Positions 1 through 64,000 of a DNA stretch of 64,000 nucleotides are shown here, in pieces; the first letter of the stretch is position 1, and the number at the start of each line of letters is the position of its first letter. The position numbers and the translations under genes were made by a program. The notes under the pieces were generated by a model. The model was given only the letters and a program-made list of their open reading frames with translations. It was not told the origin of the DNA and ran no database searches. This DNA comes from a virus: IMG/VR virus record IMGVR_UViG_3300047552_001147, positions 30,507 through 94,506 of that record. The stretch is one strand, 5' to 3'.

Positions 1-1
1 G

Positions 2-397
2 TCGACGACGCCGATGGCTGTCAAGCGCATCAGCCCGTGGTGGGCACTGAAAGCTAATCACGCTGAGAACAGCAATCTCAAGATCTTCACGGAGTTTGAG
101 AACAACGGCTCTAGCGCCAGTGCTGGAACATATGACGCTCACCTTACAGCCGATCAGTGGACGCCTGGAGTTGTGTGCGATGGTAGTGGAACACTACTAG
201 GTGATGGCTACCAGTGGATCATGCCGGATGACGGTAGAATCCAGGCCGCCCCGTGGCGCACTGCGCTGCTAGAGTGGCCATATACTGGCACACCGATCAC
301 ATCAAGCATCGTACGAGACAACACCACCAACTCTTCTGATCCGCTGATAACGGATCAAGAAGCTTGGGTCGAGGACGTGTACAACTTCATAGTGTGA
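2..397 (+). CDS. C-terminal part of a virion-type protein (cut by left edge)
   Basis: The reading frame is open from the left edge, so this is probably the end of a longer gene. The first ATG is at 14 and would give 127 residues. The sequence is rich in Gly, Ser, Thr, Asn and Trp, as in beta-structured fibre or receptor-binding proteins, but I recognise no family. The TGA at 395-397 overlaps the next ATG (TGATG), so the two are probably translationally coupled. A perfect copy of the dispersed 21-bp palindrome lies inside the last codons (337-357), where it encodes Asp-Pro-Leu-Ile-Thr-Asp-Gln. Function is inferred only from context next to the portal block. Confidence 0.6.
   Translation, partial: STTPMAVKRISPWWALKANHAENSNLKIFTEFENNGSSASAGTYDAHLTADQWTPGVVCDGSGTLLGDGYQWIMPDDGRIQAAPWRTALLEWPYTGTPITSSIVRDNTTNSSDPLITDQEAWVEDVYNFIV
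337..357. repeat. Perfect 21-bp palindrome at the left edge
   Basis: TGATCCG, CTGATAA, CGGATCA, in the last codons of the first gene and 39 bases before ATG 397. The spacer resembles that of the copy at 31942 (CT-x-AT-x-A). Confidence 0.7.
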
Positions 398-1776
398 TGT
401 GGCTCTTACTGCTACTACAAACAATGCTAACACCCTGGGCACCTAACTACGAGTTCCACATACCGGCCAACTCAACGACGACTGGCCTGTCGTGGACACG
501 CGTGACGCCGACGCTGTACGATGATGTCGGTGGGTGGGCATTCACGTTTAAGACGGGTCAGCGTATTCGCGCCCGCCTATTTGACGACGTACTTGTTGGC
601 ACAGAGCCTAATGCGAAGCCGACAGCGTACACTGGTGATCTGACGATTGACACAACAGACGTTGGTAAGGATCACTACGAGCCGGACATCTGCTGGAACC
701 CAACCACCAGAAACATCGCGCTCGCGTGGAACAACCGCCTGGCGCTTCCTGGTGATGCAATGGACGTTCGCTTCAGAGTCATCAATGAGGCGGGCGTTGC
801 ACAAATGTCGCAAGACGCTCTCGCCACTAGAAAGAAGCTAACGTCCCAGTGGCGTCCTATCCTAGAACCGTACGAAGACTCGTGGATCATGAGCTTCACT
901 GGCAATGATAAGGACTCGGCGTTCTTCACAATGATCGACGCCTCAGCACCGTTTGCACTGACGTCTGATTACCCAGCGCAAGCAGTCGATATCAAGATGG
1001 CGCCGGTGATTGGTTCTCACCGACAAATCGATCAGCACGCTATCGCGCTACCTGATGGACGCATCCTGTGTGCGTGGAATCACTTTGAAGGTAAAGGCCG
1101 CGTCCGCTATCGGTTGTTCAACGCCGACTGCACGCCTACCGGTAACTATGTCGAGCTTCCTGCGCAGCTGACATACGGTAAAGATGAGCCGAGACTCGCC
1201 TACAGCAACGGCTTCATCTGGTTGGTGTATCACCACGAGGTTAAGGGTGGAGAGTATTACGGTCTAGACGTTTACGCTACTGTGCTTAGCTACAACAGCA
1301 CGAGCGGCGCGATTTCTGTAGTAAAAGATGAATTTGCTATTCACCCAATCGACCGTCCTGGGTTACAATTAAAACCAGAGATCACCATCGTAGGCAATAA
1401 GGTGATCATCGTATTTGAAGACTATCCAAGCGCTTACGTACCAACAGGATATGGCGCAACACCTTATCCCGTAATGGTTGTGTCAGGCGGGTACTCGCAG
1501 ATTTGCTACAGAATATTCTCGATTGGTGGTGGCGCAAGAACACGCGTACTCCGCCTAGACAATCAGAGCGTATCCAATCCTAGCGGCAGTGTTCCGTATG
1601 CCTTGCGTCCGGACATTGCAGCCAGCGAAGACGGTGCACAGGCTGTAGTGTGTTGGACGCAGACAAATCTAATTCAGACAGCAATCGGTTCTAGACCGAA
1701 TGACATTTACAGCATACAATCAGGCACGCCGACGCGGCTGTATGCTAGAGTACTCGACCTGACAGCCTTACCTTAA
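397..1776 (+). CDS. Virion protein with beta-propeller-like repeats
   Basis: I chose the ATG that overlaps the upstream stop (459 residues); an in-frame start 33 bases earlier is possible. The N-terminus is unusually hydrophobic (Trp followed by five Leu). The body has repeated blocks of the form Asp-x-Ile/Ala-x(5-8)-Asp-Gly-x(3-5)-Ala-Trp, for example DHYEPDICWN, DQHAIALPDGRILCAW, DEPRLAYSNGFIWLVY and LRPDIAASEDGAQAVVCW. These resemble sialidase/BNR-type propeller blades. Such folds occur in phage adhesins and tail proteins, so a receptor-binding or baseplate role is possible. No catalytic residues are claimed. Confidence 0.55.
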   Translation: MWLLLLLQTMLTPWAPNYEFHIPANSTTTGLSWTRVTPTLYDDVGGWAFTFKTGQRIRARLFDDVLVGTEPNAKPTAYTGDLTIDTTDVGKDHYEPDICWNPTTRNIALAWNNRLALPGDAMDVRFRVINEAGVAQMSQDALATRKKLTSQWRPILEPYEDSWIMSFTGNDKDSAFFTMIDASAPFALTSDYPAQAVDIKMAPVIGSHRQIDQHAIALPDGRILCAWNHFEGKGRVRYRLFNADCTPTGNYVELPAQLTYGKDEPRLAYSNGFIWLVYHHEVKGGEYYGLDVYATVLSYNSTSGAISVVKDEFAIHPIDRPGLQLKPEITIVGNKVIIVFEDYPSAYVPTGYGATPYPVMVVSGGYSQICYRIFSIGGGARTRVLRLDNQSVSNPSGSVPYALRPDIAASEDGAQAVVCWTQTNLIQTAIGSRPNDIYSIQSGTPTRLYARVLDLTALP

Positions 1777-1786
1777 GGAACACAAA

Positions 1787-2032
1787 ATGGCAAATGCAGT
1801 TCTGACAAGACACAGCAGCGGAGATCCCGCACTCGTCATCACACTCCCCGCCGGAGTTAACTTCGCAGAGCATACGCAGCACGCTGTAGAAGCTCTCCGC
1901 ATTCTGAACAATACACCGACTGCCCCGGCATCTTCGTTCTCGACACTAGAGATTGCAGAACAGATGCAGGAAGCTGTTCGCGAAGTAACGTGGCGCGCAG
2001 TTAACGATCATATCGACCTCAATGTTTTTTGA
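1787..2032 (+). CDS. Small protein of unknown function (81 aa)
   Basis: The ATG follows a good ribosome site (AAGGA, seven bases away) and lies just after the propeller-like gene. The sequence has a short beta-like N-terminus and a helical middle (about residues 27-75). It overlaps the next small gene by 11 bases in another frame. I do not recognise a family. Position between an adhesin-like gene and the portal suggests a minor virion or assembly protein. Confidence 0.55.
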   Translation: MANAVLTRHSSGDPALVITLPAGVNFAEHTQHAVEALRILNNTPTAPASSFSTLEIAEQMQEAVREVTWRAVNDHIDLNVF

Positions 2033-2201
2033 TGGTTTTATCAAAGAGCTAGTGAAGCTAGCGAAGAACGACAAGGCTCAGCGCATGCAAGCTGCGTTGA
2101 GCCGAGTTGATCGTATGTACAGTAATCGCTCAGCAGCCGACAAAGTAAAAATGAAGAAGCAACGTATCGCCAACATGTCTGGCTTCTTCCGCTTGCGCTA
2201 A
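2022..2201 (+). CDS. Small basic virion-type protein (59 aa)
   Basis: This short frame runs from ATG 2022 to TAA 2201 and is followed at once by the portal ribosome site. It is rich in Lys and Arg. Its N-terminus, MFFDGFIKELVKLAKNDK, closely matches that of the glycine-zipper protein at 40374 (MFESFYSGLVDELVKVAKK). It is therefore part of the family of structural-module proteins that share a Lys-x-Ala helix. The shared helix suggests a common targeting or processing signal; function is otherwise unknown. Confidence 0.6.
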   Translation: MFFDGFIKELVKLAKNDKAQRMQAALSRVDRMYSNRSAADKVKMKKQRIANMSGFFRLR

Positions 2202-2211
2202 AGGAACGTAG

Positions 2212-4176
2212 ATGGTACTGACCTCAGAGATGAATCGTCGAACCTCTGGTTCGATGAAGTCATTAAACACCTACCCGAGTCAATTCTTTGACATCAGCTC
2301 GCAGTACATGCCGCCGAGCGTCAAGGAAATGTTCCGGTGGTGTCTTTATCTGTACATGACGCACTCCGAGATCGCTCCGGTGATCAACAAGAAGTGCGCG
2401 TATGTCATTACTGACCTGATTTATGAGTCCGGCGATCCTGAGAAGGACAAGCCGAGTGATAAGGTTGTAGATACTTGGCGAGAGCTGCTGGAACGTATCC
2501 TCAAGATCAGTGAAGAAGAGTACAAGCTTCTCCTGGACTTTGAAGTCTACGGCAACGCCTTCTGCTCATTCTTCTTCCCATTCGAGCGTTACCTCAAGTG
2601 CCCGTCTTGTCAGAACGAGCATCTAGGCCGCGACGTTAAGTGGAAGTATGAGGCCCATGAGTTCCGTGGCGTGTGCGCAGACTGCAACGCGCAGACAGCC
2701 TTCATTCCGCGTGATAAGATTGTCAAGAACCGCCGCCGCATTCGGCTGATTCGCTGGTTCCCTCAGTACATTGACATTCAACATAACCCATTCACGGGCC
2801 AGGCTACGTACATCTACCGCATCCCAACATGGCTCAAGAAGCGTGTAGCGGATGTCACTCAGAATAAAGCACTGGTAGAAGAAACGCCGCTGACGTTCCT
2901 CACTGCTATCAAGCAGAAGAAGAACATTCAGTTCGATCCAGACAACTTCTATCACATGAAGAACCCCTCTGTATCTACAGAGGACGATTCGTTTGGTATT
3001 CCCCCGCTGCTATGCGTGTTCAAAGACGCTTGGCTGTTCCAGACATATCGTAGAGCGCAGGAGGCGATCGCAATTGATCACATCCTCCCGATGACTCTAC
3101 TAATCCCCACACCACCGTCTGGTAACGTCAGCCCCCACATGAGCACTAACCTTGCTGAGTGGGCGAGCCGCATGCAGGTTATGATCAGTAAGTGGCGCCG
3201 CGACCCGAACGCCATCTTCACTGTTCCATTCGCAGCCACAGTTGAGAACATTCGTGGCGATGCTAAGGCTCTCGGTGTGCAAGCTGAGATGGAGCAGATT
3301 CGACAGCAGATTTGTGGTGGTCTAGACGTGCCGCAGGAGTTCATCTACGGTGGACTTAACTGGAGCGGAAGCTCTATCTCGCTGCGCGTACTTGAGAACC
3401 TATTCCTCGCCCGCATTTCTCAGCTCGATAACTTCTTGCGCGACTTCGTTGTCCCGTCGATGCAGCGCTTCTGCAGCCTACCGAAGATCGTTGTTCGCCA
3501 CACCGACTTCAAGATGGCTGATGACGTGCAGCAGAAACAGCTGGCGATGAACCTGCGTCAAACGAACACGATCTCTGATCGTACTACTATTGAAGAACTC
3601 GGCTTCGACTACGAGCGCGAAATGAAGCGCCGTAAGGACGAAGAAGATGGTCGCGTTAACCAAATGAAGAAGCAGGCCCAGGCTCAAGCAGAGTCTCAAG
3701 GCCAGCAGATGATTATTCAGGCTAAGTACCAGGCTTTGGCCCAGATTGCTGGACAGAAGGCGGCGCAGGAAGCTGCGATGGCCGCTGCCAACAATAACCC
3801 AATGACTGAACAGATGCCACCCAATATGACAATGCCGGGACAAGGAGCTGAACAAGGTGGTAAGCCAGGTGGCGCAAAGCCGGCTGGTGGAAGCGCTCCC
3901 GCTAAGCAAAGTGGGTCCGGTAGTAGCGGATCAAAAGGCGCACCGCAATCACAACCTCAGGAGATCTCTCCTGTGATGATGGACTCGGTCGTCAATAATT
4001 TCTTGAAGGGTATCCCTGACGATCAGAAAGAGTCTGAGTTGATGGCCATGCGCAAGACTAACCCCTCGCTCGCGGTTCAGATTCAGAAGCGTATGAAGCT
4101 TATCGATAAGCAGTCGAAGGATACTAAGCCATTACCCGAACAAAAACCGCCCAGAAGAAAGAACAGCCCAGTATGA
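2212..4176 (+). CDS. Portal protein with an inserted zinc ribbon
   Basis: The 654-residue product has the layout of myovirus portal proteins. A helical N-terminal part is followed by a Cys4 zinc ribbon (CPSC and CADC, about residues 132-160). A long central part (WFPQYIDI, PSVSTEDDSFGIPPLL, AIDHILPM) ends with GGLDVPQEFIYGGLNWSGSSISLRV, typical of the portal stem and clip region. The tail is Gln/Ala/Gly/Pro/Ser-rich low complexity (about 490-600) and lysine-rich at the end. The protein would form the dodecameric DNA channel at one capsid vertex. The start has an AAAGGA site. A divergent copy of the 21-bp palindrome lies in the low-complexity tail at 3913-3933. The gene is about 19 kb from TerL and 30 kb from the protease, an unusual separation. 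Confidence 0.87.
   Translation: MVLTSEMNRRTSGSMKSLNTYPSQFFDISSQYMPPSVKEMFRWCLYLYMTHSEIAPVINKKCAYVITDLIYESGDPEKDKPSDKVVDTWRELLERILKISEEEYKLLLDFEVYGNAFCSFFFPFERYLKCPSCQNEHLGRDVKWKYEAHEFRGVCADCNAQTAFIPRDKIVKNRRRIRLIRWFPQYIDIQHNPFTGQATYIYRIPTWLKKRVADVTQNKALVEETPLTFLTAIKQKKNIQFDPDNFYHMKNPSVSTEDDSFGIPPLLCVFKDAWLFQTYRRAQEAIAIDHILPMTLLIPTPPSGNVSPHMSTNLAEWASRMQVMISKWRRDPNAIFTVPFAATVENIRGDAKALGVQAEMEQIRQQICGGLDVPQEFIYGGLNWSGSSISLRVLENLFLARISQLDNFLRDFVVPSMQRFCSLPKIVVRHTDFKMADDVQQKQLAMNLRQTNTISDRTTIEELGFDYEREMKRRKDEEDGRVNQMKKQAQAQAESQGQQMIIQAKYQALAQIAGQKAAQEAAMAAANNNPMTEQMPPNMTMPGQGAEQGGKPGGAKPAGGSAPAKQSGSGSSGSKGAPQSQPQEISPVMMDSVVNNFLKGIPDDQKESELMAMRKTNPSLAVQIQKRMKLIDKQSKDTKPLPEQKPPRRKNSPV
3913..3933. 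repeat. Divergent copy of the 21-bp palindrome
   Basis: GGGTCCG, seven bases, then CGGATCA. Two bases differ from the consensus arm TGATCCG. In RNA one of them would still pair as G-U. It lies in the low-complexity tail of the portal gene in a different reading frame from other copies. Confidence 0.4.
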
Positions 4177-4340
4177 GTCGCGACCCTGATGTATATGATG
4201 TGAAGCGCGAACTGGCGGTATTGAAGAATACGCTGGCAAACGTTAGATCCGATCTGATCGATATTGGCGACAGCATTAAGAAGAACAAAACAGAACCGCC
4301 TAAAGTTGCAGCTAAAAAGTCTGCGGTGAAGCGGAACTAA
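4173..4340 (+). CDS. Small charged protein (55 aa)
   Basis: The ATG overlaps the portal stop (ATGA), indicating coupling. The product is helical and ends in a Lys/Ala-rich basic tail. It is the last gene of the left-hand plus-strand block, and a strong hairpin follows 7 bases later. I recognise no family. A portal-associated chaperone or minor head protein is possible from position only. Confidence 0.55.
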   Translation: MSRDPDVYDVKRELAVLKNTLANVRSDLIDIGDSIKKNKTEPPKVAAKKSAVKRN

Positions 4341-4347
4341 AAAACAA

Positions 4348-4367
4348 GGGGGAGCGAAAGCTCCCCC
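4348..4367. terminator. Hairpin terminator between convergent genes
   Basis: A perfect 8-bp stem (GGGGGAGC / GCTCCCCC) is capped by a GAAA tetraloop. On the minus strand it is followed by TTGTTTTTT, so it best serves minus-strand transcripts from 4838. It also separates the plus-strand portal block from the minus-strand block. Confidence 0.85.
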
Positions 4368-4373
4368 GAGTTG

Positions 4374-4838
4374 TTAGTTGAGGACGGGCTCACTGCTGTG
4401 GGCCGGCCTGCTGATGCCGTTGTAGTATCCGGCGATCATTCCCGCGAACTTGTCACGCCGGCTTGACGTCTTCTCGTCCGCGATGCCGCCCGTGATGTAC
4501 TCAAGCGATATGCTGATCGCCAGCATCTTCTTGAGTTCCGAGAACAGCTCGACGAGATTGGCTTCAGCGAACAGTGCGATCTCCCTGCCGACCTCGATAG
4601 AGATCTCGTCCTTGAAGACCTTGGTGACGTCATCGGACATGCTGGGAAGCTCCGCCACGAGATCATTCACGGTCGCCAGCGGGCAGCCGATGTAGTCTTC
4701 CGGCTTCACCATCATGATCAGGAAGTGCGTGTGGCCGGGATTTTCGTCGCACTTCTTGTTGAAGTGAGCCATCACGGCTCCGGCCGTGTACACGATGAGA
4801 GCCGTCGCGTCGTTACGAATCTTCTGAGAAATGTTCAT
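4374..4838 (-). CDS. Hypothetical protein (154 aa)
   Basis: Starts at ATG 4838 with a GGAGACAT-type site. The product is mostly helical and mildly acidic, with hydrophobic stretches at about residues 12-22 and 105-118 that are too interrupted to call membrane helices. No family recognised. It is the only gene after its own copy of the GGCATAAGAC box and ends at the hairpin 4348-4367, so it may be a monocistronic early transcript. Confidence 0.6.
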   Translation of the reverse strand: MNISQKIRNDATALIVYTAGAVMAHFNKKCDENPGHTHFLIMMVKPEDYIGCPLATVNDLVAELPSMSDDVTKVFKDEISIEVGREIALFAEANLVELFSELKKMLAISISLEYITGGIADEKTSSRRDKFAGMIAGYYNGISRPAHSSEPVLN

Positions 4839-4864
4839 CTATGTCTCCTTGTAGATGTGAGAAA

Positions 4865-4895
4865 ACTCATGGAGCAGTATTCCTACTCCATGAGT
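4865..4895 (-). terminator. Intergenic hairpin, possible terminator or leader structure
   Basis: A perfect 10-bp inverted repeat (ACTCATGGAG / CTCCATGAGT) with an 11-base loop. On the minus strand it is followed by TTTC, a weak U-tract. It lies after the stop of the 4916-5434 gene and shares two bases with the adjacent early box. It could terminate the upstream operon or fold in the leader of the 4838 gene. Confidence 0.55.
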
Positions 4896-4903
4896 CTTAT
4901 GCC
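4894..4903 (-). promoter_or_regulatory. Early box GGCATAAGAC (copy A)
   Basis: The minus strand reads GGCATAAGAC preceded by TGAAGT. It lies 55 bases upstream of the 4838 start codon. The same ten-base word precedes the minus-strand blocks at 10069 and 31819, and a one-base variant precedes 63543. It resembles an extended -10 (TG-G-CATAAG), without a clear -35. Confidence 0.6.
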
Positions 4904-4915
4904 ACTTCAAGGGAG

Positions 4916-5434
4916 CTATTTTGCCTTCTTAGCTACGATCTTCTGGTAGTTTTCCCAGCCGACTTCCTTGGCTGTGAAGCAGTGCTTGATGACAGCCTCG
5001 AACATGGTCGCCGACGCGCGCTTGCCAGAAGCACGATCGATCCACTCAAGGAACTCTTCCGCAGCCACATTCTCGGCGCGGATCTTACCTTTCTTCTCTT
5101 CATCAGCCGTGAAGATCGGATCAGCATCCGGGTGACCTTCTAGCCACTCCAAACCCTTTGCGAACATGTTGCGGCAGGTCTGCTCATATGCTCCGCCGTA
5201 TCCTGAGATCTCGTCCATCTCTGGTGTGAAGACGTATTTGGTTCTGACCTGCTGGACATCAGGAATATCCACACTCAAGTCAGGACCATATACGTCATCA
5301 GCATCCATGACAATCTTCTTGACGCATGTCAAGCATGTCGGGATAGACTCTCCCTTCACTACAGCTGTGACACCATCAATACCTTCCACGAAAGACTTAC
5401 CGCAATCACAGACTTGGTTTCTTACTCCTGACAC
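4916..5434 (-). CDS. Hypothetical protein with N-terminal Cys cluster (172 aa)
   Basis: The N-terminus has CDCG and CLTC about 23 residues apart, a probable zinc-binding site. The rest is helical and charged, ending in a Lys/Ala-rich stretch. The start overlaps the end of the deoxyribosyltransferase-like gene. It is the last gene of the operon that begins at 10069. No family recognised. Confidence 0.55.
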   Translation of the reverse strand: MSGVRNQVCDCGKSFVEGIDGVTAVVKGESIPTCLTCVKKIVMDADDVYGPDLSVDIPDVQQVRTKYVFTPEMDEISGYGGAYEQTCRNMFAKGLEWLEGHPDADPIFTADEEKKGKIRAENVAAEEFLEWIDRASGKRASATMFEAVIKHCFTAKEVGWENYQKIVAKKAK

Positions 5435-5898
5435 TGTCTTCTTATCTCCTCGATTAGTTCTGCTAGTGAGTTAACCTGTCGGGCGCCGAAGAATTCAGCA
5501 GTGATGTCCACGTTGCCCTTCTTCCAGAATCCTTCTGGGCAACATAGTATAACACTGCTAGACTTGCGAGCGAGTGTAATGCCGAGCTCCATCATCGAGA
5601 TTGGCGATGTTGTGGCAGGATCGAAGTAGAACGCGACGATATCTGCTTGCTCTGCCAGGTGGGTAAGCTCCCAAGTGACCTGCTCTACGAATCGCTTATC
5701 TGTCCTATCCTGCCGCCAAGATGAGTCCCAATCCGGTCTTCTAGGATTGAAGATCATCAGGCCAGCAACATCAGCAAGAGCAGCAACTACTTTAGATTGC
5801 CACGGCTCTGCGTTGCCCATAGCAATGCTGCCAGCGAGGAATAGTGTCTTTTTGGCCTTCCACCACTCTGCGTAGTGCGGGGCAGTAACTTCTTTCAT
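5422..5898 (-). CDS. Nucleoside 2-deoxyribosyltransferase-like protein
   Basis: The 158-residue product has the hallmarks of the Nuc_deoxyri_tr2 type: LFLAGSI near the N-terminus, NPRRPDWDSSW in the middle, then QVTWE, the AD-I-x-FYF-P strand, and SPISMMELG with the family glutamate. Known family members exchange or hydrolyse the N-glycosidic bond of deoxynucleosides, and phage versions are usually assigned to nucleotide salvage. The fold is Rossmann-like. It overlaps its downstream neighbour by 13 bases and its upstream neighbour by 4, within the early cluster. Substrate is not predictable here. Confidence 0.75.
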   Translation of the reverse strand: MKEVTAPHYAEWWKAKKTLFLAGSIAMGNAEPWQSKVVAALADVAGLMIFNPRRPDWDSSWRQDRTDKRFVEQVTWELTHLAEQADIVAFYFDPATTSPISMMELGITLARKSSSVILCCPEGFWKKGNVDITAEFFGARQVNSLAELIEEIRRQCQE

Positions 5899-6203
5899 TT
5901 TACTCCTAAGAGGTTCTCAACATCTACCAACGCATATCGAAGATTCTGGTAATCTGCTTCACTTTGATTGAAGTCCTGATAGCGGAATTTATCACACATT
6001 TTCACTAGGATCTTGGTGCGGGCACGTAGTTCCCGCTCCTTGTCAAACTCTTCCCAACTGAGTGATGGACCGTATGATCCTGCGCGGCAAGAACATGGTC
6101 GTGTTTTAGGCGGGCCATATAACCCGACACCAATGACCTCTCCGTCCTCTCTAGGTAGTGTGACGATACCGGTGTTATCACACACTAGGCATTTGTGCCC
6201 CAT
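5895..6203 (-). CDS. Small zinc-finger protein (102 aa)
   Basis: An N-terminal CLVCDNTG and a later CSC about 30 residues on form a DnaJ-like Cys4 zinc site. The rest is helical and charged. ATG/stop overlap with the next gene indicates coupling. Function unknown; many genes in this block encode such mini zinc modules. Confidence 0.55.
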   Translation of the reverse strand: MGHKCLVCDNTGIVTLPREDGEVIGVGLYGPPKTRPCSCRAGSYGPSLSWEEFDKERELRARTKILVKMCDKFRYQDFNQSEADYQNLRYALVDVENLLGVK

Positions 6204-6204
6204 A

Positions 6205-6549
6205 TTATTCCTTGGTTAGTAGCCCGTTTAGTAGTTCATGTGCGCGAGCGGGATCACGCTCTTGAATCTCCCGCGCCCCTCGCTGCACAAACAAGTTCAT
6301 AGTATCAGTTCGTGCTGACTTGTCTACTAGCTTGATGATCGATATCGCTGCCAATATGGAAGCTGTATCTAGTTTTGGCAGCTCAAGCTTTTGAAGGATC
6401 TGATCTCCTAGGCTGAAGTTGCACTCAGCCCATGTAGAGTCTAGGGCGCCAAGCAGCTGATCCATCGCTGCGAATGGTCGGCCATCCGCGAACTTGCGGT
6501 AGATGTCCGCAACAATGTCCTCAGCTAACAGATCACTGTATTCGTTCAT
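6205..6549 (-). CDS. Hypothetical helical protein (114 aa)
   Basis: I chose the ATG at 6549 because it overlaps the stop of the upstream gene (ATGA). A longer frame to 6582 exists but would overlap that gene by 37 bases. The product looks all-helical. No family recognised. Confidence 0.5.
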   Translation of the reverse strand: MNEYSDLLAEDIVADIYRKFADGRPFAAMDQLLGALDSTWAECNFSLGDQILQKLELPKLDTASILAAISIIKLVDKSARTDTMNLFVQRGAREIQERDPARAHELLNGLLTKE

Positions 6550-6836
6550 AGTTGGAAGTCTTTCATTGCGTTCGCTATCCATGTTTCTTTATTTGGGTGG
6601 GTCTGTTTGAATAAGATGTGGTTGCCAATTGTGTGGGCAGCGGCTGCGTCCCAGCACTCCCGCAACATCCTGTTGACGGCCACCTGAACGGCGGCGCTTA
6701 TTTTACGCTCTTCCGGTGTCCGAGGATCGTGCTCTGCACAGTACAGTCTTCCATTGTACCGTATAGTGCCGGGATTCCTGCACTGGATGGAGGTGGCGCT
6801 GTAATCAAGCTTACAACAGAAATCGATTTTGTTCAT
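6546..6836 (-). CDS. Small Cys/His-rich protein (96 aa)
   Basis: Cys residues at about 7, 8, 19 and 33 plus His at 36 (CAEH) suggest a zinc site in the N-terminal half. The C-terminal half is helical. It abuts the upstream gene at the ATG/stop. Unknown function. Confidence 0.5.
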   Translation of the reverse strand: MNKIDFCCKLDYSATSIQCRNPGTIRYNGRLYCAEHDPRTPEERKISAAVQVAVNRMLRECWDAAAAHTIGNHILFKQTHPNKETWIANAMKDFQL

Positions 6837-7102
6837 TATACATCCTTTCCTTGTTCAAGGGCGCGGAGCTTGTCCTCCGCTGTATGCCACGCCCTGCTGA
6901 GGTAGTAAATATCTTGTCCCGTGTGGTCGACAGTCTCTATTGCTGCCTGCATAGCGCGTCTGGCCTTATGCGTCCTGATTGCTGCGTTGATGACCAGATC
7001 GGCCCTATCCAGATCCTCTGCCTCCTGCACGCTCAGGCTGGACAAGCGGCGATAGTAGGTGCGGGTCAATGCCACGGCTTCCTCAAACGTCATCGGCTTC
7101 AT
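6836..7102 (-). CDS. Small helical protein (88 aa)
   Basis: The ATG at 7102 overlaps the upstream stop (ATGA). The product is helical, and its end (AEDKLRALEQGKDV) closely matches the end of the next gene (LAKLRALERGEDA). The two share a C-terminal heptad-like tail and may be partial paralogues. Function unknown. Confidence 0.5.
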   Translation of the reverse strand: MKPMTFEEAVALTRTYYRRLSSLSVQEAEDLDRADLVINAAIRTHKARRAMQAAIETVDHTGQDIYYLSRAWHTAEDKLRALEQGKDV

Positions 7103-7431
7103 GCGTCCTCCCCGCGTTCGAGGGCGCGAAGCTTCGCCAGCGACTCGAAGCACGCCTCAACACGCAGCAACCGCTCAGGTCTGTCCCCGCCCTCGTAATC
7201 GTCGAGGTAGCACCGCGCCTCATGCGCCTCTACCGCCGCGTCAACGATGGCGCGGGCGCGTTCCTTTGCTCTGTATTTGCCCTCTCGTTTCTTCTTCATC
7301 AAGGCCTCAGCCTGCTCGCGCGATATACCAGCTGGCGTAACAATGAAAACGTGCATACAGTACTTAGGATTTCGGTCAATTTCCACAGCCGTGCGTAAGT
7401 CCATCGGCGGGTGCTTCGGTTTGTCAGCCAC
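7099..7431 (-). CDS. Small protein with C-terminal helical tail (110 aa)
   Basis: I chose GTG 7431, which overlaps the upstream stop (GTGGCTGA). ATG 7404 is an alternative giving a shorter product. The middle has a Lys/Arg-rich helix (EALMKKKREGKYRAKERAR) and the end resembles its downstream neighbour (LRALERGEDA). No family recognised. Confidence 0.45.
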   Translation of the reverse strand: MADKPKHPPMDLRTAVEIDRNPKYCMHVFIVTPAGISREQAEALMKKKREGKYRAKERARAIVDAAVEAHEARCYLDDYEGGDRPERLLRVEACFESLAKLRALERGEDA

Positions 7432-7732
7432 TGGAAGACTTCTTTCTAGCTGCCTGTGCCGCCAAGTGAAGCTCCTTGAGGTTCGCTCCGTGATTCGCGT
7501 CATCGCCAGTTCCCCAGCAACGGTCGCACTCTGCATCGGTCATTGCTGATCCACCAACGCCTCCGAAGTATGTTGCCGTGCTAGAGTACGCGCGCCTTCC
7601 TGTTCCGGTGCAGACGCGGCACGGGTATTCACCAATTCCGCGCAAGTCCCAGAAGCGGTTCCAGAACTCGGCCTCGGGGTGGCCCTTTCCGAGTAGTTCG
7701 TCGCGGGTCAACATTGCTTTGCTGTTTGTCAT
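7424..7732 (-). CDS. Small protein with two DnaJ-type zinc motifs (102 aa)
   Basis: It carries CRVCTGTG and CDRCWGTG about 35 residues apart, the CxxCxGxG signature of DnaJ-type zinc ribbons. Such phage proteins have no assigned role. ATG 7732 was chosen because it overlaps the stop of the tiny membrane gene (ATGA) and has a GGTGA site. Confidence 0.55.
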   Translation of the reverse strand: MTNSKAMLTRDELLGKGHPEAEFWNRFWDLRGIGEYPCRVCTGTGRRAYSSTATYFGGVGGSAMTDAECDRCWGTGDDANHGANLKELHLAAQAARKKSSSG

Positions 7733-7821
7733 ACGATCACCGTCCCAGTAAACAGTCCTAAGACTACGGCTAAAAGCATAATCGTCCACCAATCCAATTC
7801 AGGGTCCTGTCGTTCCTTCAT
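7729..7821 (-). CDS. Tiny membrane peptide (30 aa)
   Basis: The ATG at 7821 has a very strong ribosome site (GAGGAGGAAG, four bases upstream) embedded in the acidic end of the 7799-7990 gene. The peptide is a short charged head then a single hydrophobic segment, TIMLLAVVLGLFTGTVIV. Its TGA overlaps the next ATG. The fit on both sides supports a real gene. Membrane insertion is predicted; function is unknown. Confidence 0.5.
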   Translation of the reverse strand: MKERQDPELDWWTIMLLAVVLGLFTGTVIV

Positions 7822-7990
7822 CGTCTTCCTCCTCTTCTCTACCGTATAGCGACCATTGCGCTATCTTCCGCAGAGCGCCGGTTAGTTCTACACAACCCAT
7901 TCCGCACACCGGGCAATTATCAGCCGCTCTAAATCGCTCACAATCGAAGCACCACTTGTAGTGCTGGTACTTAGGACCAGTGCTTGTCAT
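7799..7990 (-). CDS. Mini zinc ribbon with acidic tail (63 aa)
   Basis: CFDC and CPVCGMGC form a Cys4 zinc ribbon. The C-terminus is a run of Glu and Asp. The DNA encoding the acidic run doubles as the ribosome site for the 30-residue membrane peptide. Unknown function. Confidence 0.5.
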   Translation of the reverse strand: MTSTGPKYQHYKWCFDCERFRAADNCPVCGMGCVELTGALRKIAQWSLYGREEEEDDEGTTGP

Positions 7991-8153
7991 CGACGGCCTT
8001 CGTCAGTTTCTTGAGTAGGGTCTCCGCATGTTCCATTTCATTGGACGCGCGGTTACCCCACTCTATTTGACCTATTCTGACCTTAATTGTGCGAAGAAGC
8101 CACGAGGCCTGTTCGTCAGTCAATGATAGTGTAATCGGCTGGTCTTTGCTCAT
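7971..8153 (-). CDS. Small hypothetical protein (60 aa)
   Basis: Start chosen at ATG 8153, two bases after the upstream stop. The sequence has a beta strand (PITLSLTDEQ) followed by two amphipathic helices. No family recognised. Confidence 0.5.
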   Translation of the reverse strand: MSKDQPITLSLTDEQASWLLRTIKVRIGQIEWGNRASNEMEHAETLLKKLTKAVDDKHWS

Positions 8154-8155
8154 TA

Positions 8156-8359
8156 TCAGTCGTCCTCCTGTAAGTCGCACACGCCAGAGTCATCCACCCG
8201 TGTTTTATCCAACCAGGTGAAGTACTCATTTGTGTACTTCGTTGGCCGGTCCTTCAAAAGATTGCAGTGTCTCGTATCGCTCCACTGATCAGAATCGGTT
8301 ACGCTGTGCTTACAGGATGCGCATGTCTTCAAAACACGGTAGTTGTTCTTCCCAATCAT
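8156..8359 (-). CDS. Small Cys-rich protein (67 aa)
   Basis: CASC near residue 13, a further Cys near 32 and Cys near 61 suggest a metal site. The stop-start overlap with its upstream neighbour supports the call. Unknown function. Confidence 0.5.
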   Translation of the reverse strand: MIGKNNYRVLKTCASCKHSVTDSDQWSDTRHCNLLKDRPTKYTNEYFTWLDKTRVDDSGVCDLQEDD

Positions 8360-8658
8360 TGTTTTACCTTCTGGATTGTTTCAAGAAGATCCTGTGCTGT
8401 ACAACCTATGCACCAATGAGATTGTTCATTAGGGTAGCTTTCACGACAATCAGGGAGAGTATTGTGTAGCCCGATGTCACACTTAAACTGGCTGACGCGA
8501 ATCACCAATTGCTGGAGGTTTTGCTTTTGCTTCCGCAACTGCGCTACTTCTTTACCAGTCTCCGCCAACATATCTAGGGCCTCATGATATCGCCGCTCTT
8601 GCCATACGGGATTACATCGCCGCAGGAAAGAGCCGATTCTCCACCATAGCTTCTTCAT
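8356..8658 (-). CDS. Small coiled-coil protein (100 aa)
   Basis: Residues about 25-60 form a likely coiled coil. The C-terminal third has four Cys residues (CDIG, PDC, CIGC), a probable metal site. It overlaps both neighbours by 4 bases. Unknown function. Confidence 0.5.
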   Translation of the reverse strand: MKKLWWRIGSFLRRCNPVWQERRYHEALDMLAETGKEVAQLRKQKQNLQQLVIRVSQFKCDIGLHNTLPDCRESYPNEQSHWCIGCTAQDLLETIQKVKQ

Positions 8659-8882
8659 GTACCCTCCTTAGCTTGCTGAGCCAGTGCAAACTGCCAACTG
8701 CTTGTAGCGGTTAGCAGCTTATTGCGGGCGCTCAGGTATTCCGGTACATCACCACGCATAAAGGCACGTTGATACTCGTCCGCCGCCTTCACCACGCCCT
8801 CGGCGGCGAGGCGGACGGCGTCGTCTAGCTTGCGAAGTTCAGAGCGGTCGTACTCCTCGCGATCGTAATCGTAGTAGCTCAC
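8655..8882 (-). CDS. Small helical protein (75 aa)
   Basis: The N-terminus is rich in Tyr and Asp (SYYDYDREEYDRSE) and the remainder is helical. Overlaps at both ends show it is part of the same operon. Unknown function. Confidence 0.5.
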   Translation of the reverse strand: MSYYDYDREEYDRSELRKLDDAVRLAAEGVVKAADEYQRAFMRGDVPEYLSARNKLLTATSSWQFALAQQAKEGT

Positions 8883-9157
8883 GTTCCGATCTCCTTCTCG
8901 ACCGCCGCGAGGGCGTCCCTAAGTCTGAAGCAGTACACGCAATCACAGTTCTCGGAAGCCCGCTTACTTGCCTCCACCAGCCGCGCGACGGCATCGCTGC
9001 GCGCAGAGACGCGGCGGTTCCAGTTGTCCGCGCAGATCCACGTAATGTGGCCCTCGCACCCAGTGCTTGAGCAGCACGCCATCAGCCCGAATACGCGGTG
9101 TTCTTTGGAATCCGCTTTTGCGCCGCAGAACGGGCACGCCTTGAGTTCGCTCGTCAC
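8879..9157 (-). CDS. Lar-like zinc-ribbon protein
   Basis: The N-terminus LKACPFCGAKA, a second Cys group (CCSSTGC) and the WNRR motif match the Lar (restriction alleviation) family pattern of CPFCG, a second Cys pair, then Ala-x(3)-Trp-Asn-x-Arg. Lar of the Rac prophage alleviates type I restriction. Most phage relatives are untested. The C-terminal 50 residues, with CDCVYC, form an additional segment. An anti-restriction role is an inference. Confidence 0.6.
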   Translation of the reverse strand: MTSELKACPFCGAKADSKEHRVFGLMACCSSTGCEGHITWICADNWNRRVSARSDAVARLVEASKRASENCDCVYCFRLRDALAAVEKEIGT

Positions 9158-9669
9158 GACTGCACCTCCTTATCAACGCGTAACTTCCTGATCCGATGAA
9201 GTAGGATCACAACAGCATCAACCGGATGGCTTTTGAAGCCTTCCCATCCGTTTGCTTGCATGTCCTTCTGAATTGTCTGGCTTTGGCCATACCACAGCTG
9301 CTCAGTCATTTTCAACTTCTTGATTTCCTCGGCATCAGCAGCAGCTTTATGCTTCAGCTCTGCAATCTCGTCATAGAGTGTCTCAATCCTGTGGTCAACC
9401 TCCGAAACATGCTGAGACGCGGTATCGTACCAAGATCTGAGCTTCTCAAGCTCCGCCCTATGCTCATCCCGCTCTCGCCGAGCAGATCTGACATCTTCCT
9501 TTGCTGCTTTTGTTTTAGCCTGTTCAGCTGACAGCAAATCCTGAATAGCGACAAAGACGTCCTTCACCAGGTAATCGCCGTAGTTATTGCGCATATGCCA
9601 CGAGCGTGACATATCGCAGGGAATATCCTTGAGAATCATCTCCAGGATCTCTTTGTGTGTTTTTTTCAT
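9154..9669 (-). CDS. Coiled-coil protein (171 aa)
   Basis: Start chosen at ATG 9669, one base after the upstream stop. Residues about 50-135 form a long heptad-rich coiled coil (Ala/Glu/Lys/Arg). The C-terminal part has a short conserved-looking segment (QANGWEGFKSHPVDAVV). One near-consensus 21-bp palindrome lies in its last codons (9189-9209). Unknown function. Confidence 0.55.
   Translation of the reverse strand: MKKTHKEILEMILKDIPCDMSRSWHMRNNYGDYLVKDVFVAIQDLLSAEQAKTKAAKEDVRSARRERDEHRAELEKLRSWYDTASQHVSEVDHRIETLYDEIAELKHKAAADAEEIKKLKMTEQLWYGQSQTIQKDMQANGWEGFKSHPVDAVVILLHRIRKLRVDKEVQS
9189..9209. repeat. 21-bp palindrome, one mismatch
   Basis: TGATCCG, seven bases (ATGAAGT), then AGGATCA. 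The single mismatch is at the inner base of the right arm. It lies near the 3' end of the coiled-coil gene. Confidence 0.6.
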
Positions 9670-9670
9670 C

Positions 9671-10069
9671 TTAGTCCCATCCGTGGCAGCCGCAATAGAA
9701 GCGGTCATAGCCACGATCGCCTCTTGGTTTGTAGTTCGTACATACGCCTTGACATTGCTTGGTGTGAGCTACTTCAGCGTAACCACACCACTTGCACAGG
9801 TTTGCTTCCCACGTACCGTCTACACAAGATTCGAAGAACGGCAACGAGGAATCCGACGGTCGCTCACAGGTGCATATCGCGTGGTTGGACTGGCCATAGT
9901 TGCACTCATTACCACCGCCGTATGCACCATGTCTCGCGGTTTTGCCTCCATAATGGGAGCAGCGAGCCATTCTAACCGGTAGCGGCGCACCAGCCGAAAC
10001 TGATTCACACTTGTCTTCTAGATCAGCCATGTTTCTTACCCACTCCTCGCTGGGCCATTTAGGTTTCAT
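9671..10069 (-). CDS. Cys-rich protein (132 aa), first gene of its operon
   Basis: ATG 10069 was chosen because GGAG lies nine bases upstream; a TTG fifteen bases earlier is possible. The product has at least eleven Cys residues, including CTC, CKWC and CGC near the C-terminus, so it probably binds more than one metal. It is the first gene after early box copy B. No family recognised. Confidence 0.55.
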   Translation of the reverse strand: MKPKWPSEEWVRNMADLEDKCESVSAGAPLPVRMARCSHYGGKTARHGAYGGGNECNYGQSNHAICTCERPSDSSLPFFESCVDGTWEANLCKWCGYAEVAHTKQCQGVCTNYKPRGDRGYDRFYCGCHGWD

Positions 10070-10117
10070 TTTCAGGTACTCCAATTTGGTTGCTAAAACA
10101 ATAGGACAGGTTCGCTT

Positions 10118-10127
10118 GTCTTATGCC
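10118..10127 (-). promoter_or_regulatory. Early box GGCATAAGAC (copy B)
   Basis: The minus strand reads GGCATAAGAC, 48 bases upstream of ATG 10069, in the divergent intergenic region. An A/T-rich tract follows toward the gene. It is identical over ten bases to copies A and C. Confidence 0.6.
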
Positions 10128-10151
10128 TCAATTCGGATCATAATTTGATGC

Positions 10152-10487
10152 ATGTCTAGTCCCACAAACCAGTTATCGCAGCGCGTTAAGGACGGTCTGG
10201 CGCAACGCCTGGCCGAGTATCCCGCTGTCCTGCGTACCCGGACCTTGGGGGATATTGCTTCAACCAAGATGCGTAGAATTGAGCTCTTGGATTTGAACAA
10301 AGAAGCCGACAGATGCCGATGGCAGCTTCTCCACAATGACCCAGAGCGATTTGAGGTTATTAGCGAGAAGGAATCTCATCAAAAGCAAGAGTATTTTGTT
10401 CGAATCATTTACAACGAGCTGGGCGACGACCAGTCAGTCGTAAAAACTAAGGAAGAGCTGCGATCCGAAGAAACCGGATCAGTTTAG
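10152..10487 (+). CDS. Hypothetical protein upstream of the RNA polymerase gene (111 aa)
   Basis: The product is helical at the N-terminus and beta-like at the end (EYFVRIIYNEL). It is separated from the polymerase gene by two bases, so the two are cotranscribed. It does not show the omega-subunit pattern or a clear helix-turn-helix. A polymerase accessory role is only suggested by position. Its last codons carry a copy of the 21-bp palindrome (10461-10481). Confidence 0.6.
   Translation: MSSPTNQLSQRVKDGLAQRLAEYPAVLRTRTLGDIASTKMRRIELLDLNKEADRCRWQLLHNDPERFEVISEKESHQKQEYFVRIIYNELGDDQSVVKTKEELRSEETGSV
10461..10481. repeat. 21-bp palindrome, one mismatch, before the RNA polymerase start
   Basis: CGATCCG, seven bases (AAGAAAC), then CGGATCA. 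Only the outermost base differs from consensus. It ends eight bases before ATG 10490, so as DNA it could bind a regulator and as RNA it could mask the start region. Confidence 0.65.
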
Positions 10488-10489
10488 CA

Positions 10490-13400
10490 ATGCTAGATCA
10501 TCAAAAATCCTTCGAGTCTGCGATTGTTCTTGCCGAGAAGATCGTCAAAGAAGCCTTCCCGATTGTCGGCAAACACCACACGGTTCAGGCCAGCAACTTC
10601 CGCTGGCAGGGTGTTGGGTCATCTGTATCATACGACATTGCCGCCCAAAAGAAAGCCAAGCTAGAAGACAAGTCGCTTCTCGCTACCCTCCTGGCCGATG
10701 TCCAGGTAGTTGACAAGACCGGCAAAGTGCTGGATCAGCGAGACGGCCACATCGTCCTCCAGATCCCACACATCACCTCTAGAGCTTCGTACATCCTGCA
10801 AGGGACGGAGCGCCAGGTCATCAACCAGCTTAGATTGCGCCCAGGTATTTACGCCGACTTCACGCCGGACAACAACATCAAGGTGCGCATCAACACGTCA
10901 GCCGCAGGCACCTACGCTGTCCTTCTGGACAGAGAGAGCCTGATAATGACGTTTAGGGTTGGCACCTCGACCAACTTCCCAATCATCTCAGTTTTGAAGG
11001 TATTGGGCCTGAACGAGGTTGAGATCCGCCAGCTGCTGGGAGACAAGATCTTCGCGGTAAACCAGAAGAAGTCTAAGCCTGATATGGATGCGCTGAAGCT
11101 GATCAAGAAGCTCCGCCCATACCACGCCACAGCCAACGTAGACGACGCTAAGAAGATGGTCGTTGACTTCCTGGCATCAAAGCCGCTGGACCCGGAAGTT
11201 AACAAGGTAACGATTGGCAAGCCGATTGATAAGGTGGACCAGTCAGCAGTTGTTGAGTGTGTGCGCAAGGCAATTTCTCTTGCCACTGGTGCCTCTGAGC
11301 CGGATGACGTCGAATCGTTAGCGTTCAAGTCGATCCTATCATTTGACGACTTCGTGGCCGAGAGACTGCTAAAGGCCATCCCCGATATCAAGCGTAAGGT
11401 TGCGTCACTGGTTGATAGAAAGCCGCAGGTGCTGTTTGCCTTGCCGCCGTCAATGTTCACAGACACTATTGACAACTTCTTCAACAAGTCTGAGTTCACG
11501 CGACACGCTGACCAGAACAACCCGATTGACATTGCCGCCGTCAACTCCCTTGTCACTACGATGGGTGAGGGCGGTATCAAGAGCACGTACGCGGTGACTG
11601 ACGAGGTCCGCACGATTCACCCGTCGCACTTAGGTATCCTCGACGTGGCGCACACCTCAGAAGGTGGCAACATCGGTATTACCAACCACCTGTCGCTGGG
11701 AGCGAAGAAGATTGGCAGTGCTTTGGGCATGTCTGTCTATGACGCCCGCACAGGTAAAAGAGAAGACCACACAATCCAGGCGCTCGTTAACAAGACCATC
11801 GCATACCCGGACCAGTATGATAACCTTGGCAAGGGGATCCCGAAGCCCAGGGGTAAGGAGATCAAGGTAAGGGCTGGCAGCTCTTTCAAGGTCGTGTCTC
11901 CTAAAGAGGTAGACTACGTTTTTACGACGCCCGACTCCTTCTTCTCGTCAACAACCTCCGCTATCCCCTTCCTGCCGAACAACCACGTTAACCGCGTGTT
12001 GATGGGTGATAAGCACATTGAGCAGGCAGTTAATCTGACGAACCCCGATAAGCCGTTGGTCATGCACGAGATGACCAGTGGCCCGGATGCCCCTAAGAAG
12101 ATCTCGGCGGGCTACGAAGAGCTGTTCGGTCAGATGTTCAACATCAAGTCACCGGTCAAGGGCAAGGTCACGAAGGTGACTGCCGACGCTATCTACATCA
12201 AGCCTACAACAGGCAAGGCGGTTCCGGTAGCTATCCACAATAACTACCCGCTGAACTCGCACACGTTCTTCCACGACACGCCCAGCGTTAAGGTCGGCGA
12301 TCGCGTCAAAGAGGGTCAACCGCTGGCTGAGAGTAACTTCACCAAGGACAATGTCCTGGCTCTCGGTAAGAACCTGAGAGTAGCGTATACCGCATACAAG
12401 GGGTATAACTTCGAGGACGGTGTTGTTATCTCCGAAGCGGCTGCTCAAAAGCTCACATCTACCCACAAGCACGAGTACCGTGTTGACGTAGATAAGAACA
12501 CTAAGACTGGCGCAGACATCTTCTTTGCCGCCTTCCCGCAAGACCTTAAGTACCTGCGCGAGCTGAAAGAGCGCTACGACTCTGACGGTATCATCAAGAA
12601 GGGCATCAAGGTAGAGCCCGGCGATATCCTTATCCCGGCGTTCCAACAGATCCCGCTGCACGCGGAGTTCGACTACAAGAGACTCGGTAAGAAGCTCGGT
12701 GATAGAGCTATCGACATCTCTCAGCGGTGGGACGGCCTAGGTCCCGCTGAAGTTATTGACGTTGTCAAGTCCAGATCGTTCATCAAGGTCTTCCTAAAGT
12801 CGGAAGAGCCTATGAAGATCGGCGACAAGATCAGTATGCGTCACGGCGGTAAGGGTATCATTACCCACATCGTCCCAGACGATCAGATGTACAAGGACGA
12901 GTCGGGCAACATCGTTGACGTGCTTTTGAACCCTCTCGGTGTGCCTAGCCGTGTCAACACTGGCCAGCTGTTTGAGACAGCGGCAGGTAAGCTAGCACAG
13001 AAGACCGGTAAGCCGTACTATACGAAGAACTTCAACGAGACGCACGGCAATACCCTAGGGAAGCTGAAGAGCGACCTCGCTGCTGCCGGTGTTAAGGATG
13101 CTGAGACCCTAACTGATCCTGTGACTGGTCGCAAGCTGCCCGAGACCCTCGTAGGCATCACGCATATCTACAAGCTTAAGCATCAGGTTGACACGAAGTT
13201 CAAGGCTCGTGGCGCAACTGATGAGAGCTTCACTCTTGATGAGCAGCCGGCAAAAACTGACGAATCGTCCGCACAACGTATCGGTATGCTCGACACGTTC
13301 TCGCTGCTCTCCGGCGATGCAACGCACTTCCTGAACGACGCCTACGGTATCAAGTCACAGAAGAACGACGAGTATTGGGTTGCCCTGCAACGCGGGGTCA

Positions 13401-16400
13401 TGCCTCCGCCTCCAAAGGTACCGTTCATTACAGAACGCTTCGTGACGATGTTGCTTGGTGCGGGAATCAACCTTCGCCAGGAAGGTAGCAAGCTAACCGC
13501 TGCCCCGCTCACCGACAGTCAGATCAAGAACATGTCGCACGGTGAGATCGATAAGCCGCTAGTGGTTAAGTCTACCAACCTGATGCCTGAGAAGGGCGGG
13601 CTCTTTGACCCCGTCAAGACTGGCGGTATCGGCGGTAACCGGTTCAATCACATTGAACTTGTGACACCTATCCCTAACCCGTTGATGCTGGACGCGATCA
13701 CGTCCGTCGCACGTCTTCCAAAGACTGATATCCTTACACAGATCATTGATGGTAACCTCGCTGTCAATGATCAAGGTGAGGTTGTTAAGGACTTGAACGA
13801 CGGAGCCAGCTTCGGTAACGGCGTGATCAATCTACTCAAGAACATTGACGTTGAGAAGGAGATCACACGCACACAGGCGGAGATCAAGACGTCTAAGGCG
13901 GATAAGCTCAACGCAGCATATCGCCGACTCAAGTATCTGCGTGCTTTGAAAGAGCTTAAGCTAAAGCCGGTAGATGCCTACACAAACAAGTTCGTTCCGA
14001 TCATTCCGGCGAAGTTCAGAAATGTTCAGCCAAGAACTGACGGGTCGCTAAACGTGGCTGATGCAAACTTCGGCTATCGCGAAGTGATCATGATCAACAA
14101 CCAGCTGAAGAAGCTGTCGACTGCCGGAATCTCGCAAGATAACCTCAAGACGCTGAACCGTGACCTGTTCCGGGCCGTGTCTGGTATTACTGGTGTGACT
14201 GCCCCTCTAACGAGAGCGGCGGACGTTTCCGGCTTCATTGAGAAAATCAAAGGACCTAGCCCGAAGATGGGCTTCTTCCAGTCTAGAGTACTAACCAGAG
14301 CGCAAGATCTGTCAGCGCGTTCTACAGTTATCCCTAACCCCAAGCTTGGGCTGGACGAGATCGGTCTACCGTCTGAGATGGCGCTAACGATCTACAAGCC
14401 CTTTGTTGTGAAGCGTCTAGTTGGTCTTGGATATGATCCGCTACGCGCCAGAGATATGGTTGAGAAGCGAGACGAGCTCGCAATCCGCGCGCTGCAGTCG
14501 GAGATCGAAGATCGTCCGGCGATCATGAACAGAGCGCCGTCTCTGCATAAGTTCAACCTACAAGCATTTAAGCCGCGTCTAATTGAAGGTAGAGCGGTAG
14601 AAGTCAACCCGCTGATCGTTGCGGGATACAACATGGACTTCGACGGCGATACAGCTGGTATCCACGTCCCCGTGTCTGAGGATGCGCGCAAAGAGGCCTG
14701 GGATAAGTTGATGCCTAGCCGCAACCTGTTTGCTACTAGAGAGGACTCGGTTATTCACGCCCCCTCAAGAGAAACGGTTCACGGCCTGTATCTGATGACA
14801 ACGCCCAAGGGCACGCCCGTACCTGTGAAGTCGGTCAAAGAACTGATGGACATGTACAAGGACGGGAAGATCGAGGTAAACGCAGCGGTCACTGTTGGCG
14901 GTCAAGTGCAATGTGCTGGGCAGTACTTAGTTGATGCGCTAATACCGGATCAAATCAAGCTCGGCCCTGTACAGATCACATCGAAGAACCTCAAGGATCT
15001 TCTGATCAGTGTTGCTAAGACACAAGAGTCTAACAAGGCTGGCGAGATCATCTCCAAACTGAAAGACCTTGGTAACCACTACGTCACGCACGTCGGCTTC
15101 TCGATTTCACTCAACGACCTGGAGATTGATAGAGGTCTACGCGACGACATCATGACCAAGGCTAAGCAGCGCATCAAGGAAGTCGGCTTCAATACCGCTG
15201 CCAACGAGGCGTCTAAAGGTGTCAAGGATCTGGTCAGTAAGACCAAAGACAACCGGTTCGTAGAGGTTTCGGTAACATCCGGCGCCCTAGGAAAGCTCGA
15301 CTCTCTCGCACAGATGGTCGGGTCGCCAGTCGCTGTTGAGGACCACAAAGGCCGCGTCGTTCCCATGCTGATCGAGAAGTCGTATGCAGAAGGACACGAC
15401 CTAGGATCGTATTTGGCAACAGCCCCCGGTGCTCGTAAAGGCCTGGTAGATAAGGGCTTATCGGTAGGTGAGACAGGTTACTTCAACAAGAAGCTTGTGA
15501 ACACCACGATCGAGTATAAGATTGTCTCGCCTGATTGTAAGACAACGATCGGCATCGATATGCCGCTTTCATCGAGTGATATCTACGATAGGTTTGTGGC
15601 CGCCGGTCCTTACCGCAATAAGCAGTTGACTCCCGAGTTCGTAAGACAGCTAACAGCGAAGGGGAAGACGAAGATTCTTGTTCGTTCCCCAATGACATGT
15701 GCCGCAATCGGTGGCCTGTGTCAGAAGTGCTTCGGCCTCGACTCCAGCGGAAAGCTTCCGCCGATTGGATCACATATCGGAGCTCTCGCTGGCCAGACGC
15801 TAGGAGAACGTGCAACGCAAACAACGCTGAAAGCCTTCCACACCGGCGGTACTATCGGCGGACCTAAGCTAGGATTTGATCGCATCTCCGAGATCGTGGA
15901 GATGCCTGAAACGATTAAGAACAAAGCCACGCTGGCATCTGTTTCTGGAGCAGTCAGTAAAATAGAAGAAACGCCAACAGGCGGTTGGTTCGTTTATGTG
16001 AAGGACACCAAGCACTTCGTTCCGAAAGAACTCGGATTAGGGGTTAAGCTGCGACAAGTAGTTAAGGCTGGCGATAAGCTTAGCCAAGGAGGCACAATCA
16101 AGCCTCAAGAGCTACTTGAATACACAGGCAGCATTAACACTGTCCGCAATTATCTAGTGAACGAGCTGGCGCAAAGCTACAGCAAAGAGCAAGGTGCTTA
16201 CATCAAACGAAAGCTACTAGAAACTGTTGTTCGTCCATTAACTGACAAGGCCCAGGTAACAGATGCTGGCGGGGCACTCAACAAGTTCAACGTGTATCCT
16301 GGAGATGTTCTCTCTGTCAACCTGATTAAGGACTACAATAAGCAGCTGAGAGTTTCCAAGCAACCAGAGATCAAGTTCGAGCCGATGCTGCTTGGAATCA

Positions 16401-16579
16401 ATAACGCACCTTATCACAGCCAGGACTTCATTGGTCCGCTATCTCACGAGCGGTTGAAGCAGACGATCGTGCGGGCACCGCAGTTCGGCATGTCAACCGA
16501 CATCGAGAAGGGTCACCCGATGGCCCAGCTGGCCCTGAAGAACCTAAGAGACATCGAAAGTACCAGAGCTAGAACGTGA
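10490..16579 (+). CDS. Single-chain multisubunit-type RNA polymerase (beta fused to beta-prime)
   Basis: The 2029-residue chain contains beta then beta-prime in collinear order. Beta motifs are LQGTERQVINQLRLRPGIY (about 102), GYNFEDG (638), GDKISMRHGGKG (778) and LNPLGVPSR (about 815). Beta-prime begins near 1030 with GLFDPVKTGG. It continues with the switch-2 region SARSTVIPNP (about 1276), the catalytic DFDGD (1383-1387) with three Mg-binding Asp, and the bridge helix GARKGLVDKGL (1647). The second zinc site TCAAIGGLCQKC (about 1736-1747) and the trigger loop ERATQTTLKAFHTGGT (about 1772) follow. The N-terminal beta-prime zinc finger is missing, and the chain is much shorter than bacterial beta plus beta-prime (about 2750 residues). 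No alpha subunit is seen in the window. The gene lies among late structural genes and ends with a GTGA overlap into a spike gene. It should synthesise RNA from phage promoters, perhaps with the sigma factor at 47391. Confidence 0.95.
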   Translation: MLDHQKSFESAIVLAEKIVKEAFPIVGKHHTVQASNFRWQGVGSSVSYDIAAQKKAKLEDKSLLATLLADVQVVDKTGKVLDQRDGHIVLQIPHITSRASYILQGTERQVINQLRLRPGIYADFTPDNNIKVRINTSAAGTYAVLLDRESLIMTFRVGTSTNFPIISVLKVLGLNEVEIRQLLGDKIFAVNQKKSKPDMDALKLIKKLRPYHATANVDDAKKMVVDFLASKPLDPEVNKVTIGKPIDKVDQSAVVECVRKAISLATGASEPDDVESLAFKSILSFDDFVAERLLKAIPDIKRKVASLVDRKPQVLFALPPSMFTDTIDNFFNKSEFTRHADQNNPIDIAAVNSLVTTMGEGGIKSTYAVTDEVRTIHPSHLGILDVAHTSEGGNIGITNHLSLGAKKIGSALGMSVYDARTGKREDHTIQALVNKTIAYPDQYDNLGKGIPKPRGKEIKVRAGSSFKVVSPKEVDYVFTTPDSFFSSTTSAIPFLPNNHVNRVLMGDKHIEQAVNLTNPDKPLVMHEMTSGPDAPKKISAGYEELFGQMFNIKSPVKGKVTKVTADAIYIKPTTGKAVPVAIHNNYPLNSHTFFHDTPSVKVGDRVKEGQPLAESNFTKDNVLALGKNLRVAYTAYKGYNFEDGVVISEAAAQKLTSTHKHEYRVDVDKNTKTGADIFFAAFPQDLKYLRELKERYDSDGIIKKGIKVEPGDILIPAFQQIPLHAEFDYKRLGKKLGDRAIDISQRWDGLGPAEVIDVVKSRSFIKVFLKSEEPMKIGDKISMRHGGKGIITHIVPDDQMYKDESGNIVDVLLNPLGVPSRVNTGQLFETAAGKLAQKTGKPYYTKNFNETHGNTLGKLKSDLAAAGVKDAETLTDPVTGRKLPETLVGITHIYKLKHQVDTKFKARGATDESFTLDEQPAKTDESSAQRIGMLDTFSLLSGDATHFLNDAYGIKSQKNDEYWVALQRGVMPPPPKVPFITERFVTMLLGAGINLRQEGSKLTAAPLTDSQIKNMSHGEIDKPLVVKSTNLMPEKGGLFDPVKTGGIGGNRFNHIELVTPIPNPLMLDAITSVARLPKTDILTQIIDGNLAVNDQGEVVKDLNDGASFGNGVINLLKNIDVEKEITRTQAEIKTSKADKLNAAYRRLKYLRALKELKLKPVDAYTNKFVPIIPAKFRNVQPRTDGSLNVADANFGYREVIMINNQLKKLSTAGISQDNLKTLNRDLFRAVSGITGVTAPLTRAADVSGFIEKIKGPSPKMGFFQSRVLTRAQDLSARSTVIPNPKLGLDEIGLPSEMALTIYKPFVVKRLVGLGYDPLRARDMVEKRDELAIRALQSEIEDRPAIMNRAPSLHKFNLQAFKPRLIEGRAVEVNPLIVAGYNMDFDGDTAGIHVPVSEDARKEAWDKLMPSRNLFATREDSVIHAPSRETVHGLYLMTTPKGTPVPVKSVKELMDMYKDGKIEVNAAVTVGGQVQCAGQYLVDALIPDQIKLGPVQITSKNLKDLLISVAKTQESNKAGEIISKLKDLGNHYVTHVGFSISLNDLEIDRGLRDDIMTKAKQRIKEVGFNTAANEASKGVKDLVSKTKDNRFVEVSVTSGALGKLDSLAQMVGSPVAVEDHKGRVVPMLIEKSYAEGHDLGSYLATAPGARKGLVDKGLSVGETGYFNKKLVNTTIEYKIVSPDCKTTIGIDMPLSSSDIYDRFVAAGPYRNKQLTPEFVRQLTAKGKTKILVRSPMTCAAIGGLCQKCFGLDSSGKLPPIGSHIGALAGQTLGERATQTTLKAFHTGGTIGGPKLGFDRISEIVEMPETIKNKATLASVSGAVSKIEETPTGGWFVYVKDTKHFVPKELGLGVKLRQVVKAGDKLSQGGTIKPQELLEYTGSINTVRNYLVNELAQSYSKEQGAYIKRKLLETVVRPLTDKAQVTDAGGALNKFNVYPGDVLSVNLIKDYNKQLRVSKQPEIKFEPMLLGINNAPYHSQDFIGPLSHERLKQTIVRAPQFGMSTDIEKGHPMAQLALKNLRDIESTRART
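14932..14952. repeat. 21-bp palindrome, one mismatch, inside the polymerase gene
   Basis: TGATGCG, seven bases (CTAATAC), then CGGATCA. One base differs in the left arm. It lies within coding sequence and could be a chance match, although the spacer resembles those of other copies. Confidence 0.45.
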
Positions 16580-17754
16580 GAAGTGTTCACGACACCGCCA
16601 AAGGACGCTCTCCGGAGACGTCACTAACAACTGGAACAGTAGAGCAGTGTCTTCCGAGTAAGAAGGTCTACAAGGTTCTAGTAGACAACGATACGATCCG
16701 CTACTGCCGGTTGGTCTATACCGGAGTACAGACGGCGCTCAAGCAGGGAGACCGCGTTGTCATAATCAAGTGCGGATCAGCGGATTGGCTGATCTTGGGA
16801 ATGATTGACCCTGTTCCCGGACCGTCCGAGCCGTTCATTAACATCGACCTTGACGAGCAGTTCGCGGCAGATAGGGAAGAGTTCCTGTCAGGAAATCAGG
16901 TTGGGAACGACCCTGACTTCCGCCCAGTAGATAAGTTGGGACAGAAGGAGCCGCCGATCATGCCGGGTGACGCGCAGCTAGAGAACAGGTCCAAGACCTT
17001 CATTGGCCGTTCGCTCGTCCGCGTCTACTCCTTCGGCGACATCTTTGTGAAGGCCAGCGACATCTGCTTCACATACTACAACAAGAACAAGAACTGGATC
17101 TTGCAACGCGGTATGGGTCTTCTTCGAAGAACGTACGGCTACTCGGAAACGATCATAACGTCGATAGCCGGTCCGCTCAAAGGCAAGACGACTGTTACCG
17201 AGACGATCACCTTTGATCCAAAAACACTGGCACCGGATATATCGGTATCCGCCGGCGTCTCGTTACCTGAAACACCCGGCACCCTGCTAGAGGCCAGCCA
17301 GACAACTGCAGGATATCGTGCCGTCCACAAGGACGTGCTAGCTGTTGAGGTGGATCACAGTACCAAGACGCTTCGAGCATCAATGGCTGTTGGCGCCTCC
17401 AATATTGATCTCCAGGCTGGTACGTTCTTGAAAGAGAATGCTGGCACGTTCACAGACCCTGTGGTGATCGATACCGCTGTCGTCGCAAACGGCCTGCATC
17501 TTCGCCTTGGCGGCGGGTATGACATCGTCTATGACGAGCAAACGAACACGCTCGCTATCACAGGCATAAGCTCCAGAAACCAGGTTAAGCTGTCAGATCA
17601 GGCTTTATCCTTGGTGCGTGGAGAGCAGTCCTTAGTACTCTCGGACGATGGCCTGTCAGGAACTGTCCGGAATTTCCGGATGGTTGTCGAGGGCGAAAGT
17701 ATCGAGACCGCTGGCACGAAGTCCATCCAGGCCACAACGATCAGGCTGAACTAA
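16576..17754 (+). CDS. Tail spike / baseplate protein with N-terminal OB-fold
   Basis: The GTG start overlaps the polymerase stop (GTGA). Residues about 20-78 read as a small beta barrel (TGTVEQCLPSKKVYKVLVD ... GDRVVIIKC-GSADWLILGMI), the OB-fold of gpV/gp5-like spikes. The rest is beta-rich with repeated short strands, expected for a trimeric beta-helical shaft. The next gene encodes the matching PAAR tip. Role: central baseplate needle that punctures the host envelope. Family match is by pattern, not search. Confidence 0.7.
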   Translation: MRSVHDTAKGRSPETSLTTGTVEQCLPSKKVYKVLVDNDTIRYCRLVYTGVQTALKQGDRVVIIKCGSADWLILGMIDPVPGPSEPFINIDLDEQFAADREEFLSGNQVGNDPDFRPVDKLGQKEPPIMPGDAQLENRSKTFIGRSLVRVYSFGDIFVKASDICFTYYNKNKNWILQRGMGLLRRTYGYSETIITSIAGPLKGKTTVTETITFDPKTLAPDISVSAGVSLPETPGTLLEASQTTAGYRAVHKDVLAVEVDHSTKTLRASMAVGASNIDLQAGTFLKENAGTFTDPVVIDTAVVANGLHLRLGGGYDIVYDEQTNTLAITGISSRNQVKLSDQALSLVRGEQSLVLSDDGLSGTVRNFRMVVEGESIETAGTKSIQATTIRLN

Positions 17755-18047
17755 TGAATCTATCAAAAGTAGGCGATATCGGCGAGGGTGTCTGCCCTAA
17801 CCACAAATCCGCCCAGGCGTATACCACTGTTTTTCAGACAGGCGCCCCGTCAGTGCTGATTAACGGCCAACCCGCTGCTACCGTCGAAACAGTGGGTATT
17901 GCGACCTGCGGACACCCAACAGTGGCCCTAACAGGCAGCGCAACCGTGTTTATTGAGGGGAAACCGGCCCACCGAGTGGGGGACACTGGGGCGAACTACG
18001 GACCATATACGGCGGTATCTGGCTCTGGGAACGTTATACTTGGTTGA
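17754..18047 (+). CDS. PAAR-repeat spike-tip protein
   Basis: The 97-residue product shows PAAR features: VGDIGEGVCPNH, VLINGQPAATVETVG, ATCGHPTVALTGSATVFIEGKPAHRVGDTG, with Cys/His residues placed for one zinc ion. PAAR proteins form the sharp cone on the tip of phage and type VI spikes. The start overlaps the spike gene stop (TAATG), which fits the expected partnership. Confidence 0.88.
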   Translation: MNLSKVGDIGEGVCPNHKSAQAYTTVFQTGAPSVLINGQPAATVETVGIATCGHPTVALTGSATVFIEGKPAHRVGDTGANYGPYTAVSGSGNVILG

Positions 18048-18069
18048 ATCAACTTTTTAGCTCACTGAC

Positions 18070-18423
18070 ATGACACAAGCAAACACCGGCCGAATCTTCT
18101 TCAATTCTGATAAGTCACCCTCAGCACCGTTGCAGGTAGCTCTAGGTAACTTCCCCACTAGTGGTGTTAAGAACGTCCTCTTCAGAAACGTGGGGGATTC
18201 TCTTATCTACGCCAGAGGGCGTGCAAACACTACAGCCACCTCACCAGACGTGTCATTGATGCCTAAGCATGGCGGAGTCATCTCCCTCATCGGCACAGCC
18301 GGGCAGCCGGCGTACATCGAGTTCTGGAAGAGATTTGATCCGAGATTTGTCAACATTCACGACAGCTCGGCAGTTGTGAATGAGAAACCCGGTATTGTAG
18401 AAATTGAAGGTATTCAAGGGTGA
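18070..18423 (+). CDS. Hypothetical virion-type protein (117 aa)
   Basis: The sequence is beta-rich with Gly and Pro turns (FPTSGVKNVLFRNVGDSLIY, AYIEFWKRFDPRFV). It sits directly after the PAAR gene and before the 562-residue protein, so a baseplate or tail role is likely from position. No family recognised. Confidence 0.55.
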   Translation: MTQANTGRIFFNSDKSPSAPLQVALGNFPTSGVKNVLFRNVGDSLIYARGRANTTATSPDVSLMPKHGGVISLIGTAGQPAYIEFWKRFDPRFVNIHDSSAVVNEKPGIVEIEGIQG

Positions 18424-18427
18424 TTAG

Positions 18428-20116
18428 ATGAGTACTCACTTTAATGGCGAGCCGCTGTTCTTTGAGAAGGCCCCGATTGTTAAGCTGGCCCGCACTAAGC
18501 TAGGGGATGATCCGAAGCAGTGGGAGTCCGACATCCTGGAAGTCCTTCACCAGCAGCACCCATACATGCTGGACACCAACATCAGCATCAACATGAAGAA
18601 AGTTGATGCGGAGAGCGGTACAGGTATCGGCGCTATCGTGCTCGACGGTAAGATCAACGTTCCCATCGTCATTCATAACTACAGAATGGCGCCGCTGGAC
18701 GTCTTCCTTAACGACACAGAAGTGGTCCCGCTAACTCGTGAGAGAATCGAGCGGGCCATGAAGACGCTGGCCATTGGTAAGCCGGTAACCCCGTCCAAGG
18801 GCGAGGCGACCGATAGTTCTATCACGCACATGACTACCCCGCCTTATGACGGGAAGTACACGTTCGCTAGCAACCTATCGTACACCAAAGCCGAGTTCGC
18901 TTCGGCAATCAACCACACATTCAATGAGACCGGCTTCGTCCTCGATATCGCCAACAACGATCTCTGGAAAGAGGCCCTGAACTCTTACCTGACAAGTGCT
19001 CTAGAACAAGAAAAGACCGCACAGACCGGTCCAAAGTACTTCCTTGAAGAAAAAGCTCCGTTCCAGCACCAGCTTACAAAAGAGGCTGGCATTTATTCCG
19101 TACCGACTAGTAAGGGCGACAAAGTTGGCGTTCTCGTTCCTATCACAGAAAAGCTGGCAAGCTCTACAGATCGCTGGCTGTTTGTTTCCCTAGACGGTGG
19201 ATACATTCCGCTGGCTGATCCAACGATCCCGTTCAAACCGGTAGAACACGTAAAAGTTGCTAGAAAAGAACCCGTCAGCGGCTCCGGAATCTTCGTAGCC
19301 AATAACGGTAAGCTGCAAGCAACTGAGATATTCGATGTCATCTGCAAGCTCGGCTCTGGCGACGTTCTTCTCAAGGACATCCATGGGCGGGAATGCCGGA
19401 TGGTCAAGTCCGCTAATGTGGACCGCATTCAGATGGGCGGAGGCCTCCTAGTCGTGCCGGAGAACTATATGTTCCTGCCGACGACGGAGCGCCTGAGCCT
19501 GACGCACGTTAAGGTAGCAAACCTGCTTGAGGATGGTTCTGACCGCATCACGGTTAGAAACCAAAACTCTCGTTTGCTATTCAGCAGTGGCAAGCTTTGG
19601 GAGTTCGGTGATCTGCTGTCTAAAGAGGGCAGCTATCCTGATGAAGTTCTGAACGCGCTGTCACCTTATTTTGATGACCAATCTTTGCAACTGTTGCTGA
19701 CGATTCCAACCGGCCAGCAACGTACGTTTACAGTTAAGACCGCCGGCATTGATAAGACAGCTTCAGCTGATGTAGCCGTTCCGGTTATCAGTCGCGAATC
19801 GATCGCGGCTATTAACCAGGCAGCCGCTGTTATCGATCGCAAGGCCGCTGGCTTCCTTAAGATCGCCGCCAATGAGGCGAGCGAAACTGTAGACACACTG
19901 CTAGGCCTCAACTTCCTCAACAAGTCCAATCTTCACAAATTCGTGGAGAACATGGACAAGGTTGGCGAAGCACGCCAAATCGTGGGACAGCTTCTCATAG
20001 CCTCCCGCCTTGGCCTGGATGTGGATGACGCTCCGCTACGGACGGCGTTCTTCGCTCTAGATGAAGTTGAACAGGACCTTCAGCAGCTGTATAACGTTAC
20101 TACCGTTAACAACTAG
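18428..20116 (+). CDS. Large virion-module protein (562 aa), unknown fold
   Basis: I do not recognise the family. The N-terminus (LFFEKAPIVKLARTK) and later segments (QEKTAQTG, LTKEAGIY, TVKTAGIDKTASADV, FLKIAANEAS) repeat the Lys-x-Ala motif typical of this phage's structural proteins. Helices at the C-terminus (about 455-560) follow a mixed alpha/beta centre. It is in the same operon as the RNA polymerase, spike and terminase, so it may be a tail or internal virion protein. Confidence 0.6.
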   Translation: MSTHFNGEPLFFEKAPIVKLARTKLGDDPKQWESDILEVLHQQHPYMLDTNISINMKKVDAESGTGIGAIVLDGKINVPIVIHNYRMAPLDVFLNDTEVVPLTRERIERAMKTLAIGKPVTPSKGEATDSSITHMTTPPYDGKYTFASNLSYTKAEFASAINHTFNETGFVLDIANNDLWKEALNSYLTSALEQEKTAQTGPKYFLEEKAPFQHQLTKEAGIYSVPTSKGDKVGVLVPITEKLASSTDRWLFVSLDGGYIPLADPTIPFKPVEHVKVARKEPVSGSGIFVANNGKLQATEIFDVICKLGSGDVLLKDIHGRECRMVKSANVDRIQMGGGLLVVPENYMFLPTTERLSLTHVKVANLLEDGSDRITVRNQNSRLLFSSGKLWEFGDLLSKEGSYPDEVLNALSPYFDDQSLQLLLTIPTGQQRTFTVKTAGIDKTASADVAVPVISRESIAAINQAAAVIDRKAAGFLKIAANEASETVDTLLGLNFLNKSNLHKFVENMDKVGEARQIVGQLLIASRLGLDVDDAPLRTAFFALDEVEQDLQQLYNVTTVNN

Positions 20117-20136
20117 CGTCTGCTTGTGAGGTTTCA

Positions 20137-21183
20137 ATGGGCCACTCTAGGCCCCAAATTGCTAAAGAGTTCCGCATCAATGAGCGGACACTCTGTTGGC
20201 TAGAACAGACTGGTCGGCTCCATCTTGAGTGGAAGCCGTTAAACGGCCTGCTAACTTGTGAGCTAGACGACGACGCTCGTCGAGTGCTCGCTTGTGCTGC
20301 CGTGTCTGTTACAGCGCTGGATAACGTCCTGCCTTTCCAGCGGTTCCTCATTCTCAGAACGCTCCAGCTTCCTGCCGACGAGCAGTACCAGGAGCTGCTA
20401 GACCGCAACATCTTTGCGCCAGCTGGCTTTAGCTTAGAAGCTATCACCGCTATCAGAGAGCAGATAATTGATCGGCTTCCGCTGGTTGTGCGCCGATTTG
20501 TGAAGACTAATCGCCCGCCAGAGACAGACGAAGAGCGGCAATGGCTAGACGGTGTGCTGGATGCGTGTGAGGTTCACCTCGCGTACCACCACCCAGACCT
20601 AGAGCAATCGTTCCAGTTCATGCCGAATCCGGAGTACAAGGAAGCGGTGGATTGCGCGGTTAGCACCAAATCGAGCTACGCAGACATTCAGAAATTCTTG
20701 ATTGATGTGCTAGGATTGCGGGTATCTGTGGAGGGAATCGCCTTCTATCAGCAGCTCTTCCACGACATCAACATCGTGTCGACAGACAATCTGCGGATGT
20801 ACCTAAAGAAGGTCAAGCCTTCTCTCAGATCGCGCATGGCTCTTGCTGTTAGCAGCTCGATTGATACCTTCAGAGTCAAGAGCGGCATCGACGACAAGTT
20901 TGAAGTCGACAAGGTCATGTCCGTCTTCAAGGACGACCTGATCAACGATCTGCTCAAGATGCTGAACAATAAAGCGCCAGAATCTGAGAAGGCATTCAAC
21001 AACACGCTGCGAAGTCTGGTTATTGTTTTGGACCGCATGGACCGGATCAAAAGCGCAAACACCAAGTCTGGCAACGGCGTCCCTCAGTTCTTCAAGACAA
21101 TCAAAGTCTCAGCCCAACCATCTAACGAGATGAAGATCTTCCAGCTACCATCTCCTGTTAAGGACAGCGCACAGTCACAATGA
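20137..21183 (+). CDS. Candidate small terminase or DNA-binding partner of TerL
   Basis: The gene lies directly upstream of TerL and overlaps it by 4 bases. The N-terminus (SRPQIAKEFRINERTLCWLEQTGRL) reads as a helix-turn-helix, as in small terminase subunits that recognise phage DNA. The remaining about 310 residues are helical. At 348 residues it is longer than typical TerS (150-200). Function is inferred from the HTH and position. Confidence 0.5.
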   Translation: MGHSRPQIAKEFRINERTLCWLEQTGRLHLEWKPLNGLLTCELDDDARRVLACAAVSVTALDNVLPFQRFLILRTLQLPADEQYQELLDRNIFAPAGFSLEAITAIREQIIDRLPLVVRRFVKTNRPPETDEERQWLDGVLDACEVHLAYHHPDLEQSFQFMPNPEYKEAVDCAVSTKSSYADIQKFLIDVLGLRVSVEGIAFYQQLFHDINIVSTDNLRMYLKKVKPSLRSRMALAVSSSIDTFRVKSGIDDKFEVDKVMSVFKDDLINDLLKMLNNKAPESEKAFNNTLRSLVIVLDRMDRIKSANTKSGNGVPQFFKTIKVSAQPSNEMKIFQLPSPVKDSAQSQ

Positions 21184-23000
21184 CTAGCTTTGGTGTGTCG
21201 CAAGTAATGCCGGTTGTTGATCTAATTGAACAACTGGCCGCAGCCGAAAACAGCGGAGAGATTGATGCAGACCGCTTCAACTGGGCAAAGTACAATGAGG
21301 CTGCCGAGAGGCTAGCCGAAGAGCTGTCTGAAGAGGCGCAGAAGAACCAACAGGACGCGCTAGACAACCTGACACCAGAGTCGGTAGCGCTTACGACATT
21401 GTCCGGTATTGTTGCCGGACTACTTACGGTAGATCAGCTGGCGTTCTCTTTCGAGGGCCGCGACTATATTCGTGGGCTATATGACCTTGTTGAGGAGTAC
21501 CCGGTCGGATGCCGTAATCAGATATGGCAGGCTGGACGTCAGGTAGAGAAGTCAACGACCCAATCGGCCAAGTCTATCGCGCTGGGGATAGCGTACCCGA
21601 CATACAAGACGCTCTACATCGCGCCTAGATTCGACCAGGTCACTGTGTTCTCACAGCAGCGCTTCAAGCCCATGTGCGAGGATTCAAAAGACATTGTCGG
21701 TCGCTGGATAGATCAGCACAGAATGCTGTGGCAGGTTGGTGCTAAGCAGTTTATGAACGGATCGTTCTTTAACTTCCGCTCCTGCTACTTGAATGCCGAC
21801 GGCGCTCGTGGTATTTCAGCTCACCATCTAATGATCGACGAGATCCAAGACGTTGTCTCAGATGCCGTACCTATTCTTGAACAAACCCAGTCGCACGCCT
21901 CCAAGGAACTGAAGTTCAACACGTACGCCGGCACTCCAAAGACCAACAGTAACGTCATCACACGACGATTCAAGAACAGTTGTCAGTTCGAGTGGCTGAT
22001 TAAGTGCGACCACTGCAACCACTGGAACTTCCCGGATGACAATATTGTCGGGGAGACGTTCTTCATGTGCGTCAGATGCTCTCGGGACATTCGTCCAGCT
22101 AACGGACAATGGGTTCCTGCGAGACCAGAGCTTCTAGACAAGTGCTGGGGATTCCGGCTACCACAGCTGATCGTACCATTCAAGACGCACGCGGATATCC
22201 TTGCAACCAAGCACGACCCGCAGGTATCACGTCGCCAATACTTCAACGAGTGTCTTGGGCTGTCATATGACGAGGGCGAGCTCGTTCTGGTTGAGCGCGA
22301 CCTTATCGAGGCTTGCGCCGCCGGTGATGGTCAACCTATGTGGGCGCCGTCTAGGGCGCACTCCATGACCATCCCCAAGTTTATGGGCGTGGACTACGGA
22401 ACTGCGGAAGGCGAGAAGCCGTCGTGGAGCGTGATAACCGTTGGCTTCATGAATGCTATGGGCCAATTCCAGGTCATCTTCATGGAGAAACTGGTAGGCG
22501 AGAAAGCCAACCTATCTAAGCAGCCGGAATACATCAACAAGGTTGCCCGATCGTTCGGTGTGACCTGGATGGGTACAGACTGGGGATTCGGCGCACCGCT
22601 GAACCAGAGACTGGTCGATGAATTTGACTGGCCGCGATATGAGGGTCGACGTATCTTGATGGAAATGCAGTACGTCAAGCAGAAGCTTAAGGCCCAGTGG
22701 AACCCACAGGCCCAGCGGTACATGATCGACCGTAACCAGTCGATGACCGACTTCATTGACCGCATCCGAACTAAAAAAGTGGTCTTCTTCCACTATGACC
22801 AGTTCAAACACTTCACAAGCGATTTCACGTCGATCTTCATTGAATTTGACCCTGACCATGGGACGATGAAGTACGATCACGATCTGCCGGACGACGCCTT
22901 CCACTCTGCCAACTACGCGTACATGACAGCGCTGCAGTATTACGGCCAGCTGGTCAACACATCACTGCCAGATACGAACGGGTTCGAAGAGCCGTTGTAA
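21180..23000 (+). CDS. Terminase large subunit (TerL)
   Basis: The 606-residue product has the ATPase motor followed by the packaging nuclease. Walker A is GRQVEKST (about 119-126), Walker B is LMIDEIQDV (about 216-224), a Cys4 ribbon follows (CDHC ... CVRC), and the RNase H-like nuclease has Asp in VDYGT (about 404), TDWGFG (about 465) and DDAFHSANY (about 571). It cuts concatemeric DNA and pumps it through the portal. It is the last gene of the block and ends at a terminator. The Glu in place of Gly in Walker A is known in many phage terminases. Confidence 0.93.
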   Translation: MTSFGVSQVMPVVDLIEQLAAAENSGEIDADRFNWAKYNEAAERLAEELSEEAQKNQQDALDNLTPESVALTTLSGIVAGLLTVDQLAFSFEGRDYIRGLYDLVEEYPVGCRNQIWQAGRQVEKSTTQSAKSIALGIAYPTYKTLYIAPRFDQVTVFSQQRFKPMCEDSKDIVGRWIDQHRMLWQVGAKQFMNGSFFNFRSCYLNADGARGISAHHLMIDEIQDVVSDAVPILEQTQSHASKELKFNTYAGTPKTNSNVITRRFKNSCQFEWLIKCDHCNHWNFPDDNIVGETFFMCVRCSRDIRPANGQWVPARPELLDKCWGFRLPQLIVPFKTHADILATKHDPQVSRRQYFNECLGLSYDEGELVLVERDLIEACAAGDGQPMWAPSRAHSMTIPKFMGVDYGTAEGEKPSWSVITVGFMNAMGQFQVIFMEKLVGEKANLSKQPEYINKVARSFGVTWMGTDWGFGAPLNQRLVDEFDWPRYEGRRILMEMQYVKQKLKAQWNPQAQRYMIDRNQSMTDFIDRIRTKKVVFFHYDQFKHFTSDFTSIFIEFDPDHGTMKYDHDLPDDAFHSANYAYMTALQYYGQLVNTSLPDTNGFEEPL

Positions 23001-23004
23001 AATA

Positions 23005-23030
23005 GATGGCAGGGTGTTACCCCCGCCATC
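23005..23030. terminator. Bidirectional terminator between TerL and the minus-strand block
   Basis: GATGGC-A-GGG-TGTTA-CCCCC-GCCATC forms a stem of about nine pairs. On the minus strand it is followed by TATTTT. It lies between convergent stop codons four bases away on each side. Confidence 0.75.
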
Positions 23031-23034
23031 TGTA

Positions 23035-23202
23035 TTACTTGCTTGTCTCTTGGCTGCTGGTGTGGCAACTCACAGAGCAGCGCACACCAGTCAAAGACAG
23101 GAAGATGAGCGCGATGAGCAGTAGAACAATGCTCTCCACGAGAGACATGTTGTTTCTCCACATCTTACGCTCTTCTTGCCACCAGTCGCGCAGCTTCTTC
23201 AT
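23035..23202 (-). CDS. Small single-pass membrane protein (55 aa)
   Basis: ATG 23202 overlaps the upstream stop (ATGA). A positively charged head of about 18 residues precedes a membrane helix (VESIVLLLIALIFLSLTG) and a short tail with two Cys. The charge pattern predicts an N-in, C-out topology. A holin, spanin or exclusion role is possible, but no lysis enzyme is adjacent. Confidence 0.5.
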   Translation of the reverse strand: MKKLRDWWQEERKMWRNNMSLVESIVLLLIALIFLSLTGVRCSVSCHTSSQETSK

Positions 23203-23516
23203 CTGCTCTTGGCCTCGCAGTCGCAGCACACGGTTTGTTTGCCGATGTATCCCTGGTACAGGGCTTTAACCTCTACCGCATACTGTAGAGGTCTCCTTGT
23301 CCTGCAAACAGGGCAAACAAACGAGACACAACGAACAACCTCTTGTAGGAAGTTGTTAGCAATTCTGTCCGCCGACTTCTCATCACGAGAGACCATCAAA
23401 GTCAGTACATCAATCAACTGCTGCGCTGAACCCGTCGGGTTGGCGAAATCACTGTCCCAAGGTAGAGAAGCAATTTCTCCAGCGCTTAGGCCAATAACGT
23501 AGACGTCGCTACTCAT
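23199..23516 (-). CDS. Small protein with C-terminal zinc ribbon (105 aa)
   Basis: CPVC and CCDC about 30 residues apart near the C-terminus form a Cys4 zinc ribbon. The N-terminal 60 residues are helical. Overlaps of 4 bases on both sides. Unknown function. Confidence 0.5.
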   Translation of the reverse strand: MSSDVYVIGLSAGEIASLPWDSDFANPTGSAQQLIDVLTLMVSRDEKSADRIANNFLQEVVRCVSFVCPVCRTRRPLQYAVEVKALYQGYIGKQTVCCDCEAKSR

Positions 23517-23770
23517 TTCTTCCTCCGCTTTCTAGGGCGAATCAAGCGCACCTCGCTTTGCTTGGTGCAGCACTCCACGGTCTCCACAACGTTCCCGCTC
23601 CTCATCTCGATGTACAGTGGGATATGTCCGCACTCGCTGCGGAGCGCGTCCAGCACCCACATCTCAATCTGTCGCTTCGCCGCGTCGTTGTCCGCCTTCT
23701 TGTGGAAGGCCTCAAACGACACGTCGATGACAGCGGTCAATATCAGTCGGGACAGCTTGGCTTTAGCCAT
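23513..23770 (-). CDS. Small basic protein (85 aa)
   Basis: A mixed alpha/beta sequence ends in a strongly basic tail (RLIRPRKRRKK) that could bind nucleic acid. It is downstream of the NAD-salvage pair in the same operon. No family recognised. Confidence 0.5.
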   Translation of the reverse strand: MAKAKLSRLILTAVIDVSFEAFHKKADNDAAKRQIEMWVLDALRSECGHIPLYIEMRSGNVVETVECCTKQSEVRLIRPRKRRKK

Positions 23771-23778
23771 TGGAGCGA

Positions 23779-25224
23779 CTACAATCCGCTCCGCACGCGG
23801 TCACGGATCTCCGCGTACGTCTGCTCGTTGTGGAGCTGGCCGTTCGAGAACACCTTGCGGAACGCGCAGCTTGTCACGTCAGTCTTCTTCGCGTTCTGCT
23901 TCAACGTGAAACGACCGTTCTGATCGTGATAGACGGCCAAGAGGCCCTTGGCGGACTTCTTGGTACCGTTATCAGTCACAGGATTCTTGAAGATCTCACG
24001 CGCCTCATTGCCGACTTCGACGTAGGTGGCCTTCATCGCCCAACCGAGAGTGTCTCTCGTGTTGTACTGGTAGGTGTAGCTACCGATTCCGGCCACCCAG
24101 TTGGTCGACGCGAACCCCTGCTGCATCAGTCGCTCGCAGATAGCCGCCGCCAGCTCTCTGGTGATAGAGTCACCGTAGATCAGGCCGATGTGGGGATCGA
24201 GGACCTTGAATCCCTTGCTGTTCGTAGTGCCTCCGAAGAGTTCCCACAGCAGCTGGATTGAGCCCTTCTTCTCCACTTCGGTTTCCCCGTCAGGATCGCC
24301 ACAGATGATCTCCAGAGGAGTCTTCTTGGAGCTGTCTGGACGGATGACGACCTTGCCCGCACGGGCCATGATCTCCGACTTGAGCGTCGGAAGGATCTCG
24401 GTCAAAACCTTCCAGTAGTCCCAGGTGTCCGAGACGATGGACACGATCCCCTTGGGGTACAGATCGAGGATGCGGCGGAACGTGTCCACCTCAGACTCTC
24501 TCGTACCTGCACACATGACACTGTGTTCCGTCGCCGGAACAGAGAATCCTGTGATCCCTCTCGGAGCATGGTAGTACTTCGAGAGGAATGAGGTGGCCGG
24601 AACAGTGTCAGAGCCGTCGAAGGACAGGAGATGTCCCGCCCCGCTGGTCTTGGCCGTTTCGAGCGAGCTCATTCCACGGAAACTGAAGTCGTGCCCCTGG
24701 AAGTTGACGGACGCAGCTTCATCAGAGGTCATGTCAGCGTATCTGGTGAAGATCTGCCGATAGTGTCTTGCGATGGTTGCTGATGTGCACGGCTGCCAGA
24801 TCGTAGCCGACATGATGGTTTCCAGGTAGTTGACCAACCAGAAAGCATCAGGTACCGTGTTCATCATGACAAGCGAGGGAACGCCGGCAGGAACCACCGA
24901 ACCTTCCGGCAACGCCCAGATCTCGATCGGCAGGCCTGAGTGTCTTCCCAGCAGCCGGAGGTGATAGTCGTTCGGTCTTACCCCGAGAGCTGCCTCCATC
25001 ATATCCGCAAAATCGCCGATGTTCATTCGCTCCAAGAACGGGACCAGGTACTCCTTCAGGAAGTACTGCAGTCCGAAGAACACCACCGCTTCCTCGCCGG
25101 TAGGGTCCTTGATGCGACACTTCCGGGGAGTAAAGTTGGAGAACACCAACTTGGTGCCATCCGGGTATTGCCGACGGTGGTCGGCCTTGTACCAGTCAAT
25201 CAGATTCAGTGAGTTGTCAGTCAC
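23779..25224 (-). CDS. nadV: Nicotinamide phosphoribosyltransferase-family enzyme (NadV/Namat-like)
   Basis: I chose GTG 25224, one base after the upstream stop (481 residues, as expected for the family); a longer frame runs into the upstream gene. Family landmarks: DWYKADHRRQYPDG at the N-terminus, GLQYFLKEYL, PEGSVVPAGVPSL, FSFRGMSSLETA, FDGSDTVPA, VPATEHS with the catalytic His at 234, VSDTWD and VIRPDSS. NAMPT joins nicotinamide to PRPP to give NMN. In the published phage NARP1 pathway a family member (Namat) instead joins nicotinamide to ADP-ribose pyrophosphate to give NAD+. The tight coupling to a PRPP-synthetase-like gene fits NARP1. The two activities cannot be told apart from sequence by eye. 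Confidence 0.88.
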   Translation of the reverse strand: MTDNSLNLIDWYKADHRRQYPDGTKLVFSNFTPRKCRIKDPTGEEAVVFFGLQYFLKEYLVPFLERMNIGDFADMMEAALGVRPNDYHLRLLGRHSGLPIEIWALPEGSVVPAGVPSLVMMNTVPDAFWLVNYLETIMSATIWQPCTSATIARHYRQIFTRYADMTSDEAASVNFQGHDFSFRGMSSLETAKTSGAGHLLSFDGSDTVPATSFLSKYYHAPRGITGFSVPATEHSVMCAGTRESEVDTFRRILDLYPKGIVSIVSDTWDYWKVLTEILPTLKSEIMARAGKVVIRPDSSKKTPLEIICGDPDGETEVEKKGSIQLLWELFGGTTNSKGFKVLDPHIGLIYGDSITRELAAAICERLMQQGFASTNWVAGIGSYTYQYNTRDTLGWAMKATYVEVGNEAREIFKNPVTDNGTKKSAKGLLAVYHDQNGRFTLKQNAKKTDVTSCAFRKVFSNGQLHNEQTYAEIRDRVRSGL

Positions 25225-25225
25225 G

Positions 25226-26086
25226 CTAGCGTACCTTGCAGACGATGAGGTTGTTGGGAGGAGTTGTGTTCCAATATGCCGGAATGCTGTTGGTAACAGC
25301 AATCTTGGAGAAGTTGGCCATGAGTTCGTCAAAGCCCTTGGAGAAAATGCCGTGTGTGACGCACAAGGCGATATTGCTCACCGGGACTTTTGCGTCTTGT
25401 AGCGCCTTCGAGATCGCGATGAAGGTTGCGCCCCCATCACAGATGTCGTCGACGATGATGTAGTTGTGATCCGGAAATACCGGATCACATAGTTTGGCTG
25501 AAAGGCTGCGGACTCCGTCTTTTTCCGTGCGCTTCTTCAGCGCTTGGATCATCGGGTAGTCTCTGCCTTCGAGTACCTTGGGTACCCAAGAAGATGCGCC
25601 AGCGTCAGGGATGACAATGGTGCAATCCTTTTTGCCCGCAGTAACCTCGCGCACGAGCCACGGGGTTACGTCATTTTCCTTAGCATTGTCCAGCAATGCC
25701 AGCATCGCCGGAGAGTGTGGACGCAGCACCCTCACCCGCTCGAATTTCATCGAGTTGATGATCCGGCAGTTGATGCGAAGGTCGTTCGCCTCCCCTGGCC
25801 TGAATGCTCTGTCAGATCTGCTGGCAGACATGTACGTGATTTCCAGGTCTGTCAGCGCCGGGTACGCTTCTTTGAGCTGAGCAAGCAACAAGAGATAGTC
25901 CCCGGTCTGGATACCGGCAATTACGCGCGTAGCCCTGTGATTGAATTCGTTCAGGGACACGCGATCGCTTGGCTTTTCGAAGTGCACATGCCCGTCCGGG
26001 AATCGCGAAAAAGGGACCCTTTCCAGCTGTATAGGATTGTATACGGGATCAATGTCGTGATCATCCAGATCGTCGTAGTGACTCAT
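25226..26086 (-). CDS. PRPP-synthetase-family enzyme (Prs or Adps-like)
   Basis: The 286-residue product has the phosphoribosyl-pyrophosphate synthetase layout: SRSDRAFRPGEA (the Arg/Asp loop), VIPDAGASSW, and the PRPP-loop equivalent VDDICDGGATF. It is slightly shorter than cellular Prs (about 310). Prs makes PRPP from ribose 5-phosphate and ATP. The NARP1 homologue Adps instead pyrophosphorylates ADP-ribose. The stop is two bases from the next start, so the pair is one unit. A perfect palindrome with 10-bp arms lies in the gene at 25465-25489. Confidence 0.82.
   Translation of the reverse strand: MSHYDDLDDHDIDPVYNPIQLERVPFSRFPDGHVHFEKPSDRVSLNEFNHRATRVIAGIQTGDYLLLLAQLKEAYPALTDLEITYMSASRSDRAFRPGEANDLRINCRIINSMKFERVRVLRPHSPAMLALLDNAKENDVTPWLVREVTAGKKDCTIVIPDAGASSWVPKVLEGRDYPMIQALKKRTEKDGVRSLSAKLCDPVFPDHNYIIVDDICDGGATFIAISKALQDAKVPVSNIALCVTHGIFSKGFDELMANFSKIAVTNSIPAYWNTTPPNNLIVCKVR
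25465..25489. repeat. Perfect 21-bp palindrome, extended to 10-bp arms
   Basis: TGTGATCCGG, AAATA, CCGGATCACA. The core (25467-25487) matches the consensus TGATCCG-N7-CGGATCA exactly. It lies about 240 bases before the end of the PRPP-synthetase-like gene. Confidence 0.75.
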
Positions 26087-26397
26087 GCGCGTCTCCCTTT
26101 AGGGTATTTTTGGTGACGGCGCCTCTTGTTGATGAGGGCCTGGTTTGGGTTTCGTATGTTGTACTCTTTGCGGTACGCTTTGCTTTCTCTGTTTTCACAG
26201 CATCCGCTGCAATTGTGGATGCCTTTGATGTAGCCAGCGGCTATGGACCAGCATCCCCACTCCGGTGTGATGGCTTGTGGATAGTTACACCAGGTTGGCT
26301 GGCGGTACATTTTGATAAACTGCCCGACAGTTACGCCAGGCTGTTTATACGCAGCTTCCCGCTCTTCATCAGAGAGCTTGTGAAAGAAGGGTTTCAT
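26083..26397 (-). CDS. Small protein with Cys cluster and basic tail (104 aa)
   Basis: The C-terminal half contains CSGCC and further Lys/Arg-rich sequence (NKRRRHQKYPKGRR). This could be a zinc-stabilised nucleic-acid-binding protein such as an HNH-like fragment, but the HNH core is not seen. It overlaps the PRPP-synthetase-like gene by 4 bases. Confidence 0.5.
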   Translation of the reverse strand: MKPFFHKLSDEEREAAYKQPGVTVGQFIKMYRQPTWCNYPQAITPEWGCWSIAAGYIKGIHNCSGCCENRESKAYRKEYNIRNPNQALINKRRRHQKYPKGRRA

Positions 26398-26840
26398 CAG
26401 TAGTAGCCCACGATTTCTTTGCAGTCTCGACAGATCAGTGCCCAGTAGCCGGGCTTAGGTCTGCCGAATAGTCGCGCCCAGAAAGCTTTCCATCCCCACC
26501 AGTCACGGCACACCTGATTAGGGAGGAACTCTTCAAACGGGGCGTTGCACAGAGGACAAAAGTCCGGATCTTGCACAAGCACCGCAATCCGCGTGCTGCA
26601 GTGCAGCGTCAAAAACTCGGCCTCGTAGCGCTTGCTTTTAGACAGGACACAGATGTACACCTTACCGTTATCGGCGGTAAATCCCTGAACCTCGAAAATC
26701 TGTGTCGCTGACATCACCGGATCGTAGATGAGATCCCCGACATCTACGTCAGACGCATCAATAAGCTGAATATGATAGAGGCGGTCGCCGCTAGCATCTG
26801 CCTTCATCGTGCCGTCGAAGTATTCGCTGACACGAATCAT
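26397..26840 (-). CDS. Zinc-ribbon protein (147 aa)
   Basis: ATG 26840 overlaps the upstream stop (ATGA). The N-terminal 85 residues are beta-rich. The C-terminal part has CPLC and CRDC flanking a Trp-rich segment. Unknown function. Confidence 0.5.
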   Translation of the reverse strand: MIRVSEYFDGTMKADASGDRLYHIQLIDASDVDVGDLIYDPVMSATQIFEVQGFTADNGKVYICVLSKSKRYEAEFLTLHCSTRIAVLVQDPDFCPLCNAPFEEFLPNQVCRDWWGWKAFWARLFGRPKPGYWALICRDCKEIVGYY

Positions 26841-27031
26841 TTCTTCACCTTTTCCAGGTGCCGCTTGTTCCAGGCGGAGAGCTTCCAATCCCGCTGCGAC
26901 CGTTTCGTGCACGTCTTGTTTCCACACTTGACGTACGCGATCTCGCCGTTGCCGAAGTAAGCGACAATCAGCGGGTGGTACCCGCAGTCGTGGCAATCCT
27001 CGACGTAGTTTGTGTGTTGTGTTCTAGTCAT
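26837..27031 (-). CDS. Lar-like mini zinc ribbon (64 aa)
   Basis: CHDCG and CGNKTC followed by SAWNKRH resemble the Lar-type layout of two Cys pairs and Trp-Asn-x-Arg. It is a second such protein besides the one at 8879. An anti-restriction function is possible but untested. Confidence 0.5.
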   Translation of the reverse strand: MTRTQHTNYVEDCHDCGYHPLIVAYFGNGEIAYVKCGNKTCTKRSQRDWKLSAWNKRHLEKVKK

Positions 27032-27240
27032 TTCTGACTCCTTTCTGAATAATCACAATACCACTCGAAATCGTTAGTCCACATTCTCTGTCTTCTAATG
27101 GCATAGTGGCGGGTGACCCACTCTAGCCACACAAGCGACCCGTCTTTCAGGAAGACAGGCAGCAGCGCGAATTGCTTCTTGACTATTTTGGTCTCTTTCG
27201 AGATCTTGTCTATTTGTGGGAATCCTTGGTACAGTTTCAT
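27028..27240 (-). CDS. Small protein, tandem paralogue 1 (70 aa)
   Basis: The sequence MKLYQGFPQ ... FALLPVFLKDGSLVWLEWV matches its neighbour at 27249 in order and spacing. It reads as a small beta sheet. The two genes are adjacent and likely arose by duplication. Unknown function. Confidence 0.55.
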   Translation of the reverse strand: MKLYQGFPQIDKISKETKIVKKQFALLPVFLKDGSLVWLEWVTRHYAIRRQRMWTNDFEWYCDYSERSQK

Positions 27241-27248
27241 GGCTTTAC

Positions 27249-27443
27249 CTAGCCCTTAATGCGCTCGCGGCGCACACAGACCCACGAGGATTGGTCAAAG
27301 ATACCGCGATCGAGCGTCCAGCGGACGGTCTCGAGCCAGACGATGTCGCCGTTCGACATCTTCGTTGGGAGCAGAGCAAATCGATTGATGATGATCCTCT
27401 CGGGGCTGTGCTCAGCAATGGGGAGTCCTCGCCAGAGCTTCAC
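27249..27443 (-). CDS. Small protein, tandem paralogue 2 (64 aa)
   Basis: MKLWRGLPI ... FALLPTKMSNGDIVWLETV aligns with the 27028 gene across most of its length. The conserved core is MKL-aromatic-x-G-x-P, FALLP, and DG/GD-x-VWLE. Unknown function. Confidence 0.55.
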   Translation of the reverse strand: MKLWRGLPIAEHSPERIIINRFALLPTKMSNGDIVWLETVRWTLDRGIFDQSSWVCVRRERIKG

Positions 27444-27997
27444 GACTGCACCTCGCCTTCCTTGCGGACAGCAGCGGATTTCAGGCTAACGATCAGGTCG
27501 AACGTTTTTCTGGTGACTACCGTGAACACCTCGCCCCGGTAGCTTCGCATACCGACCGTGCAGAGTCCCGGATCGTCTCCGGGGATCAAAAAGGTCGCGA
27601 TCTCCCTCAGCGCGTTCCGCATCAGATCACGCTCAGACATGGTGCTGGAAAGTTCGCTCCGCAGCCGCTCCATCTCCAACCAATCTTTGTGCGCAGCTCC
27701 TTGCTGATCTCGATAGCTTGTATAGGTGACTTTCTGTAGCCGCTCGACCTCGGCCTTGAGGGCGTCGCGCTCGGCGTACAGCTCGCTCTGCGACATGAAC
27801 CGCAGGCGTGTGTCGATGTCCTTCTTGAGTTCCGCAACCTCGGCGCGCAGCTTCTCGTTCTCCTCCGCCGCGTCGAGCAGCGCGGGGGCGGCGTTGAGGA
27901 TCGTGAACGTCAGATCTTCGCGCAGCGTGACGTTCACCGGGCCTTTGAGGCGATCAAGCGCAGCCCGCAGCGCCTGCGTGTCGAGATTCGCGGTCAT
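27440..27997 (-). CDS. Coiled-coil protein (185 aa)
   Basis: ATG 27997 overlaps the upstream stop (ATGA). Residues about 40-115 form a long coiled coil (EENEKLRAEVAELKKDID and so on). The N-terminus resembles small phage proteins with a helical domain, and the C-terminus is beta-rich. Unknown function. Confidence 0.55.
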   Translation of the reverse strand: MTANLDTQALRAALDRLKGPVNVTLREDLTFTILNAAPALLDAAEENEKLRAEVAELKKDIDTRLRFMSQSELYAERDALKAEVERLQKVTYTSYRDQQGAAHKDWLEMERLRSELSSTMSERDLMRNALREIATFLIPGDDPGLCTVGMRSYRGEVFTVVTRKTFDLIVSLKSAAVRKEGEVQS

Positions 27998-28257
27998 GAT
28001 TGCTCCTTGGCGGCGAGGGCACGAATGAGTTGCGCCGCGTCGTATCCGCCCATTGGCCTCGACCATCCCATTCCCTCTAAGTGTGAGGCTATCTCCTCGA
28101 ACGCCTGCCTGCGCGCCTCCCGCAGCGCGTCGAGCACGATGCGGAGGTCGGCGCACTCGATATGGCAATGCTGCGAGAGGCGACCGGGGCGCAGTCGCTT
28201 CTCTAGTCTCTCCCTCGCCTGCGCGAGCTCATCGTCCGGCTTACAGTGGTTTTCCAT
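27994..28257 (-). CDS. Small helical protein (87 aa)
   Basis: Helical, with Cys at 5, 31 and 35 and the segment LRIVLDALREARRQA. It overlaps both neighbours. Unknown function. Confidence 0.5.
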   Translation of the reverse strand: MENHCKPDDELAQARERLEKRLRPGRLSQHCHIECADLRIVLDALREARRQAFEEIASHLEGMGWSRPMGGYDAAQLIRALAAKEQS

Positions 28258-28453
28258 TGTGTCTCCCTTGTGGTTGGTTGTAGCCCAGAGCGAACGCCGC
28301 CGACAGCAACGACATCGTTGCCGGACTGATCGGTTTACGCTCCTTGATTGCTTCGCTGAACTGTTCGCGCTCCAGCCGCGCCTGTTCTTTGGCTAGCTGG
28401 CGGGCGATCTTGCGCTTTTCCTTGTCGCCACCGTGCTTGTAATCAATAGTCAT
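28241..28453 (-). CDS. Small basic helical protein (70 aa)
   Basis: ATG 28453 has the site AAGGA eight bases upstream; an in-frame start 18 bases earlier is less favoured. The first half is a charged helix (KEKRKIARQLAKEQ). Unknown function. Confidence 0.5.
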   Translation of the reverse strand: MTIDYKHGGDKEKRKIARQLAKEQARLEREQFSEAIKERKPISPATMSLLSAAFALGYNQPQGRHNGKPL

Positions 28454-28661
28454 TGTAGTCCTTCTGCTCAAGTTTTACGGATAGCTGCTCAATCGACGAT
28501 TTGATCAGCGCGTCGTACTCGTGAAAAAACGCTTGGTGAAGGGCCAGTGCCAGCGCCGCTTGTGACGGCACTGGCTGACCAGCCTTCTTCAATCTTCTTA
28601 TGACCTTTTTCGCGCAATCTATTGCGTTGTGGCCAGGCCGCTGGTTCTTGCGTTTTACCAT
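28443..28661 (-). CDS. Small hypothetical protein (72 aa)
   Basis: A basic N-terminus (VKRKNQRPGHN) is followed by helices. It overlaps neighbours by 7 to 11 bases. Unknown function. Confidence 0.5.
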   Translation of the reverse strand: MVKRKNQRPGHNAIDCAKKVIRRLKKAGQPVPSQAALALALHQAFFHEYDALIKSSIEQLSVKLEQKDYNDY

Positions 28662-28912
28662 TTGTTCTTTGGTAGGATCACCATATCACCGGTGTCAAAG
28701 TCAAGTTCAAGCACTACGCACTCACCGAAATCTGTCCAGGGTTCCAGCTTGTCCAGGATTCTATTCCGCCGACGCTCGATGATGTCCGCTCTCTCGTTAT
28801 CGTCTAACAGCTCTGAATTACCTCCGCCGATGTCTCTCGCCAGTTTTTCTGCGGCCTGCACCGCCCCATCGTGGAACCCGTCGGGGTCCTTTATGTAGAA
28901 ACGTACCTTCAT
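28655..28912 (-). CDS. Small alpha/beta protein (85 aa)
   Basis: Begins with a beta strand (MKVRFYIKDPDGFHD), continues helical, and ends with strands (CVVLELDFDTGDMVIL). This looks like a compact two-layer fold. Unknown function. Confidence 0.5.
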   Translation of the reverse strand: MKVRFYIKDPDGFHDGAVQAAEKLARDIGGGNSELLDDNERADIIERRRNRILDKLEPWTDFGECVVLELDFDTGDMVILPKNKW

Positions 28913-29223
28913 CTCTTCCTCAACTTCTCCAGCTTTTTCAGGTATTCTTGTTCCATCTCCTTGTATTCCACCACGAGGGCTTTCAGGGCCAGATCGTAAG
29001 CATCTGTGTCTACATCTGGGTTACCGCTGTAGCGGTGTAGAACAGCGGCAGCGATCCGCTCATTTAAGCGGTTTCTATCTATGCGCAGAACTGAGCGTGT
29101 CATGCAGAGCTGCCTGTCGTGATACTCGCAGTAGTCATCCGAGTACTCGCAAACATCCCGCTCGCACTCCTTCCACTCCCTGAATATCCCAGCAGGTCCG
29201 TCATGTTTGCATTTACGTGACAT
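28909..29223 (-). CDS. Small Cys-containing protein (104 aa)
   Basis: Five Cys residues in the first 40 positions suggest a metal site. The C-terminal 40 residues form a Lys/Glu-rich coiled coil. Unknown function. Confidence 0.5.
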   Translation of the reverse strand: MSRKCKHDGPAGIFREWKECERDVCEYSDDYCEYHDRQLCMTRSVLRIDRNRLNERIAAAVLHRYSGNPDVDTDAYDLALKALVVEYKEMEQEYLKKLEKLRKR

Positions 29224-29494
29224 TGGGTGGTAATCTCCATTTAAGGTGCCATTTCTCTAGGAAGGCCTTTGCAGGAGCAGGGTCGGCCCCTTCCTCTATG
29301 CTGCAATAGATCCCTTCCCAGAATTCGGTATCGTAGATGTACCACAGATCAAAGAAATCCATGGTAGCGTCAACTGATGGGAGAGAGTCCCACAGCGACT
29401 CAATCTCGTAGTTTGAGACACCCGCTAGTCTGCGGATGTAGTCAATACCTGACTCGTCTTCGTGTTGCGATAGTCGTCTAACGTTTAGTACCAT
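29213..29494 (-). CDS. Small acidic protein (93 aa)
   Basis: Rich in Asp, Glu and aromatic residues (DLWYIYDTEFWEGIY). Acidic small early proteins can act as DNA mimics or inhibitors, but nothing specific is visible. Overlaps its upstream gene by 17 bases. Confidence 0.45.
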   Translation of the reverse strand: MVLNVRRLSQHEDESGIDYIRRLAGVSNYEIESLWDSLPSVDATMDFFDLWYIYDTEFWEGIYCSIEEGADPAPAKAFLEKWHLKWRLPPNVT

Positions 29495-29816
29495 TTTTCC
29501 GTTGCCCGCTGATCCTCACATCACCCGCCTGAATTAGCTTCCATCCTTTCTTTGATAGGTCCTTACGAATTCGCCGACTGACGACAGCCGGAGTACCAGA
29601 CAGGTATTTGACGTAACCGTATTCCGTGGGGTCAGTGAAACCAGCAACGAACTTCGCGGCAACACGAAAGCTCATGTATTCAGTTCCATGGTCTTTGTGA
29701 AACCAGTCAACGTTGGCGAGAGCTGACCAAATCTCTTTGTCCAGCTCAGGCTCGTCGTAGATCTTCTCCCCGTAGAGGGCATCAAGATCGTTGAGTATTT
29801 GCAGTTTGTGCTTCAT
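29478..29816 (-). CDS. Small hypothetical protein (112 aa)
   Basis: The N-terminal half is helical and acidic. The C-terminal half (AVVSRRIRKDLSKKGWKLI) is basic and may form a winged-helix-like end. Unknown function. Confidence 0.45.
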   Translation of the reverse strand: MKHKLQILNDLDALYGEKIYDEPELDKEIWSALANVDWFHKDHGTEYMSFRVAAKFVAGFTDPTEYGYVKYLSGTPAVVSRRIRKDLSKKGWKLIQAGDVRISGQRKNGTKR

Positions 29817-30175
29817 TCCAACGCCTTTATCAGTGCTTCTAGCTGATCTACTTTGACTTCTATTCTGGACTTACACGCCGACCTGGCATGTAGAACCATG
29901 TTCTTTATGTATGTCAGGTCGGCTTTTGGTTTCCCGTTGTTGAAGATGATGGCGGTGAGTTTTGCAACTTCTTCACACATCTCTGTGTGCATTCGGCGAG
30001 AGTCCACAAGATCTCTCTCCAACTCCCTAACCAAGGTCATATGCTCATCGTACAGGACATAAGCACCGGCGCGGTTCTCTGTCATGTACGGCCAAGCGTG
30101 GAAGTTATCGTCGTGAGCAATTTCAGGATCGTATCGATCAATCCCGGCAGGGATACGGTCTTGATTACCACTCAC
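29813..30175 (-). CDS. Small helical protein (120 aa)
   Basis: GTG start overlapping the upstream stop (GTGA). Residues 45-75 form a probable coiled coil. Unknown function. Confidence 0.45.
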   Translation of the reverse strand: MSGNQDRIPAGIDRYDPEIAHDDNFHAWPYMTENRAGAYVLYDEHMTLVRELERDLVDSRRMHTEMCEEVAKLTAIIFNNGKPKADLTYIKNMVLHARSACKSRIEVKVDQLEALIKALE

Positions 30176-30489
30176 GATACTTTACCTTCAGCCTTGGCGA
30201 GGGCGGCATTGATGACTGAGTAGAGTTCTGAATGTTCGTCAGAGTCGTCCCCAGCGAACATCTCAGCCACTTGTCGCAACGCCTCATACATCTCTGGTGC
30301 AGCGGCGATCAGGTCGAGGTTTGCGTTCTCTTCATCCGGACTACGCAGGTGCCGTGAATATTTTGAAGATGCCGGGCACGCAACTATCCCACGATCCGCA
30401 CCGCATATGAAAAACCGCGTTTCAGCCACTCCAACAGAGTTAAGCCAGCCGCGACGCCACGGCCCCTTTGTGAAGCCAGGTCTACTCAT
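30172..30489 (-). CDS. Widespread small phage protein (FTKGPW / LIAAAPEMYEAL type)
   Basis: The N-terminal FTKGPWRR and the C-terminal segment NLDLIAAAPEMYEALRQVAE are the signature of a small protein seen in many phages and prophages. Its function is not known. It overlaps neighbours by 4 bases. Confidence 0.6.
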   Translation of the reverse strand: MSRPGFTKGPWRRGWLNSVGVAETRFFICGADRGIVACPASSKYSRHLRSPDEENANLDLIAAAPEMYEALRQVAEMFAGDDSDEHSELYSVINAALAKAEGKVS

Positions 30490-30686
30490 TTCACCGGTTC
30501 CTTGATTTTGAACTGAGTCTCTCCTGTTTTCGGATCAACAACCCATTCGGCATATCCCTTCTCAATGAGCTCGTCCCTAATCTGCTTAACCTTGCCACAA
30601 GTGCCGGCTACGTGGAATAAGGCAAACAACGCAGATCCAGCTGCGAGTCCGACACAGATTCCGTTGATAAAGCGGGAGTCACTCAC
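30486..30686 (-). CDS. Membrane protein, tandem paralogue 3 (66 aa)
   Basis: GTG 30686 overlaps the upstream stop (GTGA). One membrane helix (NGICVGLAAGSALFALFHVAG) is followed by a conserved tail, ELIEKGYAEWVVDPKTGETQ then FKIKEPVK. The tail is shared with the two genes upstream. See the finding on the triplet. Confidence 0.6.
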   Translation of the reverse strand: MSDSRFINGICVGLAAGSALFALFHVAGTCGKVKQIRDELIEKGYAEWVVDPKTGETQFKIKEPVK

Positions 30687-30898
30687 TTGAGGCACTCCTT
30701 GATTTTGAGTTCCGTTCTGCCTGTCACCGAATCGACAACTACCCACTCGGCGTAGCCGCGCTCGATCAGGCGACGTTCCATCTGCTCGGCAGTCCAGTCA
30801 CGGGCGCTCGACTTGCCTTGGTAGAAGCCAATCACGAACATCGCGACCAGCGCAACCGCAAACAGCGCAATGACCGACCAAGTAGTTTCGTACTTCAT
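30683..30898 (-). CDS. Membrane protein, tandem paralogue 2 (71 aa)
   Basis: ATG 30898 overlaps the upstream stop (ATGA). A membrane helix (WSVIALFAVALVAMFVIGF) precedes the same conserved tail, RLIERGYAEWVVVDSVTG then KIKECLK. The three genes clearly arose by duplication. Confidence 0.6.
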   Translation of the reverse strand: MKYETTWSVIALFAVALVAMFVIGFYQGKSSARDWTAEQMERRLIERGYAEWVVVDSVTGRTELKIKECLK

Positions 30899-31098
30899 TT
30901 GACACACTCCTTGATTTTGAATTCTGTTTTTCCAGTGCGCGGATCTACGATGACCCACTCAGCATAGCCCCGATCCACTAGAACCTTGTTAAGTTCCCGA
31001 CTCTTGCCGTCGAAGTGCGAGGTAGCGCAGATCATTGTGATGAAGAAGGTAAGCACGGCGCCTGTGACAAGCCCCGGAATGAACCCGTCGCTGCTCAT
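30895..31098 (-). CDS. Membrane protein, tandem paralogue 1 (67 aa)
   Basis: A membrane helix (PGLVTGAVLTFFITMICA) precedes the conserved tail, VLVDRGYAEWVIVDPRTG then FKIKECVK. The C-terminal tail is nearly identical across the triplet, whereas the helix differs. Confidence 0.6.
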   Translation of the reverse strand: MSSDGFIPGLVTGAVLTFFITMICATSHFDGKSRELNKVLVDRGYAEWVIVDPRTGKTEFKIKECVK

Positions 31099-31304
31099 TT
31101 CGCACCGTCCTTCGCCAGTTCCGCGAGTAGGGCGTCGGCGGCTTCCACCGCAAGACGCGCGTTGTTCTTTGCGAACCCATCGAAGTCCGCAGGAACTCCA
31201 ACATCAGCCAGCATGGCCTTCGCCATCTCCAGCGCAAACACTTCACGCTTTGTCATATCGCTTGCATAGCGATAGCCGTTGAATCCGTCTACTTCTTTGC
31301 TCAT
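31095..31304 (-). CDS. Small helical protein (69 aa)
   Basis: Contains MTKREVFALEMAKAML, reminiscent of a common small phage protein, then Ala-rich helices. Unknown function. Confidence 0.5.
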   Translation of the reverse strand: MSKEVDGFNGYRYASDMTKREVFALEMAKAMLADVGVPADFDGFAKNNARLAVEAADALLAELAKDGAK

Positions 31305-31510
31305 GATTTTTTACCTTCCTTGTTGCGTTGGTTTTCTTTACTCTTTTCGATGACCACTGTCAGGCAGTCACCACAGATATCCAATACCTGCCATGTCTTA
31401 AAGAAGAACTCGTTCTCCCTTTTCTCCTGGAGGCGGAATTGGCCAGCGAGGTCCCACTCGTCGTCGACATCCTTACAGCAAAAATCACAAGAGATGATCT
31501 TTGTTCGCAT
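31301..31510 (-). CDS. Small zinc-binding protein (69 aa)
   Basis: CDFCC near the N-terminus and CGDC near residue 46 form a Cys4 site enclosing a beta-rich loop. A charged helix closes the protein. Unknown function. Confidence 0.5.
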   Translation of the reverse strand: MRTKIISCDFCCKDVDDEWDLAGQFRLQEKRENEFFFKTWQVLDICGDCLTVVIEKSKENQRNKEGKKS

Positions 31511-31511
31511 T

Positions 31512-31628
31512 TTACAGGTTCCTACAGAATTTGATTAGGGCAGCGAAAGCTACCAGGACAGTGGTGAACAGGAAAAGTTCCGCAGCAATTGGTAGGATCA
31601 ATTTTACGTAGTGCTTGATGACCGTCAT
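31512..31628 (-). CDS. Tiny membrane protein (38 aa)
   Basis: The ATG at 31628 overlaps the upstream stop (ATGA), and the TAA ends one base before the next start codon. After a basic head (MTVIKHYVK) it is hydrophobic almost throughout (LILPIAAELFLFTTVLVAFA). The exact fit between neighbours supports it as a gene. Function unknown. Confidence 0.5.
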   Translation of the reverse strand: MTVIKHYVKLILPIAAELFLFTTVLVAFAALIKFCRNL

Positions 31629-31819
31629 TTGGACTCTTGGTAGAACCAGCCACGGTCAAAGTCTTTGCCAGCCGCTTCCCGGTAGCCGGCAACACGCTTC
31701 TCAGCGTAGTCCTCCATAGCACGGGCGACCTCTACATCGAGATCGGTGTACTTGTCCGCCAAGGTCCCAAGAGCCTTACGAGCGGCTGCAAGAGCCTTCA
31801 AACTTACTGTCTCTTTCAT
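31625..31819 (-). CDS. Small helical protein (64 aa), first gene of its operon
   Basis: ATG 31819 has the site AAGGAG nine bases upstream. The sequence is Ala/Lys/Glu-rich and helical. It is the first gene after early box copy C. Unknown function. Confidence 0.55.
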   Translation of the reverse strand: MKETVSLKALAAARKALGTLADKYTDLDVEVARAMEDYAEKRVAGYREAAGKDFDRGWFYQESK

Positions 31820-31859
31820 GTGATGTGCTCCTTAAAAGCAGAAAGTGTTCGGGATCTAA

Positions 31860-31869
31860 GTCTTATGCC
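31860..31869 (-). promoter_or_regulatory. Early box GGCATAAGAC (copy C)
   Basis: The minus strand reads TATGGCATAAGAC, 40 bases upstream of ATG 31819. An extended -10-like TG precedes it. This is the largest intergenic region of the window (31820-31975) and is divergent. Confidence 0.6.
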
Positions 31870-31912
31870 ATATTTGATCAGTTTATTAGTTGTGCAGTCG
31901 CTTTTTGACGGT

Positions 31913-31940
31913 ATCCTGAATTAGATCAGGATCTTTTTTT
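31913..31940 (+). terminator. Leader terminator upstream of the head operon
   Basis: ATCCTGA, six bases, TCAGGAT, then C and seven T. This is a compact factor-independent terminator in the plus direction. It lies in the leader of the 31976 gene and one base before the 21-bp palindrome. The arrangement suggests attenuation or insulation of late transcription. Confidence 0.65.
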
Positions 31941-31941
31941 G

Positions 31942-31962
31942 TGATCCGCTCATTACGGATCA
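31942..31962. repeat. Perfect 21-bp palindrome before the head operon
   Basis: TGATCCG, CTCATTA, CGGATCA. It is intergenic, ends 13 bases before ATG 31976 and directly follows the T-tract of the leader terminator. As the only fully non-coding perfect copy, it is the best evidence for a regulatory site. Confidence 0.75.
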
Positions 31963-31975
31963 AAAAGCGCTTTCT

Positions 31976-33148
31976 ATGAATTCAATCAGTTTTTACCTGT
32001 TCGCTAAGCAAGCGGCGGGCGACTACATTGGGGCGAATAAAGACCTCAACGATTCGATCGCCAAGATTGCCGGGGATAACGGACTTTCGCAAGTCCAAAT
32101 CCAGCGGATTGTCGAGCTTGCCAATCATGAGGTCAACGACCACCTACGTAAGCTGGCGTCAGAGAAGACGTTTACGTTTAACGTGGCAAGTGTCGACGGT
32201 GTCTTGTCAAAAATGCAAGGCATCCCTAAGGTCGCCGGCATCACCCACTCGCGGGTCGTTGATGCGATCCACGCGTACAACAGAGGAATCGGGGAAGAGT
32301 CGATTGACGCCAGAGTCCAGGAAATCATGGACGGCTCCAACAAGAAGGAGTTGCTGGAAAAGCAGGCGTCGCTGCACCAAAAACTGATTCTAGAGAAGCT
32401 GGCCGCCGTCCGCCGCAGAACTGAATCTGAAAAAATCGGCTCCCTCAACAAGGTCGCAGAAGAGCTGAGAGAGTTCTTACAGACGGCAAAACAGTTCGTG
32501 TACGGTGAGCAAGGCACGCTTGACGACCTGAAGAAATACGCGGAAGCCGTGGTACCTAACTGGAGCGGCTGGGACGTTGTGTTCGAGGTAGTGCAGGCAG
32601 AGCTTCGTAAAGTCGCCGGTAAGTACAACGCCAAGAACGCAGCAAAACTGAAGTTGTGCCACGTCGCTCCGCTAGCTGCTCGGTCAAATACCGAGGGAGA
32701 GACGCCTAAGGTTCGCGTGGTCAACGGTGCCCACAAACTTGGGTACCAGGTTAAGAAGGTTCATGAGCGGGTTACGGATGCGCAGATCCTCTCCAGCCGC
32801 CTAACAGAACTTGATAACTTCAAGGACGTTCTCACTAAGAACGTGACCAACTTCAACACCAGCGCCGACGTTGAAAAGTACCTTGGAACCTTATACAAGG
32901 TAGACAAGGCCGTATCTTCTGATCAGTTCTCCAATGATCTGTTGAAGAAACTGGGAGAAGACGAAGTAAAAAAACTGACAGCCGAAGAGACTCGTAAGGC
33001 CGCTCTTGGCCTCCTCTTCGGCGAAGCTGCAACAAGAGCATCTAAGGCGACTCTTGGATCTGCTGCAAAGCATTTGATCCACAACAAGACGCCCGCTGCC
33101 CACCAAGGGCCGATTAAGAACCTCCCACAATATGAAACTGGTCAGTGA
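31976..33148 (+). CDS. Structural-module protein rich in Lys-x-Ala motifs (390 aa)
   Basis: First gene of the head operon. It is helical and charged. It repeats the motif Lys-x-Ala-(Ser/Gly/Ala/Glu) many times: FAKQAAGD, LRKLASEK, LEKQASLH, LEKLAAVR, LNKVAEE, LRKVAGKY. I recognise no fold. Internal capsid (core) proteins cleaved by prohead proteases often look like this, so an internal head protein is a reasonable inference. Confidence 0.6.
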   Translation: MNSISFYLFAKQAAGDYIGANKDLNDSIAKIAGDNGLSQVQIQRIVELANHEVNDHLRKLASEKTFTFNVASVDGVLSKMQGIPKVAGITHSRVVDAIHAYNRGIGEESIDARVQEIMDGSNKKELLEKQASLHQKLILEKLAAVRRRTESEKIGSLNKVAEELREFLQTAKQFVYGEQGTLDDLKKYAEAVVPNWSGWDVVFEVVQAELRKVAGKYNAKNAAKLKLCHVAPLAARSNTEGETPKVRVVNGAHKLGYQVKKVHERVTDAQILSSRLTELDNFKDVLTKNVTNFNTSADVEKYLGTLYKVDKAVSSDQFSNDLLKKLGEDEVKKLTAEETRKAALGLLFGEAATRASKATLGSAAKHLIHNKTPAAHQGPIKNLPQYETGQ

Positions 33149-33150
33149 AC

Positions 33151-33855
33151 ATGAGCAAGATTTTTGACGAGTACGCTTTTGTCTATGGTGGCTTCCTTAC
33201 TGAGCAGGAAAAGATTGAGCTAGGAAAGTTCGCGTCTCAGCTCCTCAATGCCAAGACTGCTAGCAATCGAACACAGGTCAACGAGATTATCAAGAACGCG
33301 GCTGCGGAAATTGATAACTACGAAGACTTCGAGGCCGTAGTTGGGTTGTTTGATTGGCTGGAAAAGGAAGCAGCAGTCAATCCTGGATACAAGAAAATGT
33401 CACCTGTGCTGGGAAACGTACTGGCGGCAGCGACAGCGGCATTTGCACTAGCCCCTGCAGTTGCCTCGATGTCAAGACACTCGAAGCGCCAGAAGGCCTT
33501 TTCGGAGTCTTTCGAGCAGATCCTCAAGGACTACCCGAACCTAAAGGGCGACCCGAACACCCCCCGCTATTTTAAGCTGATTACCGACTTCGCGCCAGAA
33601 GTGGCCAGTAATCCGCTTGTAGCTGGAAACGTAATGGACACATTCAGAAAGATGGGTCCGGCGTCAATTACCCCGACGGTCATCAATGAGCTGCTCGGTC
33701 TACAGGGTCGCATCAATACGAACTCAACTGACGTGGCAAACACGTTCTCGCAGCCGATGTCCAAGGCATTCGAAGTGGGCGCAAACCGCTACCAGAAACT
33801 CGAAGAGCTTGCACGCAAGGACCGCGAAAACGATCTGAAGTTCAAGTCGACGTAA
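33151..33855 (+). CDS. Structural-module protein with a membrane-like segment (234 aa)
   Basis: I chose ATG 33151; a GTG at 33145 overlapping the upstream stop is possible. Motifs LGKFASQ, NAKTASN and LEKEAAV occur in the first 90 residues, followed by an Ala-rich hydrophobic helix (LGNVLAAATAAFALAPAVA) and a helical C-terminus. No family recognised. Probably an internal or minor head protein. Confidence 0.55.
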   Translation: MSKIFDEYAFVYGGFLTEQEKIELGKFASQLLNAKTASNRTQVNEIIKNAAAEIDNYEDFEAVVGLFDWLEKEAAVNPGYKKMSPVLGNVLAAATAAFALAPAVASMSRHSKRQKAFSESFEQILKDYPNLKGDPNTPRYFKLITDFAPEVASNPLVAGNVMDTFRKMGPASITPTVINELLGLQGRINTNSTDVANTFSQPMSKAFEVGANRYQKLEELARKDRENDLKFKST

Positions 33856-33856
33856 A

Positions 33857-34078
33857 ATGGCGATTGAAATGCACTATCGGTCCGCCCTCTCACCGACCTA
33901 CCTGGTTGGTGATGAGGTGGATCCTCAGATCAAATCTTCTGGAGACACGCGGGCCGGTAGGCTCGGGGTCGCTAAGAAGGTGCAGTCTATCGGGCTAGAC
34001 GAGGGACCGGTTTTACGGAAGGTTGCGTTCTTCCGAGCAATACTGGACGAACTAGCAAAGTATGATCAAGCTCATTAA
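33857..34078 (+). CDS. Small structural-module protein (73 aa)
   Basis: The N-terminal half has beta character and the C-terminus has VLRKVAFFRAILDELAKYD, the common Lys-x-Ala helix placed here at the end. It overlaps the protease gene by 17 bases. Unknown function. Confidence 0.55.
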   Translation: MAIEMHYRSALSPTYLVGDEVDPQIKSSGDTRAGRLGVAKKVQSIGLDEGPVLRKVAFFRAILDELAKYDQAH

Positions 34079-35435
34079 CTGCGACTGGTCTGGCGCTGGC
34101 TGGGGACCGTCATATACCCACATCCACAGCGGGACGATGGAGAAGGTGGCTAGCAGCTACATTCCCACAGATCTCCGCGTATGGATCGAGAAGCTGACGC
34201 CAAGACCAGAAGGTCGCTATGTGCTCCTGAACGCGCTCGGTGCCCACGAATATTGGGGACCTAACGCTAACGGAGATACCTTCCCGGAGTGGAGCTTGAA
34301 GGGGCTGCCGCCGCCAGCGGACGTCAAAGAGTTCCTTAAGACCGAAGTCAATAAGGTCATCCCTGACTTCACGGAGCCGCCGTCATATGGTGGACCGTCG
34401 TTCGTTACGAACGCAAAGGTCTATCAGAACCACATCAACAAAGATCCGACGATAGCCTGTGGGGACGTAATCGCCCAAGCGTATAACGATCAGATGCACA
34501 GAGTTGAGCTGATCGTGTTCATCTACGAACAGCGGGCGCCAGATGTGGTGCGGATGATTGACGCGGGAGATCCTGTGCCCTGGTCGATGGGCGCTAAGTT
34601 ACGCTTCGACGTTTGCTCCATCTGTTCCAAGGTATCAAAGACCAGAGCAGAATACTGTCCTCACCTCGCAACCCAGCTGCGCCAGATTCTGCCGGACGGC
34701 CGTAAAGTCTTCTCCTACAACTACTTCCCGGTGTTCTTCGACATCTCTAAAGTGTCGATGCCAGCGGATAGAAGCGCGTGGATGCTGAAGAAGGTCGCGA
34801 GTGTTGGTGAGCCTAAAGAAGCCAGCATGGAGAAGCGCGAGCTGGTATCTACGGCACCCGTGGATCAAAAAGATCTGGGTAGTACACCCATTAACCCGGA
34901 TCTGATCAAATTCATCTCGAACAATGGTGGCTGCCAGGACGATAGCGTCGCGGTTGATCCCCAGATGATCGCCATGAAGAAGGAATTCTCGCTGCCCGAG
35001 ATTCTGAAGAACATGCTGATGGTTGGTATGCTTCCATCAGAAAAGGACCTGAATTATCTATCTGACGGCGATCCGTCAAGAATTCCGGGTAATCTTGATC
35101 TTGTCAATCCAAACCGCCGTCTTATACTACTTTTGAGTAGTAAGATTCCGGAGCGGTCCCTCCTCGACCCGCACTTTACAAAAAGGGCAGCTAGAGGCCA
35201 GACCAGACCGCTGAAGGTGAGCAATTCTCCATTTATGCAGAAGCTCGCTCACTTACTCGGAAATATAGACTATACTAGGTTAGTGCAGATGATTGAAACA
35301 AATCCGACGATCCAGCTCGCCGTTCAGCCGAACGCTGTAGAATCGTCTTTGTTTAAAACTGCCAGTCAATCCAAGGCGGCAACGTGGCTGCCTTTTGTAG
35401 TTGTTTGTTCACAGTTTAATGGAGAAACCAAATGA
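34062..35435 (+). CDS. Probable prohead protease with a Cys3-His zinc insert
   Basis: The 457-residue product resembles HK97/S78-type phage head maturation proteases. AHEYWGPNANGDTFPE (about 61-76) is a conserved entry motif. VYQNHINKDP holds the candidate catalytic His124 and WSMGAKLRFD the candidate Ser175 (Ser-x-Gly pattern). A zinc-type cluster C185-x2-C188-x10-C199-x-H201 follows directly. The C-terminal half carries LKKVASVG, FTKRAARG, FMQKLAHL and LFKTASQS, possible self-processing sites. Such enzymes cleave scaffold and capsid proteins during head assembly. The next two genes look like scaffolds. The start could also be the ATG at 34137. Confidence 0.62.
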   Translation: MIKLINCDWSGAGWGPSYTHIHSGTMEKVASSYIPTDLRVWIEKLTPRPEGRYVLLNALGAHEYWGPNANGDTFPEWSLKGLPPPADVKEFLKTEVNKVIPDFTEPPSYGGPSFVTNAKVYQNHINKDPTIACGDVIAQAYNDQMHRVELIVFIYEQRAPDVVRMIDAGDPVPWSMGAKLRFDVCSICSKVSKTRAEYCPHLATQLRQILPDGRKVFSYNYFPVFFDISKVSMPADRSAWMLKKVASVGEPKEASMEKRELVSTAPVDQKDLGSTPINPDLIKFISNNGGCQDDSVAVDPQMIAMKKEFSLPEILKNMLMVGMLPSEKDLNYLSDGDPSRIPGNLDLVNPNRRLILLLSSKIPERSLLDPHFTKRAARGQTRPLKVSNSPFMQKLAHLLGNIDYTRLVQMIETNPTIQLAVQPNAVESSLFKTASQSKAATWLPFVVVCSQFNGETK

Positions 35436-35806
35436 ACGTCGAGGCTCTATTTGCGGAACTCCGCAAAAACTCAGACGCTGAGGCTAAAGAAACGCCGGTC
35501 GAGAAGACAGCCTCGGCGCAAGGTCAGGGTGAAGTTGGTATGGAGAAGCTGGCAGGCGAACTTTACGCTGCTGGTCAACTCTTCGCCGAAGGCTTCACTG
35601 ATCGCTTTATTGAAAAGCTAGCGGCTGGTGTACCGGCTGCTGGTGCTGGCATTGCTTCGCCCAAGAGCAAGTGGGAAGCGGTCGGCAAGAAGATTGAGAA
35701 CCTGAAGACACACGGTGGCGTCGGTGATAACAGCGTTGTTCGCGCTGAAGCCGAAGCGATGTCGGGTGCAAAGGGTGTTGTGAATCCGGCGAAACCGCTG
35801 TCATAA
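35432..35806 (+). CDS. Scaffold/core-like protein with repeated EK-x-A motif (124 aa)
   Basis: The ATG overlaps the protease stop (ATGA). The sequence has VEKTASAQ, MEKLAGEL and IEKLAAGV within 45 residues and is Ala/Gly/Glu-rich. No fold recognised. Position after the protease and before the capsid gene suggests a scaffold or core component. Confidence 0.6.
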   Translation: MNVEALFAELRKNSDAEAKETPVEKTASAQGQGEVGMEKLAGELYAAGQLFAEGFTDRFIEKLAAGVPAAGAGIASPKSKWEAVGKKIENLKTHGGVGDNSVVRAEAEAMSGAKGVVNPAKPLS

Positions 35807-35823
35807 TCAGGAGACAACCACAC

Positions 35824-36291
35824 ATGACATCACTAGCAGAAACGTTTGAACTGGTGAAGCAGGCGGAGTTTGAAACCAAGCTCGCCTCGCTCCAGAAGGC
35901 CTGGGGAGATGACGAGGTTCGCCTTGATCTGATGGATCAGGCTATCGACATCGTCAAGGAAGCTCAGGCAAATGGCGAACTTCCGGAAATGGACGAAGCG
36001 CAGATCCTAGATCTCTGTGTCGCCATGGTGGAAGACGCTATGGAAGAAGAGCAAGAGAAGACGGCTAGCGAGGAATCGGAAGAAGCTCAGGAAGAGCTCT
36101 CGGAAGAAGAACTCGAAAAGCAGGCTGAAGCGCTCTATGACCTAGGTCAGGACGTCGGTGTCATTCTCGCAGAGAACGACATTACGGCGGAAGACATTGA
36201 GAAGCTGGCGGAAGAAGATGCTGACCAGCTCGGTAGAGAAGTCGCTCGCGAGCTTGTGGCACGTTACGAAGCTCTCGAAAGCGCTGAGTAA
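35824..36291 (+). CDS. Acidic scaffold-like protein (155 aa)
   Basis: Strongly acidic and helical, with long Glu-rich runs (about residues 75-100) and LVKQAEFE, TKLASLQ, QEKTASEE, LEKQAEAL and IEKLAEED. Acidic, helical, low-complexity sequence just upstream of the capsid gene is typical of phage scaffolds. The ribosome site is AGGAG. Confidence 0.6.
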   Translation: MTSLAETFELVKQAEFETKLASLQKAWGDDEVRLDLMDQAIDIVKEAQANGELPEMDEAQILDLCVAMVEDAMEEEQEKTASEESEEAQEELSEEELEKQAEALYDLGQDVGVILAENDITAEDIEKLAEEDADQLGREVARELVARYEALESAE

Positions 36292-36316
36292 GCGTTACTG
36301 ACCGGGAGGCAACCCC

Positions 36317-36535
36317 ATGCTGTTTTCTGACATCGAAGAACTGATTAAGAGAGCCTCGGCAACTCCAACCACCGACGAGGATTCTGAAACAGAAAAGGTT
36401 GCCTCCAAGTCTGATAGTGATGCCATCGACGAACTCGTAAGAGAAATTGATGGCGAACTGTCGGAATCAATTGAAAAGCGAGCCAGCAAGGTGGGGATCG
36501 CTAAACTATTACTGGCTATTGATTTGCTTCAATAA
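36317..36535 (+). CDS. Small acidic structural-module protein (72 aa)
   Basis: MLFSDIEELIKRASAT, TEKVASKS and IEKRASKVG place the Lys-x-Ala-Ser motif three times in 72 residues. The rest is Asp/Glu/Ser-rich. Likely a core or scaffold-associated peptide. Confidence 0.55.
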   Translation: MLFSDIEELIKRASATPTTDEDSETEKVASKSDSDAIDELVREIDGELSESIEKRASKVGIAKLLLAIDLLQ

Positions 36536-36900
36536 TGGGATTCACAAAAGCCGCCTCACTGCTTCTAAAAGCAAGGGACGCCCTGGTTCAGCTCAAAGCT
36601 GACTCAGCTGCAACGCACGTAAAACTCGCGTCTGCGGAAACTGAGCTTAAGGCGTATTTAGCCGTTTTAGAGTTAGTCAAGGAAGGGCTTATCGATCCGA
36701 TCGACGTATTTGATAAACTGGCGGAATTCAAGGAAGACCCGAATAAGCCGGTCCTGCTAAAACAGGCAGCGCAAATGGGATACTCTTCTCAAAATTATTC
36801 AATTGGTTATGTGACGGATCTTGGTAAGCAAGCAAGCGATACAGCTACTCCGGAAGAGCGGCTGGTCGAAAGAGTAAGGGACATCGTAGAGGACTACTAA
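36535..36900 (+). CDS. Helical structural-module protein (121 aa)
   Basis: The start overlaps the upstream stop (TAATG). It is mostly helical, with FTKAASLL, HVKLASAE, FDKLAEFK, LLKQAAQM and LGKQASDT. The spacing of the motifs is about 20 to 45 residues. Unknown fold; probable core protein. Confidence 0.55.
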   Translation: MGFTKAASLLLKARDALVQLKADSAATHVKLASAETELKAYLAVLELVKEGLIDPIDVFDKLAEFKEDPNKPVLLKQAAQMGYSSQNYSIGYVTDLGKQASDTATPEERLVERVRDIVEDY

Positions 36901-36901
36901 A

Positions 36902-37417
36902 ATGGCTCGTAAAACCCAATCAAACGTAACGCTTAACGCAAAGCTCTCATCTGTAAACCTTCAGCGCATCGCGCTTAAGGACGACTCGTCATTCTCGGAA
37001 GGTGCACCGGTCAAGATCGATGCAACGACTGGTGGCGCAGCGATCCCGCTCGGCTGCAGCCCGGCGGCTGAAGCGGCAAACGCCGTTGTCTTCATGAACT
37101 GGGTTGACTCGGATCGTTCCGACGTCGCCTTCATTCAGCAGGACAAGACCGACAGTACAGCGCCGACGATGTACATCGAAGGTGGTGGTCTGACCGGTAT
37201 TCTCGGTAACGACGTTGACGTCGGTCTCCCGGCGTCGCTGTGGAACCACAGTGGCCAGCTGCCCACGATCAACTACGGCGTCTTCATCAGCGCCGCAGGT
37301 ACGAAGTGGCAGGCGGAAGCCATCGTCGCTGGTCGTACGTACTACGGCCGCATCTATCGCCACTACAACGGTCGCGCGCACTTCATCTTCCACTCAGTGC
37401 CGCACGTCTACGCCTGA
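36902..37417 (+). CDS. Probable capsid decoration/head fibre-base protein (171 aa)
   Basis: A beta-rich sequence with Gly-rich turns, ending in KWQAEAIVAGRTYYGRIYRH and so on. It lies directly before the major capsid gene. Small beta proteins in that position are usually capsid decoration proteins. It lacks the Lys-x-Ala motif, which fits an outside location. The gene uses optimised codons like the capsid gene. Confidence 0.55.
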   Translation: MARKTQSNVTLNAKLSSVNLQRIALKDDSSFSEGAPVKIDATTGGAAIPLGCSPAAEAANAVVFMNWVDSDRSDVAFIQQDKTDSTAPTMYIEGGGLTGILGNDVDVGLPASLWNHSGQLPTINYGVFISAAGTKWQAEAIVAGRTYYGRIYRHYNGRAHFIFHSVPHVYA

Positions 37418-37425
37418 TATTGAAC

Positions 37426-37450
37426 AGGGGGGCGGCTCGGCTGCCCCCCT
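37426..37450 (+). terminator. Strong hairpin between decoration and capsid genes
   Basis: AGGGGGGC and GCCCCCCT pair across a nine-base loop that can itself fold (GGC/GCT). Only a weak T-run follows (ATAGTTTG). It may act as a partial terminator or a 3' stabiliser that sets the ratio of the two proteins. Confidence 0.6.
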
Positions 37451-37497
37451 ATAGTTTGTAAGTCATCTAGATTCTCTGGACATCAAAAAGGATAACA

Positions 37498-38745
37498 ATG
37501 AAGATTGATTCTTCTGATTTCAACTCGCTTTTTGGTGAAGCCCTGAATCGCGGTGGCGAAGCTCTTGAAAAGGTCGGTGAAGTGACCGGTCTGTACATTC
37601 AGGATAAGCTTCGTGAAAACTCTTTCGCGAGAAAGATCCTCCCGCCTCAGACTGTCACCTTGGCTGAACTGACCCGTAACGAGAACGACGAAGGTCTCTC
37701 GTACATCGACGACATCGAACCGGATTCGCTCGCAATGCGCGTGAACTGGCGCGGTGAACCGGAAAAGACCTACATCGAAGGCAAGCGCTATTCGATCAGA
37801 ATGAGCACGATTTCTTCGGACAGATTCGTCAAGTCCGAACAGGAACTGCGCTCGTACCGTATGCCGCTGACCAAGATCATCGAGCAGAACACGGTCAAGG
37901 ACATGCAGGAACAGCACGACAAGACCTTCATGGACCACGTTCGCGTTGGTCTAATGCTGGCCACCCGTCGTCGCATGAACGACCTGGTCGACCGTGGCCT
38001 GGTACTCAACGCTAACCAGGGTCTGAGCGCTCTGTCTGGCACGACAAGCAAGAACTGGGGTACGATGCAGCAATTTGCTGCGTATCTGTACTTCCGCAAC
38101 GTCACGACCTCTTACGGTCTGACAGACTACCAGACGTGGGATTCCACTCCGCCGACGGCGAACCTCGTCACGGCACTGTACTCGAACATCCTCCTGTCGA
38201 CTGAAACTGAGTTCACACGCACAGTGCTGCGCGATGCGATCAAGATTCAGGCTGCTCGCGAGATGAAGGCCCGCTGCTTCCTCCTGCACGAGTACGACTG
38301 GGCGGACGTTCTTGGCTGGATGGAAAACGAAGCCGGTCTGCAGATCACTGGCGAAATCGTCAAGGACGGCTACAAGTACACCACGGTCGGTGGGTACACG
38401 TTCGTGACGACTGTCCGTGACAACCCGGACATCGTTCAGCCTGGCCAGATCTTCACCTTCCCGGCTCCTGAGTTCCTGGGTCGCTACCTGATCCTGGAAA
38501 ACACGAAGTTCTGGATCGAGAAGAAGGGCCGCTTCATCGAGATGGAAGCGTACGAAGACGCCGGTATGGGCTTCGGTAACATCAAGGGCCTGGGTCTCAT
38601 CCTGCTCAACGGCGCTTCGGTGGTTCTCCCGAACCTGTGGCAGGATAGCTCTGGTGCAACGGTAACCAACGGAACGGTCGGATATTTCCGCCTCACGAAC
38701 GTCGGTACCACTGTTACGTCGACGTCTCCTGTCGCGACCGCCTGA
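37498..38745 (+). CDS. Major capsid protein (HK97-fold type)
   Basis: The 415-residue product lies where the capsid gene is expected. It has a long N-terminal helix segment, EGKRYSIRMSTISSDRF (E-loop/P-domain border), a spine-helix region around EQHDKTFMDHVRVGL, and a C-terminal beta-rich A-domain (GYTFVTTVRDNPDIV ... FPAPEFLGRYLILENTKFW). Codon use is highly biased (GTC, CTG, ATC), as in an abundant protein. Hairpins flank the gene on both sides. About 1,000 copies would build the head. The fold assignment is from layout and pattern only. Confidence 0.78.
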   Translation: MKIDSSDFNSLFGEALNRGGEALEKVGEVTGLYIQDKLRENSFARKILPPQTVTLAELTRNENDEGLSYIDDIEPDSLAMRVNWRGEPEKTYIEGKRYSIRMSTISSDRFVKSEQELRSYRMPLTKIIEQNTVKDMQEQHDKTFMDHVRVGLMLATRRRMNDLVDRGLVLNANQGLSALSGTTSKNWGTMQQFAAYLYFRNVTTSYGLTDYQTWDSTPPTANLVTALYSNILLSTETEFTRTVLRDAIKIQAAREMKARCFLLHEYDWADVLGWMENEAGLQITGEIVKDGYKYTTVGGYTFVTTVRDNPDIVQPGQIFTFPAPEFLGRYLILENTKFWIEKKGRFIEMEAYEDAGMGFGNIKGLGLILLNGASVVLPNLWQDSSGATVTNGTVGYFRLTNVGTTVTSTSPVATA

Positions 38746-38762
38746 TCTGATGTGAGTTGACG

Positions 38763-38796
38763 GGGACCCCGGTGTAATCCGCTGGGGTCCCTTTTT
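38763..38796 (+). terminator. Terminator after the capsid gene
   Basis: GGGACCCC, 13 bases, GGGGTCCC, then CTTTTTCTTTTT. An eight-pair stem and a strong T-tract make a classic factor-independent terminator. It limits capsid transcripts from reading into the neck genes. Confidence 0.85.
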
Positions 38797-38816
38797 CTTT
38801 TTCTCAAGGACAGTAA

Positions 38817-39338
38817 ATGGCAAACGTAAGAGTTTTCTGGTTTGGTAAAACACTGCTGAAGTCGCCTAGAACTGGGATACGTCCCAACGGCACGACTACA
38901 TATGACGAGCGTATTGCTAAGGAATTGGTCAAGGATAGTGGCGATTTGCTGATGGTCACAACGCTGGACCAGAGAAAAGTCCTGCACCTGGGCAAGAAGA
39001 TCGACCCAGAATACATCGTATTCAAATACCCGTCTCTAAAGGAAGTCGTAGAGAAGGCCGCTGGAATCAAAATCATTACGACAGTCAGCGACGTAATTAA
39101 GCACATCGCGTCAGAGCCTCTGACGCTTATGGACGAAATTCAACAGAGACAACTGCATCAGTTCCTAGAAATGGGTAAGCCAGAAGACACGGCTCCTGAA
39201 GGAAATACTGATCCCGTAACAACGGATCAGGAATCTACTGGTGCTGAAGCAAAAGTGGAAGATACTGTAGTAGAGAAGCCTAAGCGCGGAAGACCTAAGA
39301 AGGTCGCCGATAGCACGCCTAGTGCTGACACACAATGA
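38817..39338 (+). CDS. Structural-module protein with C-terminal AT-hook (173 aa)
   Basis: The first 110 residues are mixed alpha/beta. The tail is Glu/Thr/Pro/Ser-rich and ends with KPKRGRPKKVAD, a canonical AT-hook (Arg-Gly-Arg-Pro) that binds the minor groove of AT-rich DNA. This is unusual for a neck or head gene. A copy of the 21-bp palindrome lies in the disordered tail (39209-39229). VVEKAAGIK contributes one Lys-x-Ala motif. Confidence 0.6.
   Translation: MANVRVFWFGKTLLKSPRTGIRPNGTTTYDERIAKELVKDSGDLLMVTTLDQRKVLHLGKKIDPEYIVFKYPSLKEVVEKAAGIKIITTVSDVIKHIASEPLTLMDEIQQRQLHQFLEMGKPEDTAPEGNTDPVTTDQESTGAEAKVEDTVVEKPKRGRPKKVADSTPSADTQ
39209..39229. repeat. 21-bp palindrome, one mismatch
   Basis: TGATCCC, seven bases (GTAACAA), then CGGATCA. 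One base differs. It lies in the low-complexity tail of the AT-hook gene, 105 bases before ATG 39335. Confidence 0.6.
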
Positions 39339-39853
39339 CAGATAAGCCGATCTCTCAATCGGACCTCAGCAGTGCGGTTCCGATGAAACTGATTCAGCAG
39401 GTGCGAACGTTTATCCAGGACTTCGCGCCCACGAACGAGCTGTTTCAGGGTCAAGAGGTGACGGACGAATTGATCGGGCGGTGTATTGTCGACACAATCG
39501 ACGACTGGAATGGTACACCGCCAATCCTTGCCTATCAGATTAGCGGCTACTTGCTGATGTCGCAGGTTCGCTTTCAAGGAGTTCGCAAGAACATCGTTGA
39601 CATGTCCGGCGCCCGTGTTTTGAGAATTCTATCCATCAAGCACGCTAGGAACGATATTCCGTTTACTGCCGGAAATGTGAACGTTCAGTCGCACTCGATC
39701 TGGCGTAACCTTGAAAACATCATTGGGATGATCAAGCAGGATTACGACACGTACAAGGCGCAGTTCAAGCTGGCAGAGAACCTTAACAACTGCTACACCA
39801 TCTCGTACACAGAAATGTGGGACGGCTTCATCAGTGACATCGATGGATACTAA
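39335..39853 (+). CDS. Probable neck / head-tail connector protein (172 aa)
   Basis: The ATG overlaps the upstream stop (ATGA). A helical sequence with a central beta region (NDIPFTAGNVNVQSHSIW) lies between the capsid and tail genes, where connector proteins are found. It lacks a recognisable signature, so the role is positional. Confidence 0.5.
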   Translation: MTDKPISQSDLSSAVPMKLIQQVRTFIQDFAPTNELFQGQEVTDELIGRCIVDTIDDWNGTPPILAYQISGYLLMSQVRFQGVRKNIVDMSGARVLRILSIKHARNDIPFTAGNVNVQSHSIWRNLENIIGMIKQDYDTYKAQFKLAENLNNCYTISYTEMWDGFISDIDGY

Positions 39854-40331
39854 CGCTATTCAAGAAGCCTTCATTCGTGGTTTTGAGGCCGGTACTCGCT
39901 ACCGCCGAGAGCCCGAAGAAGAGAGTGTTCCGCAGTACTCATTAGTTCGCGGCGGCGATTCAGGCGTTGGCATGGTCACCGCCGACAAGAGCCTTTACAA
40001 GGACCGCGTAGTATCGGCAGCAACGACTGGCACGCTTGCTAGCCTTGTAACAGCAATCGTTTCGGGTCTACTAGGCCTCGGAGTTGGTAGCGCTGTCGGC
40101 ATGCCCGTACAGGGCGCTCTAGCAGGAACCGCCTTGGGCGGCTCGCTAGGATATCTCGGCGGCTCCGCAAAAGGTCAGCTAGACGCTGATCATAGGTTCT
40201 TAGCTGAGAAGGGTTACAGTGCTAAGTACCCTGTTCCTGTTAAGGAGCTAATGCTTCGTCCTGGGATAAGCGCCGCGCTCCCGCTGGCATCTTTTGCTAG
40301 AATCAAAAAGATACCTAAAATTGATCAATAG
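39843..40331 (+). CDS. Glycine-zipper virion-module protein (162 aa)
   Basis: ATG 39843 overlaps the upstream gene by 11 bases. The central part is a glycine zipper (LGLGVGSAVGMPVQGALAG ... LGGSLGYLGGSAKG), predicted to insert in a membrane or pack as paired helices. It neighbours a second glycine-zipper gene. Virion glycine-zipper proteins can help DNA cross the inner membrane; that role is an inference. Confidence 0.55.
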   Translation: MDTNAIQEAFIRGFEAGTRYRREPEEESVPQYSLVRGGDSGVGMVTADKSLYKDRVVSAATTGTLASLVTAIVSGLLGLGVGSAVGMPVQGALAGTALGGSLGYLGGSAKGQLDADHRFLAEKGYSAKYPVPVKELMLRPGISAALPLASFARIKKIPKIDQ

Positions 40332-40373
40332 CCGCTAAGCGGTATAACTACACAGACGTCTAAGGAGATTGAC

Positions 40374-40670
40374 ATGTTCGAATCGTTTTACAGTGGTCTT
40401 GTCGACGAGCTCGTTAAGGTGGCTAAGAAGGACAAAGATCGTCCCTCGAAAGGCCACAGCGTTGGCATGCTTGGCGGTATGCTAGGCGCCGGTGTCGGTG
40501 CCGCGCACGGGTACACTAAAGGTCTCTGGGGTCTTGGCCGCACCATCCCAATGATTGCTAAAGGTACTGCTGGCGGTGTCGGTGGATATCTGGCGGCCCG
40601 CACTGCATACTCTGCTATGAAGCGGGCTAAGAAGCACACCAAGAATGTTGCCGAGGGCGACGACCAGTAA
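40374..40670 (+). CDS. Second glycine-zipper virion-module protein (98 aa)
   Basis: The ribosome site is AAGGAG. The N-terminus (MFESFYSGLVDELVKVAKK) matches that of the 2022 gene. The middle is a glycine zipper (GMLGGMLGAGVGAAHG, GTAGGVGGYLAA) and the end is basic. It overlaps the next gene by one base. Possibly ejected with DNA during infection. Confidence 0.55.
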   Translation: MFESFYSGLVDELVKVAKKDKDRPSKGHSVGMLGGMLGAGVGAAHGYTKGLWGLGRTIPMIAKGTAGGVGGYLAARTAYSAMKRAKKHTKNVAEGDDQ

Positions 40671-41545
40671 TGATCTCGTCGCTACGACTAGACAATATTG
40701 TCGTAGCCCAGCAAACAGCCGATTCCCAGGTAGTAGGTTGGACACTGCTGGGGATCGGTCCTGCTGCTGATGGAGCTGTCGTTGAGATCAGAAGATCCTA
40801 CGCTGAGAACGACGGTTTTGATCTGATAGACACTGTGGCTGCAAGCGTGGGTTTTTACAGGGACGACACCGTCAATCTTTTTGATCGGTGGCGTTTTCCT
40901 TTTTACAAGCTGACCGTTGTCGATAGTCTAGGAAACCGTCGAGACTATCCGGCGGCCAGGGTTAGCGGATCCTTAGACGGGATTGCTATCTCAATCATCC
41001 GCAACACGAACATACAGTTGCGTCAAGGCGGTAATCCGGTTTTGATCTACACCAGAAAAGCTGATGAGAGTGATCGCTGCTCAGCTTGCTGGGACACTGT
41101 GCTCAGAAAAGTCACAGTGTCGTTCTGTGAGGTGTGCTTCAATACCGGATATACTGGCGGATACTACGCACCGATCTTGACGTTAGCCGTTATCTCTCCA
41201 GAAGTTAAGTCAGTCGCGGCCGGTGACGTCTCTAGACAACCGTCAACTACTTCGGCCCTTTTTGGTAATTACCCTGTGCTCCGCCCTCGCGATCTGATTT
41301 ATGAGCTGGACACTGGAAAGCGCTTTAGAGTTGTCACAATTGCGCCGACTGAAAAACAGCGGATGCTTTTGAACCAATCTGCGACGTTAGAGGGGCTGGC
41401 GGCGGGTGATGTTGAAAACCGCATGGTAGTCCCACAAATTTCTCAGATGGTGCCGGTGCTAAGTAGAAGCACCGCCCCTAGTCGTTACGTGGTGGTGGAC
41501 AATTTTTCTCCACAAGACACTGCAATCGGCTACCTGTATATTTGA
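40670..41545 (+). CDS. Neck-type protein with Cys4 zinc site (291 aa)
   Basis: An N-terminal beta sandwich resembling an FN3 domain (about 1-100) is followed by CSACWD ... CEVCFNTGYTGGYYAPI, a zinc site and GGYY motif seen in head-tail joining proteins of many myoviruses. The C-terminus is beta-rich. The gene lies between the connector genes and the tail genes. Exact role unknown. Confidence 0.6.
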   Translation: MISSLRLDNIVVAQQTADSQVVGWTLLGIGPAADGAVVEIRRSYAENDGFDLIDTVAASVGFYRDDTVNLFDRWRFPFYKLTVVDSLGNRRDYPAARVSGSLDGIAISIIRNTNIQLRQGGNPVLIYTRKADESDRCSACWDTVLRKVTVSFCEVCFNTGYTGGYYAPILTLAVISPEVKSVAAGDVSRQPSTTSALFGNYPVLRPRDLIYELDTGKRFRVVTIAPTEKQRMLLNQSATLEGLAAGDVENRMVVPQISQMVPVLSRSTAPSRYVVVDNFSPQDTAIGYLYI

Positions 41546-41596
41546 ACAAATCATGCACAGTAACACACTTAGACAGTAGCTTAGGAGCACTAAAAC

Positions 41597-41875
41597 ATGT
41601 ATACGCCGGAAGATCGCTTTCTCTCGTCTCTTCGTAACATCATCGGTGATGCGGAAGTTGAAAAGACTGCCTCAGAAACAGAGACAGAAGAAGTCGAAGT
41701 AGAAGAAGTTGAAGAAACACAGGAAGCGGAAAGCGCTCCGACGATCACTAAAATCGCGGACATGTCGATCGACGCTATCCTGAACGACGAACACTTCCTT
41801 AGAGGAGTTTCGGATAGAGTGGGTAGACGCGGTTACGAAATTGAAGGTGCCCTGCACCGTATCGTACAGAGCTGA
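41597..41875 (+). CDS. Small acidic structural-module protein (92 aa)
   Basis: VEKTASETE is followed by a Glu-rich stretch and a helical C-terminus. The ATG has an AGGAG site. It resembles the acidic scaffold-like genes at 35432-36535, although it lies in the neck region. It might be a tail chaperone or a second core protein. Confidence 0.5.
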   Translation: MYTPEDRFLSSLRNIIGDAEVEKTASETETEEVEVEEVEETQEAESAPTITKIADMSIDAILNDEHFLRGVSDRVGRRGYEIEGALHRIVQS

Positions 41876-42627
41876 TGAGCTTAGGACTGCCCGAGTTTGG
41901 TGACACATCCGTTCCCCCGTTCAACCCACTCATCTATCCAAGACGAGTACTGTTGGCGGTGCTAGAGAACTTCTTCTCTCAAACGAACCTTGTCATCTAT
42001 CCGGGCTCTCCGCCAAATCCATTCTTGTTCATACCATCTGGTTCAGAAACATCTGTGCGAAGTAAAGTGGTCATAGCCGATTCATTCTCAGACGAGCTAA
42101 CGAAGAGCGATCCTCGCCCTACGGTAGTACTTGGTCGTGGAACGTTCCAGTTCAATGACACGGCTATTGACTCTCGCAGAGATAACATGGCTACGAAGAT
42201 GTTGACGAGAATTGACACTAAAGCCATCGGAACAGAAAACAGAACCAGAGCGCGGTATGCGGACATGACAACCATGGGCCTAGAGATTAAGTGCTACTCT
42301 AGGCGAGATACAGACGCTGACCAGCTCGCCTGGTTAGTGTGCGGTGTCCTGAAGTTCTTCAAGAAGAACATCACAGATGGCGCGCGTATCCACAAAGTCT
42401 CAAGTCCTGTGATTGGTCCGCCGGTAGTTGTAAAATCAGACTCGCAGCACGACATGTTTATGGTCCCTGTTAGCCTGACAATCAATCAGCCGATGGTGTG
42501 GCAGATCCAGAACTCCGCCTCACCGGCGGAAATCATCGCCGGTATCACCAATCTATCCGGTTCCGAATATCCGCGTGTGCTGTCCGATAGTAGCCCGCTC
42601 TCGTTGTACGTAAGCCCCAGTGCTTGA
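41875..42627 (+). CDS. Probable tail completion/terminator protein (250 aa)
   Basis: The ATG overlaps the upstream stop. A mixed alpha/beta protein (TMGLEIKCYSRRDTDADQLAWLVCGVLKFF ... split by strands) lies directly before the sheath gene, where tail terminator or completion proteins are found. The role is positional; no signature is claimed. Confidence 0.45.
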   Translation: MSLGLPEFGDTSVPPFNPLIYPRRVLLAVLENFFSQTNLVIYPGSPPNPFLFIPSGSETSVRSKVVIADSFSDELTKSDPRPTVVLGRGTFQFNDTAIDSRRDNMATKMLTRIDTKAIGTENRTRARYADMTTMGLEIKCYSRRDTDADQLAWLVCGVLKFFKKNITDGARIHKVSSPVIGPPVVVKSDSQHDMFMVPVSLTINQPMVWQIQNSASPAEIIAGITNLSGSEYPRVLSDSSPLSLYVSPSA

Positions 42628-42647
42628 TAGGTTAAGGAAATCTGACA

Positions 42648-45600
42648 ATGGCAACCAATAATCTTCGTCCGGACCTCAAGATCACGCAGATCTTCACTCC
42701 GGTTGCACCTATTGTTCCGGAAGCCGGTCTGCCGGTTCTTCTGATTGGCGTCAACCGCCACTTCGAGTACCAGACCGCTACCAGCCTGACTGACTGGAAT
42801 GCCGGCTCTATCAGTGCCAACGTTGACTTCCCTAATTGGCTGGGTGGAACCGTAGAGACGAGTTCGGCGACGTCGGCGGAGCTTCGCCCGCACGTTTACG
42901 TCACCAACGAATTCGGAACGGCGGAGATCACAGACGTCGCGTACGACTTTACTGGGGATCCAGTATTTACCGTGCTAGCTGGAGCGGACGCGACATTCAG
43001 CATTGCTACCGGAACAACTGGCGTGTTCGCGGTCAACAGCGACAGTCCGGCACTCGGATCTTTCACGGATACAAACGCCGACTTCATCAGAAGCCAGGCT
43101 GCTGCCGGAGACCTGATCTACATCGGTGGAGTTCCGACGTACCGGGTGGATACTGCGGGTATCCAATCTGATACCGAGGTAACTGTTCGCCGTGTGGACA
43201 AGGGACCGGGCTCGATCGGCGCGTCAGAAGTCGCCAAGTTCTATGTAACGACCGAGGACAGCAACGAGGTGCGCAAGCTGGTAACAACCAGCCAATCGTT
43301 CATCGACGCTGGTGGTTTCGTGGCACAAGGCGTCAAGGTAAACGATATCGTTCGCCTCGACAACTGGAGCATCAAGAAGGCTCTCGAAGGTGTAACATAC
43401 ACCGCTGTCGGTGATAGCGCCGGAGAACTCGCTGTTGATAACTCGACAGTTGTGGAAGCTGATTGGCGCAAACTGACCTTCGCCACCAAACCGTCGCCGT
43501 TCGGTGTGTGGGACAACTCAGCACTATCTGGTACGGTAGTGTTCGTGTTGAACACGGCTGGTGCCTTCGTTCCGGAATTCTTCGCGGCATCTGTGAGAAT
43601 GGGCGGCGGCTCACTGGTGTTCTACGCCAAAGACTACGCCAGCTCGACGATCGCGGAGACGGCTAAGCGCGATGATGGGGTAGTGTACTACCAGAGAAAC
43701 TACACCATCGTGTCTTCGCCTGGCGCTTACGGCCTAGGTGCGTTCACATCGGCCACAAGCAACGTGCGCACATTCACGGACGCAAACCTGGCCAGCATCG
43801 GTGGAATCACTACCGGTAAGCACGTGGCGATCAAAGACACGGACGGTATCTATCGTCCGGTGTTCAACATCACCAGCATCGCTGACATTGCATCTGGACA
43901 GATCGAGGTCACTCAGTTCAGCGACGATATCATCAACCCGCTGTACCATGCTACGGGTGTAGACTACGCTATCCTCACGGTATCTGGCAGCACGTCGTAT
44001 CTCGGAGCCTCGGTTTCCGTGGTCGCGACAGAGCAGGCACCGGCACCGAGTATCGACGGCTATCAGCTGACAGGCGACGATCGTCTACTGAGAGTTTCTC
44101 CGGCTGACACGTCTGACCTAGATCCGGGCGACCTGCTGTTCACTGACGCTGGTCACCTAGCATTCATCGTCACCGCCGTGCCCTCTCCGCTGAGCGCACA
44201 CGAAGGCAAGCTCGCTGTTCGTCTACACCCGTACGCTGGAATCACGCTGGCGGACGACGAGACGATTACGAACTTCGGCTTCACGGCCAGAACTGGCGGC
44301 GTCCGCTCAGACTTCAAAGTTCGTAGACTAGTGAACGCTAGCGAGCTTGAGATCGTTGAGCTCTCGACGAACCTGAACCCGGTCGCTGCTGATACGCGCA
44401 TCGACGGCGCAATCTACTTCCAGACACCTACAGAGGTTGATGGCAGCACGGTTGTTGAGGACGGTGATGATCCCGTGCTGGTAATCGCTCCCGACAGTTC
44501 GGCCGCACTGAACTACGAGATTAAGAAGACACTAACAGGCGCAAACCTGACCGGTGACGTTCTGATCTCTTACTCAGAGATCCGTAATGACGACCTGGAT
44601 CTGCTAGAGGTTACGGTCAGCAACCGCGAAGATCTCCTGGGGCCGGCAGTTCCTGGCAACCCGATGGCGATGGCCGCAAGCATCGCACTGCAGAATACGC
44701 CAACCGCTATCTACGCCATGCGCGTTGAGTCTGACGATTCAACTGGCTGGACAGAGGCGTTCGACCGCGTTAAGGTTGACACGGTGTACTCGATCGTTCC
44801 GCTGACTCAGGAAGCGGCGATCCTGGCCATCGCGCAGGCCCACGTTGATTCAGAATCGACACCTGCCAACAAGCACGAACGTATTCTGTACCAGAGTGCC
44901 GCCTTCCCGCGCTCGGTTAACCGCTTCACGCTATCAACGGAAACGGCTACTGTTGCTCGCGGCGCAACCCAAACGGTTGTTATTGATGCTGACATGCTAG
45001 CAGAAGGTGTGATCGTTGGTGACGTGGTCACCGCGACTGCCTTCGACGGCACTGACACGATCAGCTTCGAAAGCAGAATCACTGCGATCTCTCTAGACGG
45101 TCAGACACTGACAACTATGCCGAGTGCGGATATTCCGAACCCGACAACGGTGCCGCTAGCTATCGTGGAAATGTCCATCGACAGCAAGACGCTATCGGAC
45201 GCTGAACTGCGTGACGAGATTGCGGACTACGCAACGAACCTGCAGAACCGCAGAATTCGTAACATCTACCCGGACAACGTGACCCTCGCGTTCACGGATG
45301 AGACCGGCCCGACAACGACGACAGGTGTTTACGGTGGCGGCGAGGTCACTGGATACGATGCCGGTGGCTTCTATCTGTGCGCGGTTGAGGGTGCTAAGCG
45401 TGCGCGCTTTGGTCCGGTTAAGCCGCTAACAAAAACAGGTGGTCCTGGTATTGAAACCATCGTCGACCCGTTCAAAGGTAATTCGACGTATCAGGATGTA
45501 ATCATCGACGCCGGTACTTACTACATGGAGCAGCCGAGTGGCTCCGGTGCCAATGTTCAGGCGATCCGCGCCCTCTCCACGAACTCGACGGACCTCGTCT

Positions 45601-45884
45601 TCGTGGAAGACAGCGTGACAACGCAGATCGATTACTTCGCCAGACGTCTCCGCAGACAGCTAACACCACTGCTCGGACCATACATTCTGGATGAAGGATT
45701 CTTCACCATCCTCTCTGCTCAGCAGGGGGCGGTGAGCAAGGACATCCTTGATAACAAGCAAATGAAGTCCATCAAGCTTATCGGTATCGAGGAAGACAGC
45801 GTCAACCCCGACACGTTCCGGCTGAGCTATGTGGTTGAACCATACTTCTCGTCGGCACGCGGCGAAATCACAATCTACATCTGA
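42648..45884 (+). CDS. Tail sheath protein (1078 aa)
   Basis: The gene precedes the tail tube gene, the standard order in myoviruses. The C-terminal 350 residues show sheath features: DDSTGWTEAFDRVKVDTVYSI, an ordered alpha/beta core, and a final domain with YFARRLRRQL ... MKSIKLIGIEED ... YVVEPYFSSARGEITIYI. The large beta-rich insertions in the first 600 residues make it longer than typical sheaths (450-700). It forms the contractile outer tail that drives the tube into the cell. Confidence 0.75.
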   Translation: MATNNLRPDLKITQIFTPVAPIVPEAGLPVLLIGVNRHFEYQTATSLTDWNAGSISANVDFPNWLGGTVETSSATSAELRPHVYVTNEFGTAEITDVAYDFTGDPVFTVLAGADATFSIATGTTGVFAVNSDSPALGSFTDTNADFIRSQAAAGDLIYIGGVPTYRVDTAGIQSDTEVTVRRVDKGPGSIGASEVAKFYVTTEDSNEVRKLVTTSQSFIDAGGFVAQGVKVNDIVRLDNWSIKKALEGVTYTAVGDSAGELAVDNSTVVEADWRKLTFATKPSPFGVWDNSALSGTVVFVLNTAGAFVPEFFAASVRMGGGSLVFYAKDYASSTIAETAKRDDGVVYYQRNYTIVSSPGAYGLGAFTSATSNVRTFTDANLASIGGITTGKHVAIKDTDGIYRPVFNITSIADIASGQIEVTQFSDDIINPLYHATGVDYAILTVSGSTSYLGASVSVVATEQAPAPSIDGYQLTGDDRLLRVSPADTSDLDPGDLLFTDAGHLAFIVTAVPSPLSAHEGKLAVRLHPYAGITLADDETITNFGFTARTGGVRSDFKVRRLVNASELEIVELSTNLNPVAADTRIDGAIYFQTPTEVDGSTVVEDGDDPVLVIAPDSSAALNYEIKKTLTGANLTGDVLISYSEIRNDDLDLLEVTVSNREDLLGPAVPGNPMAMAASIALQNTPTAIYAMRVESDDSTGWTEAFDRVKVDTVYSIVPLTQEAAILAIAQAHVDSESTPANKHERILYQSAAFPRSVNRFTLSTETATVARGATQTVVIDADMLAEGVIVGDVVTATAFDGTDTISFESRITAISLDGQTLTTMPSADIPNPTTVPLAIVEMSIDSKTLSDAELRDEIADYATNLQNRRIRNIYPDNVTLAFTDETGPTTTTGVYGGGEVTGYDAGGFYLCAVEGAKRARFGPVKPLTKTGGPGIETIVDPFKGNSTYQDVIIDAGTYYMEQPSGSGANVQAIRALSTNSTDLVFVEDSVTTQIDYFARRLRRQLTPLLGPYILDEGFFTILSAQQGAVSKDILDNKQMKSIKLIGIEEDSVNPDTFRLSYVVEPYFSSARGEITIYI

Positions 45885-45902
45885 TAGCGTAGAGGCAAAC
45901 AC

Positions 45903-46631
45903 ATGTCATCATATCTGGACTGGAACTGGGCTGGCGAACACGTCCAGGGAGAAATTCAAAACGGAGAGTACCTGTCGTCTGAATCGACGCTGGTACTCGC
46001 CGGTCCGTCTCGGTTTACCCACCTCAATAGCGCTGGTGGTTTGACCTCTAACGCAATCATCCCGCTAGGGTTGATTGAGAGTTTTAGCGTTCAACAAAGC
46101 CGTCAGGTCGGTCGTCTATTCGAGATCGGCTCGAAGCGAGCGTACTTCGTACCTGGTCGCCTGTTCGCTAACTTCAATATGGGCCGCGTAATGTTTTACG
46201 GGCCGTCATTGATGCGTATGCTATATGCGGTGGCGCCTATTGGTGATGCCAAGCAGCTTGGACCATTCGGATCCGAGTTGAATAGGGATCCCGACGACCC
46301 GGAAGGGGACGGCACGGGTAACATCACCCAATACAACCAACTATTCCAAAGTTCGAACCTGCAAGCCGCACCGGGTTACGGTGGGTCGAATGGTGAGTCC
46401 AATAGAGACTTCTTCATTAACCTGGCATCCGAGCTCTTCAACGTACCGTTCGGATTGATTCTGGTGTTCAAGGACACGCGGAATCGCCCCTACGGGGCCG
46501 TGTATCTAGAGGATTGCCTAATTGAAGGGCACAGCCTAAGCCTGAATGCAAACTCGGTGGTGATCTCTGAATCAGTGTCAGGGCAGTTTGACAGTGTGAC
46601 GCCAATCCAATTGGTCACTCCACCGAAATAG
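45903..46631 (+). CDS. Tail tube protein (242 aa)
   Basis: It directly follows the sheath gene. The sequence FSVQQSRQVGRLFEIGSKRAYF is split by a strand boundary and resembles tube proteins, and the C-terminus has strands ending in ESVSGQFDSVTPIQL. It would polymerise as hexameric rings inside the sheath. It is the last gene of the block and ends at a strong terminator. Confidence 0.7.
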   Translation: MSSYLDWNWAGEHVQGEIQNGEYLSSESTLVLAGPSRFTHLNSAGGLTSNAIIPLGLIESFSVQQSRQVGRLFEIGSKRAYFVPGRLFANFNMGRVMFYGPSLMRMLYAVAPIGDAKQLGPFGSELNRDPDDPEGDGTGNITQYNQLFQSSNLQAAPGYGGSNGESNRDFFINLASELFNVPFGLILVFKDTRNRPYGAVYLEDCLIEGHSLSLNANSVVISESVSGQFDSVTPIQLVTPPK

Positions 46632-46655
46632 TAGCTAAAATCAGAGTGTTGATTG

Positions 46656-46691
46656 TAAAAAAACCAGGGCCGTCATTGGCCCTGGTTTTTT
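46656..46691. terminator. Perfect bidirectional terminator between late and replication blocks
   Basis: An A-tract, CCAGGGCC, a six-base loop GTCATT, GGCCCTGG and a T-tract. The hairpin works in both directions. The minus-strand stop codon (TGA, 46673-46675) lies in the loop, so the stem encodes the last residues of the 46673 gene. Confidence 0.92.
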
Positions 46692-47398
46692 GTCATCTCA
46701 TTTGGATGGCAGATCTCTCTAAGACCATAGATTCGCTGCCGCAATAAGGCGTTAAGGTGTACATTCTGTACTTCACTCTTAAACGGAGCACTCCTTTTCA
46801 GGATATACAACGCTGGCCGATATTCTCCGAACGCTTCCTTGTAACGGATGATCCGTCGTTCCACATCATCAAGCAAGAAGAAACCGGCGGACAGGATGAC
46901 TATCTTACACTGAATCCTATCGATTCTCAGTGCGTGAATAGGTTGTTGCTGTACAGGTAGGTTGAAGAGATCGTCACGAGCGTTATCGACATCGTGGGAT
47001 GTGAAGACATGCCCGAGCTCTTTACTGTACGCATCCAGGACCTGCTTTACTAAGCCAGTGAGAGGCTTACGGAATTCCCTGAACAGGAAGATGATCGCCG
47101 AGTTACTAGACGCAAGTGAGTGCACCCCTGAATTTCGGCGGCGCATGAGATTCATCACATTGAGATACTGGTACCGGTTGCTCGCCGGTTCTCCGCCGTA
47201 TGCCTCAGCCATCACCTCGTTTCTTGCATGAATGTATTCTAGGCCGCGATCCCGCTGCTGAAGAAATTCGCTGCGCGTTCTATTAGACTCCTGCAACACC
47301 TGCGAGAAGATGTAGTTGTGTTCGGAGGAGGATTGAATCAGTTGGCCAATCTCTTCGAGAGTGCTGTGTAGTTCCTGGTAAGGGGCGTGTTCAGTCAT
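46673..47398 (-). CDS. Hypothetical protein downstream of sigma (241 aa)
   Basis: It overlaps the sigma gene by 8 bases and ends in the terminator loop. The product is helical with a basic C-terminal half. I see no HTH or enzyme motif. Its coupling to sigma suggests a role in transcription control, perhaps an anti-sigma or coactivator; this is inference only. A palindrome copy lies two bases before its start codon. Confidence 0.55.
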   Translation of the reverse strand: MTEHAPYQELHSTLEEIGQLIQSSSEHNYIFSQVLQESNRTRSEFLQQRDRGLEYIHARNEVMAEAYGGEPASNRYQYLNVMNLMRRRNSGVHSLASSNSAIIFLFREFRKPLTGLVKQVLDAYSKELGHVFTSHDVDNARDDLFNLPVQQQPIHALRIDRIQCKIVILSAGFFLLDDVERRIIRYKEAFGEYRPALYILKRSAPFKSEVQNVHLNALLRQRIYGLREICHPNEMTKNQGQ

Positions 47399-48224
47399 TG
47401 TGATCCGCTAACAGCGGTTCATTTTTCAAGGCTACCCACAGTTTTCGTAGCCCGTCATTCTCTAGTTGCCTAATTCGCTCACGAGTGAATCTGTAGAACT
47501 GTGCGAGATCATCGTATGTTTCTGTGTCTTGGTAGCCAAGACCGTAGTGTCTACGAATGATGTCTTCCAGCTCTGGTGGCAATTTGGCTAGCGCCTCGGA
47601 CAGCTTCTGAGATGTTTCATTCTCAAGCATCTCATCGAATACCGCCCTATCTTCGTCGATGATTAACGGATCGTTCTTCAGCTGCCCCATTTCTGACGCA
47701 GTCTCGATGTTCTCAAGCGGAATGATCTGCCGCTCAGAATCTTCAAGATACTGGATGATGGTAGTATCGTCCCACTCCAGCGCAATGAACACTTCTTCCT
47801 GAGAAGGCCGCTGACCGTTCTGCAAATGAAGCTGCTTGGCCATGGCCCGGTACTTAGTATGCAGTACCTTGTGCTGGTGGATCTTCGGCTGGATCGCGTG
47901 AAGCTCCTTACGGATCCTTGCTTGAATCCACCACACAGCGTAAGTAGAGAACCGGTTCTTCTTCGATACCTTGAAGTCGTCGATGGCTTTCATTAGACCA
48001 AGTGTCCCTGCGGACACCAGGTCCATCGCCTTTGCATCGTTAGAGTCAACGAACCTCAAGACGCAGCTCAGCACTAGCCGCATGTTGTGAGTGATGAACA
48101 GGTCTCTTGCGGCGATATCTCCTTTCTTGATCTTACGGAGAAGCTTGCGCTCCTCCTTAGCGTCAAAGTGGGAGAACGTTCTGAACTGATTATAGTACGC
48201 CTGAAATTCGGACTCTTGTTTCAT
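47391..48224 (-). CDS. Sigma-70-family transcription initiation factor
   Basis: The 277-residue product has region 2 (about 33-115): ITHNMRLVLSCVLRF, MDLVSAGTLGLMKAIDDFK and the promoter-melting RFSTYAVWWIQARIRK. A region-3-like part follows (HTKYRAMAKQLHLQNGQRPSQ is split by a turn). Region 4 (about 212-268) ends in YDDLAQFYRFTRERIRQLE, a helix-turn-helix for -35 contact. Region 1.1 is absent. Such a factor would direct a polymerase to phage promoters. The partner could be the fused enzyme at 10490 or the host core. It overlaps the next gene, and a palindrome copy lies in its last codons. Confidence 0.92.
   Translation of the reverse strand: MKQESEFQAYYNQFRTFSHFDAKEERKLLRKIKKGDIAARDLFITHNMRLVLSCVLRFVDSNDAKAMDLVSAGTLGLMKAIDDFKVSKKNRFSTYAVWWIQARIRKELHAIQPKIHQHKVLHTKYRAMAKQLHLQNGQRPSQEEVFIALEWDDTTIIQYLEDSERQIIPLENIETASEMGQLKNDPLIIDEDRAVFDEMLENETSQKLSEALAKLPPELEDIIRRHYGLGYQDTETYDDLAQFYRFTRERIRQLENDGLRKLWVALKNEPLLADHND
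47401..47421. repeat. 21-bp palindrome, one mismatch, at the sigma gene end
   Basis: TGATCCG, seven bases (CTAACAG), then CGGTTCA. It lies in the last codons of sigma and, on the minus strand, ends two bases before the start codon of the next gene at 47398. Confidence 0.65.
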
Positions 48225-48233
48225 ACAGGTGGA

Positions 48234-48446
48234 TTACTCAGGCTTCTGGTAAGCCGGCAGCTTCCAAGATGCCTGCAGCCAGGCGATGGTGTCAATGTCA
48301 CTAATCATGCGTTGATCGAGTACCTTACCTAGCTGCTGACCAACATTGTAACACCAGTTACTCAAATCCTCGTTTGGATCTTTAGCCAGTAGTTCTCTTA
48401 GCAGCGCAGCATAGTCGAGCGGGAAATCATACTCTGAGTAGTTCAT
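48234..48446 (-). CDS. Small hypothetical protein (70 aa)
   Basis: A mixed helical sequence upstream of sigma. It has several Tyr and Trp residues. Unknown function; same operon as sigma. Confidence 0.5.
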   Translation of the reverse strand: MNYSEYDFPLDYAALLRELLAKDPNEDLSNWCYNVGQQLGKVLDQRMISDIDTIAWLQASWKLPAYQKPE

Positions 48447-48447
48447 A

Positions 48448-48819
48448 CTAGACTCCTAGGTTCTTGGCGACTGCCTGTAGGATATCGGCCTGAATGAGAG
48501 GAGCGCGCAATGTCGGCACATCCATGAAGATGAAATCCCATTGGTTCCTGTAGACCGGACTCGGGCTGGCACTAGCCACAGCGGTAGGGATGTTCATGCT
48601 ATTAACTAGCTCCCACAAGATCTTGCCAATCGCGTTCATGTCCTTGATAGACACGTTTTTGAAGTGGAAGATCAGTTTCATGAGGTCTCCGCGAGAGCCA
48701 TCCTCAGCATAGTCTATCAGCATTTGCGGGCTGTTAGCTGTCGGGATGACCTTGCTTCTGAATGTAATCGGACTGATTCCGGGCGCAATGCCCATACTGT
48801 TTTTCAAGTCTTCAGACAA
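48448..48819 (-). CDS. Hypothetical protein (123 aa)
   Basis: An alpha/beta sequence with a strand-rich end (WDFIFMDVPTLRAPLI). It overlaps the ribbon-helix-helix-like gene by 8 bases. No family recognised. Confidence 0.5.
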   Translation of the reverse strand: MSEDLKNSMGIAPGISPITFRSKVIPTANSPQMLIDYAEDGSRGDLMKLIFHFKNVSIKDMNAIGKILWELVNSMNIPTAVASASPSPVYRNQWDFIFMDVPTLRAPLIQADILQAVAKNLGV

Positions 48820-49264
48820 CTGATTCCTCTTGATTTAGGAGGTGAGGTGAAATGCGATGTAGGTAATCTTCTGCGTCCCTAAAGTAGTGGACCCAGTAGT
48901 TGGTTGTTTTGTATCGTAGTTGCAGGGCAACGGCATAGCCTGTGAGTACACCGACGCCGCTGCTCTTGCCTGACACTGACTTTATCTTGCAACCCCAGGC
49001 GAGGTCACCAAGATCGTCAACGATCTGTCTAGGGAGTCTGGTGTAGAGCCGATATCGGCACCACTTTCCAGGCCTGATGTAGTTAGCTATTGTGTCAGAA
49101 CTAATGCTGTTGCTAATCTCATAGTCCTGTCCCGAGAACGTCTTCCAAAGAAGACCGTTGACTATTGAGGAGATCGCGCGACCAGACAGCTCAGATATCT
49201 TACGGACCTTCCGATATGTCTGGGCGTCTACGTAAACGTTAACCTTCGGATTTCTCGGAATCAT
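48812..49264 (-). CDS. Ribbon-helix-helix-like protein (150 aa)
   Basis: ATG 49264 was chosen because the frame upstream overlaps the zinc-ribbon gene. Residues about 6-40 (KVNVYVDAQTYRKVRKISE, then SGRAISSIVNGLL) form a strand followed by two helices, the ribbon-helix-helix pattern of small dimeric DNA binders. The C-terminal 110 residues are unrecognised. It is one candidate for a protein binding the 21-bp palindrome. That link is a hypothesis. Confidence 0.5.
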   Translation of the reverse strand: MIPRNPKVNVYVDAQTYRKVRKISELSGRAISSIVNGLLWKTFSGQDYEISNSISSDTIANYIRPGKWCRYRLYTRLPRQIVDDLGDLAWGCKIKSVSGKSSGVGVLTGYAVALQLRYKTTNYWVHYFRDAEDYLHRISPHLLNQEESVV

Positions 49265-49451
49265 CTTCCGTGTCCATCTCCCAGTCCTTCGTGTAGCCGC
49301 AGGCACACAGAGAGACTGCTTTCATGCGGACGACATCTTTAACAGGTATCGGCGCACACGCCTCTTTTAGAAGAGTATCGAGTCCTGGGATCTTCTGGGT
49401 CATGTTGGAGCCGCACCGGGGGCAGGACTCTACACCGTACTTTTCGAGCAT
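49239..49451 (-). CDS. Small zinc-ribbon protein (70 aa)
   Basis: ATG 49451 has the site AAAGGA ten bases upstream; a longer frame overlaps RuvC. CPRCGS and CACG form a Cys4 zinc ribbon and the tail is acidic. Unknown function. Confidence 0.5.
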   Translation of the reverse strand: MLEKYGVESCPRCGSNMTQKIPGLDTLLKEACAPIPVKDVVRMKAVSLCACGYTKDWEMDTEDDSEKSEG

Positions 49452-49453
49452 AC

Positions 49454-49969
49454 CTATCCTTTGAGTTTTGTGAACGAAGCCCACCCCAGCGCTATAGCGT
49501 CTGAGATGTCCTCTTGCGTTCCTTTTAGTGGTTGTTTGCCTAGCGTAGCCAGGTCTTCAGCAAAGCGCTCGTTAATGATTCGACGAGTCTCGGTTTTCTT
49601 ATTCTTCTTGGCAGTGTTTCCAATAATGCCTCGGACAGTAGATGCCGTAAGCATTATTGGATCACCACACAGATACGTGTAGGCGGCCTCGGTGGCTACG
49701 CCTATGATGAAGGCTACCTTAGTAAGACTGGAGAAGTTCGGCGCCCCTGCGTTGAACTTAAGGTCTTCTATGGCGATGATATCTGGTTCGTGTTCCCAGC
49801 ACAGTGCTGTAAATCTTGCCCTAAACACGCGCAACCTCTCAGGCATGGACATAGCGTCGTCCAGCTTAAGGGCTTCTGCGCTAACCAATCGAACACGAGT
49901 GCCGGGTAACCGTTCTAAAACGGCTACCCCGCTGACTCTTGTTGCTCCGTCTAGGGCAAGGATCTTCAT
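49454..49969 (-). CDS. RuvC-type Holliday junction resolvase
   Basis: The 171-residue product carries the four acidic residues of the RuvC family: Asp7 (ILALDGATRVSG), Glu68 (IIAIEDL), and Asp154 and Asp157 (QEDISDAIALG). KKNKKTETRRIINERF lies where RuvC has its basic loop. It would resolve four-way junctions arising in phage recombination and before packaging. It sits in the replication block next to small unknown genes. Confidence 0.88.
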   Translation of the reverse strand: MKILALDGATRVSGVAVLERLPGTRVRLVSAEALKLDDAMSMPERLRVFRARFTALCWEHEPDIIAIEDLKFNAGAPNFSSLTKVAFIIGVATEAAYTYLCGDPIMLTASTVRGIIGNTAKKNKKTETRRIINERFAEDLATLGKQPLKGTQEDISDAIALGWASFTKLKG

Positions 49970-50263
49970 TCACTTCTTCTCGATATTTGCAGAGTACACG
50001 AGTTCGCCATCATCGTTGATGTGTTGAAATAGTAGGCCCTTATCAACCATCTTGTTGAGAGTGTGTTGGATATCGGCCATGTGATAGAGTTCGGCGACCT
50101 CGTCCGGCGTGTAGGTACGGTCGTTCTCCATCGCGCAAAACAGCAGGTCCGCTACCGCGAGGACGTCGTCATGCTTGTTTGCTTGATAGTCCGAACGATA
50201 GTCCGGATTTCGCGTGATACTGCCGTCTTCTTCTTCGAAGAACCTAACGATTGTGTCACTCAT
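49970..50263 (-). CDS. Winged-helix-like small protein (97 aa)
   Basis: The segment YTPDEVAELYHMADIQHTLN followed by KMVDKGLL and a beta wing (FQHINDDGELVYSA) resembles a winged helix. A DNA-binding regulator is possible; the family is not identified. It overlaps the next gene. Confidence 0.45.
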   Translation of the reverse strand: MSDTIVRFFEEEDGSITRNPDYRSDYQANKHDDVLAVADLLFCAMENDRTYTPDEVAELYHMADIQHTLNKMVDKGLLFQHINDDGELVYSANIEKK

Positions 50264-50646
50264 TTCTTTCTCTTAGACGGGGGTACTCTTGTATTGACTT
50301 CTTTCGGGGCCGTCGGAATATCGTTGAACGGTGTCCTGAACAGTTCTTGCAGGGCAGCAACAACGTCCTTAGCGGAGATCTCGTCTACCGCTTTGTTCTT
50401 GAAATACTCTGATCCGCGCAGCCGTATTGTCACCGGCTTGTCGGTATCGTGAATCACGTCGGTTTCGATTGACGGCTCGTACCCGGATACACCCGGAACA
50501 GGTTGAGTCTTCGATACGCGGCTAAATGCGAACCACCCCGTAACCACAGCTTCCTGGGCTAAAGAGCCGTTCTGGTCAACCGCCCTAATCGTAATCGATT
50601 GTGGCAGGAATGTCCAGAACTTGTAGCTATCTAGGTTATCGGACAT
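50260..50646 (-). CDS. Hypothetical protein (128 aa)
   Basis: A beta-rich N-terminal part (FWTFLPQSITIRAVDQNGSL) and a basic C-terminus (RVPPSKRKK). Overlaps neighbours by 4 and 11 bases. Unknown function. Confidence 0.5.
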   Translation of the reverse strand: MSDNLDSYKFWTFLPQSITIRAVDQNGSLAQEAVVTGWFAFSRVSKTQPVPGVSGYEPSIETDVIHDTDKPVTIRLRGSEYFKNKAVDEISAKDVVAALQELFRTPFNDIPTAPKEVNTRVPPSKRKK

Positions 50647-51109
50647 TGTGCCATTCTTTCGAGATTTTGATCATCTGGCTGTTTGTGCTGCGTGAGAGAA
50701 GGTGTACTGTCTTCAAATCACTTCTACTCACTTTTGCGATTTCGACGTTAGTCCATTTTTTGATTGCCTTCTTAAACCTAGTCGCAATGAGGCCGACACA
50801 GTCATCCTGCTCTAGCAGGTTACATAGCGAGTTGACCGCTATTTGGCAATCATTTCGTACCTGAAGTATAGTGTTCTTCGTATCAATTTTGGTGATGTGA
50901 GCGAAGGTATTGGCGTGCTCTATAGCTAGCACCATCCCCAGAAGCTCGCAATGAATGCTGTCGGCGTAGGGTAAGATACCGCTATAGTAGGCACCTGGGA
51001 ATGACTTCCCACGTGCCCCACTATAGTACGGCTTGATGTAGCAGCCATAGGCTGCGTCCATCCCCTTGACAGTTGAATCGACTTTGACGACAAGCCGCTT
51101 ATCTGTCAT
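50636..51109 (-). CDS. RNase H-like protein (157 aa)
   Basis: An RNase H fold is suggested by VKVDSTVKGMDAAYGCYI (first strand with Asp), SIHCELLGMVLAIEHAN (helix with the second acid, Glu) and ILQVRNDCQIAVNSL (third acid, Asp). The C-terminal position of the fourth acid has Ser/Asn instead, so activity may be altered. It could remove RNA primers. Overlaps the upstream gene by 4 bases. Confidence 0.5.
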   Translation of the reverse strand: MTDKRLVVKVDSTVKGMDAAYGCYIKPYYSGARGKSFPGAYYSGILPYADSIHCELLGMVLAIEHANTFAHITKIDTKNTILQVRNDCQIAVNSLCNLLEQDDCVGLIATRFKKAIKKWTNVEIAKVSRSDLKTVHLLSRSTNSQMIKISKEWHNVR

Positions 51110-52404
51110 GATGTGATGGAGATATTGTGTTCCTCACACAGATCCCACAACCAGTTACCGACGATTGACGCCGCCTGCTTCTCATTCTTCGTCTCGGCTC
51201 TAGCAGCAGTGACACGATTCTTGAGGGCGTCCTTGTTGATGATCTTGGCGACCTCCAGGGCCTTGGCCAGCTCTGATAGGAGCTTGACCTTGGTGTCCGA
51301 AGGAATGAGATCGAAGTCAGGTCGCTTCATAACCTCACCAGTACTCTCCGTGGCCGGTTCCGGTTCCGGAACCTTTTCCGGATGAACCTCAACGCTGGCG
51401 ATTGATGGCGTCAGCATGATGGGGAACTCGCGTACTGAATCGGTTTGGAGGGTGCGTTTTGCTTCACTCTCTGACGCGGCTAGCACAAATGTCAGTTCCT
51501 TCTTCCCGCCAAGCTCGCTGAACCCTTGGTACACGCTGTGCACCGGAGGTACGCCGAGCTTGTCGAAAGTCAGTTCTGGGTTGTTGGTGACAAAGATCAC
51601 TGTAACGCCGGGAACAAGGTGCTCAGCCGCCTTCTTGAGGCCAACGAGTCCGCCAAGCTTGGCTGCCTCGTAGTTCTCCCCGATGATGGTTGATGATAGC
51701 ACCTCAAGCGCCTTCAGGCATTGCATTCCGGCGTCGTCAATATTCAGCCCGGTGCGAACTACGTCTTGGTAGTTATAGAACGCATCCAGACGATCGTTGG
51801 GGATACCGATCTTGATCTTGGTGAAGCCCTCAACAGCCGCCTCATCTTCTGGCTTGACCGATCCGAGGATTCGCTTGACGCGAGTCTCCAGATCAGACAT
51901 TCTCAGAGCTTCCGGACCATCCGTGGTGAGCCAGGGTAGCCACTCGTAGATGCTCGCTTCTGTTAGATAGCCGACCTTGATCAGCGGTCTAACGAGACGG
52001 AACTTGTTCCAGCTCATCGGATGCTCTCCACCTAGAACGGTGGTTGGCAGCCCGATCATCATGAACGCTTCCCATGTCGTGGCCATTTCGTTGGCCTTTG
52101 ACTTACCAATGCCGATCTCCGCCTCTACATACGCGGCGAAAGTTTCGTAGCTCTTGTCAATGAATCCACGCTTTTCTCTCAGCGTGTATAGAAGGAAGCT
52201 GAGTTCAGCATCGTTAACGTCCTTGGAGTTCGCGAGGCTGTGCGCTCTCTCTTCAAGCTCGTCGGAGGTACCGTCTAGGTTGAACGGTACCGTACCTTCC
52301 TTGGCTAGCTGCCGACCATACTCGGCACGCTTCTTAGCCATCTTCGCAGCCTGTCTGTCGGCTTCCGGAGAGCTGGTAATCAGCTCGTCTTTTTCTTCTG
52401 TCAT
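51106..52404 (-). CDS. Replication-block protein of unknown function (432 aa)
   Basis: The N-terminal part (DAELSFLLYTLREKRGFIDK then SYETFAAYVEAEIGIGKSKA) resembles helical domains with the pattern Tyr-x-Phe-x-x-Tyr-x-Glu followed by a recognition-like helix seen in some phage and plasmid regulators (DUF3102-like). The centre is unrecognised and a Pro/Glu-rich linker leads to a C-terminal helical part. A DNA-binding role is plausible. Confidence 0.5.
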   Translation of the reverse strand: MTEEKDELITSSPEADRQAAKMAKKRAEYGRQLAKEGTVPFNLDGTSDELEERAHSLANSKDVNDAELSFLLYTLREKRGFIDKSYETFAAYVEAEIGIGKSKANEMATTWEAFMMIGLPTTVLGGEHPMSWNKFRLVRPLIKVGYLTEASIYEWLPWLTTDGPEALRMSDLETRVKRILGSVKPEDEAAVEGFTKIKIGIPNDRLDAFYNYQDVVRTGLNIDDAGMQCLKALEVLSSTIIGENYEAAKLGGLVGLKKAAEHLVPGVTVIFVTNNPELTFDKLGVPPVHSVYQGFSELGGKKELTFVLAASESEAKRTLQTDSVREFPIMLTPSIASVEVHPEKVPEPEPATESTGEVMKRPDFDLIPSDTKVKLLSELAKALEVAKIINKDALKNRVTAARAETKNEKQAASIVGNWLWDLCEEHNISITS

Positions 52405-52405
52405 C

Positions 52406-52624
52406 TCAGAACACCTTGTCTTTTTTCATCTCACGCAGCAGCTCTGACATCGCGCGCAGATCAACGCCGGTGAGCCCGATGAACTCGCCGAACTCCGGGT
52501 GGTTGAAGTCCCACACCGTGCCACCCTCTTCGGGCGTAACTCGACTGGTCACTGTCACATCACCTAGCGTGTACGTGGACGTGACTGTCTTCTTCACTTC
52601 TGACGGAACACTGTGTTTGCTCAT
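52406..52624 (-). CDS. Small beta-rich protein (72 aa)
   Basis: Strand-rich sequence (KKTVTSTYTLGDVTVTSRVTP) ending with a helix (VDLRAMSELLREMKK). Overlaps the nuclease gene by 4 bases (ATGA). Unknown function. Confidence 0.5.
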   Translation of the reverse strand: MSKHSVPSEVKKTVTSTYTLGDVTVTSRVTPEEGGTVWDFNHPEFGEFIGLTGVDLRAMSELLREMKKDKVF

Positions 52625-53640
52625 TTCTTCGCTTTCTTGAGAGGGAAACAGTTTAACCTAAACGGACATGTCTTTGCTGGTGCAGAAGCGCGACTGGTGC
52701 AGATCTTTTGACCGTACAATGGTTGCTTCTTTTCTACCAGCGATCTAATGGTCTTGACGCGTTCCTTCACTCTATTGAACGCGTGCTCAGTTACTGGCAA
52801 CAGGAATCCTCGACTGCTGAGCGTTTCTCTAGAGATGTAGATGAGGATGGCGCCGCCGAAATTGGGAGGAAGGTTCCATTTTCCCGTATCAACGTACAAT
52901 TGCTTAATCATCCCCACATAGATAGCCGATTGCTCGACGTGCTTCTCCATAGGTAGGAGATCGTATCCGGGCTTGAGCGTTATCACGTCACCGCTAACAC
53001 TCTTCTGTAGAGCGGATAGGATGTTCTCTGTGGTGCTCTTTAATTCTAACACGTACCACGTGTCTTTGTCGACTAAAATTCCATCTATTTTTCCGCTGAC
53101 ATCGTGTTCAGTGTCCTCAAGGCGCATCTCACAGTACTCGAAGCCGTCTGCGGTCTTGGCATGATACTCGATGCATTTACGCGTACTGCCAGAGAATCCC
53201 AGCCTAGGCGCGATCGAGACGGTGTTGGCACACGTGTGCGGTTTCAGGCACGCTTCGGAGATAGCCCCGCAGCAGCGGCAGCGCCAGTTTCCCCACATCA
53301 TTCCAGTGCGGGACATGAGCCCGTTCTGGAACCACTCGTGGGTAGCTGTACCGCCCTCAGTCGACTTGATGGCTTCAACTGTCCACTCCTGGTTATCTTC
53401 CCAGATATTCAGGACGCGCTTGAATGCTTCCTTAACATCACACATGTACGGGATCGAGCTCGGGTGGAACCGTTGTGAAGTGCGGCGTCCTTCCCGGTTC
53501 TTACGTATCAGCGTAGTGTTAATGAGGTCACCCAAGTCAAACGACCTAATCGGCGTTGATAGGGCGTCAGCAGCCTTGATCAGGAACTGAGCTATTACCG
53601 GGTCGGGCTTTTCAGTGATAGGTTGAGATTCGTTAGACAT
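52621..53640 (-). CDS. Cas4/RecB-type PD-(D/E)XK nuclease with Cys cluster
   Basis: The 339-residue product has the nuclease core GKIDGILVDKDTWYVLELKST, where Asp and Glu-Leu-Lys form the catalytic signature. A Cys set at the C-terminus (CTS ... KTCPFRLNC) together with an upstream Cys is typical of the iron-sulfur cluster of Cas4/AddB-like exonucleases. A second Cys pair lies near residue 120 (CRCC ... CLKPHTC). Likely role: DNA end processing in recombination. No CRISPR array is present. Confidence 0.75.
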   Translation of the reverse strand: MSNESQPITEKPDPVIAQFLIKAADALSTPIRSFDLGDLINTTLIRKNREGRRTSQRFHPSSIPYMCDVKEAFKRVLNIWEDNQEWTVEAIKSTEGGTATHEWFQNGLMSRTGMMWGNWRCRCCGAISEACLKPHTCANTVSIAPRLGFSGSTRKCIEYHAKTADGFEYCEMRLEDTEHDVSGKIDGILVDKDTWYVLELKSTTENILSALQKSVSGDVITLKPGYDLLPMEKHVEQSAIYVGMIKQLYVDTGKWNLPPNFGGAILIYISRETLSSRGFLLPVTEHAFNRVKERVKTIRSLVEKKQPLYGQKICTSRASAPAKTCPFRLNCFPLKKAKK

Positions 53641-54341
53641 GCTATAGCGCTTTCTAGGGTTTCAGCCTGGTCTTTGGTTTCTGTGTCGATCGTTGTAACG
53701 CTCGGGAACATGCGATAGAAAGCATCAAGCATGTCTAGGGATGCCGCCCGTTGTATCAGGCGCTCGTATCCGGAAGCGTAAGCCTCGTTCACCACATCGA
53801 TGTTCTTATCAAACGGACAATCCAACGTCGTTCTCTTGCTGATCTTATCAGCCTGACCAGTAAGAATGAACGTCTTATCATACCGGAGCCGGCAGAACGT
53901 TGTGGCCACAAACAGAATCGGATCAATCAGGTGGATCGCTCCACGGGAGATTGCCTGATAGACAAGAGTGGACAGCAAGGATCGGTCGTGGATGACGACC
54001 AGTTCTTGGTTTACTTTTGCCAATTCTGCATCCAATTTTGCAATGTACTCAGATGTTGCCGCCATGCCGCCAAGCATCAGCAGGGATGTGGCCTCTACAC
54101 ATGCGGCGCCACTTGTGCGCAGCTTTTCCAGCTCGCTGAAATTGGCTGACGACATCTTAGCCAGATCAGGTACCGCCACGTTAGGATGCTTGGCGCACGC
54201 CCGTAGGCCCTGAATGATGTCGTTCGGTTGCCTGATAACTGTGGCCTGAAGCCCGTGCGTTTTCATCAGGTGGTTGGCGAGATTGTTACACAGCGTGGTC
54301 TTACCAACGCCGTCCACGCCTTCTACAGCAATGTTGATCAC
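53595..54341 (-). CDS. tmk: Thymidylate kinase-like deoxynucleoside monophosphate kinase
   Basis: The P-loop EGVDGVGKTT (residues 7-16), the HDRSLLSTLVYQA motif (TMK Asp-Arg-x then Tyr-Gln) and the lid-like KISKRT match thymidylate kinases. The 248 residues are slightly longer than the usual 205-215. It would supply dTDP for phage DNA synthesis. It overlaps the nuclease gene by 46 bases. Confidence 0.8.
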   Translation of the reverse strand: MINIAVEGVDGVGKTTLCNNLANHLMKTHGLQATVIRQPNDIIQGLRACAKHPNVAVPDLAKMSSANFSELEKLRTSGAACVEATSLLMLGGMAATSEYIAKLDAELAKVNQELVVIHDRSLLSTLVYQAISRGAIHLIDPILFVATTFCRLRYDKTFILTGQADKISKRTTLDCPFDKNIDVVNEAYASGYERLIQRAASLDMLDAFYRMFPSVTTIDTETKDQAETLESAIACLTNLNLSLKSPTR

Positions 54342-54550
54342 GCTGTAAAGCCTTCTTTCTTGAGTTGTTGGATCACGTCATCAAAAGCTAAGAACTCTTC
54401 CAGTGGTAGGATGACACTACCGTGCTCAGAGTTTATTTCCACGTCTCCCTTAACTGTGCCAGTGATGTCGACTGTCTTACCGACAAAATCGAATCCTTTG
54501 GTGAATTGCAGCTTAGTCTTGTTAGCTACTTTAGCTCGTTTCTTCGACAT
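54338..54550 (-). CDS. Small basic protein (70 aa)
   Basis: A basic N-terminus (SKKRAKVANKTK) followed by beta strands (VGKTVDITGTVKGDVEI). A small nucleic-acid-binding OB-like protein is possible. It overlaps the kinase gene by 4 bases. Confidence 0.5.
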   Translation of the reverse strand: MSKKRAKVANKTKLQFTKGFDFVGKTVDITGTVKGDVEINSEHGSVILPLEEFLAFDDVIQQLKKEGFTA

Positions 54551-55013
54551 ACTTCTTCCAGGTTAGTTCTGTTACTATGGCAGTGAATCTGGGCATATTG
54601 AACTTGGTTGTATTGTGCCAGAGTATGCCCACCTTTTGGTTGTCCTGGAGCATCAGGACTTCCGGACAGTGGATCGCGTCGATACGGAAGGAGTTGGCCT
54701 GGATCGAGTAATCACCTATGTACTCATATCCGAGTGTTACGTCCCTGGGTAGCATGACGTAGCGGCCAAACGGAGACGACAGGCACAGTGCCATCAGTGG
54801 CTTGTTTTTGGACGCCGCCTGATAGATCACTTTCTCCCACCACAGTCTTTGAACTTGTAAGCAATCCTTACGAGTTGACTTGTCTTCGACGTGCCAACGC
54901 TCGTCTCCGTTATCGCCCTTGAATAGCTTGCCACAGCCGGAGCCGGGGGTTCGAGCGAGCCCTGTGACCCGCTCGATCCGTTCCTCACTCTTCTTCGATT
55001 GTGACCGGTTCAT
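54531..55013 (-). CDS. PD-(D/E)XK nuclease-like protein (Holliday junction resolvase type)
   Basis: ATG 55013 was chosen to limit overlap with the RecA-like gene to 29 bases; a longer frame extends to 55166. The segment TPGSGCGKLFKGDNGDERWH then VEDKST is like the GSG-x-KGD-x-Glu-x-Lys layout of small phage resolvases and VRR-type nucleases. Catalytic candidates are Asp, Glu and Lys in GD ... VEDK. If right, the phage has two resolvase-like enzymes. Confidence 0.6.
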   Translation of the reverse strand: MNRSQSKKSEERIERVTGLARTPGSGCGKLFKGDNGDERWHVEDKSTRKDCLQVQRLWWEKVIYQAASKNKPLMALCLSSPFGRYVMLPRDVTLGYEYIGDYSIQANSFRIDAIHCPEVLMLQDNQKVGILWHNTTKFNMPRFTAIVTELTWKKYVEETS

Positions 55014-56478
55014 CGCCCGACTCAGCTCCATCATCAAAAGTGATTCCGAGCTCGGCAAGGGGGTCTTCGCCTCCTGAATCTTCCGAGACCTCTTCATCAG
55101 CTCCAGTGCTTCCGGTGTCATCTCTTGTTGAGACAACATTTGTTCCAATGCGCTGCGCCGCTTCATTGATTAGCTCCAGAATAGGCTCGTCTTTCCAAGG
55201 GCAGTAGTTAAACATGTCCACATTCAGGTGCTTACGCATCTCTGGGCTGAGTCTCAGCGCAAAGATAGGAAGTCTGAGCATGAACCCGATATCGGGGCGT
55301 GAAAGGAAGATCTTGATATCCTTCGCAGAAGTGAAGGTTCTGCCTAGGACATGATACCCTTTGTTGTCCTTGTAGAACCATCTCTTATCGCCCAGACCGC
55401 CCTCACCTAGCTCGGCGACGATGTCCCACAGTCTGGATCCCTCGTCTGTGTCACCGGTAATGTAATCCACCCGGTTAACCGATGTGGGCTTCAGATAGAC
55501 GCGGTAATGAGCCTCTGCGCCAGAGGAGCCAGAGAACTTATCCTTCTTCACCTTAGCCGTGGTGTCGCCGTATGCCTTCTCACCCTTAAACCCACCGCCC
55601 TCGGCTGCATACGCAGTGTTCAGGTGGAGAGTCTGGAATGTGAAGTACTTGCCAGCAAAGCCGCCAGCAGCTTCTCGCGGGTCAGCCATTGGCCCACCGC
55701 TCATACCGATCTTGTTTCGATATTGGTTAGGGAACGCAATTGTTGGCGAGGTTCGGTGCTTAACCCAGCAAGCCGCTGCCGCAGAGTTAATCGCCGAGAC
55801 CAGGTTGCTTACAGCGCGGGCCTTAGTTCCCGGCTGCTTCTTGCCTTCCATGGACTCCCTAGAGGCCAAAGACATTAGGTCATCAATCACGACAAAGTCA
55901 GCCGCCCCGTCGCTCATCAGATGCTGAACAACCGTAGAGGTTTGGTCCAGATTCTCTAGACGAACGATGACGAACTTGGAGTTCGGAGCTAGCTTAACGC
56001 CGGGAATAACCTCGGTGTACTTGTCGATATCTGGGTCACCGAGCAGCATGCCCCAGGCAGTGGCCCAAGCGGAGTCAAATTCTCGCGCAAAGTCGAACCA
56101 CACGACAACCATGCCATCATTTTTACCACAACGGCAGGTTGTCTTGACCTCCCCAGTACGGTCGTTGACGAACTCGATGATTGGGGTATAGCATTGGCGG
56201 CAGGTGCGCTGCGCACTTCTGGCAAGAATGATGCACAGAAGCGTCTTGCCTGTCGACTCGTTACCAAGCAACTGGATGTGGCTTTGGAAGCCAAGTCGGC
56301 AGATAAGGTCGATCTCCAAGAGGCCTGTATAGATCAGCTTCTTGTTAAACTCCGCCACGTCGGCGGTGGCGCGCAGAGCGCCGCCATCCGCCTTCAAGGC
56401 AATCTGTGCTTGGGTAAGCGCGTCCGTCAAAGACTGTCTACCCTCGGTCGTTACCTCTTTATTCTTCTTTTTGGCCAT
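54985..56478 (-). CDS. RecA/UvsX-like recombinase with zinc insert
   Basis: The 497-residue product has Walker A GNESTGKT (72-79), a zinc-type insert (CRQC and CRCG, about 94-118), WFDFAREFDSAWATAWG (RecA-like), the Walker B strand ADFVVIDDLMSLA, and NQYRNKIG-MSGGPM in the L2-like region. An acidic C-terminal tail ends the protein. It would catalyse strand exchange or loading at phage forks. The zinc insert is not found in bacterial RecA. Confidence 0.85.
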   Translation of the reverse strand: MAKKKNKEVTTEGRQSLTDALTQAQIALKADGGALRATADVAEFNKKLIYTGLLEIDLICRLGFQSHIQLLGNESTGKTLLCIILARSAQRTCRQCYTPIIEFVNDRTGEVKTTCRCGKNDGMVVVWFDFAREFDSAWATAWGMLLGDPDIDKYTEVIPGVKLAPNSKFVIVRLENLDQTSTVVQHLMSDGAADFVVIDDLMSLASRESMEGKKQPGTKARAVSNLVSAINSAAAACWVKHRTSPTIAFPNQYRNKIGMSGGPMADPREAAGGFAGKYFTFQTLHLNTAYAAEGGGFKGEKAYGDTTAKVKKDKFSGSSGAEAHYRVYLKPTSVNRVDYITGDTDEGSRLWDIVAELGEGGLGDKRWFYKDNKGYHVLGRTFTSAKDIKIFLSRPDIGFMLRLPIFALRLSPEMRKHLNVDMFNYCPWKDEPILELINEAAQRIGTNVVSTRDDTGSTGADEEVSEDSGGEDPLAELGITFDDGAESGDEPVTIEEE

Positions 56479-56791
56479 GCTGGAAATAAGGCTCCTTGCC
56501 TGATGTTACGAGGATTTGGTTGATGAGTTCTTGTTGATATGCTAGCGCTCTAGCGGCGTACTTGTTAGCGAATTCTTCGAAATTCTCCAACTTAGCGGGA
56601 CCGGTCAGCTCAAGAGCAATCTCGGCTGACGAGAACTTACCGTAGACCTCCGGTACTTTGAGGCCGATACGGAAGCTGACGGATTCTCCGGGGTTTGTCT
56701 CTTGGTCTGCCATAGGGATCTCCACTTGGTCGTGATAGACGACTTTTGACTCTTGTTGTAGGTGTCTTGTTAGCGTGATGGATGCAATCAT
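56459..56791 (-). CDS. Small beta-rich protein (110 aa)
   Basis: ATG 56791 overlaps the helicase stop (ATGA). A beta-rich first two thirds and a helical end. It sits between recombinase and helicase, so a recombination mediator is possible from position only. Confidence 0.5.
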   Translation of the reverse strand: MIASITLTRHLQQESKVVYHDQVEIPMADQETNPGESVSFRIGLKVPEVYGKFSSAEIALELTGPAKLENFEEFANKYAARALAYQQELINQILVTSGKEPYFQHGQKEE

Positions 56792-58194
56792 ATCTCTACC
56801 GTAGTGATCTCGCACCCGGCTGCGTTGTAGATTCTGCGTCTAGCGAACCACATGTATTTGAACATATTGACGTGCTGTAGGACAGGGTCGACGATGAGTG
56901 GATCCTTCTTATCGAAGAACTCACGCTCGATGCGGCCCTTAGCTTGCCGGACATCCGACTTAGGCGTCGCGAATATGGCCGTATCCTTGTGAGGAACGTC
57001 AAGTGCTTTATTGGCCACGCCAAATGTGCAGAACGTTAGTCGCCGGTCCATAGCAACGGCGCGGCGTACCTCGTCATCTTTGACCTGCACACCGAGGTAA
57101 ATACCGCAGTTGCTGTCGCCAAACCGCGACACGGCATCTTTGTGCAATGTCTTGAGATGTGCCCGGAGCTGTGAGAAAACCAGGATATGTCTTCCGGAAT
57201 TCAGCAGGTTCATGCAGCTGTCCAAGATCCACTTATTGTATTCTGGATCGTTGGCCAGAGCTGAAACCATTGCTGCGAGATTGATGCGTTCCTTACTGAG
57301 AGAAGACATCCAGCCGCAGTTAGGGAACTTGTCAAAAAGCGGACACTCGGTGCACTTAGCTCGCCAAGAACTCTTGCGATTCTTCCGGCACCAAAACATC
57401 TCGTAATCCTCTGACGCCATGTCTGGTAGGCAATCTAGGAACACACCACGAACCTTAGCGGTTCTGGCTTTTGCCTCCACATGAACAGTCTTATTCCCGA
57501 GAATGTCCTGGAACACCCACTCCAGCTTATCCTTGCGGTCCGGTGTGGCCGTAAGACCAATAGAGAACGCAAAGTCGATGTTCTTCATTGCCCCGCTGAA
57601 TATCGGAGCAGAGAACACGTGCGCCTCGTCAACAATGAGTAGGTCTGTGACGATAGGGTCTTCAGCCCAGTCCTGCCGCATCAGGGACTGGGCCATGATT
57701 ACCTTGATGTTTGCTGTTGATGCGTAGGCTTCCTCAATAGACTCGCCATCACCGCTAAAGATGACAGCGTCTTCTCCGAGGAATTGCTTGATACGCTCTA
57801 CCCACTGATCGGCGATATTCGCTTGATCGACCAGAACAATGGCACGCTTCACACCAAGCTGCTGCAGAATTGCTAGAGACATCACAGTCTTACCTGTGCC
57901 GCAGTCGGCTCTCAGCAGCATCCCGCCACTCTGGCAAAGGACAACTAGTGATTGCTGAACTGCGGTTGTTTGGTAAGGCTTTAGTTGGCCGGTGAACGAT
58001 CTGGCACCGGCCTCCCATCCTCTCTGTTGCACGCGATCCGCTGGCAGCGAGAATCTCGGGACGAGTCTGTCGCTGCCGACGTTGTGGGCTAGGCTGAATA
58101 CCTTCCCTTCAGGAGGCTTCGCTTCCAGTTTTGGAAGATAACCGTCATATCCGTCTGGTATCCTAACCAGCCCTCGTGCTTCTAATAGCTTCAT
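56788..58194 (-). CDS. DEAH-type superfamily 2 helicase with Cys insert
   Basis: ATG 58194 overlaps the upstream stop (ATGA). Motif I is LRADCGTGKTVMS (about 95-107), motif II is LIVDEAHVFSAPIF, motif III is GLTATPDRKDK and motif VI is near AKGRIEREF. CTECPLFDKFPNC gives a compact Cys insert between the RecA-like lobes. It resembles UvsW-type branch-migration helicases of phages. Expected to remodel forks and recombination intermediates. Confidence 0.85.
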   Translation of the reverse strand: MKLLEARGLVRIPDGYDGYLPKLEAKPPEGKVFSLAHNVGSDRLVPRFSLPADRVQQRGWEAGARSFTGQLKPYQTTAVQQSLVVLCQSGGMLLRADCGTGKTVMSLAILQQLGVKRAIVLVDQANIADQWVERIKQFLGEDAVIFSGDGESIEEAYASTANIKVIMAQSLMRQDWAEDPIVTDLLIVDEAHVFSAPIFSGAMKNIDFAFSIGLTATPDRKDKLEWVFQDILGNKTVHVEAKARTAKVRGVFLDCLPDMASEDYEMFWCRKNRKSSWRAKCTECPLFDKFPNCGWMSSLSKERINLAAMVSALANDPEYNKWILDSCMNLLNSGRHILVFSQLRAHLKTLHKDAVSRFGDSNCGIYLGVQVKDDEVRRAVAMDRRLTFCTFGVANKALDVPHKDTAIFATPKSDVRQAKGRIEREFFDKKDPLIVDPVLQHVNMFKYMWFARRRIYNAAGCEITTVEI

Positions 58195-58586
58195 ACGACA
58201 GCTTTCAACCACGGCTTATGGCTGATCAAGTTACCGAGGATGGATCGTGATTTCACCCATCCCCAGGAGTTCGCCGTATCTGTGGTGTCCACTGAGTGGT
58301 AGAACAGAATCATGTTCAGGTCAGCGTCGCTTTCGTATACAAACGCATCGATGAATCTGTCTACGGCGTCGGCTGGACGCTTACGACTGACCTCGATGGC
58401 TTTGGTTGGTTCAGATGTTCTGACGATCAGGATCTTATCGTCGCTAGGGATAACGCACAGCCGAGAACTGTATCCGACTGCTGTACCGGCGCACAATGCT
58501 TCCTTGATTGCAAGCTTCAATAGCAGCATCTCGGCATCCTTATCGTCTACCGGGCATGCGCGCACCTTTGTTCCAAAGTAGGTCAA
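58191..58586 (-). CDS. Hypothetical protein (131 aa), TTG start
   Basis: The start appears to be TTG overlapping the upstream stop (TTGA), because no ATG occurs in the first 19 codons. The sequence is alpha/beta with PSDDKILIVRTSEPTKAIEV and a C-terminal basic end. Unknown function. Confidence 0.5.
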   Translation of the reverse strand: MTYFGTKVRACPVDDKDAEMLLLKLAIKEALCAGTAVGYSSRLCVIPSDDKILIVRTSEPTKAIEVSRKRPADAVDRFIDAFVYESDADLNMILFYHSVDTTDTANSWGWVKSRSILGNLISHKPWLKAVV

Positions 58587-58924
58587 GCGATATCCGATGG
58601 GTTAACGGTTGATACTCTGGAAGATACGTCCATCTTGCGGGATGTGACTAGATTGCACGCATAGATGTTCACCGTTTGCATATCTCGGTCTCTCAGTTTT
58701 TTGTACGCCCTGATCGCTCGTTTTCTAGCGTCAGCATACTTAGAAAATACCGCGATACGCTCCGGTTCTTCTACGCGACCTTCGTGGCCATGTGTTGTCG
58801 CGAAGCGGCACGGATGAAATGTGTCATCTGACATGAGCACGTTGTCTTCTACATTCCGCGTGTCTTTCATGACGACGACGTAATATGTGGTATCAGTGTC
58901 TACAGCTTCCTGGATTGTTATCAT
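58583..58924 (-). CDS. Hypothetical protein (113 aa)
   Basis: ATG 58924 overlaps the polymerase stop. A mixed alpha/beta sequence with a central Lys/Arg-rich helix (YADARKRAIRAYKKLRDRD). Unknown function. Confidence 0.5.
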   Translation of the reverse strand: MITIQEAVDTDTTYYVVVMKDTRNVEDNVLMSDDTFHPCRFATTHGHEGRVEEPERIAVFSKYADARKRAIRAYKKLRDRDMQTVNIYACNLVTSRKMDVSSRVSTVNPSDIA

Positions 58925-61329
58925 CACTGTTTCTTCAGAAAAGGCCCGTTATCTGGGATTATTGTACGGCACCACTCCCGCTGTTCTTGGGTCAGGTGTG
59001 CGCAGGCGCTCTTATTGGTAATCTTGACAGTTTTGTCTTCCTGAAGATGCACCCACTCGGTCCAGTTATCCTTATCGAATGTTCTCGGAGATCCATTGAT
59101 TTCCGCATAGATTGTGCCGATTTCCGGAATTGACTCGTTTGAGTTATCCGACCACCGCTGACAGATGCGACCACTGGCAAGCAGGGGCACGTTAACCTCG
59201 AACCACGCATACTCCATGATGTATTTCAGCAGGATGCCAACCTCTTGAGAGTATCTCTTGGGGCAAGCAGTGACTAGCTCATCGTGGATCTGCAACAGGA
59301 TTCGAGTACCAGGATACTTACTTCCCACGTACTTGTCAATCACGTACATGCAAACTTTCAGCAGATCTGCGCACGATCCCTGGATCTTAGCGTTCAGTAT
59401 CTTCCCTCCAGCGACGCGCTCATCTAGGAAGTGTCGGCACCTTCCAGATATGGTCGTGAAGTTCCGAATGTTCTTGTACTTGAACGCTGTGGAGAGCTTA
59501 CGCATCAGAGTAAGAATGCCTCCGTACTGGCGGAAGAAGTCATCTCTGATTTTGGCTGCTCTCTCAACATCATATTCAGATGTCCCGGCTTTGAACATCT
59601 TGACCTGTCTTGCAAACTTCTCTTCTCTCATCCCATAGTTGAAACCGAAGTTGACATTTTTGGCCAGCTTGCGGGGGATTGCGAGCTTAGTCTGCGTGTT
59701 CAGGTGGATGTCGCCAGTGTAGAATTTGTTGCCGCCGTAGTTGACACACTGCTTATAGATCTTCAGCAGATTGAAGTCGCCAGTGAACTGAGCCATCATT
59801 CTGAGCTCAATCTGGCTTTGATCCACTATTATCAGATCATATCCTTCCGGAGCGAGTTCGTCCGGTGGCGGCGCGATGAACATCTGCCGCAGGCGCATGC
59901 CGAGCTTTTGGATACGCTCGTCGTAGTTAGAATCCTTCGCCCTAGACGGGATATTCTGCATGTTCGGATCAGAACTGGAGAATCGACCAGTATCTGTTCC
60001 GTTCGAGTTGAAGCTCGCATGCAGTTTACCATCACCGTTAACGGCTAGGTTTCGTCGTGTGCCTACAACGTACGTCTCATATAGCTTGGCTACCGCTCTG
60101 TAGTCGAGAATGGCCTGCCCCAGCGGGTGGTCCAATCGTTCAAGAACATCTCTATCTGACGATAGGTATTCCTGTACTATGATGTCTGGGAAAGGCTCCC
60201 CGACGTTTAGTACGATGCCGTTGAGCTTGCAATACTCTTCTCCGGCTGGTGTGAGTTTTGGCCACTTATTGCCGTCATCATCTACACGATGGATTGGCGG
60301 CACGCACCCTAGGGTGCTCCACAGCAGATCTGAAACCTGCTTTGGACTGTCAATGTTGAACTCACACTTAGCGATGTCGAAGACGTTGGCCTTGAACTCG
60401 TCAATCAGCGGCTCCATGAACGTCCCAAGCTCATCGAGCTTTTGGACGTCGATATTGATGCCGTAGATCTGCATTTTGATGGATATCGTCTTGACATCCA
60501 TCTCCAGCTTGATCCACTTCTTCTTGGTGGTTTTTAACGCCCGCTTAATCAGCCGGTTGTATAGCCGCAGCAGCCACTTGGCATCGTCACGGGAATACTC
60601 ACGAAACTCCCGCTCCGCAATCGGATACAGCATCGTGAGCCTTGTCTGGAGTTCTCCAGCTTTGGCTACCGACCAGGCCTTGTACTTCTCGCACTCTTCA
60701 GTGCCTAAAAGTCTGTTAGCCTCTTCCCGGAGTTCCTTCTTAACCAGCCCCTGACCCTCTTTGAGGATCTTACGGATAGCGTTCTTACCTAATACTGGAC
60801 TATCGAATTCTGGATACGGTCGGCGTTTAGCCCAATTCTCTGGGATAGTCTTCAGATCAGCTATCTGCGTCTGACATAACGCAATTGATTGGAGTGTCGG
60901 TGACGTCTTGGTTACCTCTTTATAGGTAACCATCTTGTGACCGAACTCGTCAAGCACGAGCTTCTTCAGATTGTGCAGCCGCTCTTCACAGATTAGCCAC
61001 GACAGTAGCGCGGTGTCAATCTTGTTGACCTTGATATCGTGAAAGTCTATCCAGCCGTTGTAGTGCAGGGCTTGACCGTCATACGGCCAGTAATGGATGA
61101 CGCAGGTTAGATCTTCCCGCCGCATCAGGTCCACCACGGGTGCGATGGTTTCTGGAGTGGCCCGAAAGCAGCCACTCACAGTTCCAGACGCCAATGAATA
61201 GTACGTAATCTTGGCTAGTCGAGGGTTCTTCGCATCCGATTCATCTGATGTTGTGGATTCTGCCTCAACGTCAAATGCGAATACCTTCGTCTCTTCGATT
61301 GCTCGAAGGATGTCAGGTAAGCTATCCAT
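58924..61329 (-). CDS. Family A DNA polymerase with 3'-5' exonuclease
   Basis: The 801-residue product starts with exonuclease motif I (FAFDVEAES, Asp20 and Glu22). The polymerase domain has motif A LIIVDQSQIELRMMAQF (Asp503), motif B LAKNVNFGFNYGM with the Phe of Pol I, and motif C LLQIHDELV (His682, Asp683). It is the likely replicative polymerase. It lacks the 5'-3' exonuclease domain. It is flanked by small unknown genes and lies downstream of the SSB-like and primase genes. Confidence 0.95.
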   Translation of the reverse strand: MDSLPDILRAIEETKVFAFDVEAESTTSDESDAKNPRLAKITYYSLASGTVSGCFRATPETIAPVVDLMRREDLTCVIHYWPYDGQALHYNGWIDFHDIKVNKIDTALLSWLICEERLHNLKKLVLDEFGHKMVTYKEVTKTSPTLQSIALCQTQIADLKTIPENWAKRRPYPEFDSPVLGKNAIRKILKEGQGLVKKELREEANRLLGTEECEKYKAWSVAKAGELQTRLTMLYPIAEREFREYSRDDAKWLLRLYNRLIKRALKTTKKKWIKLEMDVKTISIKMQIYGINIDVQKLDELGTFMEPLIDEFKANVFDIAKCEFNIDSPKQVSDLLWSTLGCVPPIHRVDDDGNKWPKLTPAGEEYCKLNGIVLNVGEPFPDIIVQEYLSSDRDVLERLDHPLGQAILDYRAVAKLYETYVVGTRRNLAVNGDGKLHASFNSNGTDTGRFSSSDPNMQNIPSRAKDSNYDERIQKLGMRLRQMFIAPPPDELAPEGYDLIIVDQSQIELRMMAQFTGDFNLLKIYKQCVNYGGNKFYTGDIHLNTQTKLAIPRKLAKNVNFGFNYGMREEKFARQVKMFKAGTSEYDVERAAKIRDDFFRQYGGILTLMRKLSTAFKYKNIRNFTTISGRCRHFLDERVAGGKILNAKIQGSCADLLKVCMYVIDKYVGSKYPGTRILLQIHDELVTACPKRYSQEVGILLKYIMEYAWFEVNVPLLASGRICQRWSDNSNESIPEIGTIYAEINGSPRTFDKDNWTEWVHLQEDKTVKITNKSACAHLTQEQREWCRTIIPDNGPFLKKQ
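59819..59839. repeat. Weak 21-bp palindrome-like site in the polymerase gene
   Basis: TGATCCA, seven bases (CTATTAT), then CAGATCA. Two bases differ from consensus and it encodes polymerase motif A, which is constrained. It may be a chance match. Confidence 0.2.
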
Positions 61330-61334
61330 GTAGC

Positions 61335-61553
61335 TTACTTGAGGGTCAGAATTACTGACATCTCGCGGAAGGGTTTATCGTCCGCGTTAACAAGATCATA
61401 GGGAAGCAGACGTTGTGTTTTCGAGTGCGTGTACGCCACATCGAATTCAGTGATCTGGCGGAGAGTTTCCTCTCCGGCCAGTTTCACATACACAGGAAAG
61501 TGAGGCTTGATGATCTTAGACGTCAGTTCCTCGACGAGTTCTTCGGCGTTCAT
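61335..61553 (-). CDS. Small hypothetical protein (72 aa)
   Basis: The ATG overlaps the upstream stop (TAATG). Mixed alpha/beta sequence. It lies between the ssDNA-binding candidate and the polymerase. Unknown function. Confidence 0.5.
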   Translation of the reverse strand: MNAEELVEELTSKIIKPHFPVYVKLAGEETLRQITEFDVAYTHSKTQRLLPYDLVNADDKPFREMSVILTLK

Positions 61554-62551
61554 TACTCCGCGTCCTCCGTGACGTCGTTATCGTCACCTTCGAGCGGATT
61601 GCCGACCATGATCTCGTCCAGATCTTCCAGACCAGTCTTCTTCGTATCACTCAAGACTTTGATACCCAGGCCAATCTTGGGAGCCGTGTTAACCGGCGCT
61701 GCCGTGGTCGGAGCAGCCGGCGCTGCCGTTGTTGATGCACCACACACCGCCACAATACCATCCTCTTCATAGGTCAGGATAGGGTTCTTCTGTTGAGAAC
61801 CATCGTTGAACTTGTCGCTGATGCGTCTATGCGTGCGCAGAACGTTGACGACTTCCGAGTCTTCCAGGATAGGATAGCCAGCATCGAAGTCGATCGCGTT
61901 TGCGGCGATCATCATATCCTCATCAATATCAGTGGCGGCAAAGTGTTCCTTGTATGTCCACGAGTCGCCAATCTTGACCGACTTCTCGCTGCCAGAACGT
62001 GACACCGAGAATGCGCCATAGCACACGCTCTTGCCGCTGACTTCTGACGTTGCTGCCAACTGCTGAATCACGTTGCTATTGCTGGGGATGACGATCGATC
62101 TGACTGCCCAAGGAATGTCGCGCCCATCCTTAGTCTTGAACGGCGTGAGGTCCACGATCTTGGCGACAGCCACCAGCTTCGGCCCACGACCTAACGCCTT
62201 TGCGAACAAGCACTTACGACCAGAGCGGATCTGCTCGCCGTCCGGTGAGATACCGATGAGATCCGTTGAACGGAACGATTCGATAACCGGGTAGCGGCCC
62301 TTCGGACCCTTCTTCTCGCCAATAGCGACATCGAAGACAGGGATCCAGGTGACGTCAGTCAGAAAGACGATCGTAGTCGTCTTGTTATTCGGCAGTCTGA
62401 ACGGGAGGCCACCACGGGCCTTCCACATGTTCGAGATCAACTGATTGCCCGTATTGGGCTGCTTCACCAGTTCAGAGTCCTTCAGGACAGTGAACGCTCT
62501 CAAATTGCCTACAGCGGTCTTGTTCGTGTGTACTTTGTCTGCTAGTCCCAT
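61553..62551 (-). CDS. Candidate ssDNA-binding replication protein (332 aa)
   Basis: A beta-rich N-terminal part (about 50-210), an Ala/Thr/Pro-rich linker (STTAAPAAPTTAAPV) and a strongly acidic C-terminal tail (EGDDNDVTEDAE) give the layout of ssDNA-binding proteins, in which the acidic tail binds partners. It overlaps the primase gene and is followed by the polymerase. No family signature is visible, so it remains a candidate. Confidence 0.4.
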   Translation of the reverse strand: MGLADKVHTNKTAVGNLRAFTVLKDSELVKQPNTGNQLISNMWKARGGLPFRLPNNKTTTIVFLTDVTWIPVFDVAIGEKKGPKGRYPVIESFRSTDLIGISPDGEQIRSGRKCLFAKALGRGPKLVAVAKIVDLTPFKTKDGRDIPWAVRSIVIPSNSNVIQQLAATSEVSGKSVCYGAFSVSRSGSEKSVKIGDSWTYKEHFAATDIDEDMMIAANAIDFDAGYPILEDSEVVNVLRTHRRISDKFNDGSQQKNPILTYEEDGIVAVCGASTTAAPAAPTTAAPVNTAPKIGLGIKVLSDTKKTGLEDLDEIMVGNPLEGDDNDVTEDAE

Positions 62552-63543
62552 TTTTGTTTTTCCAGTAAGAAGTGTTGGAGGTCGAGTTTTGATAGATATT
62601 TTGGATCGACTTCCGGGGTTCTGACAATATGCTGAATTCCGTATCTAGTCAAGGTTTTCTTTATGACCTCAGCAGCGTTTTTCGCTGGCTGATCTGGGTC
62701 TAAGAGAAGGATAACATATCGAGCGTTTGCTGCTTGGAGTTTTAGGACTTTTTTCTCTTGCAGTCCTAAACCCATTAGTGCCAACGACCTATAGCCTTCC
62801 TGAACCACGTGCATTGCGTCGAGAGGACCTTCGACGATAAAAATGGGCTGGTCTTTTCGCAGATCCATCATCTGCTCTGCGAAGAAGAACCCTATGCCTT
62901 TGAATGGGAGCAGCGCAAAGTACTTCGGCCCCTTCTTCTCGCTGTCAACCGATCTCGCCTGAGCTCCGACGCACTTAAAAGAACCATCGGGCATTTTGGA
63001 GAAGACGGGGAAGATGATCAGATCGTCTCTAGTTCGCAACTCCGAGCCGTCTGGCATGTCGATCGTTGTACCTTCGGGAGCATAGGCGCACTTGAACGCT
63101 GTAGCCGTCTTTACGTCAACTCCCTTAGCGTTAAGGAACTCGATCGCTTTTTCGGACCACGGATTCAGGTACAATTCAGATATGATAGAAGTGTAGTCTG
63201 TGACAGGAATATTGGTTTCTGATTTGATCATATTGATTGGTCGTATATCCCGAGCGTTCTCAATTCTCTGCGCTTCGAGGGCCAGAGCAGCGTAACCACC
63301 GAGTTCTGTGTTGAGTTCTAAGAGCATGTTAACCAGGGGTTTCTTGTATCCACAACTCCAGCAGTGGACGAAGGAGAGACCGTCTGAAATACTAACTGTC
63401 ATCGAAGGATGTGAATCAGTTCCGCTCTTGTGTCTGAGCGCGGCCACGGCACAAGGTATGGCTAAAAAACCACTGCCACTGCTGCCCACTTTCTCGACAT
63501 CCGGTAGTTGGCTAAGAATTGATCTCAAAGCCTCTTCCTGCAT
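62542..63543 (-). CDS. DnaG-type primase (zinc finger plus Toprim)
   Basis: ATG 63543 follows AAAGGAAG; a GTG fifteen bases earlier is possible. The zinc finger (Cys, His, then HCWSCG, about 28-62) and the Toprim region (FIVEGPLDAMHVV, MGLG, ILLLDPDQPAKN) are in primase order. No helicase domain is fused. It makes RNA primers for the family A polymerase. First gene of the replication block after early box copy D. Confidence 0.85.
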   Translation of the reverse strand: MQEEALRSILSQLPDVEKVGSSGSGFLAIPCAVAALRHKSGTDSHPSMTVSISDGLSFVHCWSCGYKKPLVNMLLELNTELGGYAALALEAQRIENARDIRPINMIKSETNIPVTDYTSIISELYLNPWSEKAIEFLNAKGVDVKTATAFKCAYAPEGTTIDMPDGSELRTRDDLIIFPVFSKMPDGSFKCVGAQARSVDSEKKGPKYFALLPFKGIGFFFAEQMMDLRKDQPIFIVEGPLDAMHVVQEGYRSLALMGLGLQEKKVLKLQAANARYVILLLDPDQPAKNAAEVIKKTLTRYGIQHIVRTPEVDPKYLSKLDLQHFLLEKQKWD

Positions 63544-63560
63544 GACACTTCCTTTCACCT

Positions 63561-63570
63561 GTCTTATGAC
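63561..63570 (-). promoter_or_regulatory. Early box variant GTCATAAGAC (copy D)
   Basis: The minus strand reads TTGTCATAAGAC, 17 bases upstream of the primase ATG in the divergent region. It has one base change from copies A to C and keeps the TG of the extended -10-like element. Confidence 0.5.
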
Positions 63571-63585
63571 AATTTCAGGGCAATA

Positions 63586-64000
63586 ATGGCGAGACCTATT
63601 AACCGTCGGGGGCGGCCTATCCCCCAGCGCAAGGCCAGCGATGTCTATGATGGCACGATGTCGGCTGAAGACAAGCTGCGGCTAGACGGTCTTTGGGAAA
63701 ATTCGCTGACATCTCCTCCAGCTGGACCAGCCGCTAGCGACGATTCGCCGGCGGTTCTCACTATTGGGCTTCCTGGAGGCTCTGGTGACGACGACCGGTA
63801 CTCTCGCGCTGATCACGCACACGAAGTTGTCCACGGGGATCTAGAGGGCGGAACGCTACACGATGTAGCCACAACGGGCACCGCTGGCTTCATGAGCAGC
63901 CAGGATAAGACCCGGCTGGATACGTTGTGGAGCAACCCACCGAGCAGTGGAACTGGGTTTAACCCGTATGTCTGGCATGAGTCGCCATCAGGAACACTTG
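63586..64000 (+). CDS. N-terminal part of a tail-fibre-type protein (cut by right edge)
   Basis: The frame is open from ATG 63586 to the edge (138 codons). It has two copies of a fibre module: DGTMSAEDKLRLDGLWEN and AGFMSSQDKTRLDTLWSN, about 80 residues apart, with the linker DDDRYSRADHAHE between them. These phrases are typical of phage tail fibres and baseplate-attached appendages. It starts the next plus-strand block and may connect to the virion genes at the left edge if the genome is circularly permuted. Confidence 0.75.
   Translation, partial: MARPINRRGRPIPQRKASDVYDGTMSAEDKLRLDGLWENSLTSPPAGPAASDDSPAVLTIGLPGGSGDDDRYSRADHAHEVVHGDLEGGTLHDVATTGTAGFMSSQDKTRLDTLWSNPPSSGTGFNPYVWHESPSGTL

Follow-up and report, generated by a model that had tools for sequence, protein, structure and literature searches.

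Palindromes scattered over a replicon and read by one DNA-binding protein are known from the KorB sites of RK2 and the SopB sites of N15. Dispersed protein sites are also already known from a few temperate phages. Cluster A mycobacteriophages such as L5 and Bxb1 carry stoperators, up to ~30 short repressor sites over the genome with a motif that changes along with the repressor from one related phage to another (PMC6550527), and the SPbeta repeated element (SPBRE), which is bound by MrpR, is scattered over its phage genome in about ten copies (PMC10516654). Here we describe a 21-bp palindrome, TGATCCG-N7-CGGATCA, dispersed over the genome of a tailed phage (G000) and analysed in a window of 64,000 nucleotides, positions 30507-94506 of a 94,506-bp virus record. 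The phage encodes a fused beta-beta' RNA polymerase, a family A DNA polymerase, a primase, a UvsX-like recombinase, a helicase, a Cas4-type exonuclease, a RuvC-like resolvase and a sigma factor. The record is probably incomplete, since it ends right behind the primase, and a replicative-helicase-like gene found in its relatives is missing. None of the annotated phages is close to it at the DNA level, and some 14 related contigs were found via the RNA polymerase, the DNA polymerase, a capsid-region protein and a conserved head/tail protein. The closest kin came from the RNA polymerase search, whilst searches with the terminase and DNA polymerase returned mostly distant kin.

Across the whole 94.5-kb record the palindrome is present in 17 copies with up to two mismatches (three perfect, eight with one mismatch and six with two), against a mean of 0.30 and a maximum of 1 in codon-block shuffles, which confirms that the enrichment is real. 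The seven-base spacer is unique, with no more than two copies at every other length between 0 and 40 bases. Numbered from the centre, the half-site consensus is T-10 G A T C C G-4 followed by T at -2. The spacer is non-random in sequence: this T recurs together with an A at +2 (TGATCCG-nTnwnAn-CGGATCA), the symmetric form of the CT-x-A noticed in several spacers by a preliminary description of this DNA. Every copy listed in that description is present at its coordinates with the mismatches given, whilst the two-mismatch copies at 5103, 21029 and 59819 had been overlooked (Table 1). The three copies described as lying just ahead of start codons do so, at distances of 8, 13 and 2 bases, the last of them also falling in the 3' end of the sigma gene. 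The copy at 31942 comes immediately after a terminator-like hairpin. A scan allowing three mismatches was discarded as it was swamped by codon-phase repeats. An exact-motif scan of all viral contigs returned 18 stretches, roughly the number expected by chance, with a single perfect copy each, and the TGATCCG word itself is therefore not widespread.

Table 1. Palindrome copies and genes referred to in the text, with positions in the window.
Feature	Position	Strand	Evidence
Perfect copy (TGATCCGCTGATAACGGATCA), within a gene	337..357	.	motif scan
2-mismatch copy, within 654-aa gene	3913..3933	.	motif scan
Weak copy, 2 mismatches; chance possible	5103..5123	.	motif scan
1-mismatch copy	9189..9209	.	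motif scan
1-mismatch copy, 8 bases ahead of RNA polymerase start codon (10490)	10461..10481	.	motif scan
Fused beta-beta' RNA polymerase, 2029 aa; query for relatives	10490..16579	+	Pfam
1-mismatch copy, within RNA polymerase gene; position kept in relative G033	14932..14952	.	
2-mismatch copy, within a gene	21029..21049	.	motif scan
Perfect copy, within PRPP-synthetase-like gene	25467..25487	.	motif scan
Perfect copy, intergenic, 13 bases ahead of 31976 start codon	31942..31962	.	
1-mismatch copy, within a gene	39209..39229	.	motif scan
Sigma factor gene, cassette member	47391..48224	-	Pfam Sigma70_r2/r4
1-mismatch copy, 3' end of sigma gene; 2 bases ahead of minus-strand start codon 47398	47401..47421	.	
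Candidate reader B: predicted tandem ribbon-helix-helix (RHH) protein, 164 aa, syntenic, hypervariable	48812..49306	-	AF2, Foldseek; Pfam RHH_1 in G030 member
RuvC-like resolvase, cassette member	49454..49969	-	Pfam RuvC
Candidate reader A: 432-aa protein, helix-turn-helix (HTH)-like core; Lys-rich tails in most relatives	51106..52404	-	alignment, covariation
Cas4-type exonuclease, edge of conserved cassette	52621..53640	-	PHROG matches
2-mismatch copy, within DNA polymerase gene	59819..59839	.	motif scan

The copies lie in unrelated genes and in different reading frames, most of them within genes. That they arose by chance or as a side effect of coding has a negligible probability in our view: in-gene copies do prefer one frame (10/14), but TGA stops in one frame account for this preference, which varies between genomes, the sites are carried by unrelated proteins, and codon-shuffled controls hold no more than a single copy. 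The preliminary description had placed the conservation at the DNA or RNA level, with RNA hairpins and methylation control through GATC pairs amongst the proposed functions; the seven-base arms would be able to pair, and each perfect copy does contain two GATC sites. When mismatches were read on the gene strand, however, G.T combinations (paired in RNA) numbered 28 against 33 for A.C (unpaired), so that a sign of RNA pairing is absent, and the sites of the relative G030 retain an unpaired position in mid-stem. GATC is a feature of the TGATCCG-type phages and is missing from the motifs of most relatives, which argues against methylation as a general mechanism. Hairpins and methylation-controlled GATC pairs are thus largely refuted and we consider either very improbable, whilst conservation at the DNA level stands, given the different frames and the 28 to 33 result.

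A scan of the full record and of relatives, as suggested by the preliminary description, extended the motif to its 17 copies in the record; the relatives mostly bear other palindromes of the same style. In a blind search for over-represented palindromes, seven more phages with the same fused RNA polymerase each yielded their own, different 21-bp palindrome in 7 to 33 copies: TGACMACTC-N3-GAGTKGTCA in G030 (15 copies), TGRCACT-N7 in G034 (9), a cTGTGTY half (TGTGTY-N9) in G036 (33), a TnGTACCAAA half in G038 (7), TGGCTATAC in G040 (10), a TTGGACC half in G041 (9) and TGGGATTAT in G043 (27). The sequences of these strong dyads differ, and the 21-bp frame, usually TG...CA, is common to them. Weaker cases are TGGTTCT, obtained from G032 and G035 independently, and TGATCCG from G033; sites placed with a seeded matrix were weak in G033 and G028, and the blind search backed the G033 motif but not that of G028. 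The motif-by-genome matrix was near-diagonal, hardly any word being abundant outside its own genome. The G030 site is asymmetric, with TGACAACTC as one half and TGAYCACTC as the other, and is present in both directions, about six sites being co-oriented and about six anti-oriented with respect to genes (read by eye). No motif was detectable in G037, G042, G044 or G045, though the cassette proteins described below are present. Amongst the controls, crAss001 and N4 have no comparable palindrome, and the one in D69 is weaker and terminator-like.

A distant relative, a 178-kb contig in a Dependentiae bin (G046), was searched blind as an unseen genome and gave a strong dispersed palindrome with the core TCCAAATTTGGA (54 versus 8 expected). 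The predicted 21-bp TG..CA palindrome is absent from this contig; the one present measures 18 bp, has no TG...CA and shows no even spacing. Taken together, relatives, controls and G046 indicate that a dispersed palindrome is common in the family, with the 21-bp frame and even spacing limited to closer members and G043. Some positions persist: the site at the 3' end of sigma is kept in G000, G033 and G034, although the G034 word differs, and that within the RNA polymerase gene is common to G000 and G033, other positions mostly differing. Turnover of words and sites with persistence of some positions is as expected if the sites follow a changing reader. Binding by a dimeric protein, one of the functions proposed at the outset, is best in keeping with the palindrome, its fixed spacer, the different frames and the related motifs in kin.

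The sites are spaced more evenly than under random placement in G000 (P=0.009) and over ten genomes combined (Fisher P=1.3e-10), the sparse G032 and G035 sets being non-significant and G038 and G041 borderline. In six genomes, 69 of 85 sites (about 80%) are wholly within predicted genes; the other 16 touch non-coding DNA where 4.8 would be expected, a roughly threefold enrichment at gene junctions.

Two candidate readers are encoded in a conserved cassette comprising Cas4, an HTH/Lys-tail protein, a small protein, usually RuvC and a zinc ribbon, an RHH protein, a further small protein and sigma (Table 1). The RHH gene lies near sigma in those relatives whose contigs cover the region (in G043, G044 and G046 it was assigned only by synteny and by eye), and its products share ~20% identity between relatives. 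AF2 models of two members have two beta-alpha-alpha units per chain, and Pfam RHH_1 scores above cut-off in one of 12 members, that of G030. Foldseek ranked F-plasmid relaxosome chains top for both models, with weak E-values (0.03 or worse); we take these chains to be TraY because one match, 9f10_E, is from a structure without TraM. The relaxosome paper describes TraY as one polypeptide folded like an RHH dimer (PMC12117103). On synteny and fold the RHH protein was at first the best candidate, and it then failed the covariation check: the words of G000 and G033 are alike (r 0.92), yet the predicted DNA-facing strands of the two RHH proteins are not the same and the proteins have a low similarity score (0.13), and over ten genomes RHH protein and motif similarity show no correlation beyond phylogeny (Mantel r 0.26, partial -0.14).

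The HTH-like core of the other candidate aligns in all 13 genomes checked. Its assignment was read from the alignment; Pfam and PDB searches give no support, and the only clear matches are to PHROGs of unknown function. The protein has Lys-rich tails in G030 (where the gene was recovered by six-frame search), G034, G037, G038, G040, G041, G043, G044 and G046. Similarity of the core tracks motif similarity over ten genomes (Mantel r 0.53, partial 0.34), a correlation that is a lead rather than proof, since ~25 proteins were compared over these ten genomes and the correlation is even higher for an SSB-like protein (r 0.61). The half-site has C-C at -6,-5 in G000, G033, G038 and G041, exactly the genomes with [K/R/Y/H][S/T] at helix positions 2-3, a feature chosen post hoc. 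Of the two candidates, the RHH protein is better supported in fold but covaries poorly, whilst the HTH-like protein covaries better with the motif.

We tentatively favour the view that the palindromes are sites of a phage-encoded dimeric DNA-binding protein acting genome-wide, for which the HTH-like protein would be the likeliest reader. A sequence-specific protein would sit on each palindrome as a dimer, with one half-site of ~7-9 bp per subunit, and occupied sites would follow one another ~4-15 kb apart, depending on the phage, along the whole chromosome; each lineage would have its own site word and, we infer, its own matching version of the protein. The role would most likely be exerted genome-wide, by organising, condensing or looping the phage chromosome or by marking it as self, and the Lys-rich tails of this Cas4-adjacent protein in most relatives would be histone-like. 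Such a role is favoured over local promoter control because of the regular spread, the intragenic sites and the indifference to transcription direction, so that an architectural function is more likely than promoter operators; the junction enrichment and the three sites directly ahead of start codons also leave room for regulation. A wider generalisation, which we put forward as a speculation rather less probable than otherwise, is that a family of large phages encoding a multisubunit-type RNA polymerase of their own has a palindromic 'self' code, particular to each lineage, placed regularly through its genes and read by a phage-encoded architectural protein with histone-like tails, in effect a sequence-addressed phage nucleoid.

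The junction enrichment and the sites just ahead of start codons would also suit a stoperator-like system of operators or roadblocks with the tandem RHH protein as reader. Two of its single-chain units would occupy a palindrome, one on each half-site, and would regulate the phage RNA polymerase at initiation or during elongation. The fold predicted in two members, with the TraY-assigned relaxosome chains as nearest solved fold, the RHH_1 match in G030 and a hypervariable gene close to sigma all speak for this arrangement; we nonetheless hold it to be somewhat unlikely, given that ~80% of sites are intragenic without orientation bias, that G000 and G033 have a word in common while their predicted DNA-facing RHH residues differ, and that no motif correlation exceeds phylogeny. 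We think it distinctly unlikely that the sites serve DNA transactions such as partition of a plasmid-like state, packaging, or recombination or cleavage marks: spaced palindromes along a genome recall dispersed centromere sites, and the candidate readers have resolvase genes, RuvC-like and others, in their vicinity, but the sites are unclustered and number 7-33, and neither a ParA-like nor an integrase gene was found among the scanned proteins.

Regularly spaced intragenic palindromes across a family, with a separate word for each phage, suggest that each phage has a protein recognising its own genome and organising or marking it. If the reader is architectural, these sites would offer a route to study how a phage organises or recognises its own chromosome during infection. 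The many differing site/protein pairs also form a natural set with which to work out DNA recognition in two fast-evolving protein families. We found no description of such a family-wide pattern in the literature, and our survey of work on phage genomes, incomplete in its coverage, returned neither dispersed palindromes with RHH proteins nor evenly dispersed 21-bp palindromes. F TraY and the lipothrixvirus AvtR are tandem RHH proteins of the same fold as predicted for candidate reader B; no sequence relation to either was found, and TraY binds oriT rather than dispersed palindromes. Compared with the KorB and SopB sites, the palindromes here are more numerous, evenly spaced and different in sequence in each phage, and the scanned G000 proteins, including the neighbours of both candidates, gave no family match to a ParA-type ATPase (in an incomplete record). 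SPBRE and MrpR resemble the present case in having many dispersed sites per phage and, as proposed here, one phage protein; the SPBRE sites, however, are promoter or intergenic and their reader is a recombinase-like lysogeny repressor, whereas 69/85 of our sites lie within genes. Stoperators are 13-bp asymmetric sites of temperate phages, mainly in one orientation to transcription, unlike these 21-bp palindromes, which have no orientation preference and are mostly intragenic; no immunity repressor or integrase was recognised among the families found in G000, an incomplete record with many proteins unassigned to a family. The stoperator comparison made in the preliminary description therefore fails for sites that are palindromic or occur in both orientations, mostly inside genes, and holds for their dispersal: like stoperators, they are many sites of one motif spread over the genome, 17 in G000 and 7-33 in the seven other strong cases.

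Across the whole record, GATC occurred 652 times against 368 expected from base composition, an over-representation far exceeding the contribution of the dispersed palindromes themselves. Repeats in the small tandem paralogues were 54-81 nt and 63-75% alike.

Coordinates of further features in the phage and a relative
Feature	Sequence	Position	Strand	Remark
Locus with Mtd_N (Major-tropism-determinant N-terminal domain)	phage under study, L006	7585-9714	+	
Fused beta-beta' RNA polymerase	window	10490-16579		also loci L035, L039
NAMPT-like gene	window	23779-25332	minus	adjoins PRPP-synthetase-like gene
PRPP-synthetase-like gene	window	25226-26086	minus	adjoins NAMPT-like gene
Small paralogous genes in tandem, at least 3	window	30486-30975	minus	
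Putative reverse transcriptase gene	G030	111560-112708		

The polymerase genes of the related contigs G028 (2358 aa) and G032 (2953 aa) contain large in-frame insertions that may be inteins. A distant relative's polymerase, with the cassette that includes the candidate palindrome readers, lies on a 178-kb contig (L155; G046 contig 71) included in a Candidatus Dependentiae MAG, which also holds separate rpoB/rpoC-like genes; this placement may hint at the host or else reflect a binning error.

Reverse transcriptase-like genes are apparent in relatives G030, G034, G036 and G037 and, together with Mtd_N here, raise the possibility of diversity-generating retroelements. The NAMPT-like and PRPP-synthetase-like genes, also near one another in Vibrio phage D69, resemble phage NAD+ rebuilding (counter-defence) pathways.

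Follow-up and report, generated by a model that had tools for sequence, protein, structure and literature searches.

A probable NARP1 module with a highly divergent Adps protein in an uncultured phage lineage

Among described systems, the NARP1 module of Bacillus phage SPbetaL1 (PDB 9W5X/9W5W) consists of an Adps gene followed by a Namat gene with touching ends, and the same arrangement is found in the stretch of 64,000 nucleotides analysed here (the window), which corresponds to bases 30507-94506 of a virus record with a total length of 94,506 bases. Adjacent Adps and Namat genes are likewise present in NARP1 loci of mycobacteriophages and Rhodococcus phages (Thibault, Grayson; relatives of DyoEdafos), with the difference that the operon of DyoEdafos includes RyDEP, an RyR-domain cADPR hydrolase (PMC13232231), of which no counterpart was detected in the scanned genes of the window. 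Homologous nicotinamide transferases are also encoded by Vibrio and Caulobacter phages as part of NadV-NadM salvage (ValKK3, Ccr29). However, these phages have NAMPT-type proteins (GMGGGLLQ in ValKK3) without Adps in the flanks examined and in some cases with an NMNAT-Nudix neighbour (Ccr29), whereas the window combines a Namat clamp with Adps and lacks such a neighbour. Namat is distinguished from NAMPT by a clamp helix with the consensus GSX-X-X-TRD, in which X is aromatic, and by a clamp loop that supplies a residue stacking on adenine, Arg40 in 9W5W (PMC12774641).

The gene pair of the window is very probably a phage NARP1 module and as such is clearly a further case of an already described system rather than a novel one. 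The two reading frames are open and intact and belong to a tightly spaced minus-strand run at 26086-23513. The first one (25226..26086, minus strand) encodes the Adps candidate, a putative ADP-ribose pyrophosphokinase of PRPP-synthetase fold with 286 amino acids, begins with ATG and terminates with TAG at 25228-25226. It is followed by the gene for the Namat candidate, a putative nicotinamide ADP-ribose transferase of 481 amino acids (23779..25224, minus strand), with a GTG start and an AAGG sequence nine bases 5' of it. The preliminary description of this locus had recognised neighbouring members of the PRPP-synthetase and NAMPT families, which is confirmed here; the gap of two bases that it gave between stop and start is in fact a single base (25225). 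A longer mechanically called ORF (25332-23779) only adds a TTG-initiated extension within the Adps gene. Directly upstream, a gene for 104 amino acids (26083..26397, minus strand) overlaps the Adps start by four bases (26083-26086), and directly downstream a gene for 85 amino acids (23513..23770, minus strand) begins 8 bases past the Namat stop, both being without Pfam or PHROG match. A DNA-level search with the cassette region gave zero matches, and a terminase-anchored search for related phages, made to see if the cassette had been inserted recently, retrieved only terminases of 24% identity; the phage belongs to an uncultured lineage that has no relative at DNA level among the 50,697 phage records searched.

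The second protein belongs to PHROG 448 (E 1e-177), matches the Pfam families NAPRTase (2e-39) and NAMPT_N, and among solved structures has SPbetaL1 Namat (9w5x/9w5w) as top match with 495 bits, against 238 bits for the bacterial (Xcc) and 232 bits for the human NAMPT. It is 49.6% identical to SPbetaL1 Namat over 97% and shares its clamp motif (FTYQYNTRD in SPbetaL1, YTYQYNTRD in the window), while the Adps proteins of the two phages are merely ~26% identical and the phage lineages differ. The clamp-helix motif GSYTYQYNTRD (residues 381-391; 24052..24084, minus strand), with aromatic residues at positions 3 and 7, fits the published Namat consensus exactly (PMC12774641). The clamp loop, NFTPRKCRIKDPTGEEAVVFF (residues 30-50; 25075..25137, minus strand), was located by alignment and places R37 at the position of SPbetaL1 Arg40. 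Aligned with 9W5W, 18 of the 20 NAD+-contacting residues are identical, and the two exchanges, A362S and F392Y, are both common among other Namats. At the clamp-helix site, the phage and Xcc NAMPTs of the set mostly have GMGG.LLQ..(.)RD; this NAMPT-type pocket entrance (GMGG.LLQ) is not present in the window protein, which has the Namat clamp instead. In a maximum-likelihood tree of 42 proteins, a placement proposed in the preliminary description, the candidate falls with characterised Namat into a clade apart from NAMPT with support of 100/100; this clade unites the window with SPbetaL1, ICP1, Felixounavirus REP8 and mycobacteriophage Thibault, and every NMNAT-linked or canonical NAMPT lies outside it. 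In Namat trees, the Thibault/Grayson group appears as sister to the window protein, with weak support. In the sampled set and within the flanks examined, an Adps gene lies close to nearly all genes for proteins with the Namat motif and to none of those for NAMPT-type proteins.

The first protein is highly divergent, with ~24-36% identity to other members of the family, at most ~36% to anything found and ~19% to E. coli Prs. It is assigned to PHROG 619 (E 3e-52) and narrowly misses the Pfam Pribosyltran cut-off (23.8 vs 26.3 bits), but the model predicted with AlphaFold (mean pLDDT 79.5) resembles PRPP synthetases along its full length (Z 21.7, with 260 aligned residues). With the NCBIfam Prs model TIGR01251, whose cut-off is 113 bits, it reaches 68.7 bits and, like SPbetaL1 Adps (106 bits), stays under the cut-off, while E. 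coli Prs lies far over it (423 bits). The companion tree of 62 proteins places it with Adps and not with Prs, split from four canonical Prs at 100/100, on a long branch whose position inside the Adps clade is poorly resolved. Among the columns that separate Adps from these four Prs, 11 of 16 are in the Adps state in the window. The Adps-type PRPP loop DDICDGGATF (residues 213-222; 25421..25450, minus strand) corresponds to DDxIDTxGT in canonical Prs, and all three loop residues that tell Adps from the four Prs (C216, G218 and F222) are Adps-like. All 15 invariant columns of a 16-member Adps alignment, in which the window itself is one row, are retained. The flexible loop is unusual, with KKRTEKDG where KKRDxxTG is normally found, and the common RDxxTG motif is likewise missing in L002 and L017, the nearest Namat relatives. 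When the protein alone was used as query against viral contigs no matches were obtained; an Adps profile search retrieved 595 relatives.

An ordinary salvage route, in which a divergent PRPP synthetase feeds PRPP to a NAMPT and the host NMNAT turns the resulting NMN into NAD+, has to be weighed against these results. In vitro, members of the Namat family still act as NAMPT, making NMN from PRPP (PMC12774641), and hence the second protein may also use PRPP; the Adps candidate is also too divergent for its substrate to be read with certainty, and an NMNAT may come from the host. We nevertheless regard this route as very improbable, as the second protein lies in the Namat clade and retains the clamp motif and the adenine-contact residues, and the first one falls outside Prs, carries the Adps loop and scores under the Prs cut-offs. 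The absence of a nicotinamide-nucleotide adenylyltransferase, noted earlier for the vicinity of the cassette, extends to the whole record: a six-frame search of all 94,506 bp, possibly an incomplete record, revealed no NMN adenylyltransferase (PF01467), with the control search being positive in 14/14 genomes. The preference for NARP1 over PRPP supply expressed in the preliminary description is thus supported by the Namat clade, the exact clamp motif, the partner from the Adps clade and the lack of NMNAT.

Following the published pathway, and judged by family membership as regards substrate preference and timing, the Adps of the window would transfer pyrophosphate from ATP to ADP-ribose, yielding ADP-ribose pyrophosphate, which Namat would couple with nicotinamide to form NAD+ in one further step. 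As ADP-ribose and nicotinamide are both leftovers of host NADase defences, for example those with TIR, SIR2 or SEFIR effectors, such a cassette could restore the NAD+ pool during infection and so allow the phage to escape an NAD-depletion defence, a presumed benefit which lies one step beyond the chemistry itself.

Homologues of this system are widespread on bacterial chromosomes. A profile scan with one genome per species yielded at least 580 confirmed stretches with chromosomal Namat homologues; the 80 kept from these are mostly from Bacteroidota and all (80/80) have the Namat motif, and among those kept, 46 of 72 full-length loci have Adps within 5 kb. The Bacteroidota chromosomal Adps-Namat pairs (L130-L209, for example L148, L164 and L170) often lie within runs of ADP-ribose-processing genes, among them those for NrtR, KptA, NADAR, ADP-ribosylglycohydrolase and macrodomain proteins. 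Active NARP1 systems encoded on chromosomes have been reported, and the pair of Paenibacillus foliorum makes NAD+ from ADP-ribose (PMC12774641). Clustering with cellular enzymes, which the preliminary description had taken to speak against NARP1, is therefore non-discriminating: Bacteroidota chromosomes bear Namat/Adps pairs with the same signature, and since many chromosomal homologues with the Namat motif adjoin Adps and the P. foliorum pair is active, a cellular grouping would not refute this assignment. In a larger tree built with a quick method, the window protein groups with phage sequences, adjacent to the main clade of Bacteroidota. Separation of NARP1 from NAMPT salvage cannot be achieved by phage-versus-cellular clustering, but it can be achieved by the clamp motif together with the Adps partner. 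One Adps-Namat pair labelled as phage (L038, Acinetobacter phage MD-2021a) adjoins a bifunctional NMNAT/ADP-ribose pyrophosphatase and chromosomal-looking genes, and in view of these neighbours the record may be a contig of bacterial origin with a wrong label.

Even with NARP1 chemistry, the cassette might have a general metabolic role in recycling ADP-ribose from phage or host ADP-ribosylation, and not in counter-defence. The neighbours of the Bacteroidota chromosomal pairs amount to such a recycling setting, and for this reason some weight is given to this explanation, which we consider an unlikely but appreciable possibility. On the other hand, the phage cassettes described in the literature rescue both cells and phages when a defence depletes NAD (PMC12774641; PMC13232231), and ADP-ribose genes of the kind seen on those chromosomes were not found beside the cassette of the window by Pfam, PHROG and profile scans. 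Among the minus-strand ORFs of the record, profile scans revealed no macrodomain, NADAR, Nudix, RyR-domain or ADP-ribosylglycohydrolase gene, only PF15891. Metabolic and counter-defence roles are not mutually exclusive, and the phage could also simply be replenishing NAD+ to support its own replication.

The PF15891 gene (nucleoside 2-deoxyribosyltransferase-like; 5422..5898, minus strand; 158 amino acids, Pfam 1e-31) lies 18 kb from the cassette, to which it is linked in this phage by the shared genome only. Few records of the phage collection contain this family (43 of 50,697), and relatives of the gene sit within Adps-Namat operons of other phages. On uncultured viral contigs, 17 of 80 Adps loci, or 13 of 60 after clustering, have a PF15891 gene nearby in the same orientation, and conversely 14 of 57 distinct viral PF15891 loci are near Namat, NAMPT or Adps. 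About half of the viral PF15891 loci that lie near a nicotinamide transferase adjoin NAMPT and not Namat, and hence the association concerns nicotinamide salvage as a whole. Neither Adps nor Namat is found near PF15891 in Tunturi_5, Slicko01, C1 and Marchewka; in Tunturi_5, PF15891 is fused to an ADP-ribosyltransferase domain. Given these known-phage neighbourhoods and the share of NAMPT among viral neighbours, PF15891 was not called as a NARP1 component. A function in NAD/ADP-ribose metabolism as a putative accessory enzyme is plausible. That it would be a third, accessory enzyme of NAD+ reconstitution, an N-glycosidase degrading an ADP-ribose-based signal or adduct and thereby feeding ADP-ribose or nicotinamide to Adps-Namat, comparable to RyDEP of a mycobacteriophage, is possible but unlikely.

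With this locus, a NARP1 module is added that contains one of the most divergent Adps proteins of the sample. No structure of Adps was available at the writing of PMC12774641, and the combination of a distant Adps with a fully conserved Namat clamp helps to show which Adps residues are relevant to ADP-ribose, namely DDICDGG.TF, PHS and THGxF.KG.

Elsewhere in the record, about a dozen small ORFs have an N-terminal helix in common (roughly MFTESFFDELEKLA), with unrelated sequence after it; they are located at L034:3388-12307 (record ~18388-27307) and in the window at 2022-2201 and 40374-40670. The helix is similar to the leader that targets T4 internal proteins to the capsid, and it may indicate a group of proteins that are packaged or ejected. 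In a scan of the minus-strand ORFs, three members matched DUF7666. At L034:6085-7863, three neighbouring ORFs, to which the DUF7666 match was not assigned, share a similar stretch (AWHFI/AWHLI), and because of it they likely form a tandem family.
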